Shown here piece after piece: positions 1 to 64,000 of a stretch of 64,000 nt of DNA. Under the pieces are notes generated by a model. The model ran no database searches and was not told where the DNA came from. It saw nothing but the letters and a program-made list of their open reading frames with translations. Source of the DNA: Lachnospiraceae bacterium (GTDB taxonomy: Bacteria > Bacillota > Clostridia > Lachnospirales > Lachnospiraceae); NCBI GenBank assembly GCA_017446045.1, contig JAFSRP010000049.1, positions 45,614 to 109,613 of the forward strand, read 5' to 3'. The stretch's first letter is position 1, and each line of letters starts with the position of its first letter. Both the position numbers and the translations under genes were made by a program.

Positions 1-265
1 CCTTGCCCACGATACCGCCCGCGGCTGCCAGGAGGCCGCCGTACAGACCGCCCTGGGCATAGGTGAGGAAGCTCAGGATCCAAAGGGGAAGCGGAAGCTC
101 CCAGAAATTGGACCCGACGATTCCAAGCACTAGCCATATGACGCCCAATACGATCGTCGGAAGCAGCTGTTTCGGATTTTTCAGGACGGCAAAACTCTGC
201 CGGAGATAGTCCCGCAGGTATGCTCCCAGTCCGGGATATGCAGTTGAACCATTATTCTGCTTCAT
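1..265 (-). CDS. N-terminal part of a paralogue of the 1,273-aa multi-domain membrane protein (runs off the window)
   Basis: The first 88 codons are in the window and the gene continues past position 1. The start is ATG at 265. The encoded residues are nearly the same as the N-terminus of the gene at 1316..5137, including the cytoplasmic-looking YPGLG and YLRDYLRQS stretches and the first hydrophobic segments. At DNA level, positions 1 to about 165 match 4876 to about 5040 with only a handful of differences, while the 5'-most codons diverge more and include one extra codon. This points to a recent tandem duplication or gene conversion. It is the most distal gene seen in the long minus-strand run, 67 bases after the preceding stop. 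Function unknown; multi-pass membrane location is inferred from the hydrophobic segments. Confidence 0.85.
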   Translation of the reverse strand, partial: MKQNNGSTAYPGLGAYLRDYLRQSFAVLKNPKQLLPTIVLGVIWLVLGIVGSNFWELPLPLWILSFLTYAQGGLYGGLLAAAGGIVGK

Positions 266-332
266 ATAGTCACCCTAAGCCCGTATCGGAATGTATTATG
301 AATCACTCCAATATTCCGGTTGATTTTTCTGC

Positions 333-1265
333 TTATGGTTTAAACGTAAACTCCGCCTCTTTCAGCAGCTGGCCGCTGACATTGTCATAGATCCGGCAGA
401 CGCCCGTCATCATATCCAGCGGCAGGACGTCTTCGAGCGGTTCCCATTCCAGCTCATAATAGAAACTGCCTTTGGATCCATTCTGGAACGTATATCCCTC
501 TCCCACTCCGCGTGTGTCGTAAACCGAACCGTCCACATTCTTGCGGGCGACTTCATATGCTTTCCCGTTGAACTTTACATCACCGGGAACGATACGGATG
601 TCCCTGCCGGATGTATTTTCCACGTAGAAGCGGAGCGCGCTGCTGGTATCGGTGTAAGCAACGGAAAGGTCTGCTGTGGCAAGACTGATGCCGTCCGCAT
701 TGTAAAACTCATTTGTTTTATACAGGAACTTCGGCGTATCTGCCTTCTTTGCCTTATTGGTCTTGATCGTGATCTTTCCGGAGCGTGCTGTTTCCGCCAT
801 GGAAGATGCATCATAAGCTGCCAGTTCCAGTTCGATCTCTCCCACGTAGATGATCTGCATATCGTAGAGACCGCTGCGGTCGAAAAGCAACACGCCGTCC
901 GTGGAGGCGCCCGGCGCAGCCTCGATCTTCAGTTCCGGCTGCACTGCTGCACCGCCGTTTGCGGATAATGCGGTACAGCGCAGGATCTTTGCACTGCTTC
1001 CATCATTCTTCACCTTGAGATAGAGAGCATCCCTCTCCTGGCTTCCGCTGGTATAACGTCCCGTACCTGTTACCGATACAGACAATCCGTCCGCGGACCA
1101 TATCTCCTGTGTTTTGATCTTCGCGCCGCCAAGCGGATCCCATCTTCCGTTATCGGAAGGAAATATCATGCGGTATGCTATAAATAGAATGATCGCAGCA
1201 AAGACCAGAAATCCCAGTCCAAGCCACAGAGCAGTCATAGGTCCCTTTTTTTCCTTCTGTGCCAT
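333..1265 (-). CDS. Membrane-anchored extracytoplasmic protein of unknown function
   Basis: Encodes 310 aa from an ATG preceded by GGAGG. The N-terminus is a short Lys-rich stretch followed by one hydrophobic segment at about residues 12-33, with no lipobox Cys. The rest is hydrophilic and beta-rich in appearance, so it is probably a signal-anchor protein facing the outside. The body seems to contain two related halves of the type found in extracellular Ig-like or DUF4352-like modules (residues about 50-160 and 180-305), but I cannot assign a family. It lies between the two copies of the large membrane protein (51 bases after the first, 67 before the second), which suggests it works with them. 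Function not recognised. Confidence 0.8.
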   Translation of the reverse strand: MAQKEKKGPMTALWLGLGFLVFAAIILFIAYRMIFPSDNGRWDPLGGAKIKTQEIWSADGLSVSVTGTGRYTSGSQERDALYLKVKNDGSSAKILRCTALSANGGAAVQPELKIEAAPGASTDGVLLFDRSGLYDMQIIYVGEIELELAAYDASSMAETARSGKITIKTNKAKKADTPKFLYKTNEFYNADGISLATADLSVAYTDTSSALRFYVENTSGRDIRIVPGDVKFNGKAYEVARKNVDGSVYDTRGVGEGYTFQNGSKGSFYYELEWEPLEDVLPLDMMTGVCRIYDNVSGQLLKEAEFTFKP

Positions 1266-1315
1266 CGTTCCTACCTCCGTAAATCACAGTAAATGGCCTC
1301 GTTTTTTCTCCGTTT

Positions 1316-4300
1316 TTAAAAATCCTGGCCTCGTTTGTATCTGCGGATCACTTCTCCGCTGTCGTTCAGGAAACCCTGCATCTCAGCCTTGGCAGTCTCT
1401 CCGATCAGCTCCGTCGCTTGTCCGGTCACATTTTTCTGGAATACGTCACTGAAAAGATTCGTAACAGCGCTGGTCCAGTTCTCTGTTTTTGTGATCTCCG
1501 CCGTCATCTTTTTGTAGTCCGAGATGCGCATCTTTGCCATGTTCTGGTTTGCTTTGTCCACGGACATGTTCTTCCAGCTGACGCCGTAATCTCCGTATGC
1601 ATCGATGTTTTTGCCGAGTTCCATTGACTTTCCGGCCGTCAACTTATCGGACGCCTTCTTGCCCGCACTGCTTATGAGCTGGCCGATACCGTAGTTCAGT
1701 GAGCTCTGGTATGCCGTCTGGGTGAGATCCGCCGTGATCTCATCCATGGACTTGCCATTTACCACTCCATCGAGACCGGTCTTGACCAGATCGCCGCCGA
1801 TCGCCATACCAAAGCCGTCGATCTCATTCTGCAGCACACCGATCGCGCCCTCAGCCGTACCCTGGGCGATCATCGTCATGGTTTCATAAACATCCTTTCC
1901 CTGCGCGCCGGCTTCCGCCAGTTTGGTCAGGCCGGGTTTAGCGAAGGTATAGATATTCTTGATCGTCTTGCCTGCAGGGCCGGTCACTTCGCCAAGGACA
2001 TTGATGGACGTATCCGCCACGCTTTCGATCTGGGAGGCAGTCTTCTCTCCGAACTCCAGCCAGGCATCCTTTGCCATCTGTTCCTGCTGCTCGGTCTCTG
2101 CCGCCACACGCTCCTTGATGATTTCTTTTTTGATTCCCTTCAGGTCATCGACGGATTTGCCGTACTTCTCCGCAAGTTTCTCGATGTACTGTTCCTTCGA
2201 CATCTGTTCCTGGTCACGTTTCCAGGCTTCTGACATCTCCGTCTTGCCGGTCACACGTTCCTGTTCCCACCTGGCCTGGTTCTGCGCGTGCTGCTCCTGC
2301 TGCCATCGCTGACCCGTCTCGTAATCCTGCCGGAGCGTACCCGCATTGCGCCCGCGGTCATCATAATTCTCACGGAGCGTGGACTCCCCGAAGGTAAAGC
2401 CGGACTTTTCACTCAGGTACTGCGGCTCTCCGGTCTCCGGATCGTAGCCCGTCAGGTAGTAAGTCATCCGTTCTCCGGTGGCAGGGTCCTTGTAGGTAAT
2501 GTCTCCCTCACTGTTCACTTTCCATCCCTTGGGAACAGGGTTGTCCCAGTGGTAAGGATCTTTTGGGGCGGTATCTCCCGGAACCTGACCATCCGGAATT
2601 CCGCCTCCGCCCTCGTAAGAAAGGTCTTCACCGGGACCACCTGGGAATCCGCCTGTGGCGCCTCCCACGGAACCTCCTATAGCTCCGCCGATCCCGCCGC
2701 CGAGCGTACCGCCGACGCCGCAGGCGAACAGAAGGCTGAAGACCCAGCCGATCAGGGTCCGCAGCGCGGAATCCATACCACCGACATGATGATCCCAGAG
2801 GTATTCATCATAATACCCGGCATGATGGCCATTATTCAGATCATAATAGCCCGGATCGGTGAAAACATTGGACGATGAATCGCCGCCGGAATAGGCTTCC
2901 GTCCAGGCGTCTCCTGCCCCCGCATCGGATCCGCTGTCATAATCAGCTTCCTCATCATCATACAGGCTTCCGAACATCGAACCGCCCATGCTGCCGGAAT
3001 TGCCGGAGCTTCCGGAATTGTCCGTACTGCCATTGCTGCCGGAGGAACCGCTTTCGGAAAGCTTGCCCGTATCCGGATCATATCCCGGCGCCCATTCCGG
3101 CTCAAACCACTCGACATATAACGGCATGGAAACTGCAACATTAAGGTATTCCTTAAGTTTTCTTTTGACGGCGCCAAGATCTTTTCCGCTGCCTTTTGCC
3201 AAACCAACATAGTAGCACAGGGGAATCTCCGGAAACTCTCGTACCATCACATATTTGGCTGTATTGCCATCATCTTTGTGATAAACCGGCACATCACCGA
3301 TCATGAATCTGTCTACTCCCTTCATGACCTGTGCAACTTCTTCATCAGTAATTTTGATATTCGCCGCTATGGATTCAGCTACCGCATAATTAATCGCATA
3401 TTTCCTGACTTCTTCAACGGATTTCCTGCCGCTCTTACTTTTGTAATAATTCGCATAGTATTCCCGTATCATGGATGCGGGCGGACGGATCGTCGCTGTT
3501 CCATCGCCCATTTTCACAGATTTTTCTCTGTTTTCTACGTTTTCAGGCCATCTGAGATAATACCAGCAGCTCTGGGACACGATTTTTTTACCGCTGTCTT
3601 TATTCTTTACAGTATAGGTAATCATGCCCTTTATATCGTTTGGTAAACATGTCTGCTCGGCCCAGGCTTTAAATGGTCCCTCCTTATCGCCCTTTCCATA
3701 TATATTGTCATCTGCGCTAACTTCATATAATTCATTATCCAAATACGGGCCCAGGTCGATTAATTGACCCCCGCCGGAACTTACATTTATGTAAACACTA
3801 TCAATCGTAAGTGAGACTGAGCAGTCAGCGTGAGCGTCCACTTCCATTGCGTGCGGATAAAGATTGCTCCAGACTTCATCAACATATACTTTGCAGTTTT
3901 CAAAGCTTTTCTGCTGTGATCCTGAGCTGTTCTGAGATGCATATCCCTGCCAGGTCACATCCACCTTCATCAGATCTTCGGATGAAGGATCTCCTGTGAA
4001 TGTCATGATCAACAGGGTTCCGTTCTGCCCTGCGGCATTTCCTCCGACAATTGTACGGTACTCAGTTTCTGCATTCTTTGTAAGATCAATAATAAGAGGG
4101 GTGGCTTCCGAAATAGCTACGGTCTTTTCGGGATCGTCTGTCCTGTAGCACATCGGTGTGACTTGTATTTGGGTTGGTTTATCTGTCCTTAGATGAGGAT
4201 AAAGCTCCGAGATGTCTTTTGCCGCATAGTACTCCCAGGGATCGACCCACTGCTCTGCGGCATATGCGGTAATGACATTTCCCATGATGACAGAACCCAT

Positions 4301-5137
4301 CAAAATACCGCTCACAAAGAGCATGGCAAGCAGATTCAGTTTTAATGCTTTCTGTCCTTTCTTAGGCTTAGCCATAGAAGCCTTTTTGTTCACGGGCTCT
4401 TTACCGCCTTTTCCAAAAAATGCAAGGACAATGCTGACAACGAACAGTACCAGACCCGTCCATACACAGGGCCTGAACGGCAGCAGCGTCAGTGCCACTG
4501 CCAGCGTGAACCCGATCGTAAGCCCCGTCAGGATCCTGTCCACGGTGATGCGGGAAGGTGTTCTGCCTCTGCTAAAAGTCTGTGCCGCACTGAAGAGGAG
4601 ACCCGTCATAAAGCCGCCCTTCGTGCCTATGTTTTTCAGCAGCATGATGATGGCCACGATACCCACCATCGCTTCCTGCATATCCTGCCGGCTGTTCATG
4701 AACCCGTAGAGAAGCAGGGCTGCTCCCGCGCCCCCTGTCAAGGGAGAGGCTTCCTTAAGCCCCTGTACTGCAGCACCCCTGAAAAGCCCGGTAATACCGC
4801 CAGCTACGCCCGAGAAAGGCTTCTTTCCCTGAAAGAGCGGAACGATCATCGCATTTAAGAAAGCTGCGATCACGACCTTGCCCACGATACCGCCTGCGGC
4901 TGCCAGGAGGCCGCCGTACAGGCCGCCCTGGGCATAGGTAAGGAAGCTCAGGATCCAAAGGGGAAGCGGAAGCTCCCAGAAATTGGACCCGACAATTCCA
5001 AGCACCAGCCATATGACGCCCAATACGATCGTCGGAAGCAGCTGTTTTGGGTTCTTCAACACAGAGAGGCTCTGCCGGAGATAGTCCCGTAAATATCTGC
5101 CAAGGCCCGGATATGCAGTTGTATCTTTCTGCTTCAT
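1316..5137 (-). CDS. Large multi-domain membrane protein, unknown function
   Basis: Encodes 1,273 aa. Residues 1 to about 290 contain roughly seven hydrophobic segments, and the last ends in an Ala-Tyr-Ala-Ala stretch resembling a signal-peptidase site. Residues about 293-690 form a hydrophilic, presumably extracellular region. A Ser/Gly/Asn linker covers about 690-730. A further hydrophobic segment near 790-815 runs into a glycine-zipper stretch to about 850. Residues about 930-1030 are rich in Gln, Glu and Lys and look coiled-coil. The last 240 residues are helical with GxxxG-like spacing. The layout, with a channel-like N-terminus, extracellular middle and long helical tail, vaguely recalls large secreted or contact-dependent proteins, but I see no toxin or secretion motif. 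A tandem paralogue begins at 265. Expression is probably from the operon promoter near 17.5 kb. Confidence 0.85.
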   Translation of the reverse strand: MKQKDTTAYPGLGRYLRDYLRQSLSVLKNPKQLLPTIVLGVIWLVLGIVGSNFWELPLPLWILSFLTYAQGGLYGGLLAAAGGIVGKVVIAAFLNAMIVPLFQGKKPFSGVAGGITGLFRGAAVQGLKEASPLTGGAGAALLLYGFMNSRQDMQEAMVGIVAIIMLLKNIGTKGGFMTGLLFSAAQTFSRGRTPSRITVDRILTGLTIGFTLAVALTLLPFRPCVWTGLVLFVVSIVLAFFGKGGKEPVNKKASMAKPKKGQKALKLNLLAMLFVSGILMGSVIMGNVITAYAAEQWVDPWEYYAAKDISELYPHLRTDKPTQIQVTPMCYRTDDPEKTVAISEATPLIIDLTKNAETEYRTIVGGNAAGQNGTLLIMTFTGDPSSEDLMKVDVTWQGYASQNSSGSQQKSFENCKVYVDEVWSNLYPHAMEVDAHADCSVSLTIDSVYINVSSGGGQLIDLGPYLDNELYEVSADDNIYGKGDKEGPFKAWAEQTCLPNDIKGMITYTVKNKDSGKKIVSQSCWYYLRWPENVENREKSVKMGDGTATIRPPASMIREYYANYYKSKSGRKSVEEVRKYAINYAVAESIAANIKITDEEVAQVMKGVDRFMIGDVPVYHKDDGNTAKYVMVREFPEIPLCYYVGLAKGSGKDLGAVKRKLKEYLNVAVSMPLYVEWFEPEWAPGYDPDTGKLSESGSSGSNGSTDNSGSSGNSGSMGGSMFGSLYDDEEADYDSGSDAGAGDAWTEAYSGGDSSSNVFTDPGYYDLNNGHHAGYYDEYLWDHHVGGMDSALRTLIGWVFSLLFACGVGGTLGGGIGGAIGGSVGGATGGFPGGPGEDLSYEGGGGIPDGQVPGDTAPKDPYHWDNPVPKGWKVNSEGDITYKDPATGERMTYYLTGYDPETGEPQYLSEKSGFTFGESTLRENYDDRGRNAGTLRQDYETGQRWQQEQHAQNQARWEQERVTGKTEMSEAWKRDQEQMSKEQYIEKLAEKYGKSVDDLKGIKKEIIKERVAAETEQQEQMAKDAWLEFGEKTASQIESVADTSINVLGEVTGPAGKTIKNIYTFAKPGLTKLAEAGAQGKDVYETMTMIAQGTAEGAIGVLQNEIDGFGMAIGGDLVKTGLDGVVNGKSMDEITADLTQTAYQSSLNYGIGQLISSAGKKASDKLTAGKSMELGKNIDAYGDYGVSWKNMSVDKANQNMAKMRISDYKKMTAEITKTENWTSAVTNLFSDVFQKNVTGQATELIGETAKAEMQGFLNDSGEVIRRYKRGQDF

Positions 5138-5219
5138 ATGTCCTCTTTTTTCTCACCATGGTAAATGCATGCGCTGCCATCACGGCGCGGGGATCATCTG
5201 TCCGGCAGGCTCAGCAGTC

Positions 5220-6512
5220 TTACTCGATCAGCGGGGTCCAGTAGTGGCGACCCTCATAGTCCGTCAGACGATAAGCCACGCTTGTGACAGTATCCTGTGC
5301 CAGGCGGATATTGGCGATCTCGACATCGGAACCGACGGTAAACGCCGGGCCGAGGAAATAGTTGTCAATGAAATCGCCGTCATAGGTATAGACATCGCAG
5401 ATCGGCTCCACGGTATCCCCGTCATTCAGCGGGATCAGACCGTCACACATCTCGTCCGCAGGCATGTCGCCGCCGGGGCCGTCGGTGATCACCTTGACAC
5501 CCAGGATCTGGCCCTTCGGATGTTTATTGTCAAAGCGCAGGATCAGGTTGGCGTGCTGTGCGTTGACAAAAGCCGGGATATAACCACGGGACCAGTACTG
5601 GCTTCCTTCATGCCAGCCGTCCAGCTGGTAGTAGGCGACCACGTGCTTGTCGAGCGAGGGCCATGTCCCGTCGTATTCGCCGATCAGATTGAGATCGTCA
5701 TCAAAGTCATAGAGGTTATCCAGGCCGAGGTCAATAAATGCCTCCCCCGTGTCTACAAAGACGTTGAGTTTGACATACTCGATAGCATCCCACTCCGCGT
5801 CTGTCAGATGCAGGACATGCTGTCCCCTCTTATTGGTGCTCCAGACGAACCTGGATTCGTCCAGCGGCTCGCCGGGGGTATATGCGTAGTTGTCCCCGCT
5901 CAAGCCCGCTGCTCCCGCGATCAGGCCCGCAGCACCGGAAAAGATCCCCGCCTGGTCAATGCTGGGGATATAGCCGCTCTCACCGGAAAGAGGGGCCAGC
6001 ATGCCGCTTGCATAACTGCGTGTCAGCAGTGTCTTCGCGGACTGGCTGATGGTAATGGCATCGCTTTCTCCCAAAGCAATGAGATTGCTGCTTCCCGAGC
6101 TGCCCGAGCCGGATCCGAGATTCTGGGCGACTTCCCTGAGGCCATCGATATCGATGTTCTGCGCAGCTTCCTTGAGGGCTTCCACACCTGTATCGATGCC
6201 CTCCTGGACACTGCCATCCTCGACTTTTTCCGAAGCAATATGAAATAGATCGGAAACGATCTGCAGCGCCTTGCTCGGACTGCCGCCTGATACAGCAAGC
6301 AGTACGACAATACAGACAATTGCCACCAGCGGCAGGCAGCCGAGACTGCATCCGCCTCCGCCGCCGCGGTCTCCGAGTCCCGGACGGTTTTTATACCCGC
6401 CGGAATTACCGACCGGCCCGCCTAAGCCCAGACCGCTGCCTCTTGTGGATACCCTGGCCGATCCTTTGGTCGTATTACGCTGCCGGCTTCCGCCTCCTCC
6501 TGTTCTGTCCAT
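5220..6512 (-). CDS. Gly/Arg-rich membrane-anchored extracytoplasmic protein
   Basis: Encodes 430 aa from an ATG with AGGAGG seven to eight bases upstream. The first 55 residues are a low-complexity, positively charged Gly/Arg/Ser tail ending in a Gly-Gly-Gly-Cys stretch. One strong membrane segment follows at about 58-76, and then a long exterior region. The exterior part includes an acidic beta-rich segment (residues about 230-430) with many Asp, Tyr and Trp residues, compatible with a binding domain. The sequence between about 80 and 200 is Ser/Gly/Ala-rich. I do not recognise a family. It sits between the zinc-ribbon gene at 6544..9762 (31 bases away) and the large membrane protein (82 bases away), so it is presumably part of the same surface assembly. 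Confidence 0.8.
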   Translation of the reverse strand: MDRTGGGGSRQRNTTKGSARVSTRGSGLGLGGPVGNSGGYKNRPGLGDRGGGGGCSLGCLPLVAIVCIVVLLAVSGGSPSKALQIVSDLFHIASEKVEDGSVQEGIDTGVEALKEAAQNIDIDGLREVAQNLGSGSGSSGSSNLIALGESDAITISQSAKTLLTRSYASGMLAPLSGESGYIPSIDQAGIFSGAAGLIAGAAGLSGDNYAYTPGEPLDESRFVWSTNKRGQHVLHLTDAEWDAIEYVKLNVFVDTGEAFIDLGLDNLYDFDDDLNLIGEYDGTWPSLDKHVVAYYQLDGWHEGSQYWSRGYIPAFVNAQHANLILRFDNKHPKGQILGVKVITDGPGGDMPADEMCDGLIPLNDGDTVEPICDVYTYDGDFIDNYFLGPAFTVGSDVEIANIRLAQDTVTSVAYRLTDYEGRHYWTPLIE

Positions 6513-6543
6513 AAATACCTCCTGATGGATCTTATAAATCCCG

Positions 6544-9500
6544 TTAATATTCGTCCGATATCTTTGTTCCGCTGAGTACGGATGTGTAGGTCACATACTC
6601 GTTGTCCAACGCGCTTTCACCTGTAAATGTCATGGCCCGGTGCTCGGTATCGGTGCCTACTGAAAACTTAAGCTCTATACCTGGCACAAGACCGAAATCC
6701 CTCAGATCATACGTTCCGCTCTCGATTTTCTGATGGTAAGCGTTGTTCTCAGCGTTCCTCTCTTCCGAAGCTCCCGTAAACGAATAGAGGGTCTCCTTCG
6801 GACTCAGGATCAATTCCATTGTCTGCTTGTTATAGGAACCATCATATTCCTGGAGCGGCGCTTCCCCCTCAAATTTGACTGATACGTCTACGAGGCTTTC
6901 ATGATCCGTCGGGCGTATGATCATTTTTCCCTTCGCAACAGACTGTGCCACTTGGTTTTCTGCCTGATAATACTGATTCGCATAGTTCTGTGCCTGCTCT
7001 ACCGCCTCCTGTGGCGCCTGACCTCCCAGATTACCCATGATCTGTCCCTGCAGACTCACGAGTCCGTCGAACATGGGCATGTGGAAATCCTTCATGGCGG
7101 ATTCGATCTCCCAGGTCCCGTAAATATCTTCGTTTGCCAGTTTCAGGACGATCATATAAGAGCCGTCCCGGTTGGGTGTGGGCATGCTGAACTTGACAGG
7201 GATATCGGGCATTGCCGGGGTATTGTCCCCTACGAAGAGCACCCCGTCCGGAAAACCGATCTGCAGAAAATGATATGCCGTGCACTCATAGATGAGATCG
7301 GAATTTTCTCTGGGGTAAGGCTGGAAACGCTTTGCGCTGTAGTCTTCCCACGCACCGTCGGCCGGCAGGAACAGGGGCATGGTGATAAACTTACGTTCCC
7401 CGGTATCCTCGTCTTCCGTAAAGAAGCGGATCTTCATTTCACTGGCATACTCGTCCAGGGACTTTCCCGTTTTATAACGGGAATACCTGGATTTGTCGAA
7501 GGTCATATGCTTATCTTCTCTGGTCTTTGCGGCAATGGCTTCGTCGATCGCGAGAAACTCGAGCCTCGCATTCATTGCCGGCACCAATTCGGTCTGCAGA
7601 TACGAGAGCAGGTTTGCCTTCATTTTTTCATAGTCATCCCGGATCTTCCGCTGCAGCACAATGTCCGTCGTCTTATGAAGATAAGCAGAATAGAGTTCGA
7701 TATACTCTTTCTTCTTTGACTCGCTGATTCCGGTATAGGGAACCTCCTTGGTCGAAATGGCACGATCCGAATTTGCCGTATAGCGGTAGAAAATCTTTTC
7801 ATACCAGCCCGCCTGCTCCTGAAAGCTCAGATTAAAAAAGCCGTTGAAGAAATCATCATACAGGACGGCGATCTCTTCCATCATCTGATCCGGACGCGCC
7901 GGATCGGAATTGTTGACGATGGAAATGATGGCATCATTAAAGCCCTTGGTATACTGGATCGACAGGTTTTCATAGCCGCGGACGGTCCTGGGGTAGATCA
8001 GGTATTCCCTGTACGCCATCTGGGGAAGATCAAAGGGTGTTTCCGGCGGGAATTTGCCCAAAATATAATCCGTAACGCTCCAGACCGCCACAACAGTACC
8101 TATGACCACCAGCGCCTTGCCAAGGACCGGCACTGCTGCTGCAGCTGTACCCCATCCCAGCCTTGTCAAAAGAGCACCGCCCCATTTTGTTCCAATAGAC
8201 GCCAGCGGCTTGAAGATCTTAGAACGCATGGCCCAGTTAATGATCTTGGGCGCATATTCTCCCATCGTTTGCAGTGAAGCTGCAATAAGATCCTTGGCAT
8301 TGTTATCCAGAGCATCCTTAAACGAGCCGCCATGCCAGTACTGGGAAAGGACCTTCCCCATCACCAGCGTAAGGCCGATCGCCGAAAGCTTTCCCCCTGC
8401 CGCGTCTTTACCAAAATAACGATTCCCGAGACGTGTGGAGACGAGCTTCGCGTTATACGGAAGACCCAGACCTTCATTTGTCAGACCCATTGCGGCATCG
8501 AGCGCGGTATCCATTCCGTAGAGGTCCGCCACCATGCCCGGCAGCGCTGCATCTCCTACACCGTCATACAGAAAATGACTCAGGTCTTTTTTTGTGTCGA
8601 GATATCCCGCGAGACTGCTTGCCGTCACCTTGATCGGCTGCATCTCCGGCGGCAGGCCTTTCACATAATTATAGATAAAAGGCGTATCTTTTTCCTGCCC
8701 GAGATAATATGCAGCGTTCTTATCACCTTTCAGTTCGGTGACATCTGTAAAATGGTCCAGATAGACTTCATAACAGGTGCCATCCTCGCTGTACTCAAAA
8801 GGTGCCGGCTGCCATCGGCCCTGCTCTTCATCAAACCATATTACGCTTCCATCCTGATCCGGAGCGGCCGTCCTCGGGATCCTGATCATGTTGGAGGTCT
8901 GGAATGTATGCTGTCCGGAAGCAAGAGAAATATCATAAGTAACGAGTTCCTGTCCGCTCTCCGGATCCGTTTTCACCGGCAACTCGCGTATGATCAGCTC
9001 ATCCGTCTCATTTTCCAGATTCCACGGAAAGATCTCTACCTCGAGCTTACCGCCGGCAACATCAAAGGATGCCTGTCCCGTTTCTGTGGTGATCTCCGCT
9101 TTCTGTTCCGGTGCATTCGACGTTTCCTTCGTATCGTAGCGCACTGAAAGAAGGGCAACTGCACCCGGCGAATTATCCTGATTCAGGACGATCTGGTCTG
9201 CCCCTCCGGTCAGACTATACTCGGATGCGGGAATCACCAGTTCTGCTTTCGGCCCATCATAAACAGGCGTTCCGCTTCCTGAGGAAACGGGGTTGGCCCC
9301 GGTATTGCCGGATCCGATCCCTGTGCCGCCTGATCCGTTTCCCGTACCTTCGGTTTCCGTAATGTGCGCCGTGCCGCCGGGAAACAGCTTCGTCCGGACA
9401 TATCCGGGATAAACAAAACATACAAAAACAGCCAGTGCCGTCACAACAGCTATGACAGGCTTGAAGGAAGCACGTTTCCGGGTCTTTCCGCCTTCAGAAC

Positions 9501-9762
9501 CGGCATATTGGCCGGCAGCAGTTTCTTGTGCAGCAGTCACAGGACCTCTCCCACCCGTACCGGAAGATGGCCCAACTTTCCATCCGCACTCCCTGCAAAA
9601 CTTAGCACCGGGACTCAACGGCTTTCCACAGCTGCGGCAGAACTTTGGTGTATTCACTTCGATCTTTTGCGGTCCTTCCTTAGGAACACTCTTTCCGCAG
9701 CCACTGCAGAAAGCTGCACCCTCCGGAATCTCCGAACCGCAGTTACGGCAAAACCTGGGCAT
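6544..9762 (-). CDS. Double zinc-ribbon membrane protein with large extracellular region
   Basis: Encodes 1,072 aa from an ATG with GGGAGGG upstream. Two zinc ribbons lie at the N-terminus: Cys5, 8, 19, 22 and Cys42, 45, 56, 59. A Ser/Gly linker and one membrane segment follow (about residues 100-122, ending in the Tyr-Pro-Gly-Tyr-Val-Arg-Thr-Lys-Leu motif shared with 11812..15258). Everything after it should be extracellular. Residues about 170-360 are beta-rich and end in an HFTDVTEL stretch like those closing bacterial adhesin/ZU5-like modules. The middle (about 380-750) is mainly helical. The last ~200 residues, from a DIYGTWE motif, form a domain shared with the C-terminus of the next upstream gene. 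Zinc binding by the ribbons is family knowledge; the overall role is unknown. Confidence 0.85.
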   Translation of the reverse strand: MPRFCRNCGSEIPEGAAFCSGCGKSVPKEGPQKIEVNTPKFCRSCGKPLSPGAKFCRECGWKVGPSSGTGGRGPVTAAQETAAGQYAGSEGGKTRKRASFKPVIAVVTALAVFVCFVYPGYVRTKLFPGGTAHITETEGTGNGSGGTGIGSGNTGANPVSSGSGTPVYDGPKAELVIPASEYSLTGGADQIVLNQDNSPGAVALLSVRYDTKETSNAPEQKAEITTETGQASFDVAGGKLEVEIFPWNLENETDELIIRELPVKTDPESGQELVTYDISLASGQHTFQTSNMIRIPRTAAPDQDGSVIWFDEEQGRWQPAPFEYSEDGTCYEVYLDHFTDVTELKGDKNAAYYLGQEKDTPFIYNYVKGLPPEMQPIKVTASSLAGYLDTKKDLSHFLYDGVGDAALPGMVADLYGMDTALDAAMGLTNEGLGLPYNAKLVSTRLGNRYFGKDAAGGKLSAIGLTLVMGKVLSQYWHGGSFKDALDNNAKDLIAASLQTMGEYAPKIINWAMRSKIFKPLASIGTKWGGALLTRLGWGTAAAAVPVLGKALVVIGTVVAVWSVTDYILGKFPPETPFDLPQMAYREYLIYPRTVRGYENLSIQYTKGFNDAIISIVNNSDPARPDQMMEEIAVLYDDFFNGFFNLSFQEQAGWYEKIFYRYTANSDRAISTKEVPYTGISESKKKEYIELYSAYLHKTTDIVLQRKIRDDYEKMKANLLSYLQTELVPAMNARLEFLAIDEAIAAKTREDKHMTFDKSRYSRYKTGKSLDEYASEMKIRFFTEDEDTGERKFITMPLFLPADGAWEDYSAKRFQPYPRENSDLIYECTAYHFLQIGFPDGVLFVGDNTPAMPDIPVKFSMPTPNRDGSYMIVLKLANEDIYGTWEIESAMKDFHMPMFDGLVSLQGQIMGNLGGQAPQEAVEQAQNYANQYYQAENQVAQSVAKGKMIIRPTDHESLVDVSVKFEGEAPLQEYDGSYNKQTMELILSPKETLYSFTGASEERNAENNAYHQKIESGTYDLRDFGLVPGIELKFSVGTDTEHRAMTFTGESALDNEYVTYTSVLSGTKISDEY

Positions 9763-9780
9763 TCAGATCCCTCCCGATCA

Positions 9781-11808
9781 TTATCGTACCATCGCGACCT
9801 CACCGATCTCCTTCTCGCCGTTATAGACAGTGCCGAGGGCATACTGCATACCGCCGGCTTCCACAAAGTCGTAGACCATCATATTCAGGCTGCTTGTCTC
9901 ACTGGTGACATCAAAATATCCCGGATCGTCATCCCAGTCACCGTTCATGACGATGTTGTCCGGCACATTCAGCTTTTTGGACTCTATACTGCCGGGATCA
10001 CTGACCATGAACTCGTGTGTTTCCGTCGGATGCAGAAGGACGGTCACCTTATATCCCATGTACTGGACTTCCGCATCGCAGACCATGATCCGGCACTGGT
10101 CCTCCCCATCGACCGGGGTCACTACATTAAGGATGCCCTTCCACTTGCCGCCGAGATCCTGCAGTTCCGTGAGCGGTCTGCCGTCGATCGGGAATTCATC
10201 GTTAAAGTACCAGTTAAAGTCATCCAGGCTTACTTCTCCGGATGCCGCAGCGTTGCTGCCGCTGCTGCCATCGGACTGCTGCGTCTGCGTTACAGCCTCT
10301 GTTGCGCCTCCGGGTATACCCGCAGGGAGATCGCTGCTTTCTGTTGTAATATTGGCTGATGCACTTCCTGTCGGCTGAAGGCTGACGGGAACAGGCACAT
10401 CCGAAGTACCCGGCATCACCGTCAGTGAGGGTCTGCTTCCGTCCATGATCCAGATCTTTTCTCCATCCGGACGGACGAGTGCCATCATGTACTCTTCCTT
10501 ATTCTCGTTTACATATCTGCCACGGCCGATTGCAGCATCCTGTGTATACTCAAAGCTGAAGCTTGCAAACGGATAACTGCTGTCCTCATTTTCCATGCGG
10601 TTGTAATAGAATTCCTCATGGGTACACACGGCGTCGGAAAGTCCGCTTTCATCTATGACATTCCCTTCTCCGTCAATACCCAGATACCAGTCGATCCGAA
10701 CATCGACGTAACCTTTTTCATACTCATCCTCAGGCTGGTAATTGTCTACATACAGGTTGCAAAGATGTGCTTCAAACCCTCTGCCGGCTGTCCGGGCATC
10801 CCGGAAGATATAACACTTCCAGCCACCAAGATACTCCCTTGCGTCATATTCCGGATCACGATAATCACCCACGGTTCTGTCCGCAAATACCGAGGGGCTG
10901 GTATACCAGGCAAAATCCTCCAGGGTCGGCTGTTCGGAAGTATCGAGAAGTTTTTGGATCTCCATCCCTTCCATGTTCTCGAAGGTATGGTTCTCGTGCT
11001 TTTCCTGTACGTTTAACCGGAAAGCTGCATTATGCGGCTGGGAGAACTGGTCCGTCAGCCAACAGGCGATCACGACCTCGCGGGTCTCCTCCGGCACCTG
11101 ATATAGCAGCCAACGGTCCAGTTCCCCACCATTGTAGGGCTCCGCTGAACAATAGTATTGGTCTGCATCCGAGCGGATCTCGGATACCGGCATATCCGTC
11201 ACCGGACGGAGCATGCTGTCGGTACCGCCCGCAGCGCTTAAGTCCACGAGATTGCCATATTCATCCTTCGCCTCGATAAGATAGTAATGTTCCGGCGCAG
11301 GAAGTTCCTTTACCATACCGGCATCGTAATCGGTAAGCTCCAGTTCAACGGATATGTATTTCATGCCGTCAGAGAGCCCGGTTTTGGAATCGATCCAGTC
11401 GGAAGCTTCCTCCGCACTGATATATAACTCTGTTCCGTCCATCTGGATCATGCTGCCGGCGTCATAGATTGCATTCGGATCCGCCAGGGAAACGATGCCG
11501 TCGGGCATGTCGACCCCGTACTGGGATGCAAATGCCTGTGCCGCCTGTCCCATGGAATCGGAACCGCCCGCACTGCCGGCACCGGTATTTGTCGAACCGG
11601 AACCGGAAGCAGAAATTCCGCTGCCGGAGCCGGCAGTGCCCGGGGCATCGTTCGATACTGCGGTACTTTCGGAACCGGAACCACCGGATCCATTGCCGCC
11701 GGATGCAGCTTCCTTGCCCCCGCAGGCTGCCAGAATGATGACCAATGCGAAGACCGGCAATACAGCTGCAACTGTCCAGACCCTATCAGATAATGTATGC
11801 TTTTTCAT
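9781..11808 (-). CDS. Lipoprotein with two copies of a cluster-specific domain
   Basis: Encodes 675 aa. A type-II signal peptide ends in the lipobox Leu-Ala-Ala-Cys, with Cys29 the predicted lipidated residue. A Gly/Ser-rich spacer leads to an exterior region with a DUF4352-like ligand-domain look at about 100-270. Two related modules follow: about 285-450, starting with a TLEDFAWY motif and containing GGWK, and about 520-675, starting with SLDDFNWY and ending in AMVR. The same module occurs at the C-terminus of the gene at 15349..16575. The start codon follows the stop of 11812..15258 by four bases and its ribosome-binding site lies within that gene's last codons, so the two are translationally coupled. 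It is probably anchored on the outer face of the membrane beside the zinc-ribbon proteins. Confidence 0.85.
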   Translation of the reverse strand: MKKHTLSDRVWTVAAVLPVFALVIILAACGGKEAASGGNGSGGSGSESTAVSNDAPGTAGSGSGISASGSGSTNTGAGSAGGSDSMGQAAQAFASQYGVDMPDGIVSLADPNAIYDAGSMIQMDGTELYISAEEASDWIDSKTGLSDGMKYISVELELTDYDAGMVKELPAPEHYYLIEAKDEYGNLVDLSAAGGTDSMLRPVTDMPVSEIRSDADQYYCSAEPYNGGELDRWLLYQVPEETREVVIACWLTDQFSQPHNAAFRLNVQEKHENHTFENMEGMEIQKLLDTSEQPTLEDFAWYTSPSVFADRTVGDYRDPEYDAREYLGGWKCYIFRDARTAGRGFEAHLCNLYVDNYQPEDEYEKGYVDVRIDWYLGIDGEGNVIDESGLSDAVCTHEEFYYNRMENEDSSYPFASFSFEYTQDAAIGRGRYVNENKEEYMMALVRPDGEKIWIMDGSRPSLTVMPGTSDVPVPVSLQPTGSASANITTESSDLPAGIPGGATEAVTQTQQSDGSSGSNAAASGEVSLDDFNWYFNDEFPIDGRPLTELQDLGGKWKGILNVVTPVDGEDQCRIMVCDAEVQYMGYKVTVLLHPTETHEFMVSDPGSIESKKLNVPDNIVMNGDWDDDPGYFDVTSETSSLNMMVYDFVEAGGMQYALGTVYNGEKEIGEVAMVR

Positions 11809-11811
11809 GAC

Positions 11812-14800
11812 TTAGTTTCCTCCCAATGATGTCGTCTCGTCCGAGATCTTGGTACCTCTCAGGTCGGCTTTCATTTTTACAAACTGGTTGTCCAGCTCTG
11901 TCATACCGGCAAAGGTCAGAACAGGATGCTTTGGATCGTTCGGATCAGTCTCCTTTGAGATCAGAAGCTCCATACCTGCAGCCAGTCCAAAGTCTGCCAG
12001 GTTATAAGTCCCGCTTTCGATCTTCTGATGGTAGGCATTGTTCTCCGCGTTCCTTTCTTTCGAAGCGCCTTCAAATGCATAGTCCGTATTCGTCGGGTTC
12101 AGAGTAAGCCTCATGGTCGTCTTGTCGAAGGGACCCTCAAAAGTCTGTACCGGTCCCTCTTCATACTTCACGGCAGCCGCTACCAGGCCATCCTTCGTTC
12201 CGGGGCGCAGGACCATCGTCCCCCTGCTCACCTGCTTCGCATACTGACCCTCGATTTGGAAATACTGGTTGACATAATTTTGTTCCTGCTCGAGCGCCTC
12301 CTGACTGGCCTGGCCGCCGAGGCTTCCTATGATCTGCCCCTGCTGCTGTACGAGGCCGTCCAGCATAGGCATGTTGAACTCCTGCATAGCGGCTTCAACC
12401 TCCCATGTGCCGTAGATATCAGGTTCGATCTCGGACCAGGGACCGTAAACATATTCGTCTCCAATACAGATATACTCTCTCACTTGGGCATGGAAAACCG
12501 GTTCTTCCCCGCTGTAGCCGCCCGTGAAATCGCCGGTATCCAAGGTGATCTTTTTCTCCCAATCCTCTACGGGATATAGCTCCTCGATCTCAAACTCCTC
12601 TTCGTCGTCACGCACGATCTTAAGTTCAAGGCCGATGTCCATTTCCTTCAGATAATACTCTTCATTGCGGGCATCCCTGGCCAATTGGTCCGGGTAACCC
12701 CTCAAGGTCACATAAAGCAATTCTTTATCCACGTTGACCTCCGGCTCCGCAGGCTTGAGGAGCAGGTAGGTATAGACGCCGTTTTCACCGAGCCCGATGT
12801 CCTTAAGATCGTAAAGCTGCGTGTAATCCAGCGTCCTGAACGGTTTCTCATCATGGTAAAGCACTTCGCCGGCTTTTATGATACCTGCGATTGACAGATC
12901 TGCCGACTTATTCTGCTCCTCCTTCTTTAAGACAGACGCCATGGGCCGGGGCCGGTATTCGTGAAGGAAATCCGATTTATCCTCAGGCGTATAAGGCACC
13001 GTCAGGATCCCGTAACTGTCCACACCCTCGTCGCTGCGATGGATCCGGTGTGTTCTGAGGAAAGGATAATTGATGTCAGGCGAAGACGCCGGCTCAGAAT
13101 ACTTTGAGACCGGTTTTTTCGGGTCAAGATCCGGAAGATCAAGGATGTCGCAGAGCTTTGTGTCCGTCACCGAATATTTATCGATCGGGATCCGGTTCTC
13201 CCGCATCCAGCGCAGGAATTTCTCGCAGGCCCTGGGGTACAGAAAATCAGAGATCCCATAGGCTTTCTTGATGGTTTTCGAAAATGACTGGAAGGCCTGA
13301 TAATTCAGCATGATCCAGTTTGTGCTATGCCATTTATAGTACTTGTTCAGGTATTCGATGAAATAGCCGAGAAGATAACCGGAATCCTGCAGATGGTCGG
13401 AAGGATTCTGGTCAAAATCCCAGGCCAGGTACTCTTCCCACTTCCTGCCGGCGGCGTAGGTAAGAAAAGTCTCCCAGTCTTCCGGCTTATCAAGATCCAG
13501 ACCACCGATGACCTTGAAATAGCCTTTCTCATTCATGTAGCGGTATGCGTCTGGTTCCATAGCTGCGGCGACCGCCTCAAACAGACGGACGTTCGAACCC
13601 CGTCCGATGACTTCCCCAGTGTAATACTCATGCTGGCAGGCATGCAGGATTTCATGCGCAAGCGTGAGCGGCAGCGTATCCTGATTGATTGCGCTCTGAT
13701 CGCCTACGTTTGACTGAAAGATCACGCCGAGGGACACGACGATATAGGGATTGCGCATATAGACCACCTTCTGTTCGGCGTCTGCGCCTGTATTCAGTGC
13801 CTGCAGATAGATATTAATGGTATATGAGTGCATCCTGACCTTGTAAATGGGTGAATTCAGGAACTCATACGCATAACGGGCGGACTGGGCGACCTGTTCG
13901 ATGATATCCGGAAAGATCTTCTTGGCTCTCAGATTACTTTCCAGGGTTTGAACTACAGTGTCAGTCTTTACTGTTTCACAGAAATTTGTCAGCACCTGGC
14001 GGTTCCGTTCCGCCACAGCCTCATCATAAGTCCGACCCTTGGCATCTTTTCCGTTTTCATATTCATCCGGGTTAGGCCTGGGAAATCTATGATTTGCCTT
14101 TTTAAGCAGCTTGAGCTTTTCTTCTTTCAGTTCTTCGTAGGTCGCATCTACTGCTCCCAGTTCGTCCTTCGCCCAGATAATGTTGAATTTGTCGCCTTCT
14201 TTATGATAACTGCCTGTTTCCTTTCCCTTATAGTATCGTTCGATTTCCGTCGCATTATAGTAAAGCGTGTAAGCAGTATAGCCCAACGTGATCACGATGG
14301 CTGCGACACCTTCGATGCTGTTCTGGCGGGACTTATAGGAAAGCACACCATCGGTGACTTCGGAGGCATATTCATAGTATTCTCCGTTTTCATCGATCCT
14401 GAACGCTACCATTGAATCATACATTTCCTCCGGCACACCCAGTGTACTTAAGTCGACACTGACATTGTAATAACCCGGAAGGTACTCGTCTGCCTTCAGT
14501 CCCGCATCCAGGTCAAACGCCATCAGCAGCGCGCCATTTTTCTCCTCCAGTGTTTCGCTGACGCTGTCGAGTTCTCTTCCGGATAAACGGCTGACCTTGA
14601 ATTCCCGGTCATAGTCCAGGGCATTCTCCTCTGCGGAGATCTGAAGACCCTGCCACGGATTCAGCTCAAAAGCTTTGGAATTTCCGACTATCGTCGGGAC
14701 CTCTTCCACTTCCTCGAGGGTGATCCCCTCCAGTTCATCGCTGATACCGGAACCGTTTGAGCCGTTCTGCCCGTTCCCTCCGGTATTGCCGCCATTGCTT

Positions 14801-15258
14801 CCGCTCCCGGTATTCCCGCCGGAAACGGCATGGGTCTCCGGTCCGCCAAAGAGTTTTGTCCGAACAAAGCCCGGATAGACGAAACAAACAAAGACTGCCG
14901 CTGCAGTGACCAGGGCGATCAGGGGCTTCAAAGAGCGCGGCAGGGAAGCCGTCTTCTGCGGACGGCTCCCTTGTGGTGCATTCTGTGTATATTGCTGAGT
15001 TCCGGTGTGCGGAGCCTGCTGTCCTCCCGGAGCCGGCGCTGCCTGCTGTGCCTGCTGCACTGCTATCCCCACCTTCCAGCCGCAGGAACGACAGAATTTC
15101 GCGCCGGGGGCCAGCGCTTTGCCGCAGGACCGGCAAAACTTCGGCTGCTGTGTGCCTGACTTTGGAGGCTCAATTTTCGGTACGGCTTTACCGCAGCCTT
15201 CACAGAAAGCCGCATTTTCCCGCAGTTCTGTTCCGCAGTATCTACAAAATCTGGCCAT
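11812..15258 (-). CDS. Double zinc-ribbon membrane protein with HExxH metallopeptidase-like region
   Basis: Encodes 1,148 aa. I chose ATG 15258 over the upstream in-frame 15333 because it has a GGGAGG site at good spacing and the protein then begins directly with the zinc ribbon. Two ribbons (Cys5/8/19/22 and Cys42/45/56/59) precede a membrane segment at about 115-135. The presumed extracellular region contains HEILH near residue 536 followed by a Phe-Glu-Ala-Val stretch about 20 residues later that could give the third Glu ligand of a gluzincin. The last ~200 residues, from DIYGTWE, match the C-terminal domain of 6544..9762. The peptidase activity is inferred from the motif and its helical surroundings, not proven. 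Four bases separate it from the lipoprotein gene. Confidence 0.85.
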   Translation of the reverse strand: MARFCRYCGTELRENAAFCEGCGKAVPKIEPPKSGTQQPKFCRSCGKALAPGAKFCRSCGWKVGIAVQQAQQAAPAPGGQQAPHTGTQQYTQNAPQGSRPQKTASLPRSLKPLIALVTAAAVFVCFVYPGFVRTKLFGGPETHAVSGGNTGSGSNGGNTGGNGQNGSNGSGISDELEGITLEEVEEVPTIVGNSKAFELNPWQGLQISAEENALDYDREFKVSRLSGRELDSVSETLEEKNGALLMAFDLDAGLKADEYLPGYYNVSVDLSTLGVPEEMYDSMVAFRIDENGEYYEYASEVTDGVLSYKSRQNSIEGVAAIVITLGYTAYTLYYNATEIERYYKGKETGSYHKEGDKFNIIWAKDELGAVDATYEELKEEKLKLLKKANHRFPRPNPDEYENGKDAKGRTYDEAVAERNRQVLTNFCETVKTDTVVQTLESNLRAKKIFPDIIEQVAQSARYAYEFLNSPIYKVRMHSYTINIYLQALNTGADAEQKVVYMRNPYIVVSLGVIFQSNVGDQSAINQDTLPLTLAHEILHACQHEYYTGEVIGRGSNVRLFEAVAAAMEPDAYRYMNEKGYFKVIGGLDLDKPEDWETFLTYAAGRKWEEYLAWDFDQNPSDHLQDSGYLLGYFIEYLNKYYKWHSTNWIMLNYQAFQSFSKTIKKAYGISDFLYPRACEKFLRWMRENRIPIDKYSVTDTKLCDILDLPDLDPKKPVSKYSEPASSPDINYPFLRTHRIHRSDEGVDSYGILTVPYTPEDKSDFLHEYRPRPMASVLKKEEQNKSADLSIAGIIKAGEVLYHDEKPFRTLDYTQLYDLKDIGLGENGVYTYLLLKPAEPEVNVDKELLYVTLRGYPDQLARDARNEEYYLKEMDIGLELKIVRDDEEEFEIEELYPVEDWEKKITLDTGDFTGGYSGEEPVFHAQVREYICIGDEYVYGPWSEIEPDIYGTWEVEAAMQEFNMPMLDGLVQQQGQIIGSLGGQASQEALEQEQNYVNQYFQIEGQYAKQVSRGTMVLRPGTKDGLVAAAVKYEEGPVQTFEGPFDKTTMRLTLNPTNTDYAFEGASKERNAENNAYHQKIESGTYNLADFGLAAGMELLISKETDPNDPKHPVLTFAGMTELDNQFVKMKADLRGTKISDETTSLGGN

Positions 15259-15297
15259 ACCTGTCCTCCCAACGATCACCGCATCATCATCGAAATC

Positions 15298-15331
15298 GGG
15301 CAGCCCGGGCTTTCGAAGTCCCGGTCTGCCC
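15298..15331 (-). other. Intercistronic hairpin
   Basis: Inverted repeat with arms GGGCAGcCCGGG and CCCGGtCTGCCC around a ten-base spacer, between the stop at 15349 and the next start at 15258. There is no T tract, so it is more likely an mRNA processing or stability element than a terminator. It is the only clear hairpin inside the long operon. Confidence 0.6.
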
Positions 15332-15348
15332 ACTGCTGTTGATAAGCT

Positions 15349-16575
15349 TTACTTTGCACTACGCATCAGGGCGATGCTGTCCTTTTCACCCGAGATCCAG
15401 GTGAATGTACCGACGGCGTACTCTGTCTGTCCATCCTTTGAGAGGTAGAAAGCGTCAAAGTCGATCTTTGAGTCATCCGTCATGGCTGTCGCTGTTCCCT
15501 CAAGGTCATCATACGTGCCCCGATAGACACTGCTGCCTTTCTCTTCTATCGTCTCCCCGTTCGGCTCGACAAGGTATTTCCAGTTCAGGGTGATATTGAA
15601 CTTACCGCCGGCCGCATCGATATTTGCATTGAGATAGCGCTCGACATCAGAACCGTAGACGCCCTTCTTCGTACAGATGAATGCCTTCCAACCACCGTTC
15701 AGCGCTTCCTGCAGGTCTGTCATCCTGGTCGCGCGGTTCGGATCAGTAATGACCTGGGCGTTGCCGTATCCGGTCTCGTTGACGTAGTCGAGGAACCAGT
15801 CAAACTCCGTCGCATAGGCAGGCTCATCAGTAGAGAGCTTTTTGGCGATCGCTGCCATTGCATCGCCCGTGGGTGTCCCCGCAACAGAGGATGTCGCGCC
15901 GCCGGATTTATTCTGCGGGGCATTCGGATCATAGCTGCCGTCCGCGCCCACATAGTAGCCGTCCGGTGTATAGGCATTGCTGATCATATATCCCGTTTCA
16001 TCCACGTAGTAATAGACACCGTTGTCATTGATCCAGCTGTTCTTGACCAGATCTCCGTCCTTCTCGTAGAACCATACGCTGGCGATCTGGATCCATTTAC
16101 CGCCGGTGACAGTAGGAATGCCCGAATTCGTACCCGCAGCGGAGGGTGAGCTCCCGTTCTTCTCATTCTTCTTTGCCAGGGCTTCTGCCTTCTTGCCGAG
16201 GGCAGCGGTACTCGTGCTGCCGCCAGTCTCGCTGCCGGTGCTCTGTCCGGTGCTGCCCAGGCTCCCGCTCGCAGTGCCGATATCCTCGGCTTCAGTCTCT
16301 GTCTGCTGGGTAGCCGGCACCTGTTCGTAAGCTTCTGTCTGTGTCTCGAGATAGTCTTCGGTCAGTTTATGGACCAGGAAGTCTCCTTCGATTTTGATCT
16401 CCGCATCAGCCATGCTCATGGTCATCGCGAAATCGCCGGCGATCATTTTGTCATCTCCGTTCACACAGTACGCTCCGATGTGGTCCATCTTGACATGTCC
16501 GCCTCCGGACTTCTCATCTTCGAAAGATTTGTCGATCTTGGCATGATACATACCGTTCGAGGTGGTCGTGATCAT
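15349..16575 (-). CDS. C-terminal part of a frameshifted zinc-ribbon surface protein; cell-wall-binding-like repeats plus cluster-specific domain
   Basis: This 408-aa frame starts at an ATG overlapping the TGA of the upstream frame (TGATG), but no ribosome-binding site precedes it. Coding-like sequence extends upstream of the ATG in this frame through a GFDSDDYDDPEEF stretch, so it is probably the continuation of 16575..17468 after a lost base. Residues 1 to about 75 complete a beta domain begun in the upstream frame. A Ser/Thr/Gly linker follows. Residues about 150-215 contain Trp/Tyr/Gly repeats like choline/glucan-type cell-wall-binding repeats. The last 170 residues are the FDWF...GGWK...ALMR module found twice in the lipoprotein 9781..11808. 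Location outside the cell is inferred. Confidence 0.75.
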   Translation of the reverse strand: MITTTSNGMYHAKIDKSFEDEKSGGGHVKMDHIGAYCVNGDDKMIAGDFAMTMSMADAEIKIEGDFLVHKLTEDYLETQTEAYEQVPATQQTETEAEDIGTASGSLGSTGQSTGSETGGSTSTAALGKKAEALAKKNEKNGSSPSAAGTNSGIPTVTGGKWIQIASVWFYEKDGDLVKNSWINDNGVYYYVDETGYMISNAYTPDGYYVGADGSYDPNAPQNKSGGATSSVAGTPTGDAMAAIAKKLSTDEPAYATEFDWFLDYVNETGYGNAQVITDPNRATRMTDLQEALNGGWKAFICTKKGVYGSDVERYLNANIDAAGGKFNITLNWKYLVEPNGETIEEKGSSVYRGTYDDLEGTATAMTDDSKIDFDAFYLSKDGQTEYAVGTFTWISGEKDSIALMRSAK

Positions 16576-17468
16576 CAGCGCGTCGATCTCAGCAGGCGTA
16601 AACTCCTCCGGATCATCGTAGTCATCAGAATCAAATCCATGATGCCGACAAGTGAAAAGATAATGTCCCAGCCTCCATCCTCTTCGATTCTCAGATTACA
16701 GTTCCTCGGCGTACTCAGCGCCTCTTTCTTGATCTCCGGGAAATTATCCGGCACGTTGGGTATGTCCTCATAGCCTTCGATCACAGTCATCTGGATCTCG
16801 CCCTTGTAGTCACCGATCAGGTCGGTCAGCATAGCATCTGTCTTGATCTGGGCTCCTTCGGGGACCTTGATCTTGGAGAGATCACCTGTCGTCACACCGC
16901 CGCTGATCGCGTTCATCCCCTGCTCAAGGAGAGCTGCCTGCTCTGCCGCAGTCAGACCCCCCTGGGTGCCGACAGCTCCGGCAGTGCCGGAGTCGGATGA
17001 TCCGTCCGAAGTACCGTCCGTGCTTTGGCTGACGGAACCACCGGATGTACCGCCGGCTGCCATCGTAGTCTCTGCCTGGATCGTAGTGCTTTCCGCTTCG
17101 GTGCCCGGCTCTTTCTTGCCTCCGCGCAGCGCAAACACAGCTGCGACCGCAGCCAGTGCCACTACACCGCCGATCAGGGCGATCTTCGGAAAACCGCCGC
17201 CGGGACGGGACGGACCGGAAGGCGCAGCAGGAGCCGGTTTTCCTGTATTTCCTGTAAACGCAGGACCCGAAGGATTATCCTGATAGACAGGCGCTGGTGA
17301 AGGCGGTATGTTCTGTGCAGGTTCCGGTCTATATTCCGGTTGCCCCGGTCCTTCTGCATATCCCTGTCCTTCCGCCATTCCCAAAGGCAACACCTTTGCA
17401 CCGCAGGCTTCACAAAATTTCGCGTCGTCGGGGAGCGGAGCTCCGCAATTCTCACAAAACTGACTCAT
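16575..17468 (-). CDS. N-terminal part of a frameshifted zinc-ribbon membrane protein
   Basis: This 297-aa frame begins at ATG 17468 with a strong AAGGAGG site. One zinc ribbon (Cys5, 8, 19, 22) is followed by a Pro/Gln-rich cytoplasmic linker, a membrane segment at about 98-120, and a Ser/Thr/Gly-rich exterior linker. A folded domain starts with LIGDYKGEIQM at about 215. The last ~25 residues (Met/Leu/Arg-rich) look like out-of-frame translation. Adding one A to the four-A run at 16655-16658 joins this frame to the next and restores an acidic, sensible sequence. It is the first gene of the 17-kb minus-strand run, so its promoter probably drives the whole cluster. It may be a true mutation or a sequencing error. 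Confidence 0.8.
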   Translation of the reverse strand: MSQFCENCGAPLPDDAKFCEACGAKVLPLGMAEGQGYAEGPGQPEYRPEPAQNIPPSPAPVYQDNPSGPAFTGNTGKPAPAAPSGPSRPGGGFPKIALIGGVVALAAVAAVFALRGGKKEPGTEAESTTIQAETTMAAGGTSGGSVSQSTDGTSDGSSDSGTAGAVGTQGGLTAAEQAALLEQGMNAISGGVTTGDLSKIKVPEGAQIKTDAMLTDLIGDYKGEIQMTVIEGYEDIPNVPDNFPEIKKEALSTPRNCNLRIEEDGGWDIIFSLVGIMDLILMTTMIRRSLRLLRSTR

Positions 17469-17499
17469 ACTGCTTCCTCCTTATTACTTGACATGAAAA

Positions 17500-17528
17500 T
17501 CCTGAAATTTTTGTCATTTTTTCCTGAA
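17500..17528. repeat. Pair of direct repeats upstream of the zinc-ribbon operon
   Basis: TCCTGAA occurs at 17500-17506 and 17522-17528, a spacing of 22 bp or two helical turns. Each copy is followed by a GTCA box after an AT-rich stretch. The pair lies 32-60 bp upstream of the operon start codon, inside the region where its promoter should be. It may be a binding site for the divergently encoded regulator; that is inference. Confidence 0.4.
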
Positions 17529-17640
17529 TTATCATTAATTTGTCACGTTTTTTCTTCGTTCACACAGCTGAACCGTCTGTTTACAGTTCCTGTAAAACAG
17601 CTCTTTGTCTTCAGACCGTCCGAAAAGTTAAGATATTCGG

Positions 17641-17714
17641 AAACCCGCATAAGATAAAGTGTTTCCCTCAACGTACAAATATACGCAAACAGGCGGGTTT
17701 TGGGGTCGATCCCC
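17641..17714. repeat. Inverted repeats in the divergent intergenic region
   Basis: The 452-bp gap between 17468 and 17921 has no credible gene. It holds an 8-bp inverted repeat (AAACCCGC at 17641-17648, GCGGGTTT at 17693-17700), followed at once by a hairpin GGGGTCGATCCCC (17702-17714) extended by TTTT/AAAA arms. These could be operators or part of a long 5' untranslated region of the minus-strand operon. No known riboswitch class is recognisable. Confidence 0.45.
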
Positions 17715-17840
17715 TAAAACTCGCTGCATTCTGCATCATTTCATTCTTCCATTAGTATTGTCCGATGTATCAGTGGAAATGTAAATATTTTTGAAGTTTT
17801 TGTCATGGACTCTTGTGAAAAGCCGCGCATCCGTTTATGA

Positions 17841-17890
17841 TTAACGGGTAACCCACGTCTTCGGAAAGCCGTTAAGGTACCCGGAAAGCC
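17841..17890 (+). repeat. Inverted and tandem repeats just upstream of the HTH regulator gene
   Basis: TTAACGG (17841-17847) pairs with CCGTTAA (17869-17875), and CGGAAAGCC occurs twice exactly 20 bp apart (17862-17870 and 17882-17890). The second copy ends 30 bp before the regulator's start codon. The arrangement fits an autoregulatory operator or a structured leader. Which of these it is cannot be told by reading. Confidence 0.45.
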
Positions 17891-17920
17891 TCTGTGATAT
17901 CAGAAGGGATATATAGCTTT

Positions 17921-19480
17921 ATGGAAAACAAACTGGATTATCTGATGACTTTGACCGATACGAAGAACAGTGTCCTGAGCAAAGCCATTTCCTTTGATCC
18001 CTCTTATATCAGCAGGATCCGCAGGGGAAAACGCAGCATTCCGCTGACCCCTCAGTTCGTACGGGCTGTCGCAGGTTACTTCGGGAGGAATATAAAAGAT
18101 GCCAAACAACTGGATGCACTGGCGGAAGTACTATGTCCCGGAGAGACGCTGCCGGATTCGAAAGAAGCATTGGAGCAGATGCTCATCGAATGGCTGAGCA
18201 ACAAAAACGAAAAATCTCCGGACTATGTCCGGGACTTTCTTGACGGGTTTTCTCAGGCAAGCAGCCTCACCGGAAAAGAGCCGGACGCTCACTCCGCTTC
18301 TTCGTTGTCCGGGCAGGACCCCTTTCCCGCGGCTGATCCGGTTCTGTCCGGAACCTATGTTGGAAAAGCGTCCTCCGAAGCCTGGTTTTACTATGGAAAT
18401 GACGGTAAACGCAATGCTGTGGAAGCGTTCCTCAGCAGGCTCTGTAAGACAGGAAAGTCATTCAGTCTGCTGCTCTATTCCGATGAAGAAATGTCCTGGC
18501 TGTATGAAGATCCCGCATTTGCCAAAAAATGGGCAGGGCTTCTGTTTCATCTTTTAAATACCGGCAGCCGGATCCGGATCCCTCACAATATCACCCGCAA
18601 CAGCAACGAGATGCTTCAGGCTGTATCCAAATGGATCCCGCTCTATATGACAGGTGCTATCGAGCCGTATTACTATCCCCGCCTCAGGGACGGTGTGTAC
18701 CATCGCTCTCTCTTTATAGCAGAAGGCGATTCCGCGCTGATTTCGAACTCTGTCGGACAGCGGACCGATAGTATGCTCAATATCCTGATCACGGATAATC
18801 AGGCTGTAAAAGCACTTGCGCAGGAATATGAAGAATACCTCGGTCTCTGCCAGCCTCTTATGCAAATATATAACAGCCGGAATATCCGGACGTTTTTCTC
18901 GGATCAGTCCCGTTTTGAACGCCTTCCTGCCGAGCTGATCACAGCTCATTCACTGCCCTCTTACGGTACCATGCCCCAGGGAGTGATGCGGGAACTGCAG
19001 GCAGGCTGTGATGACAAACGGTTAAGTGAACGGCATTCCCGGTCATACAGCGTCTTTCGTGAGCACATGCGAGCCGGCCGAAAGGTGACAGAGATCCTGC
19101 ATCTGCCGGATCCCGCTTGCGTAAAAGCCGGCATGGTCAAGCTTCCGGCAAGCGATTTTTATAATGTGCCATACCTGACTTATACAGCAGAATTGCTCGC
19201 CCGGCATCTGAAAAATACGATTCGCCTTCTGAAGCGCGAATCCTGTTACCAGGTGGTCCTTTCGACGCAGGTACCGTCCGAGATCATCCTCAATGTCAAA
19301 GAGCGCTCAGCTGCACAGCTTATCAGCGCAGTCCCTCCAACGACTGCATTCGGGATCAATGAAACCAATATGGTCTCCGCCTTCTGGGAGTACTTATACC
19401 GGATAGCGGAGGAGGACATGCTTCCCAGGGAGGAAGTGATCCGCAGGCTGACAGATTATATTACTGAGTTGGAGAATTAA
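17921..19480 (+). CDS. HTH-type regulator with large uncharacterised C-terminal region
   Basis: The start is taken as ATG 17921 (519 aa), preceded by AGAAGGG about 12 bases upstream, rather than the in-frame GTG at 17894. Residues about 12-57 look like an XRE-type helix-turn-helix: a TKNSVLSKAISFDPSYIS helix pair followed by the recognition-like RIRRGKRSI stretch. The remaining ~450 residues are mixed helix and strand with no family I recognise; they may sense a ligand or resemble a receiver without enzymatic motifs. It is divergent from the zinc-ribbon operon across a repeat-rich 452-bp region, making it the natural candidate regulator of that cluster. A strong terminator follows its stop codon. 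Confidence 0.75.
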   Translation: MENKLDYLMTLTDTKNSVLSKAISFDPSYISRIRRGKRSIPLTPQFVRAVAGYFGRNIKDAKQLDALAEVLCPGETLPDSKEALEQMLIEWLSNKNEKSPDYVRDFLDGFSQASSLTGKEPDAHSASSLSGQDPFPAADPVLSGTYVGKASSEAWFYYGNDGKRNAVEAFLSRLCKTGKSFSLLLYSDEEMSWLYEDPAFAKKWAGLLFHLLNTGSRIRIPHNITRNSNEMLQAVSKWIPLYMTGAIEPYYYPRLRDGVYHRSLFIAEGDSALISNSVGQRTDSMLNILITDNQAVKALAQEYEEYLGLCQPLMQIYNSRNIRTFFSDQSRFERLPAELITAHSLPSYGTMPQGVMRELQAGCDDKRLSERHSRSYSVFREHMRAGRKVTEILHLPDPACVKAGMVKLPASDFYNVPYLTYTAELLARHLKNTIRLLKRESCYQVVLSTQVPSEIILNVKERSAAQLISAVPPTTAFGINETNMVSAFWEYLYRIAEEDMLPREEVIRRLTDYITELEN

Positions 19481-19484
19481 AAAA

Positions 19485-19513
19485 TACGGCCACCGGTTGA
19501 ACCGGTGGCCGTA
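19485..19513. terminator. Bidirectional terminator between convergent genes
   Basis: A 12-bp perfect GC-rich stem (TACGGCCACCGG with its complement) has an A run on the left, so it terminates the minus-strand arsR-like gene. It probably also serves the plus-strand regulator gene that ends five bases earlier. Confidence 0.85.
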
Positions 19514-19536
19514 CCTGTTATATTACAGACCTTCCC

Positions 19537-19851
19537 TTAATCTTCTCCTATATGCTCCATCGCCATCTCGATGATCAGCCTGACATGTTCATCCGCCAGG
19601 GAATAATAGATCTGCTTGCCATTCCTCCTGGATCGGACCAGCTTCCACTGCTTCAGGATCTTGAGCTGATGTGAGATCGCGGATACCGTCATGCTGAGAG
19701 CCTCCGCCAGATCACCGACATTGACCTCCGGCGTCTCGAACAGATGAAACAAAATGCGCATCCTCGTGGAATCCCCGAAGACCTTGAACAGCTCCGCCAG
19801 ATCGTAAAGTTTATCTTCTGTAATTCTGTCTATAGACAGCTCTGTCTTCAT
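19537..19851 (-). CDS. ArsR/SmtB-family metal-sensing repressor (zinc-type alpha5 site)
   Basis: The start is set at ATG 19851 (104 aa), which has AAGGAG at ideal spacing; the track frame extends eight codons further without support. The winged-helix fold is evident, with the recognition helix at about residues 45-67 (VGDLAEALSMTVSAISHQL). The C-terminus has the pattern D-x-H-x10-H-x2-E at Asp87, His89, His100 and Glu103, the alpha5 Zn/Co site of SmtB/CzrA proteins. The alpha3 Cys motif of CadC/ArsR (ELCVCD) is absent. It should release DNA on binding zinc or cobalt. It lies downstream of the P1B ATPase but behind a terminator, with its own candidate operator, so it is likely a separate, self-regulated transcript controlling the ATPase operon. 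Confidence 0.9.
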   Translation of the reverse strand: MKTELSIDRITEDKLYDLAELFKVFGDSTRMRILFHLFETPEVNVGDLAEALSMTVSAISHQLKILKQWKLVRSRRNGKQIYYSLADEHVRLIIEMAMEHIGED

Positions 19852-19871
19852 CAGGGACTCCTTTCCCACTC

Positions 19872-19885
19872 TCAAAACGTTTCAA
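19872..19885 (-). promoter_or_regulatory. Candidate ArsR operator upstream of the arsR-like gene
   Basis: TCAAAACGTTTCAA is palindromic at 12 of 14 positions and lies 21 bp upstream of the start codon. It resembles the TTGAA...TTCAA operator at 22359-22378, which supports autoregulation. Confidence 0.5.
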
Positions 19886-19902
19886 TCAATATAAAGCATA
19901 AA

Positions 19903-19935
19903 ACCCCGGAATGTCAATAAGCGACATACCGGGGT
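19903..19935 (-). terminator. Terminator after the P1B ATPase gene
   Basis: The arms ACCCCGG/CCGGGGT and ATGTC/GACAT form a long hairpin. On the minus strand a TTTTAT stretch follows. It separates the ATPase from the arsR-like gene. Confidence 0.7.
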
Positions 19936-19977
19936 CCTGTCATATCATAAGCATGCAGCCCGGAGGACGGGCACTTT

Positions 19978-21903
19978 TTACAGATTTTTCACCGCGAGGC
20001 AACGGATCGCATTGAGGACCGCCAGGATCATGACACCGACATCGGCGATGATCGCAAGCCACATGTTTGCGATGCCGAAAGCAGCCAGGATCAGGCAAAG
20101 AAGCTTGACACCGAGCGCAAACGCAATGTTCTGCTTTACGATGCCCAGACACTTGCGGGAGATCTTGATCGCCTTGGAGATCTTTAAGGGATCATCATCC
20201 ATAAGAACGACGTCCGCAGCTTCGATCGCGGCATCGGATCCCAGAGCGCCCATGGCAATACCGATATCTGCTCGTGCCAGGACCGGCGCATCGTTGATAC
20301 CGTCACCGACAAACGCCAGTTTCTTGTTTGTACCGGCATAGTCCTTCAGAAGACCCTCCACTGCAGTGACCTTGTCAGCGGGAAGCAGCTCAGCACGGTA
20401 ATCGGTAAGTCCGACTTCCTCCGCCACCTTCTTCGCAACGGATTCAGCGTCGCCGGTCAGCATGATCGTCTTTTCGACGCCTGCCTTCTTCAGCTGCTGC
20501 ATCGCTTCCTTGGAATGTTCCTTCAGCTCGTCGGTGATGACGATATGTCCGTAATACTCTCCGTCGATCGCTACATGGATGATGGTACCCACATGGTGGC
20601 AGGGATGAGACTCCGCACCCACCAGCTTCATCATCTTTTCATTACCGATCGCGACATTTCGTCCGTCTACCTTAGCCTTGATGCCGTGTCCGCTGATCTC
20701 TTCGATACCGGTCACTCTGGTGGGATCGATCTTAGATCCATACGCCTGCTGCAGACTAAGGGAGATCGGATGAGAACTGTGGCACTCTGCATGTGCGGCA
20801 TAGTCCAAAAGCTCCTGCTCAGCTACCGGGCTGTGGTGCACCGCGGTAACCGCAAAGTTGCCCTTGGTGATGGTGCCGGTCTTGTCAAATGCGACAGCTT
20901 TTACCTCAGAAAGAGTCTCAAGATAGTTGGAACCTTTGATCAGGATACCCTGGTTGCTGGCACCGCCGATTCCCGCAAAGAAAGAAAGCGGAATGCTGAT
21001 GACGACAGCACAGGGACAGCTGATGACCAGGAAGGTACATGCTCTCAGTACCCAGTCAGCCCAGATCGCGCCGGTCGTCGCATAATGATGCGCACCGACA
21101 TGGGTCAGCATGATGAAGAGCGGCGGTACTACTGCAAGGAACAATGCCGCATAGCACACGATCGGGGTGTATACCCTTGCAAATTTCGCTATAAAGTTCT
21201 CGGACTTCGACTTTCTGGAGGAAGCATTCTCCACCAGATCCAGGATCTTGGACGCAGTCGACTCATCAAACTCTGTCGTAGTCCTGACCTTGAGTACACC
21301 GGTCATGTTGATGGAACCGCTCAGGATCTCATCCCCCACGGCAACTTCACGCGGTTTGCTCTCGCCGGTAAGCGCGGATGTGTTGAGGGCAGAATTTCCT
21401 TCCTCGATCACACCGTCCAGCGGGACTTTCTCGCCGGGCTGGATCACGATGATGCTGCCGACCTCGACCTCATAAGGATCGACTTTCTCCAAAGTACCGT
21501 CTTCCTGCTCGATGTTGGCATAGTCCGGACGGATATCCATCAGTTCGCTGATGTTCTTGCGGCTCTTGCCGACAGCATAGCTTTGGAAAAGCTCTCCCAC
21601 CTGGTACAGCAGCATGACGGCAACGCCTTCGCCATACTCGCCCAGGGCAATCGCGCCGATGGTAGCGATCGCCATCAGAAAGTTCTCATCAAAGACCTGT
21701 TTGTTTTTGATGCCGTTCAATGCCTTACGGAGGATATCATGACCGACAAGCAGGTATGGAATCAGGAAGAAACAGAACAGCAGGATCGGATACTTTTGGA
21801 AGAACGGAACCTCAATGATCTCTTCAGAGATCAGGAAAAGAGGCACCCAGAGAACTGCCGCTATAATAATACGTATTAAAAGATTTTTCTGCTTTTTATT
21901 CAT
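19978..21903 (-). CDS. P1B-type heavy-metal-exporting ATPase (Zn/Cd/Pb class)
   Basis: Encodes 641 aa from ATG 21903, which has GGAG eight bases upstream. Motifs are in order: TGES at 179-182 (actuator), CPC at 296-298 in the metal-binding membrane helix, DKTGT at 340-344 (phosphorylated Asp340), a Ser-His-Pro motif, TGD and GDGIND. The last membrane helix carries an Asp in an IIADVGVMI context, the hallmark of the P1B-2 zinc/cadmium/lead group. There is no N-terminal HMA domain; the separate HMA protein encoded just upstream probably supplies that function. It pumps divalent soft metals out of the cytoplasm using ATP. Co-regulation with the ArsR repressor is supported by the operator at 22359-22378. 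Confidence 0.92.
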   Translation of the reverse strand: MNKKQKNLLIRIIIAAVLWVPLFLISEEIIEVPFFQKYPILLFCFFLIPYLLVGHDILRKALNGIKNKQVFDENFLMAIATIGAIALGEYGEGVAVMLLYQVGELFQSYAVGKSRKNISELMDIRPDYANIEQEDGTLEKVDPYEVEVGSIIVIQPGEKVPLDGVIEEGNSALNTSALTGESKPREVAVGDEILSGSINMTGVLKVRTTTEFDESTASKILDLVENASSRKSKSENFIAKFARVYTPIVCYAALFLAVVPPLFIMLTHVGAHHYATTGAIWADWVLRACTFLVISCPCAVVISIPLSFFAGIGGASNQGILIKGSNYLETLSEVKAVAFDKTGTITKGNFAVTAVHHSPVAEQELLDYAAHAECHSSHPISLSLQQAYGSKIDPTRVTGIEEISGHGIKAKVDGRNVAIGNEKMMKLVGAESHPCHHVGTIIHVAIDGEYYGHIVITDELKEHSKEAMQQLKKAGVEKTIMLTGDAESVAKKVAEEVGLTDYRAELLPADKVTAVEGLLKDYAGTNKKLAFVGDGINDAPVLARADIGIAMGALGSDAAIEAADVVLMDDDPLKISKAIKISRKCLGIVKQNIAFALGVKLLCLILAAFGIANMWLAIIADVGVMILAVLNAIRCLAVKNL

Positions 21904-21988
21904 AACACGAACTCCTCGACGATGATCAGCCATGCATCAGAAGAACAAATAATATGGTTATCGTCTGCGTTTTCCCGTCCTGACAGTG

Positions 21989-22080
21989 GGAACCGTCATA
22001 GGTTCCGTAACTCTTTGCGCTGCCGTTCCTTCAGTTGAATAGAGCCAATGAACGACGGCTTTCACCGCACGCCATTGGCT
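21989..22080 (-). other. Intercistronic hairpins between HMA protein and ATPase genes
   Basis: Two hairpins occur in the 198-bp gap: GGAACC/GGTTCC near 21989-22007, and AGCCAATG (22043-22050) with CATTGGCT (22073-22080). Neither has a T tract. They may set the relative levels of the abundant chaperone and the ATPase by RNA processing. Confidence 0.45.
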
Positions 22081-22101
22081 TTTATGAAGATGATAAGTGA
22101 A

Positions 22102-22320
22102 TTACAGGAAGATCTCGCAGTCCTCTTCTACGGCCTTGCAGTTCTTCAGAACGTCCTGCATAACAGCCTTGGGATCCGCACCTTCTGCGAACTCAACGTT
22201 CATCTTGAGAGTCATGAAGTTAACAACCGCATCCTTCACACCGGCAGTCTTCTTTGCGGCTTCTTCCATCAGGTTAGCACAGTTTGCGCAGTCAACTTCG
22301 ATCTTGTAGCTCTTTTTCAT
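22102..22320 (-). CDS. Heavy-metal-associated (HMA) domain protein, metallochaperone-like
   Basis: Encodes 72 aa from ATG 22320 with AAGGAG eight bases upstream. It is a single HMA ferredoxin-like domain with the metal site Asp10-Cys11-x-x-Cys14; the preceding Asp is typical of zinc/cadmium rather than copper HMA domains. It is the first gene behind the ArsR-controlled promoter and probably delivers metal to, or regulates, the P1B ATPase that follows and which lacks its own HMA domain. Confidence 0.9.
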   Translation of the reverse strand: MKKSYKIEVDCANCANLMEEAAKKTAGVKDAVVNFMTLKMNVEFAEGADPKAVMQDVLKNCKAVEEDCEIFL

Positions 22321-22358
22321 GGTAATTACTCCTTTTCTGAAAATGTATTTTGTCAAAC

Positions 22359-22378
22359 ACTTGAATAACTGTTCAATT
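22359..22378 (-). promoter_or_regulatory. ArsR/SmtB-type operator
   Basis: An imperfect palindrome with arms TTGAA and TTCAA separated by six bases, with further matching flanks. It overlaps the expected transcription start of the HMA-ATPase operon, so bound repressor would block RNA polymerase. Confidence 0.75.
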
Positions 22379-22386
22379 ATGATTTT

Positions 22387-22414
22387 ATTATACATCAATA
22401 ATATAAAATAGCAA
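22387..22414 (-). promoter_or_regulatory. Promoter of the HMA protein-ATPase operon
   Basis: The minus strand has TTGCTA at 22414-22409, a 16-bp spacer and a perfect TATAAT at 22392-22387. The operator follows nine bases downstream of the -10 box. Confidence 0.8.
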
Positions 22415-22559
22415 GCGTGTTTATAAGAATATACAAGAGTAATGCAATCACTGATCGCTATGGATATCACTAATAAAACGGAAGGAGTCAAAACCCTCAG
22501 CATTGTATATACTTTGAATTCGGATCCAAAAAGACACTGCAGACGAAAAGGAAAACCTG

Positions 22560-23468
22560 ATGGAGCGAAATGATGAACGTATTGCCGTGATCATGCTGAT
22601 CACCGGAAATCTCTTCTGGGGATTTAATAATGTCCTGACCAAGCTGGCTTTATCCGTCGCTTCTCCCTGGACCCTGCTTTCATTCCGTTTTATCCTTGCT
22701 TTCGTGCTGCTCTCGATCCCGGTGATCACCGGACGCGTAAAAATACGTTTCCGCGGTAAAAAGCCGCTTCCGCTGATCCTCTTCGCTCTCGTTGAACCTT
22801 TATATTTCTTCTTTGAAAGCTTTGCCATCGCTCTGACGAATGCGACCTATACAGGTGTAGTCCTGGCATTATCGCCAATCTTTTCCATTATCTTTGCGGC
22901 TGTTTTTATCCATGAATACCCTTCCCGGAAGGAAGTTTTCTTCTGTATGTTTCCGATCCTCGGTGTACTGCTGATGGCCGTCACCGGCATGCAGCTCGGT
23001 ATCATGAACCCATTCGGTATCGTATGTCTTGCCGGTGTATGCCTTTCCGCCTCCGCGATCCGAATTACAAACCGGGGCGCTGCCATGGAGTTCTCGGCTT
23101 ATGAACGTACCTATGCCATGTTGCTTACATGCAGTGTTTATTTCACATTCCGGGCTCTCCTTGAAGCACAGTTTGATCTTCATGCCTATACAGAGCCGCT
23201 ATCCCACCCGGTCTTTCCCGCTTCGGTGCTGGGACTCGTCCTGCTTTGTTCCATTGGTTCCAATATGCTTGGAAATTATGCCGCAGGCAAGCTCACTGTT
23301 GCGCGGTATACAGCGCTCTCATCCGTCTCTACCCTGTTTTCGCTCTTTACCGGCGTAGTGTTCCTCGGTGAACCGATGACCGTCGTATCTTTCTGCGGGG
23401 CTGTGATGATCATGATCGGGCTCTGGGGCATGAGCCACACGCGGGTCAGAAAAATACAGTATCAATAA
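22560..23468 (+). CDS. EamA/DMT-family membrane transporter
   Basis: Encodes 302 aa with about ten hydrophobic segments arranged as two EamA repeats of five helices (residues about 10-140 and 150-295). The first begins with the GNLFWGFNNVLTKLAL signature position typical of the drug/metabolite transporter superfamily. The second repeat ends with the conserved FLGEP motif near residue 268. Family members export or import small metabolites and amino acids; the substrate cannot be told. It is a single-gene unit: the start has AAGGA seven to eight bases upstream, and a strong terminator lies between it and the convergent LysR gene. Confidence 0.88.
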   Translation: MERNDERIAVIMLITGNLFWGFNNVLTKLALSVASPWTLLSFRFILAFVLLSIPVITGRVKIRFRGKKPLPLILFALVEPLYFFFESFAIALTNATYTGVVLALSPIFSIIFAAVFIHEYPSRKEVFFCMFPILGVLLMAVTGMQLGIMNPFGIVCLAGVCLSASAIRITNRGAAMEFSAYERTYAMLLTCSVYFTFRALLEAQFDLHAYTEPLSHPVFPASVLGLVLLCSIGSNMLGNYAAGKLTVARYTALSSVSTLFSLFTGVVFLGEPMTVVSFCGAVMIMIGLWGMSHTRVRKIQYQ

Positions 23469-23472
23469 CATA

Positions 23473-23503
23473 CGGCAGGCTTCAGAGCCTGCCGCTTTTT
23501 ATT
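23473..23503 (+). terminator. Terminator between the EamA gene and the convergent LysR gene
   Basis: CGGCAGGCT pairs with AGCCTGCCG around a four-base loop and is followed by CTTTTTATT on the plus strand. Confidence 0.88.
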
Positions 23504-24428
23504 ACATCTGAATTGTCGGTTTTGGAGAGAACAGATGCCGGACGAGGTCGATAAACTGTTCCGCGGCTGTGGACACTACGTAATCCTTCTGTGCGATATA
23601 TCCGAGCACCATCGCGGATTCGCTGCCAGTCACCTGCAGGATCTTATAACCTTCTTTCTGTATTGCTTCCGGGTCATAGGTCAGGTCAATACTGAAATAT
23701 GCAAGATCTGTTTCCTGCACCAGATAAGAAACCATCTGGTTATTATTGGTCGAGACCACCGCCTGCAGGGCGTCTGTGGCAGCTATACCGATGTTGTCGC
23801 TTGTAAAGCTGTCTTCAGAAAAATAGTCCTGAATACCACGAACATAACGAAGGCCCGAAAGTGCCGCATAAGGGATGCTGTCTTTTTCATAAAGGGGAGA
23901 TGCCGGGCCTACGCTGATGCATGCCCTGGCAGTTCCGAGTTCATGGAATTCCAGCCGTTTCTGTGCGAGTATATTCAGCAATGCCTGTTTATACTTCCGG
24001 GAAATATAAATGATCCCGAGTTCCGAGACTCCGTTTTCCACATTTCCGATCACCTCTTCGACATTGCCCTGCCGGTGTTCGATCCGAAGCTCCGGAAGTC
24101 TTTTATAGAGCTGAACCAGAAGTCTGGCGAGCGTATTGCTCTGATACGTCGACACGTGAAAGCTGCTGTAGCTTACATCCGAGCATGCTCCGGCGATCAG
24201 TTCGGCATTTTTCAGGATATCACTCGCATATTCATAGATCGCCTTTCCGTAACTGTTAAGACGAAGTCCGCGGGTAGTGCGTTCAAACAACGGATGACCG
24301 AGTTCCGTCTCCAGTGTATGGATCACCTTGCTTACATTGGGCTGGGACGTATAAAGCTGAGCGGCAGCCTTTCCGAGGCTTCCGTATTTGCTGACGGCAA
24401 TAAAGTATTCCAGCTGCTGCAGTTTCAT
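23502..24428 (-). CDS. LysR-family transcriptional regulator
   Basis: Encodes 308 aa. The N-terminal winged HTH (residues 1-60) has the standard pattern LQQLEYFIAV, SLGKAAAQLYTSQPNVSKVI and LGHPLFERT. The rest is the two-lobed periplasmic-binding-protein-like effector domain. It resembles the LysR protein at 36810..37745 more than the other two in this window. It is convergent with the EamA transporter gene. The nearest upstream gene (24494..25225) is on the same strand behind a terminator, so its target is not obvious. Its effector is unknown. Confidence 0.9.
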   Translation of the reverse strand: MKLQQLEYFIAVSKYGSLGKAAAQLYTSQPNVSKVIHTLETELGHPLFERTTRGLRLNSYGKAIYEYASDILKNAELIAGACSDVSYSSFHVSTYQSNTLARLLVQLYKRLPELRIEHRQGNVEEVIGNVENGVSELGIIYISRKYKQALLNILAQKRLEFHELGTARACISVGPASPLYEKDSIPYAALSGLRYVRGIQDYFSEDSFTSDNIGIAATDALQAVVSTNNNQMVSYLVQETDLAYFSIDLTYDPEAIQKEGYKILQVTGSESAMVLGYIAQKDYVVSTAAEQFIDLVRHLFSPKPTIQM

Positions 24429-24445
24429 CTTGGGCTGCCTCCTGA

Positions 24446-24480
24446 ATAAAAAGATCCGGAATCACTGCCGGATCTTTTTA
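24446..24480. terminator. Bidirectional terminator downstream of 24494..25225
   Basis: AAGATCCGG pairs with CCGGATCTT. A and T runs flank both sides, so it can act on either strand; it closes the gene ending at 24494. Confidence 0.85.
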
Positions 24481-24493
24481 TTATATACCATTT

Positions 24494-25225
24494 TTACTTT
24501 TTCGTGTCATCAAAGCGCTCATTATAATCGTTCTGGCCATAGAAGAACTTGATCTTCTCCCAGTCGTAATCGGCATCGTTATAACCGCCCTTTGAGAAGG
24601 ACTGGATCCACTCCGATTCGAGCGCTGCCTTATTCTTTCTGAAATCAACAGCAACGATCATGATGTTGTTCTTCCAGTAATTGTCGCACTGCTCCTCCCA
24701 ATCCTCAGGGATCGCATCCAGCGGGAAGCGTCCGATCTCACAGTGAGACAGTTTGTCGAACCATACGCACTCGCTTGTGAACTCATCGGTCGGCTGGCAC
24801 AGAAGTTCCATTCCCCCGCGGACAACGATGAATAGATTTTCGTCAAGATCGATGATGTATCTGTAACGGTTGACCCAGGCACCGTTGAATCCGGCATAGT
24901 CGACCATCCAGGGATACTCGTCCTTCAGGGGAGCAACGGCATTCTTTGTATACGCGAGTGCCTCCGGCCAGGTCAGATCATCCTTCCAGAGCTGTTCCGG
25001 CATATACTTTTTATAGCTCTCGATCTGCTCCGCAGTCATCGGCTCCTCTTCTTTGACCAACTGTACCTTGTCAAAATACTCACTGATCGCCTGCGGACCG
25101 GCTTTACGGACCCACTTTACGATCTTCTGTCCCAGCAGAGGGAGCTCGGAGTTACGGTGGGAATAGGTAACTTTCAGCTGATTGTTTTTCTTCAGGACGA
25201 TACATCCTTTTTTCTTTGACGCCAT
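24494..25225 (-). CDS. Uncharacterised soluble protein
   Basis: Encodes 243 aa from an ATG with a perfect AGGAGG site. There is no signal peptide or membrane segment. The sequence is rich in Trp, Tyr, Asp and Lys, with a Lys-rich N-terminus and a C-terminal stretch of aromatic and acidic residues. The middle (residues about 60-200) has alternating hydrophobic strands with WVNRYRYIIDLDENLFIV and CVWFDKLSHCEIGRFPLDAIP segments, which suggests a compact alpha/beta domain like those in SMI1/KNR4- or DUF4303-type proteins, but I cannot assign it. It is transcribed alone, with a promoter gap upstream and a strong terminator downstream. Confidence 0.75.
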   Translation of the reverse strand: MASKKKGCIVLKKNNQLKVTYSHRNSELPLLGQKIVKWVRKAGPQAISEYFDKVQLVKEEEPMTAEQIESYKKYMPEQLWKDDLTWPEALAYTKNAVAPLKDEYPWMVDYAGFNGAWVNRYRYIIDLDENLFIVVRGGMELLCQPTDEFTSECVWFDKLSHCEIGRFPLDAIPEDWEEQCDNYWKNNIMIVAVDFRKNKAALESEWIQSFSKGGYNDADYDWEKIKFFYGQNDYNERFDDTKK

Positions 25226-25324
25226 CTCAAAACCTCCTCAGGATTCTATGTCGGAATGGATCTGTACCCATCTGTACTCATTTTATCAAATGCAGATTTC
25301 ATGGTAAATTATCAAACTGTCTGT

Positions 25325-25355
25325 AAAAAGCCATAACGTTTTGTTAAACGTTATG
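25325..25355 (-). terminator. Terminator overlapping the MFS gene stop codon
   Basis: CATAACGTTT pairs with AAACGTTATG and is followed on the minus strand by GCTTTTTAC. The hairpin includes the last codons and the TAA of the gene at 25344..26606. Confidence 0.75.
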
Positions 25356-26606
25356 CATTTTTCTGTAATAGAGCAGCTGTATCGATACTGTAAATAAGAG
25401 CGAAAACACTGCCAGAATCATATATGCGGGAATATATGAGCCTCCCGCATGATCAGCGATCACACCGGGCGCTGTGGTGAACAGGATCCCTCCGACCGTA
25501 AGAAGGAACTGAAACCTCTGAATAAGCGTATTATACTGTTCCGACGTGCCCAGATCACCGGCCCATGCTACAAGTCCGACGATCGATACCGTCATACCGA
25601 TGCCGAGTGCCGCGGACCCAAGCCATACAGCGAGGGGAAACCGTCCGCCCATGCACAGCAGAATACAACCCAGGATCAACATCAGGCAATAAAACCAGTT
25701 GCAGAGGTACGAACCGAGTACATCTGTCAGCCAGCCGTAGATAAGCTTAGCAACCAACAGGCTCATTCCGTAGACTGTCATCGAAATAGCAATCAGATGA
25801 GGGCGCACTCCGATCGAATCAAACAGGACCGTCATATATCCTGCAGCTGTCCATGCGACTGCACCAAGCAGCAGAATTGCGGGCCCCAACAGCAGCCAGT
25901 CTTCTTTTGTTACACCGCAGGAATGAAGCATCCTGGCAGGCTGCCGCTTCTTCGTATTATCCACCGTCTGCTCCGCTTCTCTTTCATGGGTTTCGCTGCT
26001 GTCCTCACTCTTCCCATAGGGAAGCAGTCCCAGATCGTCGGGATGATTTCGCAGCAGGCTGATACCTGCGACAGCCACGCATAAGTCGAGGATCGCCACA
26101 AGTGCCAGGGCATATCCCAGAGAATACTTCCCGACCAGCCAGGTCACAGCACTGGGAAAACCGACCAGAGCGATACTGGTCGCCATAGATACCAGCGACA
26201 TAGCGAAATTACGCCGGTAAACAAACCATCTTCCAAGCATCATGGCAATGGGTACATTGGTGCCCAGACCATACCCAAGTCCGGAAAGAACAGCACCTGC
26301 AAGAAGGACTTTGTATGAGCCCGCAAATGTATAGCAAAACAGTGCGGTCACGCAGATCATCGAAGCCAGAAACATGCCTGTGCGCAATGACAGATGCCGG
26401 TAATAACTTCCGCACAGTGAGATGGACAAAAGGCTGCTAAGAGACCGGCAGGTTATCATCACGGAAAACTGCGTGTTAGATAAAGCAAATGAATGTTTGA
26501 TAAACGGGAGAAAGACAGAAAAGACGTTGAAGATGATGCCATTACAGCAAAACATCATCAGTTCACATCCAAGACATATCACCCAAGCATAGTGGATCTT
26601 TTTCAA
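25344..26606 (-). CDS. MFS transporter (OxlT/monocarboxylate-like)
   Basis: Encodes 420 aa with about twelve membrane helices in two halves separated by a charged loop (residues about 200-230). The N-terminus KKIHYAWVICLGCEL and the FSVFLPFIKHSFALSN stretch match the oxalate/formate-antiporter-like branch of the major facilitator superfamily; the substrate is unknown. The start is a TTG with AGAGG nearby, only a few bases after the T tract of the terminator at 26621-26657. No promoter fits in between, so expression probably depends on read-through from the ABC operon upstream. An alternative ATG at residue 17 would cut into the first helix and is less likely. Confidence 0.85.
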   Translation of the reverse strand: MKKIHYAWVICLGCELMMFCCNGIIFNVFSVFLPFIKHSFALSNTQFSVMITCRSLSSLLSISLCGSYYRHLSLRTGMFLASMICVTALFCYTFAGSYKVLLAGAVLSGLGYGLGTNVPIAMMLGRWFVYRRNFAMSLVSMATSIALVGFPSAVTWLVGKYSLGYALALVAILDLCVAVAGISLLRNHPDDLGLLPYGKSEDSSETHEREAEQTVDNTKKRQPARMLHSCGVTKEDWLLLGPAILLLGAVAWTAAGYMTVLFDSIGVRPHLIAISMTVYGMSLLVAKLIYGWLTDVLGSYLCNWFYCLMLILGCILLCMGGRFPLAVWLGSAALGIGMTVSIVGLVAWAGDLGTSEQYNTLIQRFQFLLTVGGILFTTAPGVIADHAGGSYIPAYMILAVFSLLFTVSIQLLYYRKMHNV

Positions 26607-26620
26607 ATGTCAATTCCTCT

Positions 26621-26657
26621 AAAAAAAAGGGAGACTGCCCCGAAGGAACAGTCTCCT
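26621..26657 (-). terminator. Terminator after the first Opp/Dpp-type operon
   Basis: GGAGACTG pairs with CAGTCTCC, with eight T residues following on the minus strand. It sits just after the stop of the oppF-like gene and just before the MFS start codon. Confidence 0.85.
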
Positions 26658-26668
26658 GATCAATCACT

Positions 26669-27430
26669 TTATCTGGTATACAGCACTGCATCCAGCAGCA
26701 GTTTTGTATATTCATGCTGCGGATGATCCATGATCTGCTCCGGTGTGCCGATCTCGACGATCTCACCATCCTTCATGATGGCCATTCTGTCGCAGAAGGT
26801 CGCGCAGAGTGCCATGTCATGGGAAACGAACATCATGGTCAGGCCTCTCTTCTTACGAAGCTCGTACAGATACTGCAGGATCATTGCCTGCGCGGATACA
26901 TCCAATGCAGATGTGATCTCATCGCAGAGGATCATGTTCGGTTCCGTGACCAGGCCCCTGGCGATCGCCATACGCTGGACCTGGCCGCCGGAAAGCTGTC
27001 TCGGATACCGGTCTGCAAGTTCTGTAGCGAGTCCCATCATGGAGACCATATCTTCGATACGCTGGTTAGCGTTCTTTGTACCCTCCGCAAGGAGCTTCAG
27101 GTTCTCATGCATGGATTCGCGGATCGTCATCTTGGGGTCGAAAGCGGCTTCCGAATCCTGGAAGATGACCTGGAACCAGCGGCACACGTCCTTTGGCTTC
27201 TTGCCGGTATACTCCTGCCCCTTAAAGAAGAGCTGACCGCCGGATACCGGCTCCAGACAGGAGATCAGGTTCAAAAGTACTGATTTTCCACACCCTGATT
27301 CACCGATGATGCCCAGGACTTCTCCTTCGTTCAGGGTGATATTGATGTTCTTAAGGACTTCGTGTCTTCTCTTTCCTCTGCCGTAGGCTTTGGCTACGTT
27401 TCTGACTTCCAATAAAGGAGCTTCACTCAT
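26669..27430 (-). CDS. ABC transporter ATP-binding protein, OppF/DppF/NikE type
   Basis: Encodes 253 aa. Walker A GESGCGKS lies at 43-50, the Q loop includes QVIFQDSEAAFDP, the signature LSGGQ is near 153, Walker B is MILCDE and the switch His is in FVSHD. It lacks the C-terminal Cys-rich oligopeptide extension, as is usual for the shorter NikE-type subunits. It is the last gene of the five-gene uptake operon and overlaps the preceding ATPase gene by four bases. It pairs with that subunit to power import of the ligand bound by the lipoprotein at 30280..31860. Confidence 0.92.
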   Translation of the reverse strand: MSEAPLLEVRNVAKAYGRGKRRHEVLKNINITLNEGEVLGIIGESGCGKSVLLNLISCLEPVSGGQLFFKGQEYTGKKPKDVCRWFQVIFQDSEAAFDPKMTIRESMHENLKLLAEGTKNANQRIEDMVSMMGLATELADRYPRQLSGGQVQRMAIARGLVTEPNMILCDEITSALDVSAQAMILQYLYELRKKRGLTMMFVSHDMALCATFCDRMAIMKDGEIVEIGTPEQIMDHPQHEYTKLLLDAVLYTR

Positions 27431-28377
27431 TTCTCGCCCCTCCCTTCTGCGCAGCTGACCCAGTGGCCGGGTACGATCTCATTAAGACTATATTTCTTGT
27501 GCTTACACTCTTCACATGCATATTTGCAGCGTGGAACAAAGTTGCAGCCTTCCCATTCCGCGCCGTCCAACGGCGGACGGCCTTCCAGACCGACCGGCAT
27601 TTTCCTGTCTTTTCCGGGAATCGCAGCAAGCAGGTTCCTGGTATACGGATGGATCGGATCATCCAGAACTTTCCTGATATCGCCGTACTCCACCATGCGG
27701 CCGGCATACATGACACCCAGCCGGTCTGCAATGTGGGATGCAACACCCAGGTTATGGGTAATGAAAAGGATGGACCAGCCAAGTTCATCACGAAGCTGCG
27801 CAAGTTCTTCGATAACTTCTTTCTGGGAAGTAACATCCAGAACCGAGGTGGCCTCGTCAGCGAGCATCAGCTTGGGTCCCTGAAGAACCGCCAGAGCTAT
27901 TGCCATACGCTGGTTCATACCGCCAGACATCTCCCAGGGCTCATAGCTCAGCAGACGTTCGGTATCTGGGAAATTGAGACGTTTGAACAGCTTAATGGCA
28001 TCCTCCCGGATAAAAGGAAGGTTATGGGCATTCATCGTCTCTTTGTACTGAACATCGTATTTTCGGATGTTGTTGAAAGAACCTCTGGTATTCTGCGGCA
28101 CATAACCGATTTGAGTGCCAAGGATCTGTCTGCGCTCCTCAACGCCTAGACGGGTGATATCTCTGCCATCAAGAATCACGGAACCTTCGGTGATTTGTGC
28201 GCCGAGCTGCTTAAGACCTAATACAGACTTGATCAGCGTGGACTTGCCGCAACCGGACTCGCCTGCAATACAGACGATCTCACCGGGTCTGACCTTGAAA
28301 GATACTTCGGTGATGATTTTGAACTGGCCATAGGTAACCGTGAGGTTGTTGATTTCGAGTAAGTATTTATCATCCAT
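27427..28377 (-). CDS. ABC transporter ATP-binding protein, OppD/DppD/NikD type
   Basis: The start is set at ATG 28377 because GAGGTG lies five to eight bases upstream; a GTG two codons earlier overlaps the permease stop. Encodes 316 aa with Walker A GESGCGKST near 40, signature MSGGMNQ, Walker B LMLADE and switch FITHN. The C-terminus has the oligo/dipeptide ABC extension with a four-Cys cluster (CNFVPRC, CEEC), seen in OppD/DppD proteins and sometimes binding an iron-sulfur cluster. It forms the ATPase heterodimer with 26669..27430. Confidence 0.92.
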   Translation of the reverse strand: MDDKYLLEINNLTVTYGQFKIITEVSFKVRPGEIVCIAGESGCGKSTLIKSVLGLKQLGAQITEGSVILDGRDITRLGVEERRQILGTQIGYVPQNTRGSFNNIRKYDVQYKETMNAHNLPFIREDAIKLFKRLNFPDTERLLSYEPWEMSGGMNQRMAIALAVLQGPKLMLADEATSVLDVTSQKEVIEELAQLRDELGWSILFITHNLGVASHIADRLGVMYAGRMVEYGDIRKVLDDPIHPYTRNLLAAIPGKDRKMPVGLEGRPPLDGAEWEGCNFVPRCKYACEECKHKKYSLNEIVPGHWVSCAEGRGEK

Positions 28378-28379
28378 AA

Positions 28380-29234
28380 TCACACCTCATTGATATTGGC
28401 AAGGTCGCAGACGCTCTCACCGAAATAGTTGAAGATCATGACAGAGATCATGATCGCGAGCGCCGGCGCGAAAACAGTCCAGGGTGCCAACTGAAGATAC
28501 GCTCTGCCCTCTGAAACCATGGAGCCCCACTCTGCCTCCGGTGGAACAACGCCCAAACCAAGGAAGGAAAGACCTGCTATACTCAGCATCGTGGTACCGA
28601 TCTCCAGAGTCGCATTGACCAGCATGGAACCGATCAGGTTCGGAAAGACATGTTTCCAAAGGATATGTATATCACCGCACCCGGTCATACGTACCGAATT
28701 AATATAGGGCAGCCGCCGGATACGCATGGCATGGCTTCGTGCCAGTCTCGCATAAGAAGTCCAGCTTGTAACACCGATCGCAATCAACGCATTTCTTAAA
28801 CCGCCGCCCATGATGCCGGCTACAGCGATCGCCAACACCAGCTGGGGCAGGGAAAGCAGAATATCCGTGATACGCATCAGGATATTATCGACCCATCCGC
28901 CGTAGTATCCACAGATAATACCGATCACAGAGCCGATCACAAATGAAATCACGACCAGCAGCAGAGTTGCAAAAATAGAGGTTCGCGCACCAAGAAGGAC
29001 TCTGGAGAAAACATCACGTCCCAGATAGTCCGTACCGAAGAAATGAGCTGCTGATGGCGCCTGTTTCATCGCTAAGGGATCGGTTGCATACGGGTCATGT
29101 GTCATCAGCATTGGGGCGCAAAGGCTGATCAAGAGAAGCACCGCGACGATGGCAGTAAGGATCAGCGTCTTGCGCTGCAGCTGACGCTTCTTCAGCTCTC
29201 TTCTGCTAAGTGTCTTAGTTTCTTTTTTACTCAT
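28380..29234 (-). CDS. ABC transporter permease, OppC/DppC/NikC type
   Basis: Encodes 284 aa with an N-terminal cytoplasmic Lys/Arg tail, a first helix at about 25-47 and the OppC-specific FGTDYLGRDVFSR motif. The BPD_transp_1 region of five helices contains the EAA-like loop around AIGVTSWTSYARLARSHAM, which contacts the ATPase subunits. It pairs with the DppB-like permease encoded 15 bases upstream. It imports small peptides, nickel chelates or similar ligands; which one is not evident. Confidence 0.92.
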   Translation of the reverse strand: MSKKETKTLSRRELKKRQLQRKTLILTAIVAVLLLISLCAPMLMTHDPYATDPLAMKQAPSAAHFFGTDYLGRDVFSRVLLGARTSIFATLLLVVISFVIGSVIGIICGYYGGWVDNILMRITDILLSLPQLVLAIAVAGIMGGGLRNALIAIGVTSWTSYARLARSHAMRIRRLPYINSVRMTGCGDIHILWKHVFPNLIGSMLVNATLEIGTTMLSIAGLSFLGLGVVPPEAEWGSMVSEGRAYLQLAPWTVFAPALAIMISVMIFNYFGESVCDLANINEV

Positions 29235-29249
29235 CGATCTTCACCCCCC

Positions 29250-30179
29250 TTACTCCAACTGGATTCTATGGTCGATCAGACAATAGCTGAGGTCCGTCAC
29301 AAGGTTTACAAGAACCTGAATCGTGGCGAGGATCAGTACGGCACCCTGCACGACCGGGAAATCCCGTGCCTTGATGGAATTCATGATGAGGGAACCGACA
29401 CCGGGCCAGCGGAAGATCGTCTCGACAACGATCTGACTGCCCATCAACGTCCTGATCTGCAGAGCAACGATGGTAATGATTGCGCCAAGGGCATTATGCA
29501 GGACATTGCGGTAAAGGATCACTCGCTCCTTTACTCCTCTCGCATGCATGCCGATGACATATTCCTCACCCAGCTGACCAAGAACGTCTGCTCTGGTCTG
29601 TCTGGCAAATTTCGAAATCATTGGAATAGACGTAGCCAGTGTAGGAAGGAAGAGTCCGGAAACGCTCGCCTTCGCAATAACCGGGAATATCTTCACCTTA
29701 ATGCAGAAGAAATACATCAGCAAAAGGGAGATCAGGAAGTTCGGCATGGAATTGCCGGTAAAGGTAAGGATACGAACGATATTATCGAAAAGCGTATCTT
29801 TTTTGATTGCAGTGGCAATTCCCAGCGGAATTGCGATGATTACCGAGAAAACAGTCGCGGCGATACAAAGGATCGTTGTGTACAATAAGCCGTTCAGCAG
29901 CTTGGGAAGCACAGGCTGTCCGTCAGAATAGGTCACACCGAAATCGCCGTGCAGGATTCCCAATACCCAGTTGAAATAACGTACCAGGAACGGCTGGTTC
30001 AGACCCATCTTCTCTCTTTCGATCGCCAGAAGTTCATCCGTAACTGCCGTGCCCTGTGAAGTCAGCTTCATAAGCGCCGGATCACCGGGCGTCAGATACA
30101 TAAGGCTGAAAACGATAAAGGTCAGGATCAGCAGAACGGGTATCAAGTTTATCAGTCGTCTGATAGTAAATCTAAGCAC
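29250..30179 (-). CDS. ABC transporter permease, OppB/DppB/NikB type
   Basis: Encodes 309 aa starting at GTG with AGGGG upstream. The N-terminus LRFTIRRLINLIPVLLILTF and the following YLTPGDPA motif are diagnostic of DppB/NikB permeases. Six membrane segments and the EAA-type loop near RQTRADVLGQLGEEY follow. It is separated from the substrate-binding lipoprotein gene by 100 bases containing a strong hairpin, so it is likely made in smaller amounts than the binding protein. Confidence 0.92.
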   Translation of the reverse strand: MLRFTIRRLINLIPVLLILTFIVFSLMYLTPGDPALMKLTSQGTAVTDELLAIEREKMGLNQPFLVRYFNWVLGILHGDFGVTYSDGQPVLPKLLNGLLYTTILCIAATVFSVIIAIPLGIATAIKKDTLFDNIVRILTFTGNSMPNFLISLLLMYFFCIKVKIFPVIAKASVSGLFLPTLATSIPMISKFARQTRADVLGQLGEEYVIGMHARGVKERVILYRNVLHNALGAIITIVALQIRTLMGSQIVVETIFRWPGVGSLIMNSIKARDFPVVQGAVLILATIQVLVNLVTDLSYCLIDHRIQLE

Positions 30180-30203
30180 CTTATCACCCCTGTCTGTAAG
30201 AAA

Positions 30204-30229
30204 ACCGGGCGGCGGTCAGGCCGCCCGGT
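30204..30229 (-). terminator. Leaky terminator/stability hairpin after the binding-protein gene
   Basis: ACCGGGCGGC pairs perfectly with GCCGCCCGGT, followed on the minus strand by TTTTCTT. Its place between binding protein and permease fits the usual uneven expression of ABC uptake operons. Confidence 0.75.
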
Positions 30230-30279
30230 ATAGCAGATCCAAGTGATCATGGATCAGGTTTCCTGTGTCAAAGCAGATA

Positions 30280-31860
30280 TCACAGGGAAGTGTTGGCATC
30301 GATGCCGTAGAACTGCATCGGGTTGTTCACGCCAAGGCCTACTGCGCCTGCCTTAAGGACAGAGTTCTTGTTGTAGGTACCGATGAAGAGCATGTCATGA
30401 GAATCATAGACCTTCTGCATGATAGCGTTGGTGATCTCCGCTCTCTTGTTGGCATCGGTCTCATAACGGACCTCGTCGATCATAGCGTCGGTCTCAGCAT
30501 TGCCGAAGCCGGCAACTTCCATGTACACGCCGCTCTTGATGGTACCTTCCAGGAAGTTCATCGGATCACCGGTCTTGTCGGTTATGGAAACGTACATACC
30601 AATCTGGTAGTCATGAGAGCTCATGTAAGTACCATCGGGATCTTCCTCGATCTTAAGCTCGATACCGATACCAGCTGCCTTCAGCTGCTCCTGCATAAGA
30701 AGGGCAACAGTATCAACAGAACGCTTAGCGTAGCAGGAAATCGTCAGATTAAGGGGCTGTCCGTCCTTCTCGTAGATGCCGTTTGCACCCATGGTGTAGC
30801 CGTCAGACTCAAGGATCTCCTTAGCCTTGGCAACATCCCACATCGGCTGCTGCACCTTGCCGTAAGGAGTCTCCGGTGCATATGCGCCGGTAGCGGGAGA
30901 GATCAGGCCGTTCATGTATGCAGCAAGCTGCTCTCTGTCAATTGCAAGTACGATTGCTTCACGTACACTGTCCGGAAGCTGATTCTGGTTCAGGTATGCA
31001 TACACACGTCTCTGGGTCGGAACAGTGAAAAGCTGATAGCTGTCAGGATCGGTTCCGTAGATCTCTGCGGATGCAGCAGCAATATCTACATAGCCGTCGA
31101 TCTCGCCGTTCTGCATAGCAAGAAGCTTGGATTCCTCATCGCCCATCTTATAGAATACCGCGCCGTCAAGGTTGACCGGGCCGCCCCAGTAGTTATCGTT
31201 GCGCTCTACAGTACAGTCACCCTCGGGGATGAATTCTTTTACCTTGAAGGGGCCGGTGCAGATCGGATTCTTATCGAAATCTTCAGTGCCGTCCAGATCC
31301 ATGATGCCGGTCTCAGCAGTAGCGAAGTCATTGATCAGGGTCGGATAAGCCTTCTCTGTCGTGACAACCATGGTCTTGTCGTCCGGGCACTCGATATTCC
31401 AGTCAAGCATGTAAGCATATCTGGAGTTCTCGGTACCGAGTCTCTCGATATTTCTCTTTACCATGTCTGCAGTCAGAGCATTGCCATTGGAGAAGCATAC
31501 GCCGTCCTTCAGGGTGATGGTTGCGACATTGTCGTTGACATCGATGCTTTCTGCGAGCCACGGAGTGATAGAGAGATCTTCGTTGATTCTGAAGAGGGTC
31601 TCGCTGATGCCGTAGAACTGGGTGTGCCAGGAATAATAATCCTTATGGACATCCAGGGAAGCATACGGGAAAGCCTCTACGGAATGGAAAATACCACCCG
31701 CATTGGCCGGAGCCGCCGCCTGGGTCTCTGCCGGAGCCGCTGCCTGGGTCTCTGCCGGAGCCGCTGGAGCTGCTGTGGTCGTTGCTGTCGATGAACCGCC
31801 GCAGGCTGCCAGTCCGGCTACCATGGTGGCGGTCAGTAACATCGCCATGAGTTTTTTCAT
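30280..31860 (-). CDS. Family-5 substrate-binding lipoprotein (DppA/OppA/NikA type)
   Basis: Encodes 526 aa from an ATG with AGGAGG. The signal peptide ends in the lipobox LAAC with Cys20 lipidated. A low-complexity linker of Ala, Pro, Glu, Thr and Gln (residues about 23-52) is encoded by a 24-base tandem repeat. The SBP_bac_5 fold follows, with typical segments such as NVATITLKDGVCFSNGNALT near residues 115-135 and a PICTGPFKVKEF stretch near 200. It captures the ligand outside the cell and hands it to the permeases encoded downstream. The operon is preceded by a riboswitch-like leader (31861-32054). Ligand unknown; peptides, nickel complexes and others are all possible in this family. Confidence 0.92.
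   Translation of the reverse strand: MKKLMAMLLTATMVAGLAACGGSSTATTTAAPAAPAETQAAAPAETQAAAPANAGGIFHSVEAFPYASLDVHKDYYSWHTQFYGISETLFRINEDLSITPWLAESIDVNDNVATITLKDGVCFSNGNALTADMVKRNIERLGTENSRYAYMLDWNIECPDDKTMVVTTEKAYPTLINDFATAETGIMDLDGTEDFDKNPICTGPFKVKEFIPEGDCTVERNDNYWGGPVNLDGAVFYKMGDEESKLLAMQNGEIDGYVDIAAASAEIYGTDPDSYQLFTVPTQRRVYAYLNQNQLPDSVREAIVLAIDREQLAAYMNGLISPATGAYAPETPYGKVQQPMWDVAKAKEILESDGYTMGANGIYEKDGQPLNLTISCYAKRSVDTVALLMQEQLKAAGIGIELKIEEDPDGTYMSSHDYQIGMYVSITDKTGDPMNFLEGTIKSGVYMEVAGFGNAETDAMIDEVRYETDANKRAEITNAIMQKVYDSHDMLFIGTYNKNSVLKAGAVGLGVNNPMQFYGIDANTSL
31706..31767 (-). repeat. 24-base tandem repeat coding the lipoprotein linker
   Basis: Two full units and a partial third encode Ala-Pro-Ala-Glu-Thr-Gln-Ala-Ala repeats. 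Such runs easily change copy number by slippage, which would alter the length of the tether between membrane and binding domain. Confidence 0.7.
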
Positions 31861-32054
31861 AAATTACCTCCTTGAAAAAAGTGTTTGGTTGCAATAAATA
31901 AAGATCTGCGGGACAATAGAGGACTACTGTTCCGCAGATCTTGATTTCAGAATCTGCTGCGCCACACTTAAGAGGGCGGTTACTCTCCCTCAGAAGTGAT
32001 CGGCATGTAGTACTCATGCGGATCCGATCAGGTCCGCATGCAGTGCAAAAAGTT
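31861..32054 (-). promoter_or_regulatory. Structured 5' leader, riboswitch-like, of the first Opp/Dpp operon
   Basis: The leader is about 190 nt. Reading the minus strand it holds hairpin 1 (CATGCGGA/TCCGCATG, 32015-32040) and hairpin 2 (CACTT+GAGGG with CCCTC+AAGTG, 31965-31998). A potential antiterminator follows (GCAGAT/ATCTGC, 31934-31957) that uses the left arm of a long terminator hairpin (31901-31942). This mutually exclusive arrangement is typical of riboswitches or other leader attenuators. I could not match it to a known class; part of hairpin 2 has GGAGAGTA and TTAAGTG strings as in THF riboswitches, but the fold differs. Confidence 0.6.
31890..31942 (-). terminator. Leader terminator of the first Opp/Dpp operon
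   Basis: AAGATCTGCGG pairs with CCGCAGATCTT, extended by ACA/TGT beyond one mismatch, followed by a TTTATTTATT tract on the minus strand. It lies 5' of the coding region, so it must be an attenuator rather than an end-of-operon signal. Confidence 0.7.
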
Positions 32055-32060
32055 ATATTT

Positions 32061-32089
32061 AATATATCATCGAATACTATTTCTGTAAA
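32061..32089 (-). promoter_or_regulatory. Promoter of the first Opp/Dpp operon
   Basis: TTTACA (32089-32084), a 17-bp spacer and TATATT (32066-32061) on the minus strand. Transcription would start near 32054 and give the structured leader. Confidence 0.65.
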
Positions 32090-32192
32090 CAATTTGCAGG
32101 AGTCTGTTTTTGTTCAGCCGCATTTTCGTATATTATTACAATTAATTCTGAAATTAATTGTTAAGAATGCACAATTGAACAACTCTTCACAC

Positions 32193-32225
32193 AAAAAGAT
32201 CCCACGGCTTCTAACCCGTGGGATC
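32193..32225 (-). terminator. Terminator after the 33-aa acidic protein gene
   Basis: GATCCCACGG pairs with CCGTGGGATC, followed by TTTTT on the minus strand. It ends the short transcript 19 bases after the stop codon. Confidence 0.85.
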
Positions 32226-32243
32226 AGATGTTCTGACTCTTTA

Positions 32244-32345
32244 TTATTTCTCGTCTTCTTCCTCTTCGTCTTCGTCGTCACCGCCGAAAAGATCGTCGAG
32301 ATCCTCTAAACCGTCCAGAATGCCATGTTTACCCTCATGCATCAT
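32244..32345 (-). CDS. 33-aa acidic microprotein
   Basis: A short frame from ATG 32345 to TAA 32244 with a strong AAGGAGG site 11 bases upstream. It has its own near-consensus promoter (32443-32470) and its own terminator (32193-32225), which together make it a convincing gene despite its size. The peptide starts Met-Met-His-Glu-Gly-Lys-His-Gly and ends in a run of about eleven almost entirely acidic residues; in all about half the residues are Asp or Glu, with two His near the N-terminus. No signal or membrane segment. Next to a P1B metal ATPase, a metal-binding or ATPase-modulating role is possible, but that is inference. I know of no family. Confidence 0.7.
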   Translation of the reverse strand: MMHEGKHGILDGLEDLDDLFGGDDEDEEEEDEK

Positions 32346-32442
32346 GATAATAAGTACCTCCTTGTTATGAAATATAAGATCTTATACGGGATATCGGTCC
32401 CGACCGGCGCATTCAGCACCGGATGCCGGACCGTTATCTTTA

Positions 32443-32470
32443 ATTATATTCTCTTTTTTTTGCACTGCAA
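32443..32470 (-). promoter_or_regulatory. Promoter of the acidic microprotein gene
   Basis: TTGCAG (32470-32465), a 16-bp A-rich spacer and a perfect TATAAT (32448-32443) on the minus strand, just after the P1B ATPase stop codon. Confidence 0.75.
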
Positions 32471-32494
32471 GTTATTAATTTTTATGTGAAACTC

Positions 32495-34405
32495 TTAGTT
32501 TCCGTCCCACTCCCAGGTCAGCAGTCTCGCGGAGTTCAGAACAACAAAGATCGAGGAGCAGTTGTGGATGATCGCGCCGGCAATAGGATTCAGGAAGCCC
32601 AATCCGGAAAGGAGAACACCGATCACATTAACGCATACAGCAAACACGATGATATTCTGCTTGATCATAAAGTATGCTCTCTGGCACAGTTTGAACGCTC
32701 TGGGAAGCTGTGTGATCTGATCGGACATCAATGTCAGCTTGGAAGACTCTATGGCAACATCTGTACCGGCGCCGCCCATTGCGATTCCGAGATCCGCCAG
32801 TACAAGCGCCGGTGCATCATTGACACCATCACCTACCATGGCAACTTTCAGGCCCTGTGCCTGCAGCTCCTTGATGACATCCAGCTTCTGCTCCGGAAGA
32901 AGGTTTGCACGGAATTCACTGATCCCGGCTTCCTCACAGATCGCCTTTGCCGTATATTCATTGTCTCCGGTAAGCATGACCACATGGTCGATGCCGACCT
33001 TCTTGAACTTCGCGATGGTATCTTTCACGCCGTCACGGATCGTATCTGCTACAGATATGCCGCCGATGATCTCGCCGTTCTTCATGACGATCATCGCGGT
33101 ACGCCCCTTGGATTCGTTCTCCTGCAGATACTCTTCCACCCCTGCAGGAACAGTCTTTACATCTTCAAGGCATTTGCGGTTGGATACTTCGTAAGTATCT
33201 TTGCCGTCCACTGCCCGGACACCGCGTCCGTACAGCATCTCAAACTCCGCGTTAGGGATCGAAGCAGTATCGATCTTGCCGCCCGTCGTCAGGTTCTTCA
33301 TAATAGCCTTACCGATCGGATGACTGGAATTCTTCTCGACCATGGCGATGGCTTTGTAATAATCCGCCTCTGTCACACCGGGTACGATATATGTGGAAAC
33401 GACATCGGGAGTACCCTTGGTGATGGTGCCTGTCTTATCAAGGCAGATCGCATTGATCTTGGCTGCGCTCTCGATCGCGTCGCCGCCCTTTATCAGAACG
33501 CCCTTCTTTGCGGAGTTACCGACAGCCGCGATAACGACCGTCGGGGTCGCCAGCATCAGAGCGCATGGGCAGGCAATGACCAATACGGTCATAACGCGGA
33601 GAAGATCATGTGTCAGGAGCCAGACGACCAGACAGCAGACTAGTACGATCGGAAGGAAATACTCTGAGAACTTGTCGGCGATTTTCTGTGCATTGCCCTT
33701 ATCGTCCTGTGCAGAACGAACTGTATTGATGATCCTGCCAAGGACGGTGTCGCCGCCGAGCTTCTCTGTTACGACCTCGATCACACCGTTTTCATTGAGC
33801 GTACCGACAAAGACCTTATCGCCGACAGTCTTATCGACCGGCATGGACTCACCGGTGATGGAAGCCTCATTGATCGCCGCAGTACCCTTCTGGATAACAC
33901 CGTCGACAGCGATCTTCTCACCGGCCTGGACCTGAATAATGTCGCCCTTCCGGATCTTCTTAATGGAGACCATCTGGAATTCGCCATCGATAAGCTTGCG
34001 GCATTTGGCAGGAACCAGTTTCACAAGCTCCGCGACCGCATTCTTGGTCTTCATCATGGTGATGTCCTCCAGGACTTCACCGATGATCATCATAAAGGCT
34101 ACCAATGCACCGGAGAGATACTCCTTGCAATAAATACAGCCGATCAGGGACAGTACCACCAGCATGCCGGCAGTGATCTTCTTTTTGGCAATGGTAGCTT
34201 CCACAGTGTCCTTCGTGCAGCGGAATCCGCCGAATAGGAGCGCCAGAAGACAAATCGGAAATGGAACCAAATGCAGGACGTAATCATTCAAAATGCCCAG
34301 AAGGATCAGCGCGATGTCCACCAGTGCGAACCATACGACCTCCCATTCGAGTCCGAAAAATGTACTCTTCTTCTTCGCTTTTGCCTTCGCCTTTTCTTCA
34401 GCCAT
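32495..34405 (-). CDS. P1B-type metal-transporting ATPase, metal uncertain
   Basis: Start chosen at ATG 34405 (636 aa), nine bases after AAAGG; the upstream ATG at 34411 is too close to the site. A Lys/Ala-rich N-terminal tail replaces any HMA domain. Motifs: TGES near 185, ACPCALMLATP with CPC at 279-281, DKTGT at 323-327, SSHP, TGD and GDGVND. The last membrane helix has HNCSS followed by VVLNSARLL, unlike the MxxSS of copper or the Asp of zinc pumps; it resembles manganese/iron-type CtpC-like ATPases or other poorly defined classes. The promoter carries a CsoR-type palindrome, which would suggest copper, nickel or sulfide-related control. Substrate therefore open. Confidence 0.9.
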   Translation of the reverse strand: MAEEKAKAKAKKKSTFFGLEWEVVWFALVDIALILLGILNDYVLHLVPFPICLLALLFGGFRCTKDTVEATIAKKKITAGMLVVLSLIGCIYCKEYLSGALVAFMMIIGEVLEDITMMKTKNAVAELVKLVPAKCRKLIDGEFQMVSIKKIRKGDIIQVQAGEKIAVDGVIQKGTAAINEASITGESMPVDKTVGDKVFVGTLNENGVIEVVTEKLGGDTVLGRIINTVRSAQDDKGNAQKIADKFSEYFLPIVLVCCLVVWLLTHDLLRVMTVLVIACPCALMLATPTVVIAAVGNSAKKGVLIKGGDAIESAAKINAICLDKTGTITKGTPDVVSTYIVPGVTEADYYKAIAMVEKNSSHPIGKAIMKNLTTGGKIDTASIPNAEFEMLYGRGVRAVDGKDTYEVSNRKCLEDVKTVPAGVEEYLQENESKGRTAMIVMKNGEIIGGISVADTIRDGVKDTIAKFKKVGIDHVVMLTGDNEYTAKAICEEAGISEFRANLLPEQKLDVIKELQAQGLKVAMVGDGVNDAPALVLADLGIAMGGAGTDVAIESSKLTLMSDQITQLPRAFKLCQRAYFMIKQNIIVFAVCVNVIGVLLSGLGFLNPIAGAIIHNCSSIFVVLNSARLLTWEWDGN

Positions 34406-34425
34406 AACCATTATCCTTTCCGCAT

Positions 34426-34444
34426 TATCCCCCGTGGGGGGATA
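34426..34444 (-). promoter_or_regulatory. CsoR/FrmR-family-type operator
   Basis: A perfect palindrome, TATCCCCC-GTG-GGGGGATA, between the promoter and the start codon of the P1B ATPase gene. It matches the C-tract/G-tract type-1 sites bound by CsoR, RcnR and related tetramers. No gene for such a regulator is in the window, so it must act in trans. Confidence 0.75.
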
Positions 34445-34456
34445 TTTGATAGTATC

Positions 34457-34485
34457 AGTATAATAAGTTACGGCTAAAAATACAA
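34457..34485 (-). promoter_or_regulatory. Promoter of the second P1B ATPase gene
   Basis: TTGTAT (34485-34480), a 17-bp spacer and TATACT (34462-34457) on the minus strand. The palindromic operator begins 12 bases downstream of the -10 box. Confidence 0.7.
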
Positions 34486-34501
34486 TTATCAGTCTCTATA
34501 T

Positions 34502-34532
34502 AAAAAGTGCTAACGTTACGTTAGCACTTTTT
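34502..34532. terminator. Bidirectional terminator after the OCD-family gene
   Basis: AAAAAGTGCTAACG pairs with CGTTAGCACTTTTT around a three-base loop. It closes the operon ending at 34557. Confidence 0.88.
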
Positions 34533-34556
34533 AACAGATAAGTTATTGCTTATTCT

Positions 34557-35552
34557 TCAGATGAATTTGAATGTCTGCCCGATCCCCTGCTCCTTAGCTT
34601 TCTTATAGATCGCCAGAGCCATGCCGAGGTCCATCACACCCATACCGACAGTGTCGTAAATAGTGATCTCCTCATCATTCTCACGGCCGGGCTTACGTCC
34701 GATGATGATCTCGCCGATCTCCGCATGGATATCTTCCTTCTTCAGGTATCCTTCCTGGATCGCATGATAGGTTTCCCCGTTATTGGACGCGAACTCGATG
34801 CCGTCATTGACGACCTTGGTGCCAAGAAGGCACTTCGGGTCCAACTCCTGCTTGTCAGGTCCGTCAGCGCCGATCGCGGTCACGTGTGTACCGGGCTTCA
34901 GGAATTCACGCATGATGACCGGGCCTTTGCGCGCCAGTGTAACAGTAACGATGATGTCAGCCGCCCGCGCGCCTTCTTCCGGCGTCGCGCAGCTGTGGAA
35001 GGTGACCTGAGGGAATTCCGACTGCATTTCCTTAATGAAAGCATCATTCTCGCCTTCCATCCATCCGAAGACATAGCAGTCGGTGAGGTCTCTTACCCGC
35101 ATAGTGGCACGGAAAGCAGCCTTGCCGATACGGCCTGCGCCATAGGCGAAGTAAGCCTTCGCATCCTTACGCGCCAGGTAGTTGTTGGCGATCGCCGCGC
35201 CTGCCGCCGTACGAAGATTGCGGATATGATCCGCATACATGATGCACGCCGGATATGCTGTCTTCGCATCATAAAGGTAGACCATGTTCATTCCGATCGG
35301 AAGCCCCAATGCGGCATTATCCGTAAACCCTCCGAAGGAAGCCTTCATGGAGTAAAAGCCGGCCTCTGTGTCCAGGCAGGCTTTGAAGTCACCGCCCTTG
35401 TGGGTGCCCGGCTCAACAATATTCAGGATCGGGGGCTGTACAGCCTTTCCAAGGCTGACAGAAGCAAAACTCTGCTCTACTGCCCTGTAGATCTCATCCA
35501 GATCACACAGCTTGTCAACATCATCATAGCTCAGCAATATTGTATTCATCAT
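34557..35552 (-). CDS. Ornithine cyclodeaminase/mu-crystallin family protein (EutC/BhcD-like)
   Basis: Start placed at ATG 35552 (331 aa), since AGAGAG lies just upstream and the extension to 35579 has no support. The fold is seen in the N-terminal dimerisation part, the IRNLRTAAGAAIANNYLA substrate-binding region and the Rossmann nucleotide motif FAYGAGRIGKAAFRA. VTAIGADGPDKQELDP near residue 220 carries the conserved Asp. Family members are NAD(P)-dependent cyclodeaminases, amino acid dehydrogenases or imine reductases. Together with the PLP enzyme encoded upstream, the pair resembles EutBC of ectoine breakdown or BhcB/BhcD of the beta-hydroxyaspartate cycle. The exact substrate is not evident. 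Confidence 0.85.
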   Translation of the reverse strand: MMNTILLSYDDVDKLCDLDEIYRAVEQSFASVSLGKAVQPPILNIVEPGTHKGGDFKACLDTEAGFYSMKASFGGFTDNAALGLPIGMNMVYLYDAKTAYPACIMYADHIRNLRTAAGAAIANNYLARKDAKAYFAYGAGRIGKAAFRATMRVRDLTDCYVFGWMEGENDAFIKEMQSEFPQVTFHSCATPEEGARAADIIVTVTLARKGPVIMREFLKPGTHVTAIGADGPDKQELDPKCLLGTKVVNDGIEFASNNGETYHAIQEGYLKKEDIHAEIGEIIIGRKPGRENDEEITIYDTVGMGVMDLGMALAIYKKAKEQGIGQTFKFI

Positions 35553-35623
35553 TCGTCTCTCTTTCTGCTGTCCCTTCACAGCTCGTAATCATTATGAATG
35601 ACCGGAGCCTTTCAAGTTTCTGA

Positions 35624-36622
35624 TCAGTCGACGCCTTCGACTTCCTCTCCCTTATAGAACTTACCGATCAGGTCGATATCATAGTTGCCGGATGTGAGAA
35701 CACAAGCTACCTTTTCCTCGGGGCTGACCACGATCTTCTTTGCGAGCAGTGCTGCCACAACGACAGAAGAAGTAGGCTCGGCTACCAGATGTGCTCTCTG
35801 TCCGATCAGAGTAACTGCCTCGGCGATCTCCTTCTCGCCTACGATCACGATCTCATCGACATATTTGTCCACGATCGGATACGGATTCTCAGTCGGGTAG
35901 GAACACTCGATGCCATCTGCGAGTGTCGGCTGGGATGTCATACGGGTCGGACGGCCGTTCAGGCGGCTGAGATAATAGCCGCAGCTGGCTGCTGCCTGTA
36001 CGCCTACGACACGGATGGAGGGATCGGTCTCCTTGATCGCGGTGGAGATACCGGAGATCAGTCCGCCGCCGCCGATCGGTACGACTACTGTCTTGATCTT
36101 GGGCTCGTCTTCGAGGATCTCGAGACCGATGGTGCCTTGTCCCGCCATGACCGTATAATCATCAAAACCGTGTACCAGAGTATAGCCATGTTCTTTGATC
36201 TCATCAGCTACCTTTTTAACTCTCGCCTGATAGTCACGCTCCCAGAGAATAACGGTACCGCCGCGCTTCTCGCAATTTCTGATTTTTTCCTTTGGTGTAT
36301 CCTTCGGCATGACTGCATATGCCTTGATTCCAAACATTTTTCCGACATACGCACACGCCGCGGCATGGTTGCCTGAAGAACTGAAGATAATGCCTCTCTG
36401 CCGTTCTTCTTCTGTCAGGGAAAGAACTTTATTAAAAGCACCGCGGGCTTTGAACGCGCCGGTGACCTGCAGCATTTCGGGCTTCAGATAAACATGGCAG
36501 CCCAGCGCTTCATCCATGTCTTCCTCTCTCAGGAGCGGAGTACGGTTCACATACGGCTTGATCCGGACCTGCGCATCTTTGATATCCTGCAAAGTTAACG
36601 GTGCTTTTTTTGTTTCACTCAT
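35624..36622 (-). CDS. Threonine dehydratase-family PLP enzyme (EutB/BhcB-like)
   Basis: Start chosen at ATG 36622 (332 aa) because AGAGG is nine bases upstream; ATG 36631 would lie on top of the site. PLP-binding Lys58 lies in VTGAFKARGA, the phosphate or substrate loop SSSGNHA is at 81-87, and the glycine loop GGGGLISG at 184-191. There is no C-terminal ACT regulatory domain, so it is a catabolic-type enzyme: threonine/serine ammonia-lyase, hydroxyaspartate dehydratase or EutB-like. It is co-transcribed with the OCD-family gene 71 bases downstream. A TTGAAC/TAGTAT-like promoter lies upstream at about 36640-36680. Confidence 0.88.
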   Translation of the reverse strand: MSETKKAPLTLQDIKDAQVRIKPYVNRTPLLREEDMDEALGCHVYLKPEMLQVTGAFKARGAFNKVLSLTEEERQRGIIFSSSGNHAAACAYVGKMFGIKAYAVMPKDTPKEKIRNCEKRGGTVILWERDYQARVKKVADEIKEHGYTLVHGFDDYTVMAGQGTIGLEILEDEPKIKTVVVPIGGGGLISGISTAIKETDPSIRVVGVQAAASCGYYLSRLNGRPTRMTSQPTLADGIECSYPTENPYPIVDKYVDEIVIVGEKEIAEAVTLIGQRAHLVAEPTSSVVVAALLAKKIVVSPEEKVACVLTSGNYDIDLIGKFYKGEEVEGVD

Positions 36623-36809
36623 ATCTGCCATCCTCTTTCTTCTTTTGCTATAACATCGTATTAATACTATTACATTTGTATGAGCGTTCAACTGTTCGCT
36701 TCCACATAACTATAGCAAAGGTCCGGATGTGCTGGTAGACACAGTTGGTCATGTATAACATATAACGATTTGTAATATCTGCCTTTCCGGCTGATAATGC
36801 TGCCCCGGG

Positions 36810-37745
36810 TCAGACCGGCTCTTTCCGATCGTTCCCTGTGATCCTGAGTTCCTGACGGTACCTGGATCTGAGATATTCAAGGAATGCCGCTGCTTCTCCC
36901 GACGGCGTCTCGCGAAAGATGCACACATGGTTGGCCAGGATCCCGGGTTCGATCAGCGCCATTCGGACGCCTTCATATAACCGCACCGCAAATACCGGCA
37001 TCACACAGATATTGCACAGGTCCGTATCCGCCAAAAGGTTCAGGATCACCTGACCGCTGGTCGAGATAAGCGCACGTTCCATTGCCGGCCGCATGACCGG
37101 CAGGATGGAGCAAAGTCCGTTTTCCAAAGAAAAAAAGTCGTCACTGTAACGGATGTAGTTCTGATTCAGCATCTCCCGGACCTTGATGATCCTGCTGCGG
37201 CTGTAGCGATTCTTTTCACCCATGCTGACATAGACGTTGGTCTGATGCAATACTTCGCAATGCATGCCGCGGCGCTGCAGATTATAATATAACGCCGGCA
37301 TCTGCACATCCATAATAAAGGCGAATCCAAGGTCACTGCGGTACTGCTCCACATCACGCAGGACCGATTCCGTATTGCCTTCAAGCAGCTGCATATCCAC
37401 AGCCTCAGGACGTGAATCCCGGTAATCCGTTATTGCCCGGGCAATGGAACGGCTTTGGTTAAAGCTTAAGCGCAGAGTATTAGCCCGACGGCTTTTGGAA
37501 AGATCGGCGATCGTCTGTTCCCGCTGCAGCATTTCCATTGCGTAACGGTACAGTGTCTTTCCATCTGCCGTAGGAGAGATCCCACGGCCGCCGCGTTCAA
37601 AAAGCTGCATGCCCAGTTCCTGCTCCAGTTCCCGGATCACTTTGCTGATGTTCGGCTGAGATGTATATAAGACCTCCGCCGCGCGGCTGAAGGAACCCTC
37701 TTCCACACAGGCAGTGAAAAACTGCAGCTGTTTCAATTCGATCAT
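36810..37745 (-). CDS. LysR-family transcriptional regulator
   Basis: Encodes 311 aa with AAGGAAG upstream of the ATG. The N-terminal winged HTH has LKQLQFFTACVEEGSFSRA, VLYTSQPNISKVI and LGMQLFERG, followed by the effector-binding domain. It lies 18 bases downstream of the DegT-like gene, so they are probably co-transcribed, and it is immediately upstream of the PLP/OCD pair on the same strand, which it may control from the 188-bp gap. The effector is unknown. Confidence 0.9.
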   Translation of the reverse strand: MIELKQLQFFTACVEEGSFSRAAEVLYTSQPNISKVIRELEQELGMQLFERGGRGISPTADGKTLYRYAMEMLQREQTIADLSKSRRANTLRLSFNQSRSIARAITDYRDSRPEAVDMQLLEGNTESVLRDVEQYRSDLGFAFIMDVQMPALYYNLQRRGMHCEVLHQTNVYVSMGEKNRYSRSRIIKVREMLNQNYIRYSDDFFSLENGLCSILPVMRPAMERALISTSGQVILNLLADTDLCNICVMPVFAVRLYEGVRMALIEPGILANHVCIFRETPSGEAAAFLEYLRSRYRQELRITGNDRKEPV

Positions 37746-37763
37746 AGTCTTCTTCCTTATATA

Positions 37764-38849
37764 TTATGCAGGGCGATAACTGTTGAGTGCTTCTGCCAGA
37801 AATTCCATATCTTCACGGTCATAGCGCTGATCCACAGGAAGGGAAAAGATCTCCCGCCCCATTCTTGCGGTATTCCCGATCCCGCTGACTTCGGGATACA
37901 GATGCGTACGCCACAGTACCGACGGAAAGATATTGAAAGTCTCGGTCATATATCTGGTGAGATCATCCCGGGTCTCGCAGTACATCGGCAGCTGGAACGG
38001 GCACTCTCCTTCCCGGAAATTCTCAAAAGGAAACCGGATATACGGATTCGTGATCAGGGAACGAAGATATCTTTCATTTTCTCTGCGCTTCAGGATCATG
38101 TCGGGATAAGAATTGCATTCATAGATAAAATGCGTAAAATCACTCATCAGGAACACTTCCCCGTTTGCGGTATACTCATCCAGCTCATTTTCAACTTCGG
38201 CAAACATATCCGCCACCCCCGAGGCCGGATAGTCTATCCAGTGTTTCAGGAGCATGGATTTTAAAGTCTGCGGATACAGCTTATCCATTTGCTTGGAATC
38301 CTGCCGGAGTCCTCCCCACAAAACATCATCCAGTTCATTCCCGGAATAGATGACAGCTCCGTCCGGCACTGCCCACCATTTGCGCGTAGAAGAAAGGGCA
38401 TAGTCACCCGCCAGGATCCCGGTGGAAAAAATGCTCTGTGTATTGTCTTCAAATACCAGAAGCCGGTGACTGTCTGCCAGTTCCCTGACAGTCTTCACTG
38501 TTTCGGCGGACTGCAGATGTCCGTAATAATTATTGAAGTAGACAGCGGCAGTTTCCGGTCCGATCTTCGCCTCCAGATCAGCAACATCAATGCTGAAATC
38601 ATCAAAGATATTATAAAAAACAGGTCGTACACCGAAGGCAAAGGCATGGATCACGGCAAAGCAGGAAAATGCGGGTACCAGGATCTCACGCCCTTCGATC
38701 AGTTGGCAAAGCTGGCGGATACAGCTGCGGCCGCTGTCCAGATAAACCGTATGAAAATCCGCAAGGTAATCAAATAAGGTGTTGTCCCTGCGGAACAATT
38801 TGCGGACATTCAGGTCCATATCATATCCGTAGGTTACTTTTCTTCCCAT
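37764..38849 (-). CDS. DegT/DnrJ-like PLP-dependent aminotransferase-fold protein
   Basis: Encodes 361 aa. The fold-type I PLP pattern is visible: GRSCIRQL near 40, ILVPAFSCFAV near 56-65, YFNNYYGH near 104-111, PLP-contacting Asp135 in FEDNTQS and the Schiff-base lysine candidate Lys157 in SSTRKWWAVPDG. Family members use nucleotide-sugars or small amino donors; this one is shorter and more divergent than the sugar aminotransferases, so its substrate cannot be guessed. It is transcribed with the LysR gene downstream and divergently from another LysR gene at 39024 across 174 bp, which may control it. Confidence 0.8.
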   Translation of the reverse strand: MGRKVTYGYDMDLNVRKLFRRDNTLFDYLADFHTVYLDSGRSCIRQLCQLIEGREILVPAFSCFAVIHAFAFGVRPVFYNIFDDFSIDVADLEAKIGPETAAVYFNNYYGHLQSAETVKTVRELADSHRLLVFEDNTQSIFSTGILAGDYALSSTRKWWAVPDGAVIYSGNELDDVLWGGLRQDSKQMDKLYPQTLKSMLLKHWIDYPASGVADMFAEVENELDEYTANGEVFLMSDFTHFIYECNSYPDMILKRRENERYLRSLITNPYIRFPFENFREGECPFQLPMYCETRDDLTRYMTETFNIFPSVLWRTHLYPEVSGIGNTARMGREIFSLPVDQRYDREDMEFLAEALNSYRPA

Positions 38850-39023
38850 ACTGTCACACTCTCCAAAACATACTGCCCATAGGTAGTCTGACTGTATCCT
38901 TCATGTCCAGGTAATTTTTTATCAATTTACATATACCCGTATAAGTATATATTGCATTATTGATCCATTTCGGATAGAATACTCTTGATCATTCCATTAT
39001 ATAGCTTTTAAAGGATATGCAAC

Positions 39024-39926
39024 ATGACGAACCTTGAGATCGAAGCTTTCTTAGCTATCTATAAAACCAGAAGGATCTCCACTGCCGCACAGGAGCTTTT
39101 TATCAGCCAGTCCTCCTTAAGCGCCCGTCTTCAGACCCTTGAAAAGGAACTTGGGTATACGCTGTTTCTGCGCGGCAAAGGAGCTCGTACGCTGGAAGTA
39201 ACTGATGCCGGAGAGCAATTCTATTCTCTTGCCGAGCAGTACATGAATATCGTCCGGCAGATGAGGAGCCTTAAGGGGAGCCATTATGAGCAACGCCTCC
39301 GGGTCGCTTCGATCAACAGCATCGGCACCTATCTGCTGATGCCCGTTTATGAAAAGTTTATCCAGACCCACCCCGAGATCTATCTGATAGTCTCGGAGTA
39401 TAATAACGATAAAAGTAAGCCCCTGGTCGAAAAGGGACAGGCAGACCTGTTGTTTTCTCCCAACAGATTCGAATCACAGGAGCTGGTATCCTTACCGATC
39501 CTGCTGGAGCCGATCCGTCTGATCTGCGCTGCTGATTCCGGATACCCGGAAACTGTCCGGATCGAGGATCTTGATGAAAATAATGAGATCTATATTGCAT
39601 GGGATGATGCATTTGAGACATGGCACCGAAGCTATTTCCGCAATACCCGTCCCAAACTGGATCTGGACAACATGGAACAGCTCAGGTATTTCCTCCAGCA
39701 GAAAGACAGATGGGCCTTTGTCTCCGACAGCGTTGCCAGATCATTCCTGAATGATCTCCAGCTGCGCCCCCTGATGCCCCAATTCGAGGTCCCCCGCAGG
39801 ATCATCTACTGTACCTGCAACAGGAAGAAAAGAAACGCTCCGGAAGTCAAAGCATTTCTCCATCTTCTCCATAATGAGCTAAGTGCGCTTCCTTTCGATA
39901 TCTCTTCTATCGATCTCGGCGCATGA
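39024..39926 (+). CDS. LysR-family transcriptional regulator
   Basis: Encodes 300 aa with AAAGGA upstream of ATG. The HTH region shows LEIEAFLAIYKTRRISTAAQ, LFISQSSLSARLQ and LGYTLFLRGKG, then the effector domain. It is divergent from the DegT-like gene; the 174-bp gap is AT-rich with a dyad around ATACCCGTATAAGTATAT near 38931-38950 that could be a LysR box. The usual logic of divergent LysR genes makes 37764..38849 and its operon the first candidate target. Confidence 0.9.
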   Translation: MTNLEIEAFLAIYKTRRISTAAQELFISQSSLSARLQTLEKELGYTLFLRGKGARTLEVTDAGEQFYSLAEQYMNIVRQMRSLKGSHYEQRLRVASINSIGTYLLMPVYEKFIQTHPEIYLIVSEYNNDKSKPLVEKGQADLLFSPNRFESQELVSLPILLEPIRLICAADSGYPETVRIEDLDENNEIYIAWDDAFETWHRSYFRNTRPKLDLDNMEQLRYFLQQKDRWAFVSDSVARSFLNDLQLRPLMPQFEVPRRIIYCTCNRKKRNAPEVKAFLHLLHNELSALPFDISSIDLGA

Positions 39927-39930
39927 CATA

Positions 39931-40680
39931 CTAGTTCCGTGAAGAAATCACTGCTTTGATCCTGTACCAGATATCCCACAGCCGGTCCGGGATCCGCTTT
40001 CGGCCGATAAACAAAAGACCGACAAATAGCCAGAGTCCGGCAATGCTCATGATACTGAAGACCCAGTCTCCCTGCGTCAACAGATCCGCAGCAAGACAGG
40101 TAAACCAGATCGGCAGCGGGAGGGCAATGATCAGCGCCAGCAAAAAAGTGTACCACTTCATACGTGAATTGGCTGCAGCATAGGGAATGACCCAATTTGG
40201 CAGACCCGGTGTAAGCAACGCCATGGATATATAGTATGTGCGGTTTTCCGAAAACTGCAGCGTATCCAGCAGTTTTCCGAATGTCGGGCGTTCCTCGGAA
40301 ATATACCGAAGAAGACGTCTGGCATGCTGCGCGATCAGAAAGACCGTCATGTGAGCGGCGATCTCAGCAACATAAACGATCAAAGTTCCCCTGACACTGC
40401 CGCAGACCGCACCGGCAACAACGTGTACCAGTGCTGCCGGGATCACGATCGATATCACCTGCAGATAAGCAAACAATCCCATGATCAGGTAAGTATTCCG
40501 ATGTCCCAGGGAATCAAAATAAGCTTCTACAATAGTCTCATCCCTGGTCTGGACCGCCTCAATAAAACCCGGCAGGTACATCCGGATCATCACATACACA
40601 AGGAGCACGGCGAGCAGTATCGCTGCCGCTATGGCCGCAAGTGCATAATATGCGGATCTTGGTGTTCTGTGATCGTTCAT
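39931..40680 (-). CDS. TVP38/TMEM64 (VTT/DedA-like) family membrane protein
   Basis: Encodes 249 aa with about six hydrophobic segments. The SNARE-associated/VTT core shows in the VVAGAVCGSVRGTLIVYVAE and FLIAQHARR stretches and in the TPGLPNWVIPYAAANSRM motif (the Pro-rich reentrant region). Bacterial members are linked to lipid-carrier flipping and membrane homeostasis. It is convergent with the LysR gene ending four bases away, and its start has only a weak ribosome-binding site. The upstream region is shared with the promoter of the tRNA cluster pointing the other way. Confidence 0.88.
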   Translation of the reverse strand: MNDHRTPRSAYYALAAIAAAILLAVLLVYVMIRMYLPGFIEAVQTRDETIVEAYFDSLGHRNTYLIMGLFAYLQVISIVIPAALVHVVAGAVCGSVRGTLIVYVAEIAAHMTVFLIAQHARRLLRYISEERPTFGKLLDTLQFSENRTYYISMALLTPGLPNWVIPYAAANSRMKWYTFLLALIIALPLPIWFTCLAADLLTQGDWVFSIMSIAGLWLFVGLLFIGRKRIPDRLWDIWYRIKAVISSRN

Positions 40681-40718
40681 AGTACCATTCTATCATAAAT
40701 GCATCCCAAAGATAGCTA

Positions 40719-40747
40719 TTGACAAAACCGACTATTTCACTTATACT
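40719..40747 (+). promoter_or_regulatory. Promoter of the tRNA cluster
   Basis: Perfect TTGACA at 40719-40724, 17-bp spacer and TATACT at 40742-40747, ending 29 bp before the first tRNA. This near-consensus form fits a strong stable-RNA promoter. Confidence 0.88.
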
Positions 40748-40776
40748 ACTAAAGCTGTCTAACTTGGCGGCAGTTA

Positions 40777-40849
40777 GCCGGTATGGCTCAATTGGCAGAG
40801 CAGCTGATTTGTAATCAGCAGGTTGAGGGTTCGAGTCCCCCTACCGGCT
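40777..40849 (+). tRNA. tRNA-Thr (anticodon TGT)
   Basis: Cloverleaf of 73 nt with acceptor arms GCCGGTA/TACCGGC, an anticodon loop TTTGTAA and a GGTTCGAGTCC T arm. CCA is not encoded. Confidence 0.95.
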
Positions 40850-40925
40850 CTTAAACGTTATAAGCTTCTGTCTCATTGATGCCACAGGGTTCCGGCCTTG
40901 GGGCATTCATTATTTAATCGAACAT

Positions 40926-40999
40926 GGTTCCTTAGCTCAGTTGGTTAGAGCAACCGGCTCATAACCGGTCGGTCCTGGGTTCAAGTCCCCGAGGAACCA
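40926..40999 (+). tRNA. tRNA-Met (anticodon CAT), elongator-like
   Basis: 74 nt with acceptor arms GGTTCCT/AGGAACC, anticodon loop CTCATAA and T arm GGTTCAAGTCC. The initiator-specific three G:C pairs next to the anticodon loop are not present in the usual form, so it is an elongator Met or possibly a lysidine-modified Ile tRNA. No encoded CCA. Confidence 0.92.
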
Positions 41000-41002
41000 C
41001 GC

Positions 41003-41088
41003 GCCGGAGTGGCGGAATTGGCAGACGCCCGGGACTTAAAATCCCGTGGGTAGTGATACCCGTGCCGGTTCGACCCCGGTCTCCGGCA
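41003..41088 (+). tRNA. tRNA-Leu (anticodon TAA)
   Basis: 86 nt class-II tRNA with acceptor arms GCCGGAG/CTCCGGC, anticodon loop CTTAAAA and a long variable arm (TGGGTAGTGATACCCGT). It starts three bases after tRNA-Met. No encoded CCA. Confidence 0.95.
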
Positions 41089-41092
41089 CCTC

Positions 41093-41122
41093 AAAAGCAG
41101 TTCATCTGAACTGCTTTTTTGT
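41093..41122 (+). terminator. Terminator of the tRNA cluster
   Basis: AAAAGCAGTTCA pairs with TGAACTGCTTTT around a two-base loop, followed by a T tract. Confidence 0.9.
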
Positions 41123-41168
41123 TTTCTGATCACCAGTCGGAGAAATTACCGCAGGGTCATTTCGATCT

Positions 41169-41199
41169 TATAATGATATGTTATATCTATATCATAATA
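41169..41199 (+). promoter_or_regulatory. AT-rich inverted repeat upstream of the IlvD/Edd-type gene
   Basis: TATAATGATAT and ATATCATAATA are complementary at 10 of 11 positions with a nine-base spacer. A perfect TATAAT -10 box lies downstream at 41232-41237. The repeat could be an operator near the -35 region, or part of an alternative promoter. Confidence 0.5.
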
Positions 41200-41278
41200 G
41201 ACTGTTCGTTCATTTTTAAGCACCAAAAGACTATAATGGATATAGAGCAAAAATGCTCATGATCAGGAGGATATAAAG

Positions 41279-43006
41279 ATGTCTGAGATGGATAGAAAAG
41301 AAACAGCCGGAGTGGGGAGCGACAATATGGAGATCCGCCGTTACAACCTCCATCCGATGCGTGTATTGAAAGCCTGCGGTCTGGATGATGATGATCTGTC
41401 CCGTCCGACCATTGGGATCTGCAACACCTACAGTGATGTGGTCCCGGGTCACATGAATCTGCGTCAGCTGGCAGACTGTGTGCGGAAGGGAGTCTACAGG
41501 GCAGGCGGCAATGCTGTTGAGTTCGGTACGATCGGGTGCTGTGACAGCGTGGGCAACTCTCATGACGGTGCCTGTTCCATCCTGCCTTCCCGCCAGGTGA
41601 TCGCAGACAGTGTGGAGACCATGTGCAAGGCACATAAATTTGCAGGACTGGTGATCCTCGGTTCCTGTGACAAGATCGTCCCCGGCCTGCTGATGGGCGC
41701 TGCCAGAGTCAATGTCCCGACAATACTGGTACCTGGCGGTCCGATGCTCAGCGGACCGGCATTCGGTAAAAAAGCAAAAGCAGACAGTTCTGCCATTACG
41801 GAAGCTTTCGGAATGTATCAGGTCGGCAAGGCTACGCTGGATGATGTTAAACGTCTGCAGTATGTGACACAGCCCACCTGCGGCTCCTGCAACTTCTATG
41901 GCACTGCCAATACCATGTGCTGTGCAGCAGAAGCTCTGGGTATGACTCTTCCAGACGGAGGAAGTGCCCCCGCGGTATTCAATGAACGCCTGCGTATTGC
42001 TACCCATACAGGCGAGAAGATCATGGAACTGGTCAGAAAAGGGATCCGCGCCAGGGATATCATGAGCTTTTCCGCGCTTCAGAATACGATCAAATTCGTT
42101 CTTGCGACCGGCGGCTCTACCAATGCGGTCATCCATCTTTGCGCGCTGGGATATGAACTCGGATATGATACTGACGAGATCCTGAAAGAGATCGATGAGC
42201 AAAGCTGGCTGATCCCGCAGATCGGCAAGATCAATCCTTCCTCCTATGAGCATGACATGGAGGACTTTTACAAAGCCGGCGGAGTCATGCGGGTCATGGA
42301 TATGCTGAAGGAAAAGCTGGATCTCAGTGTTCTGACGGCTACCGGAAAGACACTTGGTGAGAATCTGGAGGAGCATATCTACCTTTACGGGGAAAGAGAT
42401 GACGATATCATCCGTCCGCTTGACAGGCCATTCAGTACCTTAAGCGGTCTTGCGATCATGCGTGGAAACCTGGCTCCGGATACCGGTGTTGCAAAGCCTG
42501 CAGGCATCAAGGAAGAGGTTCGGAGATTCACCGGTACCGCAATCTGCTTCAGTTCCCAGGAGGAGTGCTGCGAAGCGTTGGCACGTCATGAGGTAAAGCC
42601 CGGCCATGTCGTAGTGATCCGTTATGAAGGGCCGAAGGGAGGTCCGGGTATGCGGGAAATGTACCGGCCAATGAAACTGCTTTACGGACAGGGGCTGGAC
42701 ACATCCACTGCGCTGATCACGGACGGCCGTTTCTCCGGCACGAATAACGGCTGCTTCGTTGGTCACATTTCTCCGGAAGCCGCTTTGGGCGGTCCGATCG
42801 CTTTGGTAAAAGACGGTGACCTGATCACGATCGATGTCAATACCAGGGAACTGACACTGCATGTAAGTGATGAGGAGCTGGAAGAAAGAAGAAAGAACTG
42901 GCACTATGAGCCGAAGCCGACCAGCGGTTATCTTTCCATCTTCTCTGCGCTTGCCAAATCTGCTGACAAGGGAGCGATCATCGACTGGAAAGCGCTCGTT
43001 AAATAA
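41279..43006 (+). CDS. IlvD/Edd-family dehydratase (dihydroxy-acid or sugar-acid dehydratase)
   Basis: Encodes 575 aa from an ATG with AGGAGG. The family pattern is clear: [16 protein letters not shown] near 47-62, SLPSR-like ILPSRQ near 101-106, GSCDK at 128-132, QPTCGSC at 198-204, [13 protein letters not shown] near 280 and [11 protein letters not shown] near 485. Cys48, Cys130 and Cys201 are candidate iron-sulfur ligands. The sequence departs from housekeeping IlvD ([12 protein letters not shown] instead of the usual VCDGIAMGH), so it may act on sugar acids or other hydroxy acids, not branched-chain precursors. No ilv neighbours are present. It converges on the LarA-like/aldo-keto reductase operon, sharing a bidirectional terminator. 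Confidence 0.88.
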
Positions 43007-43053
43007 GCGAAAAGATGTTGTGACGATCTGTCACGGCAGTGCCTGACGGCATC

Positions 43054-43082
43054 AAAAAAGCACCTCACGCCGAGGTGCTTTT
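43054..43082. terminator. Bidirectional terminator between convergent operons
   Basis: AAAAGCACCTC pairs with GAGGTGCTTTT; A and T runs on both sides allow it to stop both the IlvD-type gene and the minus-strand operon. Confidence 0.88.
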
Positions 43083-43111
43083 CTGTGTCTTTCTGCTGCT
43101 TTCCAACAGTT

Positions 43112-43942
43112 TTAAAAAGTGACATTGTTGGGATCTCCTCCGGAAAGGGGATTGATCCAGTTTTCATTCAATGCATTGATCCTAGCCAGATCCTCTTCAC
43201 TCAGTTCAAAATCATAAAGATCAATGTTCTGCGCGATGCGGACCGGATTGGATGACCTGGGGATAACAGCGAGTCCGTTCTGCAGATCCCACCGCAGGAT
43301 CACCTGCGCAGGGGTCTTGCCGTATTTTTCCGCAAGTTCCGTAAGCACAGGTTCTTCCAGCACCGTGCCCGAGCCGAGCGGTGCCCATGCCTCACACACG
43401 ATGCCCCTCTCCTGGCAGTAACGGATCAGCTCCTTCCGGGTATTCTTCGGGTGGATCTCGATCTGGTTGACCATCGGCATGATATTGGCATACTTAGCCA
43501 ACTCTTCCAGATGGCGGATCTCGAAATTGCAAACACCGATCGCTCGAACGAGTTTTTCCTCATACAACTGCTCAAGGATCTTCCATGTCTCCGTATAACA
43601 TCCCTCGATCGCCCAGTGGACCATGTACATGTCGATATATTCAATATCGAGGACACGAAGAGAGTCTTCAAATGCCTGTCTCTGCCGGTGCTCTCTCTGC
43701 GCGTCATTCCACACCTTGGTCGTCACGAACACATCACCACGCGGCAGCCCGCAGGTACGGACTGCTTCTCCCACCAGATCTTCATTCTGATAACGGGTCG
43801 CGGTATCGATGCTTCTATATCCTGCTGCAAGCGCTGCATGGATGGAGGCAACAGTCTTGTCGCCAAGCTTATAGACTCCAAGTCCGACCTGGGGCAGTTC
43901 AACCCCGTTCGCCAGTTTTAAAGCTGCACCTTTTGTAATCAT
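43112..43942 (-). CDS. Aldo-keto reductase
   Basis: Start placed at ATG 43942 (276 aa), which has GAGGGA five to seven bases upstream; the frame opens at 43957 in an overlap with the preceding gene but without a site. It is a (beta/alpha)8 reductase with the catalytic tetrad Asp46, Tyr51, Lys76 and His109. NAD(P)H-binding residues appear in VIPRSSNPVRIAQN near 226-239. It belongs to the AKR5-like group (2,5-diketo-gluconate reductase/prostaglandin-synthase-like sequences) and should reduce a carbonyl of a sugar, keto acid or aldehyde. It is the last gene of the minus-strand operon and directly follows a second aldo-keto reductase. Confidence 0.9.
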   Translation of the reverse strand: MITKGAALKLANGVELPQVGLGVYKLGDKTVASIHAALAAGYRSIDTATRYQNEDLVGEAVRTCGLPRGDVFVTTKVWNDAQREHRQRQAFEDSLRVLDIEYIDMYMVHWAIEGCYTETWKILEQLYEEKLVRAIGVCNFEIRHLEELAKYANIMPMVNQIEIHPKNTRKELIRYCQERGIVCEAWAPLGSGTVLEEPVLTELAEKYGKTPAQVILRWDLQNGLAVIPRSSNPVRIAQNIDLYDFELSEEDLARINALNENWINPLSGGDPNNVTF

Positions 43943-43953
43943 GGCTTCCCTCA

Positions 43954-44922
43954 TCAATACTCGCTGGCCTTATCCAGTGCCGCAATCACATCTTTCGGAA
44001 GCTCCAGTGTCGCTGCCTTGTAGAAGCTGTCCACATGAGATTCTTCGATCGCACTGGAGATGGGGGCGGTGATGGAGCGGGCCTGCATATGCCATGCCAG
44101 TGCAACCTCCTGATCACTGACACCCAGACCTGCTGCCGCTTCATCAAGAATGCGGATGATCTCGAAATTACGCTCCGTGCAGTAATGGGAAAGGATCCTG
44201 TATCTGGGATTATCACGCGTCAGATCTTCCGGCTTCTTGTAAAGACCGGTAAGGAATCCGCCGGCAAGGCTGTAGAAAGTAACTACGCTCATACCGGCCT
44301 CTTCGACGACCGGACGCAGATTGCGTTCATAGTCTTCCCGATCAACCAGGTTGAAGCAGGGCTCGATGATCTGGTACATCGGCGTACCCTTCGCCTGGCT
44401 CACATTGAGAGCGTTCCTGAGCTGCTTTCCATCATAATTGGAACATCCGTAGCTTAAGATCTTTCCTTCTTTCTTCAGATACTCCAGCGCTTCAATGGAT
44501 TCATTGACCGGAGTCAACGGATCCGGAGCGTGCACAAGCAGGGCATCGATGTAGTCCGTACCGAGTTTCTGAAGCGCGGCATCACAGTGGGAAATGATAT
44601 ACTTCTTATCCGCATGGCCCAGGAAAGACCCGTCACAGGTATCGATCCAGCCGACTTTGTCGATGATCTTCACCTTCTGCCGCATGCCCGGTCTGGATTT
44701 CATCCATTTTCCGATCGTGCGCTCCGACTCTCCGCCCACATGACCGGCCACCCAGTCACTGTATGATTCGGCTGTATCGATCGCATCGAAGCCGTAGTCA
44801 ACAAAACGGTCCAGAATACGGGCGCTCTTCTCCTCATCACAGGTCCAGCCGATCACGTTGGTCCCGAGAACAAACGGCCGGATCTCGACGCCTTCTGCAA
44901 GTTTTCTCAAATCCATGGACAT
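43954..44922 (-). CDS. Aldo-keto reductase (AKR11-like)
   Basis: Encodes 322 aa from ATG 44922 with GGAGGG upstream. Catalytic residues are Asp49, Tyr54, Lys89 and His131. The YSDWVAGHVGGESERTIGKW stretch and the later WHMQARSITAPISSAIEESHV stretch resemble the AKR11/YajO group, more distant from the other aldo-keto reductase in the operon. The two enzymes are likely to act in sequence or on different substrates of one pathway. It lies 15 bases after the aspartoacylase-like gene. Confidence 0.9.
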   Translation of the reverse strand: MSMDLRKLAEGVEIRPFVLGTNVIGWTCDEEKSARILDRFVDYGFDAIDTAESYSDWVAGHVGGESERTIGKWMKSRPGMRQKVKIIDKVGWIDTCDGSFLGHADKKYIISHCDAALQKLGTDYIDALLVHAPDPLTPVNESIEALEYLKKEGKILSYGCSNYDGKQLRNALNVSQAKGTPMYQIIEPCFNLVDREDYERNLRPVVEEAGMSVVTFYSLAGGFLTGLYKKPEDLTRDNPRYRILSHYCTERNFEIIRILDEAAAGLGVSDQEVALAWHMQARSITAPISSAIEESHVDSFYKAATLELPKDVIAALDKASEY

Positions 44923-44937
44923 GATTTTCCCTCCTTA

Positions 44938-45969
44938 TTACAGCTTGCCATACAGACAAGCCCAGTCTCTCGGGAAGACCACCGGCGGTGTCCAGGATCC
45001 GACCACGATACCATCATACGGCGCATAAAGCTCATCAATGGTCTCTCCGAAGATATTGGTCACGATGCCAAGGAGATCTCCCTTTTTGCACTTTTCAAGG
45101 AGACGTTTCTTCGGCTTGTAGATACCGCCGTGAAGAATGTGAAGATAATCTACCGGTGTCTCGATCGCATCCTCGCGGAACTTCCTGATCTCGCCATCCT
45201 TCATCTTGAGGAATACAAGCAGATCCATAATGCCGTCATGTGCCATATCATAGATTGCTTCTCTTTCCTCCATGAATGCGGTATTGCCGCCAAGTTCCAG
45301 GCAGATATAAGCCTTGTGCCAGACCTCGGCAAGTTCTCGTGCGGATGTGGCACCTACGGCTTCTCTTCCGCCGCGGCCGCCGGAAGGGTCATTTTTCCAC
45401 AGGATCGGTGTCTGGAAGCACTTTGCCATGTTCAGGGTCAGATCACCGAATTCCGTATCCAGCTCCGGATTCGTATAGCAGGCTGTGGGAGTCAGGTAAA
45501 GGATATTGCCGCCGCTGTGACAGGTGACCCAGTAATCCGCGTATTTCACAAAGTGGTTCACAAACTTATCCAGAATGAATGCAGTGATCTTGCCGTTCGG
45601 ATCTCCCGGGAAGATACGGTTCATATCCGCATGGGTGACATCTGTATAGCTGTTCATCCGCTGTCCACCGTTGAATCCTGCCAGGTTCAGATGCGGGACT
45701 GCGATGTAGATGCCCCTGACGTCTTTCGGATCCAGCTCCTGATATACATGTGCAGCTGCATCAGCCGCTTCCACTTCATCACCGTGAATACCTCCGTCGA
45801 TCAGCAGGGTCGGTCCGTCCTGCTCACCTACGATGATGCAGTAGGGGATACGCATCATGGCGCCGTCCGCCTGGCTGGCGATGTCCATGAAACCGTGTTT
45901 CTTGAGGCCTTTCTGCTTTTTCAGCTCCTCATAGTCAAAAGTTTCCATCTCAATAACGTGGTCGATCAT
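44938..45969 (-). CDS. Succinylglutamate desuccinylase/aspartoacylase-family zinc hydrolase
   Basis: Start chosen at ATG 45969 (343 aa), with AAAGG eight bases upstream; the frame extends to a TTG at 46002 without support. M14-like zinc site: His62 and Glu65 in GGIHGDEVE, and His151 in TCHSGG, with the likely catalytic Glu in ICLELGG. The C-terminal part has the small beta domain common to AstE/AspA-like proteins, with ILHGGIYKPKKR. Family members remove acyl groups from N-acyl amino acids or cleave related amides. Here it sits between a LarA-like gene and aldo-keto reductases, suggesting it opens or deacylates a pathway intermediate. Confidence 0.88.
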   Translation of the reverse strand: MIDHVIEMETFDYEELKKQKGLKKHGFMDIASQADGAMMRIPYCIIVGEQDGPTLLIDGGIHGDEVEAADAAAHVYQELDPKDVRGIYIAVPHLNLAGFNGGQRMNSYTDVTHADMNRIFPGDPNGKITAFILDKFVNHFVKYADYWVTCHSGGNILYLTPTACYTNPELDTEFGDLTLNMAKCFQTPILWKNDPSGGRGGREAVGATSARELAEVWHKAYICLELGGNTAFMEEREAIYDMAHDGIMDLLVFLKMKDGEIRKFREDAIETPVDYLHILHGGIYKPKKRLLEKCKKGDLLGIVTNIFGETIDELYAPYDGIVVGSWTPPVVFPRDWACLYGKL

Positions 45970-45998
45970 TTTGTGTGCCTTTCTTAGATAGATCTCTA

Positions 45999-47279
45999 TC
46001 AATACTTTGTCAGGAAATTGCCTTCTGAATCAAACTCCAGCTCAAACGGCTCTTCATCCAGGATCGTGAGTTCTTTCCTTGTCTTCGCTTCCGGGATCAG
46101 TGCCTCAGAGATCAGCATTGTTTCCACATCCAGCGAATTCTTCAGAATAATGATGCGCGGTTTCTCTGCATCCATGTTGAGGCAGATCGCCATGGAACAC
46201 TGGAGACATTCCTTATCGTTATCCATGATCAACGGGACTTTATAGACAGAAGAATCATGATCAGTAATAGCGTTGGGATATGTTCCGTCAAAGGTCATGG
46301 TCTTAAAGAAACGCATCGTTGCCACGTCCGCGCGCCCCATTCCCGTCGCGTTGCCGTGGGACTCTTCGGACAGTCCGAATATGCCCATGCGTTCCGACTT
46401 GATACCGATCGGCAGTCTGGAGCGTCCTACTACATTAGGATCCATGCCGCCTCCTGAAAAGTTCTTGCCGATCTGTTCCAGGATGATGACATCGCAGGCG
46501 TCCAGGAAAATTTTGGCCATAGCATCCTTCGCTTCATTAAGGAGCGCCGGCTCCTGCTCCGGGATCTCGTCGGGAAGAAGGAAGGGAATCTTGAAAGTGC
46601 CTTCATGTGCGTTTTCCATCAGGCCAACGCCAAAGAGAATGTTGGCTTTACGGATAATTTCGCGGCCAATAGCATCCAAACGCGGAGGCATGTTGTCATC
46701 GCCTGCCTTATGTGCCACATAAGCACCCGCCTGCTTTCCGAGACCGATGGTCATCATCTTCATCAGGCCGCTTTCCAGATGTCCTTTGAAACCTGTATGC
46801 GCCTTGATGCGGTTGACAACGATAATACCATCTGCTTCCTTTGCATACCGGTCGATCTGTACTTCTTCGCCGATCTCTTCCGCAAATCCGATCTTCACGG
46901 TCTCCATAGTCGCCCGGATCGGACAGCCCATGGTTTCTTCCGTGATATTATAGCTGGTCAGGATCGCTCTCTGCCCCTCGGCTGTAGCGCCGCCGTGAGA
47001 GCCCATGGCAGGAATAATAAAAGGATACGCGCCCAGCGCCTTCACGTTGTCCACGATCGCGCGGGTCACAGTCTCAATATTCGCTACGCCGCGGCTGCCG
47101 GCAGTAATGCAGATGCTCATACCGGGCTGAATGGTCGCCCTGATCTCAGGTCTCGCAAAGTTCTCAGCTATGCATGCGATGATCTGTTCCCTGTTCATCT
47201 CGTTATGCGGGAAATATTGCTTTACTCTGACAAATTTAGGGATCTTAACACCTTCTACCAGTCTTGTTGAAGTTGACAT
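45999..47279 (-). CDS. LarA-like (DUF2088) protein
   Basis: Encodes 426 aa. The LarA N-terminal signature is present: CITAGSRGVANIETVTRAI near 58-75 and PAMGSHGGATAEGQ near 90-103. Later conserved His and Lys residues appear in VNRIKAHTGFKGHLESGLMK near 155-175. LarA enzymes are racemases or epimerases of 2-hydroxy acids that use a nickel-pincer nucleotide. The SRHT-type motif of lactate racemase is not seen, so this may be another specificity or a cofactor-lacking relative. No larBCE genes are in the window. It lies within the six-gene operon starting at 48800. Confidence 0.85.
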   Translation of the reverse strand: MSTSTRLVEGVKIPKFVRVKQYFPHNEMNREQIIACIAENFARPEIRATIQPGMSICITAGSRGVANIETVTRAIVDNVKALGAYPFIIPAMGSHGGATAEGQRAILTSYNITEETMGCPIRATMETVKIGFAEEIGEEVQIDRYAKEADGIIVVNRIKAHTGFKGHLESGLMKMMTIGLGKQAGAYVAHKAGDDNMPPRLDAIGREIIRKANILFGVGLMENAHEGTFKIPFLLPDEIPEQEPALLNEAKDAMAKIFLDACDVIILEQIGKNFSGGGMDPNVVGRSRLPIGIKSERMGIFGLSEESHGNATGMGRADVATMRFFKTMTFDGTYPNAITDHDSSVYKVPLIMDNDKECLQCSMAICLNMDAEKPRIIILKNSLDVETMLISEALIPEAKTRKELTILDEEPFELEFDSEGNFLTKY

Positions 47280-47304
47280 AACATACCCCTCACAGTTTTA
47301 TAAT

Positions 47305-47330
47305 CCCCGCCGCATTTCCTCGCGGCGGGG
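47305..47330 (-). other. Intercistronic hairpin
   Basis: CCCCGCCGC pairs perfectly with GCGGCGGGG around an eight-base loop between the gene ending at 47356 and the LarA-like gene. No T tract follows, so it is more likely a stability or processing element. Confidence 0.55.
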
Positions 47331-47355
47331 GAACTATTCATACTATCCGACGAAA

Positions 47356-48399
47356 TCAGAACTCTACTTCGCGGATCTCGATAATATCGGAAACCTTGTA
47401 TGCCTTTGCATTCGGGATGCCAGGAATGATCTCCTCTGCATGAAGGATCATCTCTTCCCTGGTATAAGGCTTCTCGACCGGCTTCATCAGCTTTTCTCTG
47501 GTTAAGCCGATATCTTCCAGCTCGACCCAGGATGCCGGTGTAATACGATCAAAGTCGATCTCCTTGCCGTATGCATGCGCAACGGATACAAGTGCCGGAG
47601 AGCAGCCCAGCTCTCTGCCCGGGACCAACCCGATGTCAAGCGCATCCAGCATGGTCTCCATGAACTTGGGCTTCGGTGCCGCAATGACCGGATAGTCGGA
47701 CTTGACGGTCTTAGCATACTCGCCGGAGCAGTGCGCGGTCATACCAGGCTTATAGCCACCCAGATTGGTGCCGCCAAAGATACGGCCCCAACGCTCGGAA
47801 ACGACCATGCCGATACCGACGGAAACTTCCGGGCCTGCAACACCGATGATGACCTCACCATCGTTCATGATCTCATACTGACCAGCCATCAGGGCAAGGA
47901 TCTCAGTCATCTCGATCATGTTGAAGAACTCAGAACCGGAGTTGTTGTTGGCAATACGTCCAGTGGTGGTCATGTACTCATTGTGACCGGTCCTCTCGCC
48001 GAGATCAGTCTTGTTCGGGCCTCTGTGCAGGGGTCTGCCGGCAAACTTCTCGGTAAGCCACTGTCTCATATGCGGCTCATCCTTCATCATGCTGTCATAC
48101 ATCGGGATCTCGGAAAGCGGCATGAAACCGAAGGAAGGATTGATCATGCCGTGATCCACACATGCAACGGAAGTGACTGCGATCGGATTCATGATGCCGT
48201 CAGAAGAAACGGATACTCCGTTCTTATCCATGACGTTGACAGCCGCACAACCTTTGCCAAGGTCCTTCGCGACCAGCTTTACAGCATCCAGATCAGTAAG
48301 TCCGCAGGCTTTGGCATCCGCCTGATCAATAAACGCGACGTTCAACGGCACGACACCATCAGCTGCGCCTTCAGGAAGTAAGCGGTATCTGAATTTCAT
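47356..48399 (-). CDS. Uncharacterised enzyme-like protein of the LarA operon
   Basis: Encodes 347 aa with a perfect AGGAGG site. It is soluble, with no signal peptide. Visible features are a Gly/Val/Ile-rich region with IIGVAGPEVSVGIGMVVSERW near 198-218, a conserved-looking TGHNEYMTTTGRIANNNSGSE stretch near 135-155, and several Met, His and Cys residues that could bind metal. I do not recognise the family. It overlaps in operon position with the 128-aa protein encoded 14 bases upstream, and the two may form a two-subunit enzyme. Its place in an operon with racemase-, hydrolase- and reductase-type genes implies a catabolic role. Confidence 0.75.
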   Translation of the reverse strand: MKFRYRLLPEGAADGVVPLNVAFIDQADAKACGLTDLDAVKLVAKDLGKGCAAVNVMDKNGVSVSSDGIMNPIAVTSVACVDHGMINPSFGFMPLSEIPMYDSMMKDEPHMRQWLTEKFAGRPLHRGPNKTDLGERTGHNEYMTTTGRIANNNSGSEFFNMIEMTEILALMAGQYEIMNDGEVIIGVAGPEVSVGIGMVVSERWGRIFGGTNLGGYKPGMTAHCSGEYAKTVKSDYPVIAAPKPKFMETMLDALDIGLVPGRELGCSPALVSVAHAYGKEIDFDRITPASWVELEDIGLTREKLMKPVEKPYTREEMILHAEEIIPGIPNAKAYKVSDIIEIREVEF

Positions 48400-48413
48400 A
48401 ACTATCTCCTCCT

Positions 48414-48800
48414 TTATACATCATACTGACGGCTGCCGGAACGGCGGTCATCGATCTCTTCTGCATCAAACAGATAGTACTCAACTGACGGGATCGTCGC
48501 ATACATGTTGTCAAGAACTGCTTTCTTGCAGGTGCCGTCTGCTCTCTTGCCTTTGATCACAACGCTGTAAGCCTCCTCCGGGTTGAACGGGACCATATTG
48601 ATCTCGATCTCAGCGATTTCCGGATCTTCCGTGACCTGTACGATTTCCTGCTCGATACGGCCGCATCTTAAAGAAGCCAGCTTCGCGGTCTTAACATTCT
48701 CCATGCCGCTGATGCTGAACTTGGTCTCGGGGCGGAGCCTCTTGGCTGCTGCCTCGACCTTTGCATAATAATCCGGTAACCTTGTGTGCATACATTTCAT
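48414..48800 (-). CDS. Uncharacterised small protein, first gene of the LarA operon
   Basis: Encodes 128 aa from an ATG with AGGAGG. It is soluble, with a beta-rich centre (ETKFSISGMENVKTAKLASL, EIAEIEINMVPFNP) and no signal or membrane segment. No family recognised. It lies 14 bases upstream of the 347-aa protein gene, which suggests a complex of small and large subunits. The divergent LysR gene shares its promoter region. Confidence 0.7.
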   Translation of the reverse strand: MKCMHTRLPDYYAKVEAAAKRLRPETKFSISGMENVKTAKLASLRCGRIEQEIVQVTEDPEIAEIEINMVPFNPEEAYSVVIKGKRADGTCKKAVLDNMYATIPSVEYYLFDAEEIDDRRSGSRQYDV

Positions 48801-49039
48801 GATAAATGTCCTCCTGAATGAAATACATCATAAATGTACAGTATAATAGCCATTCTTTCAGCTGATACTATATTAACAATTCCAATCGTATCTGTCCAGT
48901 ATTTTCTTTGATTTTTTATAACATATTTATTATATTTACACTGTTTCTTTGGCTTTTTAGTGTATTTAACAGCAAAGTTATATCATTTATGTTATAATAA
49001 TTATGACATTTCTCGTAAAAACAAAAAGGAGTGCCTGTT
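48801..49039. promoter_or_regulatory. Divergent promoter region of the LarA operon and its LysR gene
   Basis: AT-rich gap. A perfect TATAAT at 48993-48998 fits the LysR gene on the plus strand. On the minus strand a TATTATAC stretch near 48838-48846 could be the operon's -10 region, and an imperfect dyad ATACATCATAAATGTACAGTAT lies beside it. This layout is typical of LysR-controlled operons. Confidence 0.55.
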
Positions 49040-49930
49040 ATGACCCAAAAACAGATCCGGATCTTCCTTGCCGTAGCAGCTACCGGGTCCTTCAGCGGGG
49101 CTGCAGAAGCCCTGTCCATCAGCGAACCGGCAGTCAGCAGAAGCATCAAATCTCTGGAAGAAGAATTCAATTGCGAATTATTTGAGCGTAAAAAAGGAAG
49201 AAGACTGATGATGCTCAGTGACAAAGGCAACATTTTCTTTGAGATCGCTCAGAAGTGGCAGTATCTGATCGACGACGCACTGGAACTGTCAGAAAAAAAG
49301 TATAATACTCTTCTCCATCTCAGCGCTGTTCCCACTATTGCGCAGACCTTTCTGCCGCAGATCTGTCATAAGATCACAGTTTCCAATCCAGGCGTACACC
49401 TGAGCATCGCTTCCTACACTTCCCGGCAGGCTGCAGAACTGATCAGCAAAAACCAACTGGATCTTGCATTTACTCCGCTTTCCATGCCCGCGCAGACGAT
49501 CAGCTCGGTTCCCCTGTTTCGGGAAGAATCGCGCCTTGTATGTGCGCGAAGAGGTGAAAGCAGTGCTCCGCTGGATCTCACCCTGCTGAACCCCGAAAAG
49601 CAGCTGTTTATCGTCTGGGATACCGACGACTTTGTCTGGGAACACTTTAACTACGGCAGTGCCGGCGGCGCCGGGTTTGAATCAAGGACCAACGACGGTA
49701 TGGGCTATTATCTTCGTGAAATGAATATGTGGTCTGTCGTTCCCGTATCCTATGCAGCTTATCTGCGTGATAGAGAAGGTCTTGCCGTTCACAGCATACT
49801 CGGTGACGCTCCCCGCCGTACGATCTATGCGCTCCGGCATGCTCATAACTCTAATCCTCTCATCGACGAATGCATCGGACTGATGCGGGAAATGGCAAGA
49901 TGCCAGGAAGGTATTGAGCTTTTGGATTAA
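49040..49930 (+). CDS. LysR-family transcriptional regulator
   Basis: Start taken at ATG 49040 (296 aa), with AAGGAG eight bases upstream; the frame also opens at GTG 49031. The N-terminal HTH shows TQKQIRIFLAVAATGSFSGA, ALSISEPAVSRSIKSLE and NCELFERKKGRR, then the effector domain. Its divergent position makes it the likely regulator of the LarA-containing operon (48800 to 43112). Its stop codon overlaps the stop of the convergent MATE gene by a few bases, so neither gene has room for a separate terminator. Confidence 0.9.
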   Translation: MTQKQIRIFLAVAATGSFSGAAEALSISEPAVSRSIKSLEEEFNCELFERKKGRRLMMLSDKGNIFFEIAQKWQYLIDDALELSEKKYNTLLHLSAVPTIAQTFLPQICHKITVSNPGVHLSIASYTSRQAAELISKNQLDLAFTPLSMPAQTISSVPLFREESRLVCARRGESSAPLDLTLLNPEKQLFIVWDTDDFVWEHFNYGSAGGAGFESRTNDGMGYYLREMNMWSVVPVSYAAYLRDREGLAVHSILGDAPRRTIYALRHAHNSNPLIDECIGLMREMARCQEGIELLD

Positions 49931-51291
49931 ACCCGGACTGTATCAGCATTCGGAAAGTTCCTGGTTGCCCTGCGGTACAGGAACAGGTAGGGAATAATCG
50001 TCAGGATCCAGCTGACAGGCCATACCAGAATGATGATCTCATATACACGAAATGCCCTGAAAACAGTCTGAAGCCAGAGGATCCTGAAAAGGCAGGCCGT
50101 CAGAAGGGATATAACTGTGGGCTCAAGAGTGTGACCCGATGCCCGAATCGCACTGGACAGGCTGTCCATCAGGATCTCGATAAACCCGAACATCACCACG
50201 ATGGACATACGCCGGATTCCGACACTGATCACCTCGGGATCCGAATTATAGATGGAAAGAAGCTGAACGCGGAAAAGCATGAACAACAATCCGATCAGCG
50301 TAGCGATCATCATACCGGCAACGACCACCGTTACGAAGACTTTTTTTGCGCGGAGATACATCCCTGCCCCGTAATGCTGACTCATAAAGGTCAGTGTCGT
50401 GTTAAGATTGGTGACCAGGAAAGCAAATTGGAATCCTTCCAGGCTTTGGGATGCGGCATTTCCTGCCATGTATACAGATCCGAAACTATTGACCGAAGAC
50501 TGTATCAGGACATTGGATACGGCATACAGACTCCCCTGGATCGCTGTTGGCAAGCCATTTATAACGATCTGGCGGATGACGTCAGTCCGCAGACGCAGCT
50601 GCCGCACAGAAAGCTTCAGACAGGAATCCTCCTTAAGCAGCGCAAGCAATACAAGTCCGGCAGATATATAATTGGAGACCGCAGTGGCGATCGCCACACC
50701 GGTCACGCCCATCCCCAGGACGATCACCATATATAGATTCAAAAGTACATTGATCACGCCGGAAAGCAGCAAATAATACATCGGACGCTTTGTATCCCCA
50801 ATCGAACGGAGGATCGCAGCGCCGAAATTATATAATGCCACTGCAGGCATACAAAGAAAATAGATACGAAGATATGAAGCAGACAGATAAATAACATCCT
50901 CCGGACTGTTCATCAGACGGAGGACCGGCAACGCAGCGGGAACACCTATCAGAGCGAAAAGACATCCGGCCAGAGCTCCCAGACTGACAGCCGTATGTAC
51001 GATATCAGTGACATCCGTATAATCACCCCTTGCGTAATCCTGTGCAACAATGATATTCACACCGCTTGCAAGGCCTGAAAGGAAATTGATCATCAGGCTG
51101 ACGAGGGCAGTTGTGGACCCTACCGCTGCCAGTGCGGCAGCTCCCGCAAACCGGCCAACGACTATTATATCCGCAGCGTTAAAAAGAAGCTGCAGCATCA
51201 TGCTCAGTGCCATGGGGATGGTAAACGCCAGGTAACTGGGCAGAATCGGACCGTGCAGCATATCGATCTCATGAATACTTTTTTGTGACAT
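49927..51291 (-). CDS. MATE-family efflux transporter
   Basis: Encodes 454 aa with about twelve membrane helices in two MatE halves (residues about 15-175 and 240-400). Typical segments include the first-helix region YLAFTIPMALSMMLQLLFNA followed by DIIVVGRFAGAAALAAVGST. These pumps export cationic drugs and metabolites using Na+ or H+ gradients. The ribosome-binding site is weak (GTAAAAAT before ATG). It is convergent with the LysR gene and follows the gene for a small membrane protein 29 bases downstream of that gene's end. Confidence 0.9.
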   Translation of the reverse strand: MSQKSIHEIDMLHGPILPSYLAFTIPMALSMMLQLLFNAADIIVVGRFAGAAALAAVGSTTALVSLMINFLSGLASGVNIIVAQDYARGDYTDVTDIVHTAVSLGALAGCLFALIGVPAALPVLRLMNSPEDVIYLSASYLRIYFLCMPAVALYNFGAAILRSIGDTKRPMYYLLLSGVINVLLNLYMVIVLGMGVTGVAIATAVSNYISAGLVLLALLKEDSCLKLSVRQLRLRTDVIRQIVINGLPTAIQGSLYAVSNVLIQSSVNSFGSVYMAGNAASQSLEGFQFAFLVTNLNTTLTFMSQHYGAGMYLRAKKVFVTVVVAGMMIATLIGLLFMLFRVQLLSIYNSDPEVISVGIRRMSIVVMFGFIEILMDSLSSAIRASGHTLEPTVISLLTACLFRILWLQTVFRAFRVYEIIILVWPVSWILTIIPYLFLYRRATRNFPNADTVRV

Positions 51292-51320
51292 ATTTTTACA
51301 GAGTGATCTCAGACCCTATG

Positions 51321-52028
51321 TCAGGAATACAGACTCCCACTCCTGATCTTTCTGTTTTCTTCCAGCATTTCCTCTATGCGCGTCTTATCGACTTCCGAAA
51401 GCTCCATGCGAATATCGGGATGATGCTCCATAATATATGTAAAAATAGAGCTGACCTGCCTTACCGGATTATATGACTTGCCGTTATGGATATCCAGCTC
51501 ATGTTTTTTTCCGTCTTTATCAATAAAAACCAGAATAAATGTTCCTTTATATTTCTGTCGGAAGGGATACTCCTTCTTTTTCAGCTCTGCGATATCCTCC
51601 CATCGCAGGATCTCGATATTCCGGACCCCCTCCAGGATACAGTATTTTTCCGTACAGGTCATATCCGGCATCTCATGACGATGAAGCGGCACTGTCGATG
51701 CATCGATCTCCTCGCAGATCCTCTGCTTGGTCTCCTGATCTGCCTTCATTCCAAAGGCTTTTGAGTCATAGGGACGGAAATACATGATCAGATAAGGAAT
51801 GGTCTCATACAGCCCGAATATCAACAGGCCAAAGAAAAAAACAAAAAGGATACTACTATACACACCGATCTGATAGTGCCGTACCGTGAACAGATAGACC
51901 ATATAGATGATCAGCAGCAGCATGATAACAGTTTCCAGTGTCTCCCAGGAACGGATCTGCTGCACAGCATATGTTCTGATCTTATGCATCATAGTCTGTT
52001 GATTGTCCGTTGTTTTCATCTTCATCAT
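51321..52028 (-). CDS. Membrane protein with two helices and a C-terminal cytoplasmic domain
   Basis: I set the start at the first ATG (52028); the frame opens at GTG 52040 and further ATGs follow, none with a clear ribosome-binding site. Two hydrophobic segments lie at about residues 33-52 and 58-83. The remaining ~150 residues are charged and beta-rich, with WEDIAELKKKEYPFRQKYKG and HELDIHNGKSYN, resembling a bacterial PH-like or YcxB-like domain. Such proteins are common and mostly uncharacterised. The upstream region has a strong hairpin with its T run on the other strand. Confidence 0.7.
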   Translation of the reverse strand: MMKMKTTDNQQTMMHKIRTYAVQQIRSWETLETVIMLLLIIYMVYLFTVRHYQIGVYSSILFVFFFGLLIFGLYETIPYLIMYFRPYDSKAFGMKADQETKQRICEEIDASTVPLHRHEMPDMTCTEKYCILEGVRNIEILRWEDIAELKKKEYPFRQKYKGTFILVFIDKDGKKHELDIHNGKSYNPVRQVSSIFTYIMEHHPDIRMELSEVDKTRIEEMLEENRKIRSGSLYS

Positions 52029-52055
52029 GTTATACCGCACAGTTTGAAAATCAAT

Positions 52056-52096
52056 GATCCCGAAACCGCTGCTTAAGCGGCTTCGGGATCTTTTTT
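52056..52096. terminator. Hairpin with T run, downstream of the second Opp/Dpp operon
   Basis: GATCCCGAA and CCGCT pair with AGCGG and TTCGGGATC, with TTTTTT on the plus strand. Genes on both sides are on the minus strand, for which the A run lies upstream and only a weak ATTGATTTT follows. It probably still terminates the operon ending at 52131. Confidence 0.65.
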
Positions 52097-52130
52097 AAGA
52101 TGGGATCACAGTACTGTCAGCCACATTTCC

Positions 52131-53084
52131 TTATTCGAACAGTGTGCATGCCACAAAGTGGTCTTTGCTGATCTCCTTGAGCTGCAGCTGATGATCGGTA
52201 CACTCGGGCTTGACATACGGACATCTGGCAGCAAAACGGCAGCCCGGCTTCGGATTGACGGGGCTGGTGACCTCACCCTTGATGATGTCATCTTCCGCCA
52301 TCTTATGATGGATGCTCGGGACCGGGATCGCCTTCAGCAATGCCTTGGTATAAGGATGTTCAGGATGAAGGAAAAGCTCATTAGACGGTGCTCTTTCTAC
52401 ACACTCACCCAGATAAAGGACCGCGATCTCGTCGCTGATATGCTTAACGACGGAAAGGTCATGGGTGATGAACATATAGGTCAGTCCCTTATCATCCTGC
52501 AAGTCCATCAGCAGGTTAAGGATCTGTGCCTGGATGGATACATCCAGTGCGGAGACCGGCTCATCGCAGACGATGAACTTCGGGTTCAGTGCCAGGGCCC
52601 GGGCAACACCGATACGCTGACGGCGTCCGCCATCCAGCTCATGCGGGAACGCATTGACGAATCTTTCCGCGAGACCGACAGTCTCCATGAGTTCGTAGAC
52701 TCTGTCCTCGCGGTCAGCCTTGCTCGGGAATGTATGGAAATGCTCCATCGGTTCCGAGATCGTCTGGCTGACGGTCATACGGGGATTGATAGATGAATAC
52801 GGATCCTGGAAGATCATCTGTGCCTGTTTGCGGTACTCGATCATCTCATGCTTGTTATACTTGACGACATCCTTGCCTTCAAACAGGATCTCGCCTTCTG
52901 TAGACTCCAACAGGCGAAGCAAAACTCTGCCCAGTGTCGACTTTCCGCATCCGGACTCACCGACGACACCCAGGGTCTGTCCGCGGTTGATGCGGATATT
53001 GACATTATCAACAGCGTGCAGCAGTCCTCTGGGAGTCTTAAAATACTTTTTAAGGCCGTGGGTTTCAATCAATATATCTGACAT
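52131..53084 (-). CDS. ABC transporter ATP-binding protein, OppF/DppF type
   Basis: Encodes 317 aa. Walker A GESGCGKST near 40, Q-loop FQDPYSSINPRMTV near 92-105, Walker B FIVCDEP and switch FITHD are present. The signature region reads DGGRRQRIG where LSGGQ is usual; this Leu-Ser to Leu-Asp change (ELDGGRRQ) is odd. A C-terminal oligopeptide extension with CRFAARCPYVKPEC supplies the Cys motif. Last gene of the second peptide-uptake operon. Confidence 0.9.
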   Translation of the reverse strand: MSDILIETHGLKKYFKTPRGLLHAVDNVNIRINRGQTLGVVGESGCGKSTLGRVLLRLLESTEGEILFEGKDVVKYNKHEMIEYRKQAQMIFQDPYSSINPRMTVSQTISEPMEHFHTFPSKADREDRVYELMETVGLAERFVNAFPHELDGGRRQRIGVARALALNPKFIVCDEPVSALDVSIQAQILNLLMDLQDDKGLTYMFITHDLSVVKHISDEIAVLYLGECVERAPSNELFLHPEHPYTKALLKAIPVPSIHHKMAEDDIIKGEVTSPVNPKPGCRFAARCPYVKPECTDHQLQLKEISKDHFVACTLFE

Positions 53085-53098
53085 ATGCTACACTCCTA

Positions 53099-54070
53099 TT
53101 ATTGATTACCGAACAGATGGCAGCGGATCTGATGCGTACCATTCTTGTAAACTGACGGTGCCTGTGTTTTGCAGATCTCCATGCAGTGGTCGCATCTGGG
53201 GTTGAATTTGCAGCCTTCCGGCAGGTTAGCCGGATCTGGCATCAATCCCATGATGGGGGTCAGTCTGTCGGCTTCGGAATGGATATCCGGGATAGAACCG
53301 AACAGTCCGACGGTGTACGGATGATGCTTTTCACCATCAAAGACATCCTCCAGTGTTCCGTTCTCGATGACCTCACCTGCGTACATGATCGCGACCTCGT
53401 CACAGGTCTGCGCGACAACGCCCAGGTCATGGGTGACCAGGATCATCGCGGTCTGCAGCTTTTCCTTCAGTTCCTTCATCAGACGGAGCACCTGCGCCTG
53501 AATGGTAACATCCAGCGCGGTGGTGGGCTCATCCGCAAGAAGCAGCAGCGGCTCGCACGCCAGCGCCATTGCAATGACGATACGCTGCTTCATTCCGCCG
53601 GAGAACTGATGCGGATACTCCACACGACGTTCCGGAGGAAGGCCTACCAGTTTGAACATGGTCTCGACACGCTCGATCACGTCCTCGTTCGTGAACTTCG
53701 GGTTATGAAGCTTAACGACCTCACCGATCTGATCGCCAACCGTAAATACCGGGTTCAATGCAGTCATGGGATCCTGGAAGATCATGGAGATCTCAGAACC
53801 TCTGATCTCACGCATACGCTCTTCGGAAGCCTTCAGCAGGTCCTCACCGTTGTACTCGATGGAGCCTTCGGTGATCTCACCGACTCTGTCAGGAAGCAGG
53901 CGGAGGATCGAAAGACAGGTCGTGGTCTTGCCGGCACCGGTCTCACCGACAAGTCCGACGGTGCTTCCTTTATTAATGGTCAGATCCAGACCGTTGACCG
54001 CGCGTACCACTGCTTCGTCTGTTTTATAAACGACATGCAGATTTTTTATTTCCAATAATTTTTCAGCCAT
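53099..54070 (-). CDS. ABC transporter ATP-binding protein, OppD/DppD type
   Basis: Encodes 323 aa from ATG 54070 with AGGAGG. Walker A GETGAGKTT near 41, Q-loop FQDPMTALNPVFTV, signature FSGGMKQR, Walker B LLLADEP, switch LVTHD, and a C-terminal Cys-rich oligopeptide extension (CKFNPRCDHCMEIC) are present. It pairs with 52131..53084 to energise uptake. It lies 14 bases upstream of that gene and 15 downstream of the OppC-like permease. Confidence 0.92.
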   Translation of the reverse strand: MAEKLLEIKNLHVVYKTDEAVVRAVNGLDLTINKGSTVGLVGETGAGKTTTCLSILRLLPDRVGEITEGSIEYNGEDLLKASEERMREIRGSEISMIFQDPMTALNPVFTVGDQIGEVVKLHNPKFTNEDVIERVETMFKLVGLPPERRVEYPHQFSGGMKQRIVIAMALACEPLLLLADEPTTALDVTIQAQVLRLMKELKEKLQTAMILVTHDLGVVAQTCDEVAIMYAGEVIENGTLEDVFDGEKHHPYTVGLFGSIPDIHSEADRLTPIMGLMPDPANLPEGCKFNPRCDHCMEICKTQAPSVYKNGTHQIRCHLFGNQ

Positions 54071-54085
54071 GATCAGTCCTCCTCA

Positions 54086-55000
54086 TCAGTTTCTCATCTT
54101 GGGATCCAGGGCGTCACGAAGGCCGTCACCGATCAGCGTCAGAGAAGCTGCGGTCAGGATGATCGCGATACCGGGAGACATGATCAGGTAAGGATACTGG
54201 ATCATATACTTTCTTGCGTCAGAAAGCATAGCGCCCCACTCCGGGTTCGGAGGCTGGATACCCAGACCAATGAAGCTCAGACCCGCGATGTCGATGATCG
54301 TTCTTGCAACTGCCAGAGTCGCTTCGACGATGATCGGGCCAAGAGCGTTCGGAATGATATGCTTCAGGACGATCACGGGGCCGCTGGCGCCGCAGAGCTT
54401 GGCAGCCTCAATAAACTCCTGACCTTTCAGGCCAATGACCGAAGACCGGATGATTCGGGTAAACTTCGGGATCAGCGCAAGGCTCAGTGCAAGGACCAGG
54501 TTCGGAATGCTATTGCCCAGGGTAGCAACGATGGAGATCGCCATCAGAGTGAAGGGGATCGCCAGGAAAATATCGATAAATCTCATGATCAGGTTATCGA
54601 CAACACCGCCGAGATAGCCGGCAGTCGCACCCAGGATGATGCCGCCTACGATACCGATCGCAATGACTGTGAAGCCAGTGAACATGGAGACACGGGCTGC
54701 CCACAGAAGACGGCATAAAATGTCTCGTCCGTACGCATCCGTGCCCAGCAGATGCTCGGAAGACGGGCCCTGAAGACGATTCATGACATTCTGCTCGATA
54801 ACATCCTTTTCAAAATCAATAAACAAAGGAGCCGTCAGAGCAAGGATGACCATGATCACAATGACGAACAGGCCGAACAGTGCCAGTTTGTTTTTCTTGA
54901 ACTGTCTCCATACAACAGCCAGCTCAGACTTTTTCTTATACTTTGCTCTCCTCGCAGCACGTTCCGCGTCGGAAATTGTCTTATTTGTATTCTCACTCAT
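54086..55000 (-). CDS. ABC transporter permease, OppC/DppC type
   Basis: Encodes 304 aa from an ATG with AGGAGG. It has a charged N-terminal tail, a first helix at about 34-55, the LLGTDAYGRDILCRLLWAAR motif of OppC/DppC proteins, then five helices of the permease fold with the ATPase-contact loop around FIEAAKLCGASG. It forms the membrane channel with the DppB-like protein encoded 14 bases upstream. Confidence 0.92.
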   Translation of the reverse strand: MSENTNKTISDAERAARRAKYKKKSELAVVWRQFKKNKLALFGLFVIVIMVILALTAPLFIDFEKDVIEQNVMNRLQGPSSEHLLGTDAYGRDILCRLLWAARVSMFTGFTVIAIGIVGGIILGATAGYLGGVVDNLIMRFIDIFLAIPFTLMAISIVATLGNSIPNLVLALSLALIPKFTRIIRSSVIGLKGQEFIEAAKLCGASGPVIVLKHIIPNALGPIIVEATLAVARTIIDIAGLSFIGLGIQPPNPEWGAMLSDARKYMIQYPYLIMSPGIAIILTAASLTLIGDGLRDALDPKMRN

Positions 55001-55014
55001 AATTCATTTCCTCC

Positions 55015-55947
55015 TTACTTCTTAACATACTGCGACTTGATACGCGGATCGATGTAAGCATACAGGACGTCTGTAGCCAGATTGATCAGCGAAGACAAAA
55101 GTGCGATGAATACCAGAGCGCCGAGCACGACCGGAACATCCTTCTGACGGATCGAAGTGATCATCAGGGAACCGATACCGGGAATAGCGAAGACCTGCTC
55201 GGTAATGACCGTACCACCGAGCTGCCATCCCATGTTGACACCGATCAGGGTAACGACCGGAAGCAGGGCATTACGCAGGGCATGCTGGAAAATGACGGTA
55301 CGCTCCGGACATCCTTTTGCCCTTGCCGTACGGACATAGTCCGCACGAATGACGTCAAGCATGGACGTACGGGTCATACGTATCGTGTTGGCCAGGTAAT
55401 GGGCCGAAGCCGTTATACCAGGCATGATGAAATTGTACCAATGGTCTACACCGCTCAAGGGGAGCCACTTTAATTTAACCGCAAAGAGCAGGATCATCAT
55501 AAGGCCCAGCCAGAAGTCCGGTACAGAACTCAGAAGCAGGGTCGCCGCAACGACGACGTTGTCGATCAGGGAATACTGCTTGACTGCGGAAAGAATACCA
55601 AATAATACACCAAAAATCGATGAAATTGCAATAGCCGTAAATGCAAGCTTTACAGTGTTCGGGAATCTCTGGAATACTTCCATGAAGACGGGGTTACGGG
55701 TCTTATAGGAGATTCCGAAATCGCCTCTCAGAACTCCGGACAGCCAGCGGACATATCGCTCAATAAATCCGCCGTTCAATCCCAGCTCCTCACGGAGCTT
55801 TGCAACCGACTCTGCCGTAGCGGAGTCGCCCAGGATCAGGGTAGCTGCGTCGCCGGGAGTCAGGCTCAAAATGGAATATATAATAATTGACACGCCCAGA
55901 AGTACCGGAATCAGCATCAACAGGCGCCGTCCTATCATTTTAGCCAT
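55015..55947 (-). CDS. ABC transporter permease, OppB/DppB type
   Basis: Encodes 310 aa. The N-terminus MIGRRLLMLIPVLLGVSII with LTPGDAATLILGD is diagnostic for DppB/OppB permeases. Six helices and the EAA-like loop (RADYVRTARAKGCPERTV) follow. It is separated from its binding-protein gene by 104 bases with a strong hairpin. Confidence 0.92.
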   Translation of the reverse strand: MAKMIGRRLLMLIPVLLGVSIIIYSILSLTPGDAATLILGDSATAESVAKLREELGLNGGFIERYVRWLSGVLRGDFGISYKTRNPVFMEVFQRFPNTVKLAFTAIAISSIFGVLFGILSAVKQYSLIDNVVVAATLLLSSVPDFWLGLMMILLFAVKLKWLPLSGVDHWYNFIMPGITASAHYLANTIRMTRTSMLDVIRADYVRTARAKGCPERTVIFQHALRNALLPVVTLIGVNMGWQLGGTVITEQVFAIPGIGSLMITSIRQKDVPVVLGALVFIALLSSLINLATDVLYAYIDPRIKSQYVKK

Positions 55948-55974
55948 ACAGGATCCTCATCTTTCTAAATATAA

Positions 55975-56003
55975 GGGGACTGTGGAGTGAATCCACAGTC
56001 CCC
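55975..56003 (-). other. Hairpin between binding-protein and permease genes
   Basis: GGGGACTGTGGA pairs perfectly with TCCACAGTCCCC around a five-base loop. The minus strand continues TTATATTTAG, so it may be a weak terminator or a 3'-stability element that favours the binding protein. The first Opp/Dpp operon has the same kind of hairpin at the same place. Confidence 0.7.
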
Positions 56004-56051
56004 ATTCACCCTCTAATCAATTGATTTGATCAGTTGTGCATCAGGATGCCA

Positions 56052-57689
56052 TTAAAGAGACCAATCCTTGATGTGATAGAATACTGCAGGATGCGGAACA
56101 AAGCCCTGAACTTCATCAGTAGTAACAGCAAAGTTACAACCGGTCATCAGGAATGCATACCAACCTTCTTCTTCGTTGATATCAGCTACCTGCTTGTAGT
56201 AGTTGAAACGCTCCTCATCATCAACAGAGTAACGGCCGCCGTCAAGAGCAGCATCGCACTCATCATTACCGGCATCGATCATGTTCGCATACTCAATGCC
56301 GCGCTGGCTGGTGTGCAGATAGATGTAAAGGTCTGCATCAGCATCCGGGAACTGACCCCAGGTCATGTAGTTCCAGATATCGGAGTTGCCCTTTGCGTCG
56401 ACATCATCTTCCCATGCACCACGCTCCATGATCTGAAGATCAATGTTGAAACCTGCTTTACGCATCTCCTCGGCCATGACCTGTGCCGGGTTCTGGTACC
56501 AGGAGGAGTTTGCGGACTTGTAGATAACGGTCTCACCGCTGTAACCGGTGCCTGCAAGGAGTTCCTTCGCCTTGTCAAGATCGAACGGAGTCGGCTGCCA
56601 GTCAGGATCATAACCGAAGTGATCCGGGTTGACCGGATACGGAGTGACATGGCCGGTACCGTCAAGACCGCCAAGGTTGATTTCCTCACGGTTCAGGGAA
56701 TGCTGAACGGCCTTACGTGCGTCCTTGTTGTCCTTGAAGAAGTGTCCGTCGGTGCTGTTCAGAGCAAGGAAATGAGTACCGTTGGAAAGGACATCCCAAA
56801 CGACCATGTGCGGGGTTGCCTTCATGGTATCGTAGTCTGCGGAGTCAAGACCGAAGAATACGTCTGCCTCGCCGCTCTGCATGGACAGAGCTGCGGTCTG
56901 GCCGTCGGTCATGATCTTCATGGTGACATTCTTGATCATCGGAGCGCCGCCCCAGTAATCGTCAAATGCTTCCAGCTTCAGATAGTCACCGGACTGCCAC
57001 TCGGCAAACTTGTAAGCGCCGGTACCGTTCTCGGAACGAGCCATGTTGGTGCCGCTTGCTTCGCATTCCTCATACCACTTCTGGCTGTAGATACCGAAGG
57101 ACGGCATTGCCAGAACCTGCAGAAACGGCTTGTAAGCATAATTGGTGGAAACGGCAATATGCTTATCATCAACTTTCTCGATAGAAGCGAGCAGCTTAGC
57201 CGCATCAGCATTGTAGGAACCCTCAGCGTCCTTCTTCAGCGAGAATACGACGTCGTCAGCGGTCATCTCGGTACCGTCATGGAACTTGACGCCCTCTCTC
57301 AGGGTGAAGGTGATGGTGCATCCGTCCTCGGAATACTCCCACTCGGTCGCAAGACCCGGAACCAGGGTGGAACGAGCGCCCGGAGTCTCCATGACCAGTG
57401 TATCGTACAGCTGGCACTGGATCAGATGTCCTGCGGAAAGGTTCTCGGAACCGGGAAGCAGGGTCTGCGGCTCAACGGTATTGATGATCGTAAGATCAGT
57501 CTTGCCGGTGGAAGCTGCCGGAGCTGCCTCTGCCGGGGCTGCCGCCTGGGTCTCTGCCGCTGCTGCTGCCTGGGTCTCTGCCGGAGCTGCCGCTGCAGTC
57601 GTTGCCGCAGGCTGTGAGCTGCCGCCGCAGGCAACCAGAGAAGCGGCCACCATCACTGCTGCAAGAACAAGTGATAACTGTTTCTTCAT
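56052..57689 (-). CDS. Family-5 substrate-binding lipoprotein (DppA/OppA type)
   Basis: Encodes 545 aa. The signal peptide ends in a lipobox with Cys21, followed by an Ala/Glu/Thr/Gln linker like that of 30280..31860. The SBP_bac_5 fold follows, with GCTITFTLREGVKFHDGTEM near 110-130 and SENGTGAYKFAEW near 210-222. It binds peptides or similar ligands outside the cell. A TTGCAA-containing, AT-rich promoter region precedes it (57,720-57,800), but I see no riboswitch-like leader here, unlike the first operon. Confidence 0.92.
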   Translation of the reverse strand: MKKQLSLVLAAVMVAASLVACGGSSQPAATTAAAAPAETQAAAAAETQAAAPAEAAPAASTGKTDLTIINTVEPQTLLPGSENLSAGHLIQCQLYDTLVMETPGARSTLVPGLATEWEYSEDGCTITFTLREGVKFHDGTEMTADDVVFSLKKDAEGSYNADAAKLLASIEKVDDKHIAVSTNYAYKPFLQVLAMPSFGIYSQKWYEECEASGTNMARSENGTGAYKFAEWQSGDYLKLEAFDDYWGGAPMIKNVTMKIMTDGQTAALSMQSGEADVFFGLDSADYDTMKATPHMVVWDVLSNGTHFLALNSTDGHFFKDNKDARKAVQHSLNREEINLGGLDGTGHVTPYPVNPDHFGYDPDWQPTPFDLDKAKELLAGTGYSGETVIYKSANSSWYQNPAQVMAEEMRKAGFNIDLQIMERGAWEDDVDAKGNSDIWNYMTWGQFPDADADLYIYLHTSQRGIEYANMIDAGNDECDAALDGGRYSVDDEERFNYYKQVADINEEEGWYAFLMTGCNFAVTTDEVQGFVPHPAVFYHIKDWSL

Positions 57690-57872
57690 AAGATTTCTCC
57701 CTTCTTAAAATAGACTTAACAGCCTTTATGGTCATTAAGTATAAATTGCAATATATATATTAACATTTCGTAATAAAAAAGTCCAGTTAATTGTAATGTT
57801 ATAGATATCCGTATGTATGTATTCTAAATATTTAGTCTACTGAATATATAGCGTTTCTTTCCTTGGATTTCT

Positions 57873-59285
57873 TTATTCAGACGGCATATCGAGACGCTCC
57901 ATCAGACGGATCACAGCCTCCGCCGCATGGGTGCTGATCAGCTGACGGGCTTCCCCGTTGAAGCGCACCAGGTCGTACATATCGCTGTAATGATAGAACT
58001 CCAGATCCAACCTCTCATATCCGGGACGTTCCTGCAAAAATGTGATGCGCAGTACGGGATCTCCTGACGGAAGGTGATCCGGATCGTCCACTTGTCCGTC
58101 CGGGATCATTTTATCGATCATATCCCGGATATCCATGACACGGGAGTACGCCAGTTCCTCCCCGTTTTCTGAGTATATATACTTCTGTTCCGAAGCCGGA
58201 TCGGGATTTCGGGTGATCTTTATATCCCGTACGTTTTCTCCGGATTCCAGGATCATCTCCGTAACGATTCCCCAGTCCATACGGCAGATATCTTCCGGAC
58301 GAAGCGTATCATAGGAAGCATCATTTAATGCAAGGGCTTCTTCCGCATCGATCGTATATGCCATTACAGACCCTTCCGGCTGAGCATAGACCAGACCGTT
58401 TCCCGCATCCGTTCCCACATTCAGAACCGCAGAGACATCGTTCCCTTCGACTGAAACCTGAAGTACAGGAGGCATAAAACCATATGCCTCCGATGCTTCC
58501 GGATCCCTTCCAAGGTCATAATCCACGCAGGCCTTCCATTTGACGTGCAGAACCTTATTTACCAGATCCTCCGCTTTTCCGCGGTCAAGCGGGCGGAAAG
58601 AGCCATTTTCCTCTTCCATAAACCAGGTATAGTAATCCGTATAAGAATACTTTTCCGGATGCTCCGGTTTTTCCAGTGTCACAGATGTTCCATCATTCTT
58701 CAGGATCGTCATCTTCTCCGGCGACAGAATAGACGGCATAGACTCATTCCGTACAAATTTCAGTATATCCGCATCCAGCATGGAAGGGAGCAGAGTCTCT
58801 GCCAGATAGACCGACTGATCTCCCTCACAGGTCAGATACCAAGCATCATCGACCGTGGCATGATCGCCCAGATGGATGATATACTCTTTGCCGTCGTCTG
58901 TCCCAACGGTCATACTGTGTCCCGGTTTATCCAGGCCATATCTCGTAAGGTCTTCTGCAGGAAGTGACCGCAGAGCTTTCAGTGATCCGATATCTTCGGC
59001 GATATCTTCTAAGCGGCTGACCTGCAGCGGAAATTCCGGATGGTTCTCGAGCGTCCATACTCCATTGTTTTTTTCTGCAACGAATTCATCTGTTCCGTTG
59101 TTCCAACGGACCGAACATATGTCTCCCGCCTCGAACGACAGGATCTTCTGCGGTTCCGCATTTTCCTCCGCAGTACCGGTACTTTCAGAAACTCCGACGG
59201 ACTTGATCATACCGGTTCCGGCGTACAGGGCAGCAGAAGCTGCCAGCAGGATAAGCTGGATCACGAGCTGTTTTTTCTGTTTCAT
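57873..59285 (-). CDS. DUF4340-like membrane-anchored protein of a Gld-type ABC operon
   Basis: Start set at ATG 59285 (470 aa), with GGAGG upstream and overlapping the stop of the preceding gene as TAATG; the frame's 58-codon extension lies inside that gene. One N-terminal hydrophobic segment (about 8-26) anchors a large exterior part with repeated beta modules (ADDVCSVRW-type and NDGTSVTLEKPE-type stretches), the pattern of DUF4340 proteins. Such genes regularly follow GldA-GldF-GldG-like genes in Clostridia. Role unknown; it probably works with the transporter at the cell surface. Confidence 0.8.
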   Translation of the reverse strand: MKQKKQLVIQLILLAASAALYAGTGMIKSVGVSESTGTAEENAEPQKILSFEAGDICSVRWNNGTDEFVAEKNNGVWTLENHPEFPLQVSRLEDIAEDIGSLKALRSLPAEDLTRYGLDKPGHSMTVGTDDGKEYIIHLGDHATVDDAWYLTCEGDQSVYLAETLLPSMLDADILKFVRNESMPSILSPEKMTILKNDGTSVTLEKPEHPEKYSYTDYYTWFMEEENGSFRPLDRGKAEDLVNKVLHVKWKACVDYDLGRDPEASEAYGFMPPVLQVSVEGNDVSAVLNVGTDAGNGLVYAQPEGSVMAYTIDAEEALALNDASYDTLRPEDICRMDWGIVTEMILESGENVRDIKITRNPDPASEQKYIYSENGEELAYSRVMDIRDMIDKMIPDGQVDDPDHLPSGDPVLRITFLQERPGYERLDLEFYHYSDMYDLVRFNGEARQLISTHAAEAVIRLMERLDMPSE

Positions 59286-60688
59286 TATTTTTTCCTCCGC
59301 AGCACCGTGATGACGATCCCGATCATAAGATACAGAAGCGGGATCACTCCAACCAGCAGAATACCTGTCCTGGTGACCGCAGCTGCCGGGATCGTCAGCT
59401 TTTTCGAGGAGATCTGTTTGGAATGGATCGTGATCGAGGATTCGTTTTCTGTAAGCCATCCCAAAGCATTGAGGACAAGATCCGTATTGACCCCGTTAAC
59501 GATAGCATCATATTCCTTGTTGATGATCTGGGAAGAACTGAACCAGACCGCCCTGTTTTTCGTGTCATGAAGCTTTTCTTCTGCGGCGAGTCCGACCGTA
59601 AACGGTCCTTCCATATCTTCTTTTGATCTGGAAAAGGAAGTGATCCTCCCCTCTCTCGCATAAGCAGCCGCGGATGTCGTCAGCAAAGTAGAAACGCTTA
59701 TGCCCGACGGCATATTTTCCGGCACTTTCATGGCATGTGCCATTGGCACCAGAACCAAATAACCGCTTCGTGTGATCGGCAGTGTGATATCATGCCCCAT
59801 GATCCCCGGCAGGAGCTGCATGGGATAATTCCCGTAACACATGTTCGGATCCGCTTCCAGGACCAGGCCGTCATATGCTTTCACACCATAGTGTTCAAGC
59901 AATCCCATCAATTCGGGAAGCTGCGTATGTTCATAATCCGTGAATGCCAGAATGCGGCCGCCTGCTGCCATATATGCAGCGATCACATCGGCTTCCGAAG
60001 AGGAAAGATCGCTCGTCGGTCCAACGATCAGAAGGCAGTCCGTATCCTCCGGTATCTTTTCAAGGGATAGCGTGCTCAGATCGGACAGTTCATAATTCTG
60101 TCTCTCCAGAGCTTCTTCGAAAGCAATGCTCAGCACGGATTCTCCGTGGCCTGTCACCCTTCGGATCTGTGCGGTCTTTCCTTCATTTACATAATCGATC
60201 GCGCTTGTAATCTTGTTCTCACCGTCAAAATAGACCGTGGAATTATCCTGCGTATTGTAATTATAGCTGTTGGTAAATATATCGTTATAACTGATGTACC
60301 GGCTCCGTACATTCCCGGCAACGATCAGGCTGTTGTCCAGGATGATCTCACTGGTATAAGTGTCAGTGAAATTGGGATTTACAACGGGATCGATCTCCTG
60401 TACATGGATATGCCCGTTCAGGTCCTGATACCGGTTCAGAAGCGTACGGATCTCACTGTTTTCCTTGCCGCTCTGAACGATCCAGAAAACATCGATATCC
60501 TTTTGTACACGTGAAACGACTTCTTTTGACTGATCAGAAAGCTCATACAGACCCGAATCGGAAATATCCACTTCCGTCCATACGGAAGGAAGGCGGGATA
60601 CAGACAGATTGACAAACACCAGCGTTGCCAGAAGGAGCAGCGAGGTGACCAGGCTGAACACGCCCTTACGCAGAATATTGGAACGCAT
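59285..60688 (-). CDS. GldG-like ABC transporter auxiliary protein
   Basis: Start set at ATG 60688 (467 aa), with AGGAGG eight bases upstream and TGATG overlap with the permease stop; the GTG three codons earlier is less likely. An N-terminal membrane helix (about 12-32) and a C-terminal one (about 440-462) flank a long exterior domain of the GldG/ABC_transp_aux type (residues about 40-420), with DISDSGLYELSDQSKEVV near 40-58. In flavobacteria GldAFG is linked to gliding and secretion; in Clostridia its job is not known. Confidence 0.82.
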   Translation of the reverse strand: MRSNILRKGVFSLVTSLLLLATLVFVNLSVSRLPSVWTEVDISDSGLYELSDQSKEVVSRVQKDIDVFWIVQSGKENSEIRTLLNRYQDLNGHIHVQEIDPVVNPNFTDTYTSEIILDNSLIVAGNVRSRYISYNDIFTNSYNYNTQDNSTVYFDGENKITSAIDYVNEGKTAQIRRVTGHGESVLSIAFEEALERQNYELSDLSTLSLEKIPEDTDCLLIVGPTSDLSSSEADVIAAYMAAGGRILAFTDYEHTQLPELMGLLEHYGVKAYDGLVLEADPNMCYGNYPMQLLPGIMGHDITLPITRSGYLVLVPMAHAMKVPENMPSGISVSTLLTTSAAAYAREGRITSFSRSKEDMEGPFTVGLAAEEKLHDTKNRAVWFSSSQIINKEYDAIVNGVNTDLVLNALGWLTENESSITIHSKQISSKKLTIPAAAVTRTGILLVGVIPLLYLMIGIVITVLRRKK

Positions 60689-61551
60689 CAGCTCCACCTC
60701 CTTTTCTCAAGAGAGTGGACCGTAATGAAAAGAAAGAAAATGATCACGGAAAGGAAATAGACGACAGACCGAAGATCCAGTACTCCCCTGGCAAATACAT
60801 AGTAGCGCTCAAACAGGGACAGGCTGCCCACAACACGGGAAAACAAGCCTTCAAAAATACGGTGGTTCCTGCGGTAGACAAAGGTCAGCACCACGACGCA
60901 CAGCGCAACTGTCCATGCAGCCGCTGTAATGTCCCCGGTAAGGATATACAGTATCAGGGCTATAACGACGCCTGCGGCAATCAGGGCAGCCAGCGATGCA
61001 GCCGCGGTGCCAGGGAGATAATCTGTCAGATTGGAGCCGAAATACGCGAAAAGGAAGACAGCGAAGCTCAAGCCTGCCGCGATCGCCTGATTTTCAGTCA
61101 AAGAGGAAACAAAAAGGCCGATCGACGCCAGCGCCGCCCCTAACAGAAAAAACGCCACCAGGTTGACATAAGCGGTTTTCAGAACCACTTCTCCGTAGCG
61201 GGAAAGGATCAGAGGATAGGCGGCCGTAATGATGACAGGAACAGCCAGCACCGCCAGAATGGCAATATATTTTCCGATGACAACTTCGGAAAGCTTTACA
61301 GGCAGAGAAAACAAAAGCTGATCCGTACGCTGTTTCTTTTCTTCAGAGAGCGACCGCATCGTCAGGATCGGAATAAGGATCAGGTACATAAAGGACATGT
61401 TGTTGAGGGTATACTCAAAACTGGCGTATCCCATATTACAGTTGACCATCACAGTATAGATCCCTGCGAACATCAGAAGGACCGCGCCGAAGAAATAGCC
61501 GAACATTCCCTTGAAATACTGATTCAGTTCTTTTTTGATTATGTTAACCAT
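60688..61551 (-). CDS. ABC-2 type permease (GldF-like)
   Basis: Encodes 287 aa with six hydrophobic segments and the ABC-2 permease look: a first helix after MVNIIKKELNQYFKGMFGYF, the conserved TMRSLSEEKKQRTDQLLFSLP cytoplasmic stretch near 64-84 and a C-terminal charged tail. The start overlaps the end of the ATPase gene by eight bases. It forms the channel of the exporter with 61544..62530. Confidence 0.88.
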   Translation of the reverse strand: MVNIIKKELNQYFKGMFGYFFGAVLLMFAGIYTVMVNCNMGYASFEYTLNNMSFMYLILIPILTMRSLSEEKKQRTDQLLFSLPVKLSEVVIGKYIAILAVLAVPVIITAAYPLILSRYGEVVLKTAYVNLVAFFLLGAALASIGLFVSSLTENQAIAAGLSFAVFLFAYFGSNLTDYLPGTAAASLAALIAAGVVIALILYILTGDITAAAWTVALCVVVLTFVYRRNHRIFEGLFSRVVGSLSLFERYYVFARGVLDLRSVVYFLSVIIFFLFITVHSLEKRRWS

Positions 61552-62530
61552 TTTTCGTATTTACCTTCTGTTCTTCATCCGGGTCCGCCGAATAGGTATC
61601 CATTCCGGAAGTCAGCTGCAGGAATGCCTCCTCCAGGGAAATAGCCTCATGTTCCAGCGTCGTGAGCGCAAGTCCAGCTCGTGCAAAGGCAAAGAAGATC
61701 TTCTCTGCCGCTCCCTCATAATCCTCCGCCGTCATTTTATAAGCTGAAAAGCCTTCGGACTCCTCCAGGAGTTCAATATCATCGATTCCGGAGACAGTCG
61801 CGAGTATACGCGCTGCCTCATCGGCGGATGCCCGAGCGCGGATCGTGATCACCGGTTTTCTGCGCAGATACTGCTCCAACTCCTCCGGTTTTCCACTGAT
61901 GATCAGACGTCCTTTCGCAATGATCATTACACGGTCGCTGATCGCCTGCACTTCCTGCATGATATGGCTGGAAAATAGAATGATATGGTCCTTTCCCAGT
62001 TCCCGGACCAGATCACGGATCTCCGTGATCTGTTTGGGATCGAGGCCGCCGGTAGGTTCGTCCAAAATGATCACCCGCGGATCTCCCAAAAGAGTCTCCG
62101 AGATCCCGACACGCTGCTTGTAGCCCTTGGACAGATGTTTGATCAGTCTGTCCCTTACCGGGGTGATCCCCGTCAGTTCCATGGAACGCTCCACCTGCCC
62201 GCGGATCTCACTTTTTTCAACGCCTCTCGCCGCCGCCACAAAACACAGATACTCATACGGAGTCATATCCATGTAGAGCGGTGGCTGCTCCGGCAGATAA
62301 CCGATCAGTTTCTTGGCCTGCTCCGGCTCTTCCACTATATCGTATCCCCCGATCACCACCCTGCCTTCCGTAGCGGAAAGACATCCGGTAATGATATTCA
62401 TAGTCGTCGATTTTCCGGCGCCGTTCGGTCCAAGAAAACCATAGACTCCGTTTTCCGTGATCTCAAAGCTGATGCCGTGCAGTACAGGCGCATCACTGTA
62501 TGATTTAACAAGATTCTCTACTTTGACCAA
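61544..62530 (-). CDS. ABC transporter ATP-binding protein (GldA-like)
   Basis: Start set at TTG 62530 (328 aa), with GGAGG eight bases upstream, since the protein then begins with the usual VKVENLVKSY strand; the frame's ATG at 62566 lacks a site. Walker A GPNGAGKST at 34-42, a Q-loop with YLPEQPPLY, signature HLSKGYKQRV, Walker B VIILDEP and switch FSSH are present. The C-terminal ~90 residues are the regulatory extension of this exporter class. First gene of the four-gene Gld-type operon. Confidence 0.88.
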   Translation of the reverse strand: MVKVENLVKSYSDAPVLHGISFEITENGVYGFLGPNGAGKSTTMNIITGCLSATEGRVVIGGYDIVEEPEQAKKLIGYLPEQPPLYMDMTPYEYLCFVAAARGVEKSEIRGQVERSMELTGITPVRDRLIKHLSKGYKQRVGISETLLGDPRVIILDEPTGGLDPKQITEIRDLVRELGKDHIILFSSHIMQEVQAISDRVMIIAKGRLIISGKPEELEQYLRRKPVITIRARASADEAARILATVSGIDDIELLEESEGFSAYKMTAEDYEGAAEKIFFAFARAGLALTTLEHEAISLEEAFLQLTSGMDTYSADPDEEQKVNTKNG

Positions 62531-62603
62531 AATACTTACCTCCGGAATTCCTGTGTAGTATAGCACAAGAAACCTGCCTGCGCGAGTCTGAGAATGTATG
62601 AAA

Positions 62604-62636
62604 GAAGCCTGCCACAGTTTTCATGCGGCAGGCTTC
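62604..62636 (-). terminator. Terminator after the hydrolase gene at 62672
   Basis: GAAGCCTGCC pairs with GGCAGGCTTC with a short T run on the minus strand. It separates the hydrolase gene from the Gld-type operon. Confidence 0.65.
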
Positions 62637-62671
62637 CGAAATTCTTATCTTTTTATCCCGGCTGCTGTCTG

Positions 62672-63646
62672 TCAGTCTTCCTCGCGGGTCGAACCATACA
62701 TAAAGGTATCATGGCCCTTGCTAAGACCCAGGGAATTCGGGGAGATCTTTACACGCGCATCGAACTTCGCGATGATCTCTTCCAGTACATTACCCCACAT
62801 GTCGCGGATCTCACCGATCTTCTGGCCCTTCTTGATCTCATCACCGGTATTGACAAATTTATAGAAGAGTCCGGTATGCTCCGCTTCACCCCAGTGATGT
62901 CTCGGATAGTAGATCTGTCCCTCACTGTTATCGATGGGCTCACCGTCAAGGATCTTCAGATACTGGCAGATGCTGATGATATCATCCTTATCCTTCTCAG
63001 CCTCATCCCAGTTGAGGATACCCTGTCCGCCTCTTTCAAAGAGCAGACCGGGCACGCCGCGGTCGATCGCGGAAGAATTATAGAGCTCTCTTCTGCCATG
63101 AGAATTGATGCGATGCGTAAAGCTCGTGTGTTTTGCGACTTCGGTGCAGAACTTCTCCATCTCGGGATCAGTGGTAGCACAGACAGCGATGAACTCTTCG
63201 AGATCCTCAACGATATCACCACTGTGCATATCTACATGGAAATTGCACTGCGGAACGATCTCATCAAAAATAAATGCGGATACTTTCCAGGCTAAGGTAC
63301 CGTTTTTGTCACCGGGTGAGATATGATTGAAGTTCGTGCTCTTCTCATCTGCCGGGCAGACATAGGCGCGTCTTCCGTAAAAACCGGATGGATTAACGAC
63401 AGGAATAAAAACAATAGCGCCGCAGACTTCTTCGGGTTCGATTTCCTGAGAAAGCTCTACCAGAGCCTGAATTCCTGGATACTCACATCCATGGACACCG
63501 GCCGTTGCAAGAAAGACTTTTCCATCCTCCACACCATTGATCACAGTGATGGGAAGTTCATAATCCGTACCCGGAACAATAATATTCCTGCATACTTTTT
63601 CACCGCTGGCCACACTCAGTTCGCCGATCTTGAATGTTTCTTTCAT
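62672..63646 (-). CDS. Succinylglutamate desuccinylase/aspartoacylase-family zinc hydrolase
   Basis: Encodes 324 aa with AAGGA upstream of ATG. M14-type zinc site: His52 and Glu55 in GVHGCEYPG and His141 in VDMHSGD; a catalytic Glu candidate is in LLFERGG. The C-terminal beta domain (residues about 240-310) has the HTGLFYKFVNTGDEIKKGQ pattern common in this family. It is a second, clearly different member beside 44938..45969. The substrate is unknown; acylated amino acids or related amides are typical. It is transcribed alone from an AT-rich upstream region (63,650-63,830) in which no other gene is visible. Confidence 0.88.
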   Translation of the reverse strand: MKETFKIGELSVASGEKVCRNIIVPGTDYELPITVINGVEDGKVFLATAGVHGCEYPGIQALVELSQEIEPEEVCGAIVFIPVVNPSGFYGRRAYVCPADEKSTNFNHISPGDKNGTLAWKVSAFIFDEIVPQCNFHVDMHSGDIVEDLEEFIAVCATTDPEMEKFCTEVAKHTSFTHRINSHGRRELYNSSAIDRGVPGLLFERGGQGILNWDEAEKDKDDIISICQYLKILDGEPIDNSEGQIYYPRHHWGEAEHTGLFYKFVNTGDEIKKGQKIGEIRDMWGNVLEEIIAKFDARVKISPNSLGLSKGHDTFMYGSTREED

Positions 63647-63836
63647 ATCTCTTTTCCTTTTCTCAAGTATTAAGATACCGGCATTAATAGCTATGCCTTA
63701 ATATCCGTTTATATTATCAAGCGGCTCTATATTACCAATAAATACCGAAAATATCAATAGTAAATCCATTATATCCCGCCTATAACCATTTCGAATGTTT
63801 TTGTAATAAAATATCGTTTAAATTGATATTTTTAAA

Positions 63837-63868
63837 TTAAAAAGAACACGATCAGATATCGTGTTCTT
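63837..63868 (-). terminator. Terminator of the tRNA-Asn gene
   Basis: AAGAACACGAT pairs with ATCGTGTTCTT, followed by TTTTTAA on the minus strand, starting three bases after the tRNA 3' end. Confidence 0.85.
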
Positions 63869-63870
63869 CA

Positions 63871-63944
63871 CGCCCCAACCAGGACTTGAACCTGGGACCC
63901 CCTGATTAACAGTCAGATGCTCTAACCAACTGAGCTATTGAGGC
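63871..63944 (-). tRNA. tRNA-Asn (anticodon GTT)
   Basis: 74 nt with acceptor arms GCCTCAA/TTGGGGC (one G:T pair), anticodon loop CTGTTAA and T arm GGTTCAAGTCC. CCA is not encoded. No promoter is seen in the 56 bases before the window end, so it may be the last gene of a longer stable-RNA transcript. Confidence 0.93.
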
Positions 63945-63958
63945 TTCTTATCAATAAA

Positions 63959-63980
63959 ACCAACGAGTGTCCCCGTTGGT
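63959..63980 (-). other. Hairpin at the window edge
   Basis: ACCAACG pairs with CGTTGGT, followed on the minus strand by TTTTATTG. It may be the terminator of a gene or RNA that lies beyond position 64000, or a processing hairpin before tRNA-Asn. Confidence 0.45.
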
Positions 63981-64000
63981 AACTGCACCTCACCGAAATA

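What the first reader, a model, noticed from the sequence alone, without database searches (positions are those of the whole stretch)
1..17468. A probable 17-kb operon for an undescribed zinc-ribbon cell-surface assembly
Seen: eight or more minus-strand genes with gaps of 4-90 bp. Three encode proteins starting with zinc ribbons (one, two and two), each followed by a single membrane segment and a long extracellular-looking region. The others are a lipoprotein, a Gly-rich membrane protein, a signal-anchor protein and two copies of a large multi-pass protein. Recurrent private domains link the members. Inference: a cytoplasmic zinc-ribbon platform is coupled through the membrane to an outer complex, perhaps for adhesion, surface proteolysis or signalling. 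I know of no described system with this composition.
Basis: partly seen in the sequence, partly recalled or inferred. Interest (0 to 1): 0.85.

Follow-up and report, generated by a model that had tools for sequence, protein, structure and literature searches.

The report
Mobile surface proteins with swappable heads
A bacterium carries a large gene cluster, found patchily in distant bacteria, that seems to build a membrane-spanning surface complex on zinc-binding inner anchors whose outer parts are exchanged like interchangeable heads; what it recognises or does is not known.

Summary
Nine minus-strand ORFs fill window 2-17468, and the cluster continues 5.3 kb past the window start with two more zinc-ribbon genes. 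Apart from zinc ribbons and a choline-binding-type repeat, no Pfam or NCBIfam model reached its cut-off in the eight window proteins scanned. The multi-pass domain ("MPN") was found in 34 further loci. In nearly all it is fused to, or next to, a large protein with signal peptide, ectodomain, membrane segment and tail. Satellite families recur: small C-terminal zinc-ribbon proteins, ZR-TM proteins, lipoproteins, regulators.

The new result is ectodomain exchange. In two loci with 98% identical MPN and 86% identical tails, DNA matches at 97% up to the partner's first codons and at 88% from its membrane segment, with nothing detectable between. Twelve loci with MPN 57-98% identical carry five unrelated ectodomain classes. 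The window's two double-zinc-ribbon proteins show the same pattern: similar ends, unrelated middles (one with HExxH). The three loci whose flanks I scanned for it lie near relaxase or recombinase genes.

Best reading: a mobile, modular surface recognition complex. The anatomy is well supported; the function is inferred.

The parts
16575..17468 (-). ZR1: one N-terminal zinc ribbon, one membrane segment, start of an outer domain (297 aa); first gene of the cluster
   Evidence: PF13240 E 2.8e-9; sequence
15349..16575 (-). ORF with an F8 domain (GGWK...QYAVGT) and a choline-binding-type repeat; no signal peptide of its own; perhaps the continuation of ZR1 in another frame
   Evidence: PF19085 E 1.3e-8; grouped with the other F8 proteins by BLASTP; overlapping frames
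11812..15258 (-). F6-type protein (1148 aa): two zinc ribbons, membrane segment, ectodomain with HExxH at residue 535, C-terminal region shared with 6544-9762
   Evidence: ends shared with 6544-9762, middle not
9781..11808 (-). Lipoprotein (675 aa) with an F8 domain and a divergent second copy
   Evidence: BLASTP group; second copy E 2.7e-17 with a profile that contains this protein; the two copies give only E 0.034 directly
6544..9762 (-). F6-type protein (1072 aa): two zinc ribbons, membrane segment, ectodomain without HExxH
5220..6512 (-). GLY430: Gly-rich N-terminus, membrane segment, outer domain
   Evidence: 417-aa homologue in L042, E 2e-179
1316..5137 (-). MPN-partner copy 1 (1273 aa): MPN bundle about 1-250, signal-like segment about 267-285, ectodomain to about 790, membrane segment about 791-809, tail to the end
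333..1265 (-). SA310: signal-anchor protein with outer domain (310 aa)
   Evidence: 301-aa homologue in L042, E 9e-68
1..265 (-). N-terminus of MPN-partner copy 2 (1370 aa), which continues left of the window to contig position 41766; followed there by a 164-aa protein with a C-terminal zinc ribbon (contig 41257-41751) and a 303-aa zinc-ribbon membrane protein (contig 40289-41200)
17921..19480 (+). REG: divergent 519-aa gene, conserved and also divergent beside the L042 cluster; probable regulator
   Evidence: L042 homologue E 4e-111; helix-turn-helix only at E 0.078, below cut-off

Best explanation
A horizontally mobile, modular surface recognition complex. Anatomy (shown by sequence): MPN, a membrane bundle often with a zinc ribbon in front, is translationally coupled or fused to a partner made of a signal peptide, an exchangeable ectodomain, a membrane segment and a largely conserved tail. 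Small proteins with C-terminal zinc ribbons, ZR-TM proteins that also carry exchangeable ectodomains, and lipoproteins are encoded around this core. Mechanism (inferred): MPN and the tail form a constant socket in the membrane and cytoplasm; the zinc ribbons dock the members to each other or to the small ZR protein; the outer domains bind a partner outside (another cell, a phage or a wall polymer), and binding is relayed through tail and ribbons or brings tethered surface activities to bear (HExxH here, transglutaminase-like in L042). Selection to recognise many partners, or to avoid being recognised, would explain why outer domains are replaced as cassettes while the socket is kept.
For: Core linkage: of 34 loci with a called MPN gene, 5 are fused and 27 have a same-strand neighbour within 250 bp; in 24 of these 27 it is a signal-peptide protein over 400 aa, and 20 of 27 overlap by exactly 4 bp. 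Exchange: L049/L050 have MPN 98% identical, tail 86%, ectodomain 25% in a forced alignment and no BLASTP hit; blastn 96.9% to nt 956 (partner starts at 945), 87.7% from 1820, nothing between; four other cross-class pairs show such a gap, two same-class pairs do not. Twelve loci with MPN 57-98% identical hold five ectodomain classes. A second exchanged protein: ZR-bearing F6 is 26% identical between L047 and L050 while F8 is 81% and ZRRC 85%; the DNA match stops after the zinc ribbon and resumes at the next gene. In the window the two F6 proteins share residues 1-143 (55%) and 947-1141 (58%), with no hit between. Mobility: relaxase or recombinase genes near L047, L049, L050; rare, scattered distribution.
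Against: No ligand, partner or phenotype is known. No N-terminal ectodomain among the 20 partner proteins scanned reached a Pfam cut-off. Other outer proteins in the same loci are conserved rather than exchanged (F8, ZRRC). That the tail is cytoplasmic rests on reading a signal peptide plus one membrane segment; in L059 RHS repeats, which are usually exported, sit in that position. Ectodomain classes were set by BLASTP and could merge by structure. Not every copy is near transfer genes (L048 by reading).
Confidence: 0.45

Rival explanations
1. A polymorphic-toxin-like antagonism system: MPN is a membrane conduit or anchor (as PrsW is proposed to be in some Gram-positive toxins), and the large partner carries stalk and effector.
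For: In L059 the partner slot directly after MPN holds DUF6531 plus RHS repeats (E 1.9e-10 and 6.1e-30, above cut-off), typical of polymorphic toxins (PMC3482391, passages). L057 has another repeat array there (Tcp10_C). L060/L067 and L061/L062 share two further C-terminal regions. Mobile neighbours. Outer domains include HExxH and transglutaminase-like ones.
Against: No toxin domain reached its cut-off in the proteins scanned; I recognised no immunity gene, though not all small genes were scanned; PADLOC gave only JetC E 8e-4 and ZorG E 0.026 in 10 proteins. The part that varies fastest is the N-terminal ectodomain, not the C-terminus. In 32 MPN rows no Asp, Glu or His is conserved at 75%, unlike a PrsW-type peptidase.
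Confidence: 0.2
2. An envelope-stress or cell-wall surveillance system of the TcaA/YdjG kind, sensing the wall and signalling inwards through zinc ribbons.
For: Extracellular domains joined through the membrane to zinc ribbons are known and read as sensors (PMC3924330, passages); B. subtilis ydjFGHL has zinc ribbons (PMC11237479, passages). Regulators flank many of the clusters. One window ORF has a choline-binding-type repeat.
Against: A sensor of a constant wall should not need exchanged ectodomains; MPN and tail are rare (5 of 295; 3 of 246), unlike housekeeping stress systems; no PspA, PspC or Toastrack match in the proteins scanned.
Confidence: 0.2
3. A surface platform for attachment and local proteolysis of host or food polymers.
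For: HExxH in the 1148-aa protein and in the partner protein of L070, a choline-binding-type repeat, a transglutaminase-like domain in L042, many secreted domains together.
Against: HExxH is in 1 of the 10 F6 proteins, two of them cut short; apart from the repeat I saw no carbohydrate-binding or polymer-degrading domain above cut-off. The record titles include gut MAGs of deer and sheep but also Sedimentibacter, Syntrophomonas and an archaeon, so no single host type stands out.
Confidence: 0.1
4. A loose gathering of fast-evolving surface genes on mobile DNA without a joint function.
For: Satellite families come and go; L077 has the satellites without MPN and partner.
Against: MPN-partner pairing is near constant, mostly with 4-bp overlaps; F8-F6 order is kept.
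Confidence: 0.05

Closest known systems
Zinc-ribbon/TM/ectodomain proteins such as TcaA and YvbJ (recalled) and B. subtilis YdjG in ydjFGHL (PMC11237479, passages)
   Same: Zinc ribbon(s) on one side of the membrane, an outer or NTF2-like domain attached
   Different: As described there, single or few genes; no MPN and no exchanged ectodomains (recall and passages, not a survey)
Polymorphic toxin systems, PrsW- and RHS-type (PMC3482391, passages)
   Same: Modular exchange, a multi-pass N-terminal part in some, RHS repeats in one locus here (L059)
   Different: There the C-terminal toxin varies and immunity genes are known; here the N-terminal ectodomain varies most and no toxin or immunity domain was found
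PSP / Lia / Toastrack envelope systems (PMC11237479, passages)
   Same: Zinc ribbons, multi-TM proteins and regulators in one neighbourhood
   Different: No PspA, PspC or Toastrack match in the proteins scanned
Clustered cell-surface complexes of Lactobacillus plantarum and others (PMC1534035, search listing only)
   Same: Clustered genes for a putative surface complex
   Different: The listing counts no mention of 'zinc ribbon' in that paper

Membership tests
PrsW-dependent polymorphic toxins | Multi-pass part is a PrsW peptidase with conserved catalytic residues | tested here: not met
   No PrsW match in the three MPN-bearing proteins scanned against Pfam (window 1316-5137, L067, L064); among D, E, H, C, K, R only K28 and K87 reach 75% in 32 MPN rows
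Polymorphic toxins in general | C-terminal toxin domain | tested here: not met
   No toxin family above cut-off in 20 of the 33 partner proteins; an unknown toxin domain remains possible
Polymorphic toxins in general | RHS or other stalk repeats | tested here: inconclusive
   RHS in 1 of the 20 partner proteins scanned (L059), another repeat in L057; not in the window
Polymorphic toxins in general | Adjacent immunity gene | tested here: inconclusive
   None recognised; not all small genes were scanned
ZU5 autoprocessing surface proteins | C-terminal CxH motif of the ZU5 domain (PMC3482391, passage) | tested here: not met
   8 of 10 F6 proteins have an H[FLMIY][ST] motif at the end of a WE-type stretch; by reading none shows CxH there; no Pfam ZU5 match in the 7 F6 proteins scanned
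TcaA/YvbJ-like proteins | N-terminal zinc ribbon, TM, outer domain | tested here: met
   Three window proteins
TcaA/YvbJ-like proteins | TcaA outer domains (Pfam) | tested here: not met
   No TcaA match in the window proteins; only a sub-threshold TcaA_3rd_4th match in L076:1830-3050 on contig C58 (E 5e-4)
PSP-type envelope stress systems | PspA, PspC or Toastrack component | tested here: not met
   None among the proteins scanned
Anti-phage defence systems (PADLOC) | Known defence component | tested here: not met
   10 proteins; only JetC E 8e-4 and ZorG E 0.026

The most novel reading that the evidence does not exclude
A new class of contact-dependent recognition or antagonism machinery of Gram-positive bacteria: a zinc-ribbon-based inner platform and MPN socket display exchangeable heads, spread on conjugative elements, so that neighbouring cells are told apart by which heads they carry.
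Probability: 0.25. Interest if true: 0.9.

Novelty: new variant of a known kind. Interest (0 to 1): 0.7.

Why it matters
Membrane proteins with zinc ribbons are common in Bacillota and mostly unexplained (recalled; ribbon-type matches were also frequent). Here several of them sit in one recurrent, apparently mobile gene set whose outer parts are swapped as cassettes. That gives a concrete system in which the role of such ribbons, and the selection on surface heads, can be tested. If it is a recognition or antagonism system, it would be a new one in anaerobic bacteria.

Tried and rejected
A weak profile match of the partner protein to the pore former lysenin (E 0.04) vanished when one ectodomain class alone was used. 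A tape-measure match (phrog_339, E 3.5e-7) covers the coiled-coil and Gly-rich tail of L047; the window's protein has no match, so I read it as composition. A resemblance of the long C-terminal zinc-ribbon proteins (L060, L062, L063, L067) to T7SS chaperones was my recollection; Pfam shows none at E 5. PrsW and ZU5 identities were rejected. PurL, VacA, MtrF, SMC and JetC matches are below cut-off or weak. MPN searches of phage and plasmid records and viral contigs gave no confirmed match. Literature: searches listed no paper that describes such a cluster; only open-licence PMC papers are held.

Limits. Gene calls are from a simple script, not a trained gene finder. The 34 loci were found through one peptide pattern, so they are a sample of the family, and many contigs are cut short. 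One search left out the partners of L044, L052 and L071 (truncated), L058 (absent) and second partner-like genes of L041 and L063; its 22 ectodomain classes are an upper bound, since several ectodomains are short and several loci are distant. Profiles contain the window's own sequences, so their matches to the window are not evidence. In the rows listed, most matches (80 of 295 genomes; 182 of 295; 66 of 299) are zinc ribbons only; I count MPN itself in 5 of 299 including the window's genome, plus one weak.
Full report
WHAT IS THERE. The window is contig C24:45614-109613 of a 2.26-Mb, 79% complete genome. Nine minus-strand ORFs lie between 2 and 17468 with spacings of -1 to 90 bp. Three encode N-terminal zinc ribbons (one, two, two; PF13240 above cut-off). 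The last ORF runs off the window; fetched DNA shows it to be 1370 aa, followed by a 164-aa protein with a C-terminal zinc ribbon and a 303-aa zinc-ribbon membrane protein. The cluster is therefore about 22.8 kb, contig 40289-63081. A divergent 519-aa gene (window 17921-19480) flanks it. In the eight window proteins scanned, only zinc-ribbon models (including a 4-Cys prefix model of NCBIfam at 24.3 bits against 24) and the choline-binding-type repeat in ORF 15349-16575 reached their cut-offs. PADLOC gave nothing of note. Consensus promoters are at chance level (17 against 15.9); terminator-like sites exceed shuffles (27 against 16.0, sd 4.4), on both strands, so co-transcription is not shown.

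THE CORE AND ITS RELATIVES. The first ~250 residues of the two multi-pass proteins (MPN) are 92% identical. In the order, 5 of 295 genomes including the window's own had a match; the other four are in other families. A scan of 84,980 species genomes by one peptide pattern gave 34 loci: two MAGs labelled Lachnospiraceae at 74-75% identity, then Syntrophomonas, Sedimentibacter, Anaerotignum, Oscillospiraceae, Clostridiales and others, and single MAGs labelled Anaerolineaceae, Acholeplasmataceae and Methanocorpusculaceae (an archaeon) at 51, 31 and 28%. MAG labels can be wrong. Of 34 loci with a called MPN gene (window included; L060 was not called), 5 are fused to the partner and 27 have a same-strand neighbour within 250 bp; in 24 of the 27 it is a signal-peptide protein over 400 aa, and 20 of the 27 overlap by exactly 4 bp. 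The rest: L044 (partner cut by the contig end), L068 (994-aa partner, signal below my threshold), L054 and L070 (partner lies before MPN), L058 (contig ends). MPN carries an N-terminal zinc ribbon by pattern in 19 of 34; a same-strand gene with a C-terminal zinc ribbon lies nearby in 12 of 34, contig ends limiting the count.

SATELLITES. Clustering of the proteins of 37 loci with ribbons masked and family profiles gave recurrent families: LuxR-type regulators with a membrane half (14 loci; GerE E 1.2e-17 in L047), a 170-aa membrane protein (14), ZR-TM proteins ZRRC (9), the small C-terminal ZR protein (7), F6 (7), F7 lipoproteins (6; DUF4352 in L047) and F8 (5). An F8 gene directly precedes an F6 gene in L047, L050, L054, L076, L077 and, twice, the window. 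L042 resembles the window most: divergent REG homologue, GLY430, partner protein, small ZR protein, MPN, partner, SA310, lipoprotein, 303-aa-type ZR protein, and a ZR-TM-transglutaminase-like protein. L064 has a reduced set of three genes: a ZR-TM protein whose end aligns with F8 by reading (the F8 profile did not report it), MPN-partner, small ZR protein. The window's genome has two more partial sets, on C35 (tail profile E 1.1e-33) and C58 (F8 plus F6).

EXCHANGED ECTODOMAINS. The partner reads as signal peptide, ectodomain, membrane segment, tail. L049 and L050 have MPN 98% identical and tails 86% identical, but ectodomains at 25% in a forced alignment with no BLASTP hit. By blastn they match at 96.9% to nt 956, just after the partner's start codon at 945, and at 87.7% from nt 1820, at the membrane segment; nothing matches between. 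Four other cross-class pairs show such a gap; two same-class pairs, L043/L050 and L045/L050, do not. Twelve loci whose MPN are 57-98% identical to each other (L043, L045-L051, L053-L056) hold five ectodomain classes. Over 33 partner proteins, including distant ones, with boundaries set from hydrophobicity, ectodomains fall into 22 single-linkage BLASTP classes at E 1e-3 and tails into 4: 22 members, 9 members, a repeat array (L057) and an RHS array (L059). The 22 is an upper bound. Within the window's genome the two copies keep MPN at 88-98% per 60-residue block, ectodomains at 22-53%, tails at 35-70% (last 13 residues 15%). A second protein is also exchanged: ZR-bearing F6 is 26% identical between L047 and L050 while F8 is 81% and ZRRC 85%; only the zinc ribbon, a 15-residue stretch and a weak C-terminal region match, and the DNA match stops after the ribbon and resumes at the next gene. 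Not all neighbours are constant: F7 lipoproteins also vary (22-83%). The window's two F6 proteins have similar first 143 residues (55%) and C-terminal ~195 residues (58%) and no detectable similarity in the ~800 residues between; one middle has HExxH. That middle has matches in 4 other genomes of 295 (best E 2.6e-11) and none of note in the PDB. Calling it a gluzincin-type peptidase would be recall; only the motif is shown.

MOBILITY. I scanned flanking genes of three loci for transfer genes. L047: MobL relaxase, conjugative coupling protein, TraG-type ATPase, M23 peptidase, two serine recombinases. L050: MobL relaxase and coupling protein. L049: serine recombinase and relaxase. L048 lies among housekeeping-looking genes (by reading), and I saw no transfer gene near the window's cluster by reading gene starts, so not all copies are on such elements. 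The tail profile was found in 3 of 246 genomes of the order including the window's own. With the patchy spread this points to horizontal transfer.

MECHANISM. Shown: near-constant coupling of MPN and partner; constant ends and exchanged outer parts in two gene families; many zinc ribbons, cytoplasmic by prediction. Inferred: that the products form one complex, that ribbons are the docking parts, that ectodomains bind something variable. I prefer recognition because cassette exchange of outer domains is what selection for, or against, recognition would leave. The strongest rival is toxin-like antagonism: L059 carries DUF6531 and RHS repeats in the partner slot, and C-terminal regions vary in L057, L060-L062 and L067. 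Against it: no toxin or immunity domain found, and MPN lacks conserved acidic or histidine residues.

COMPARISON. Outer domains joined to zinc ribbons are described as likely sensors (PMC3924330, passages); B. subtilis ydjFGHL and some PspC relatives carry zinc ribbons (PMC11237479, passages). Polymorphic toxins with PrsW, ZU5 or RHS are described in PMC3482391 (passages). I found none with the composition seen here, and at least one defining feature of each was not met. Eight literature searches listed no description of the cluster; subscription papers were not searchable. I call it a new variant of modular surface systems, not a member of a known family.

A CAUTION ON GENES 1-2. ORFs 16575-17468 and 15349-16575 overlap in different frames; the second frame is open about 40 codons upstream of its ATG. 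The second ORF has no export signal of its own, whereas the other F8 proteins have a signal or membrane segment (reading). They may be one gene interrupted in this assembly or strain, or two coupled genes; this is not resolved.

CHANGES AFTER RE-CHECK.

Noticed in passing
window 16575-16700: ZR1 and the F8 ORF overlap in different frames; perhaps one interrupted gene or an assembly error.
   Followed up: partly
L059:3299-5149: DUF6531 plus RHS repeats occupy the partner slot directly after MPN (4-bp overlap); the contig ends inside the array.
   Followed up: partly
L067:3267-8216: An alpha-2-macroglobulin-like protein (A2M, A2M_BRD) lies directly before the fused MPN-partner gene.
   Followed up: partly
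L075 (G000:C35) 5314-9342: Second locus in the window's genome: 866-aa membrane protein with a related tail, with a stretch matching the small ZR protein before it and a 215-aa protein that looks similar by reading after it.
   Followed up: partly
L076 (G000:C58) 3510-7764: F8-F6 gene pair without MPN in the window's genome.
   Followed up: partly
L077 (G038) 1612-14349: Regulator, 170-aa protein and satellites (F6, F7, F8, ZRRC, small ZR) without MPN and partner.
   Followed up: partly
L042:12995-14191: Zinc ribbon, membrane segment and transglutaminase-like core (PF01841 E 5.8e-14) in the cluster most like the window's.
   Followed up: partly
L069: MPN and partner in a MAG labelled Methanocorpusculaceae archaeon; cross-domain transfer or mis-binning.
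   Followed up: no
window 19537-21903: ArsR-like regulator (by reading) and P-type ATPase (PF00122) next to the cluster.
   Followed up: no
L004:2395-4431: CoxE-type VWA protein and AAA ATPase pair, about 10 kb left of the cluster.
   Followed up: no
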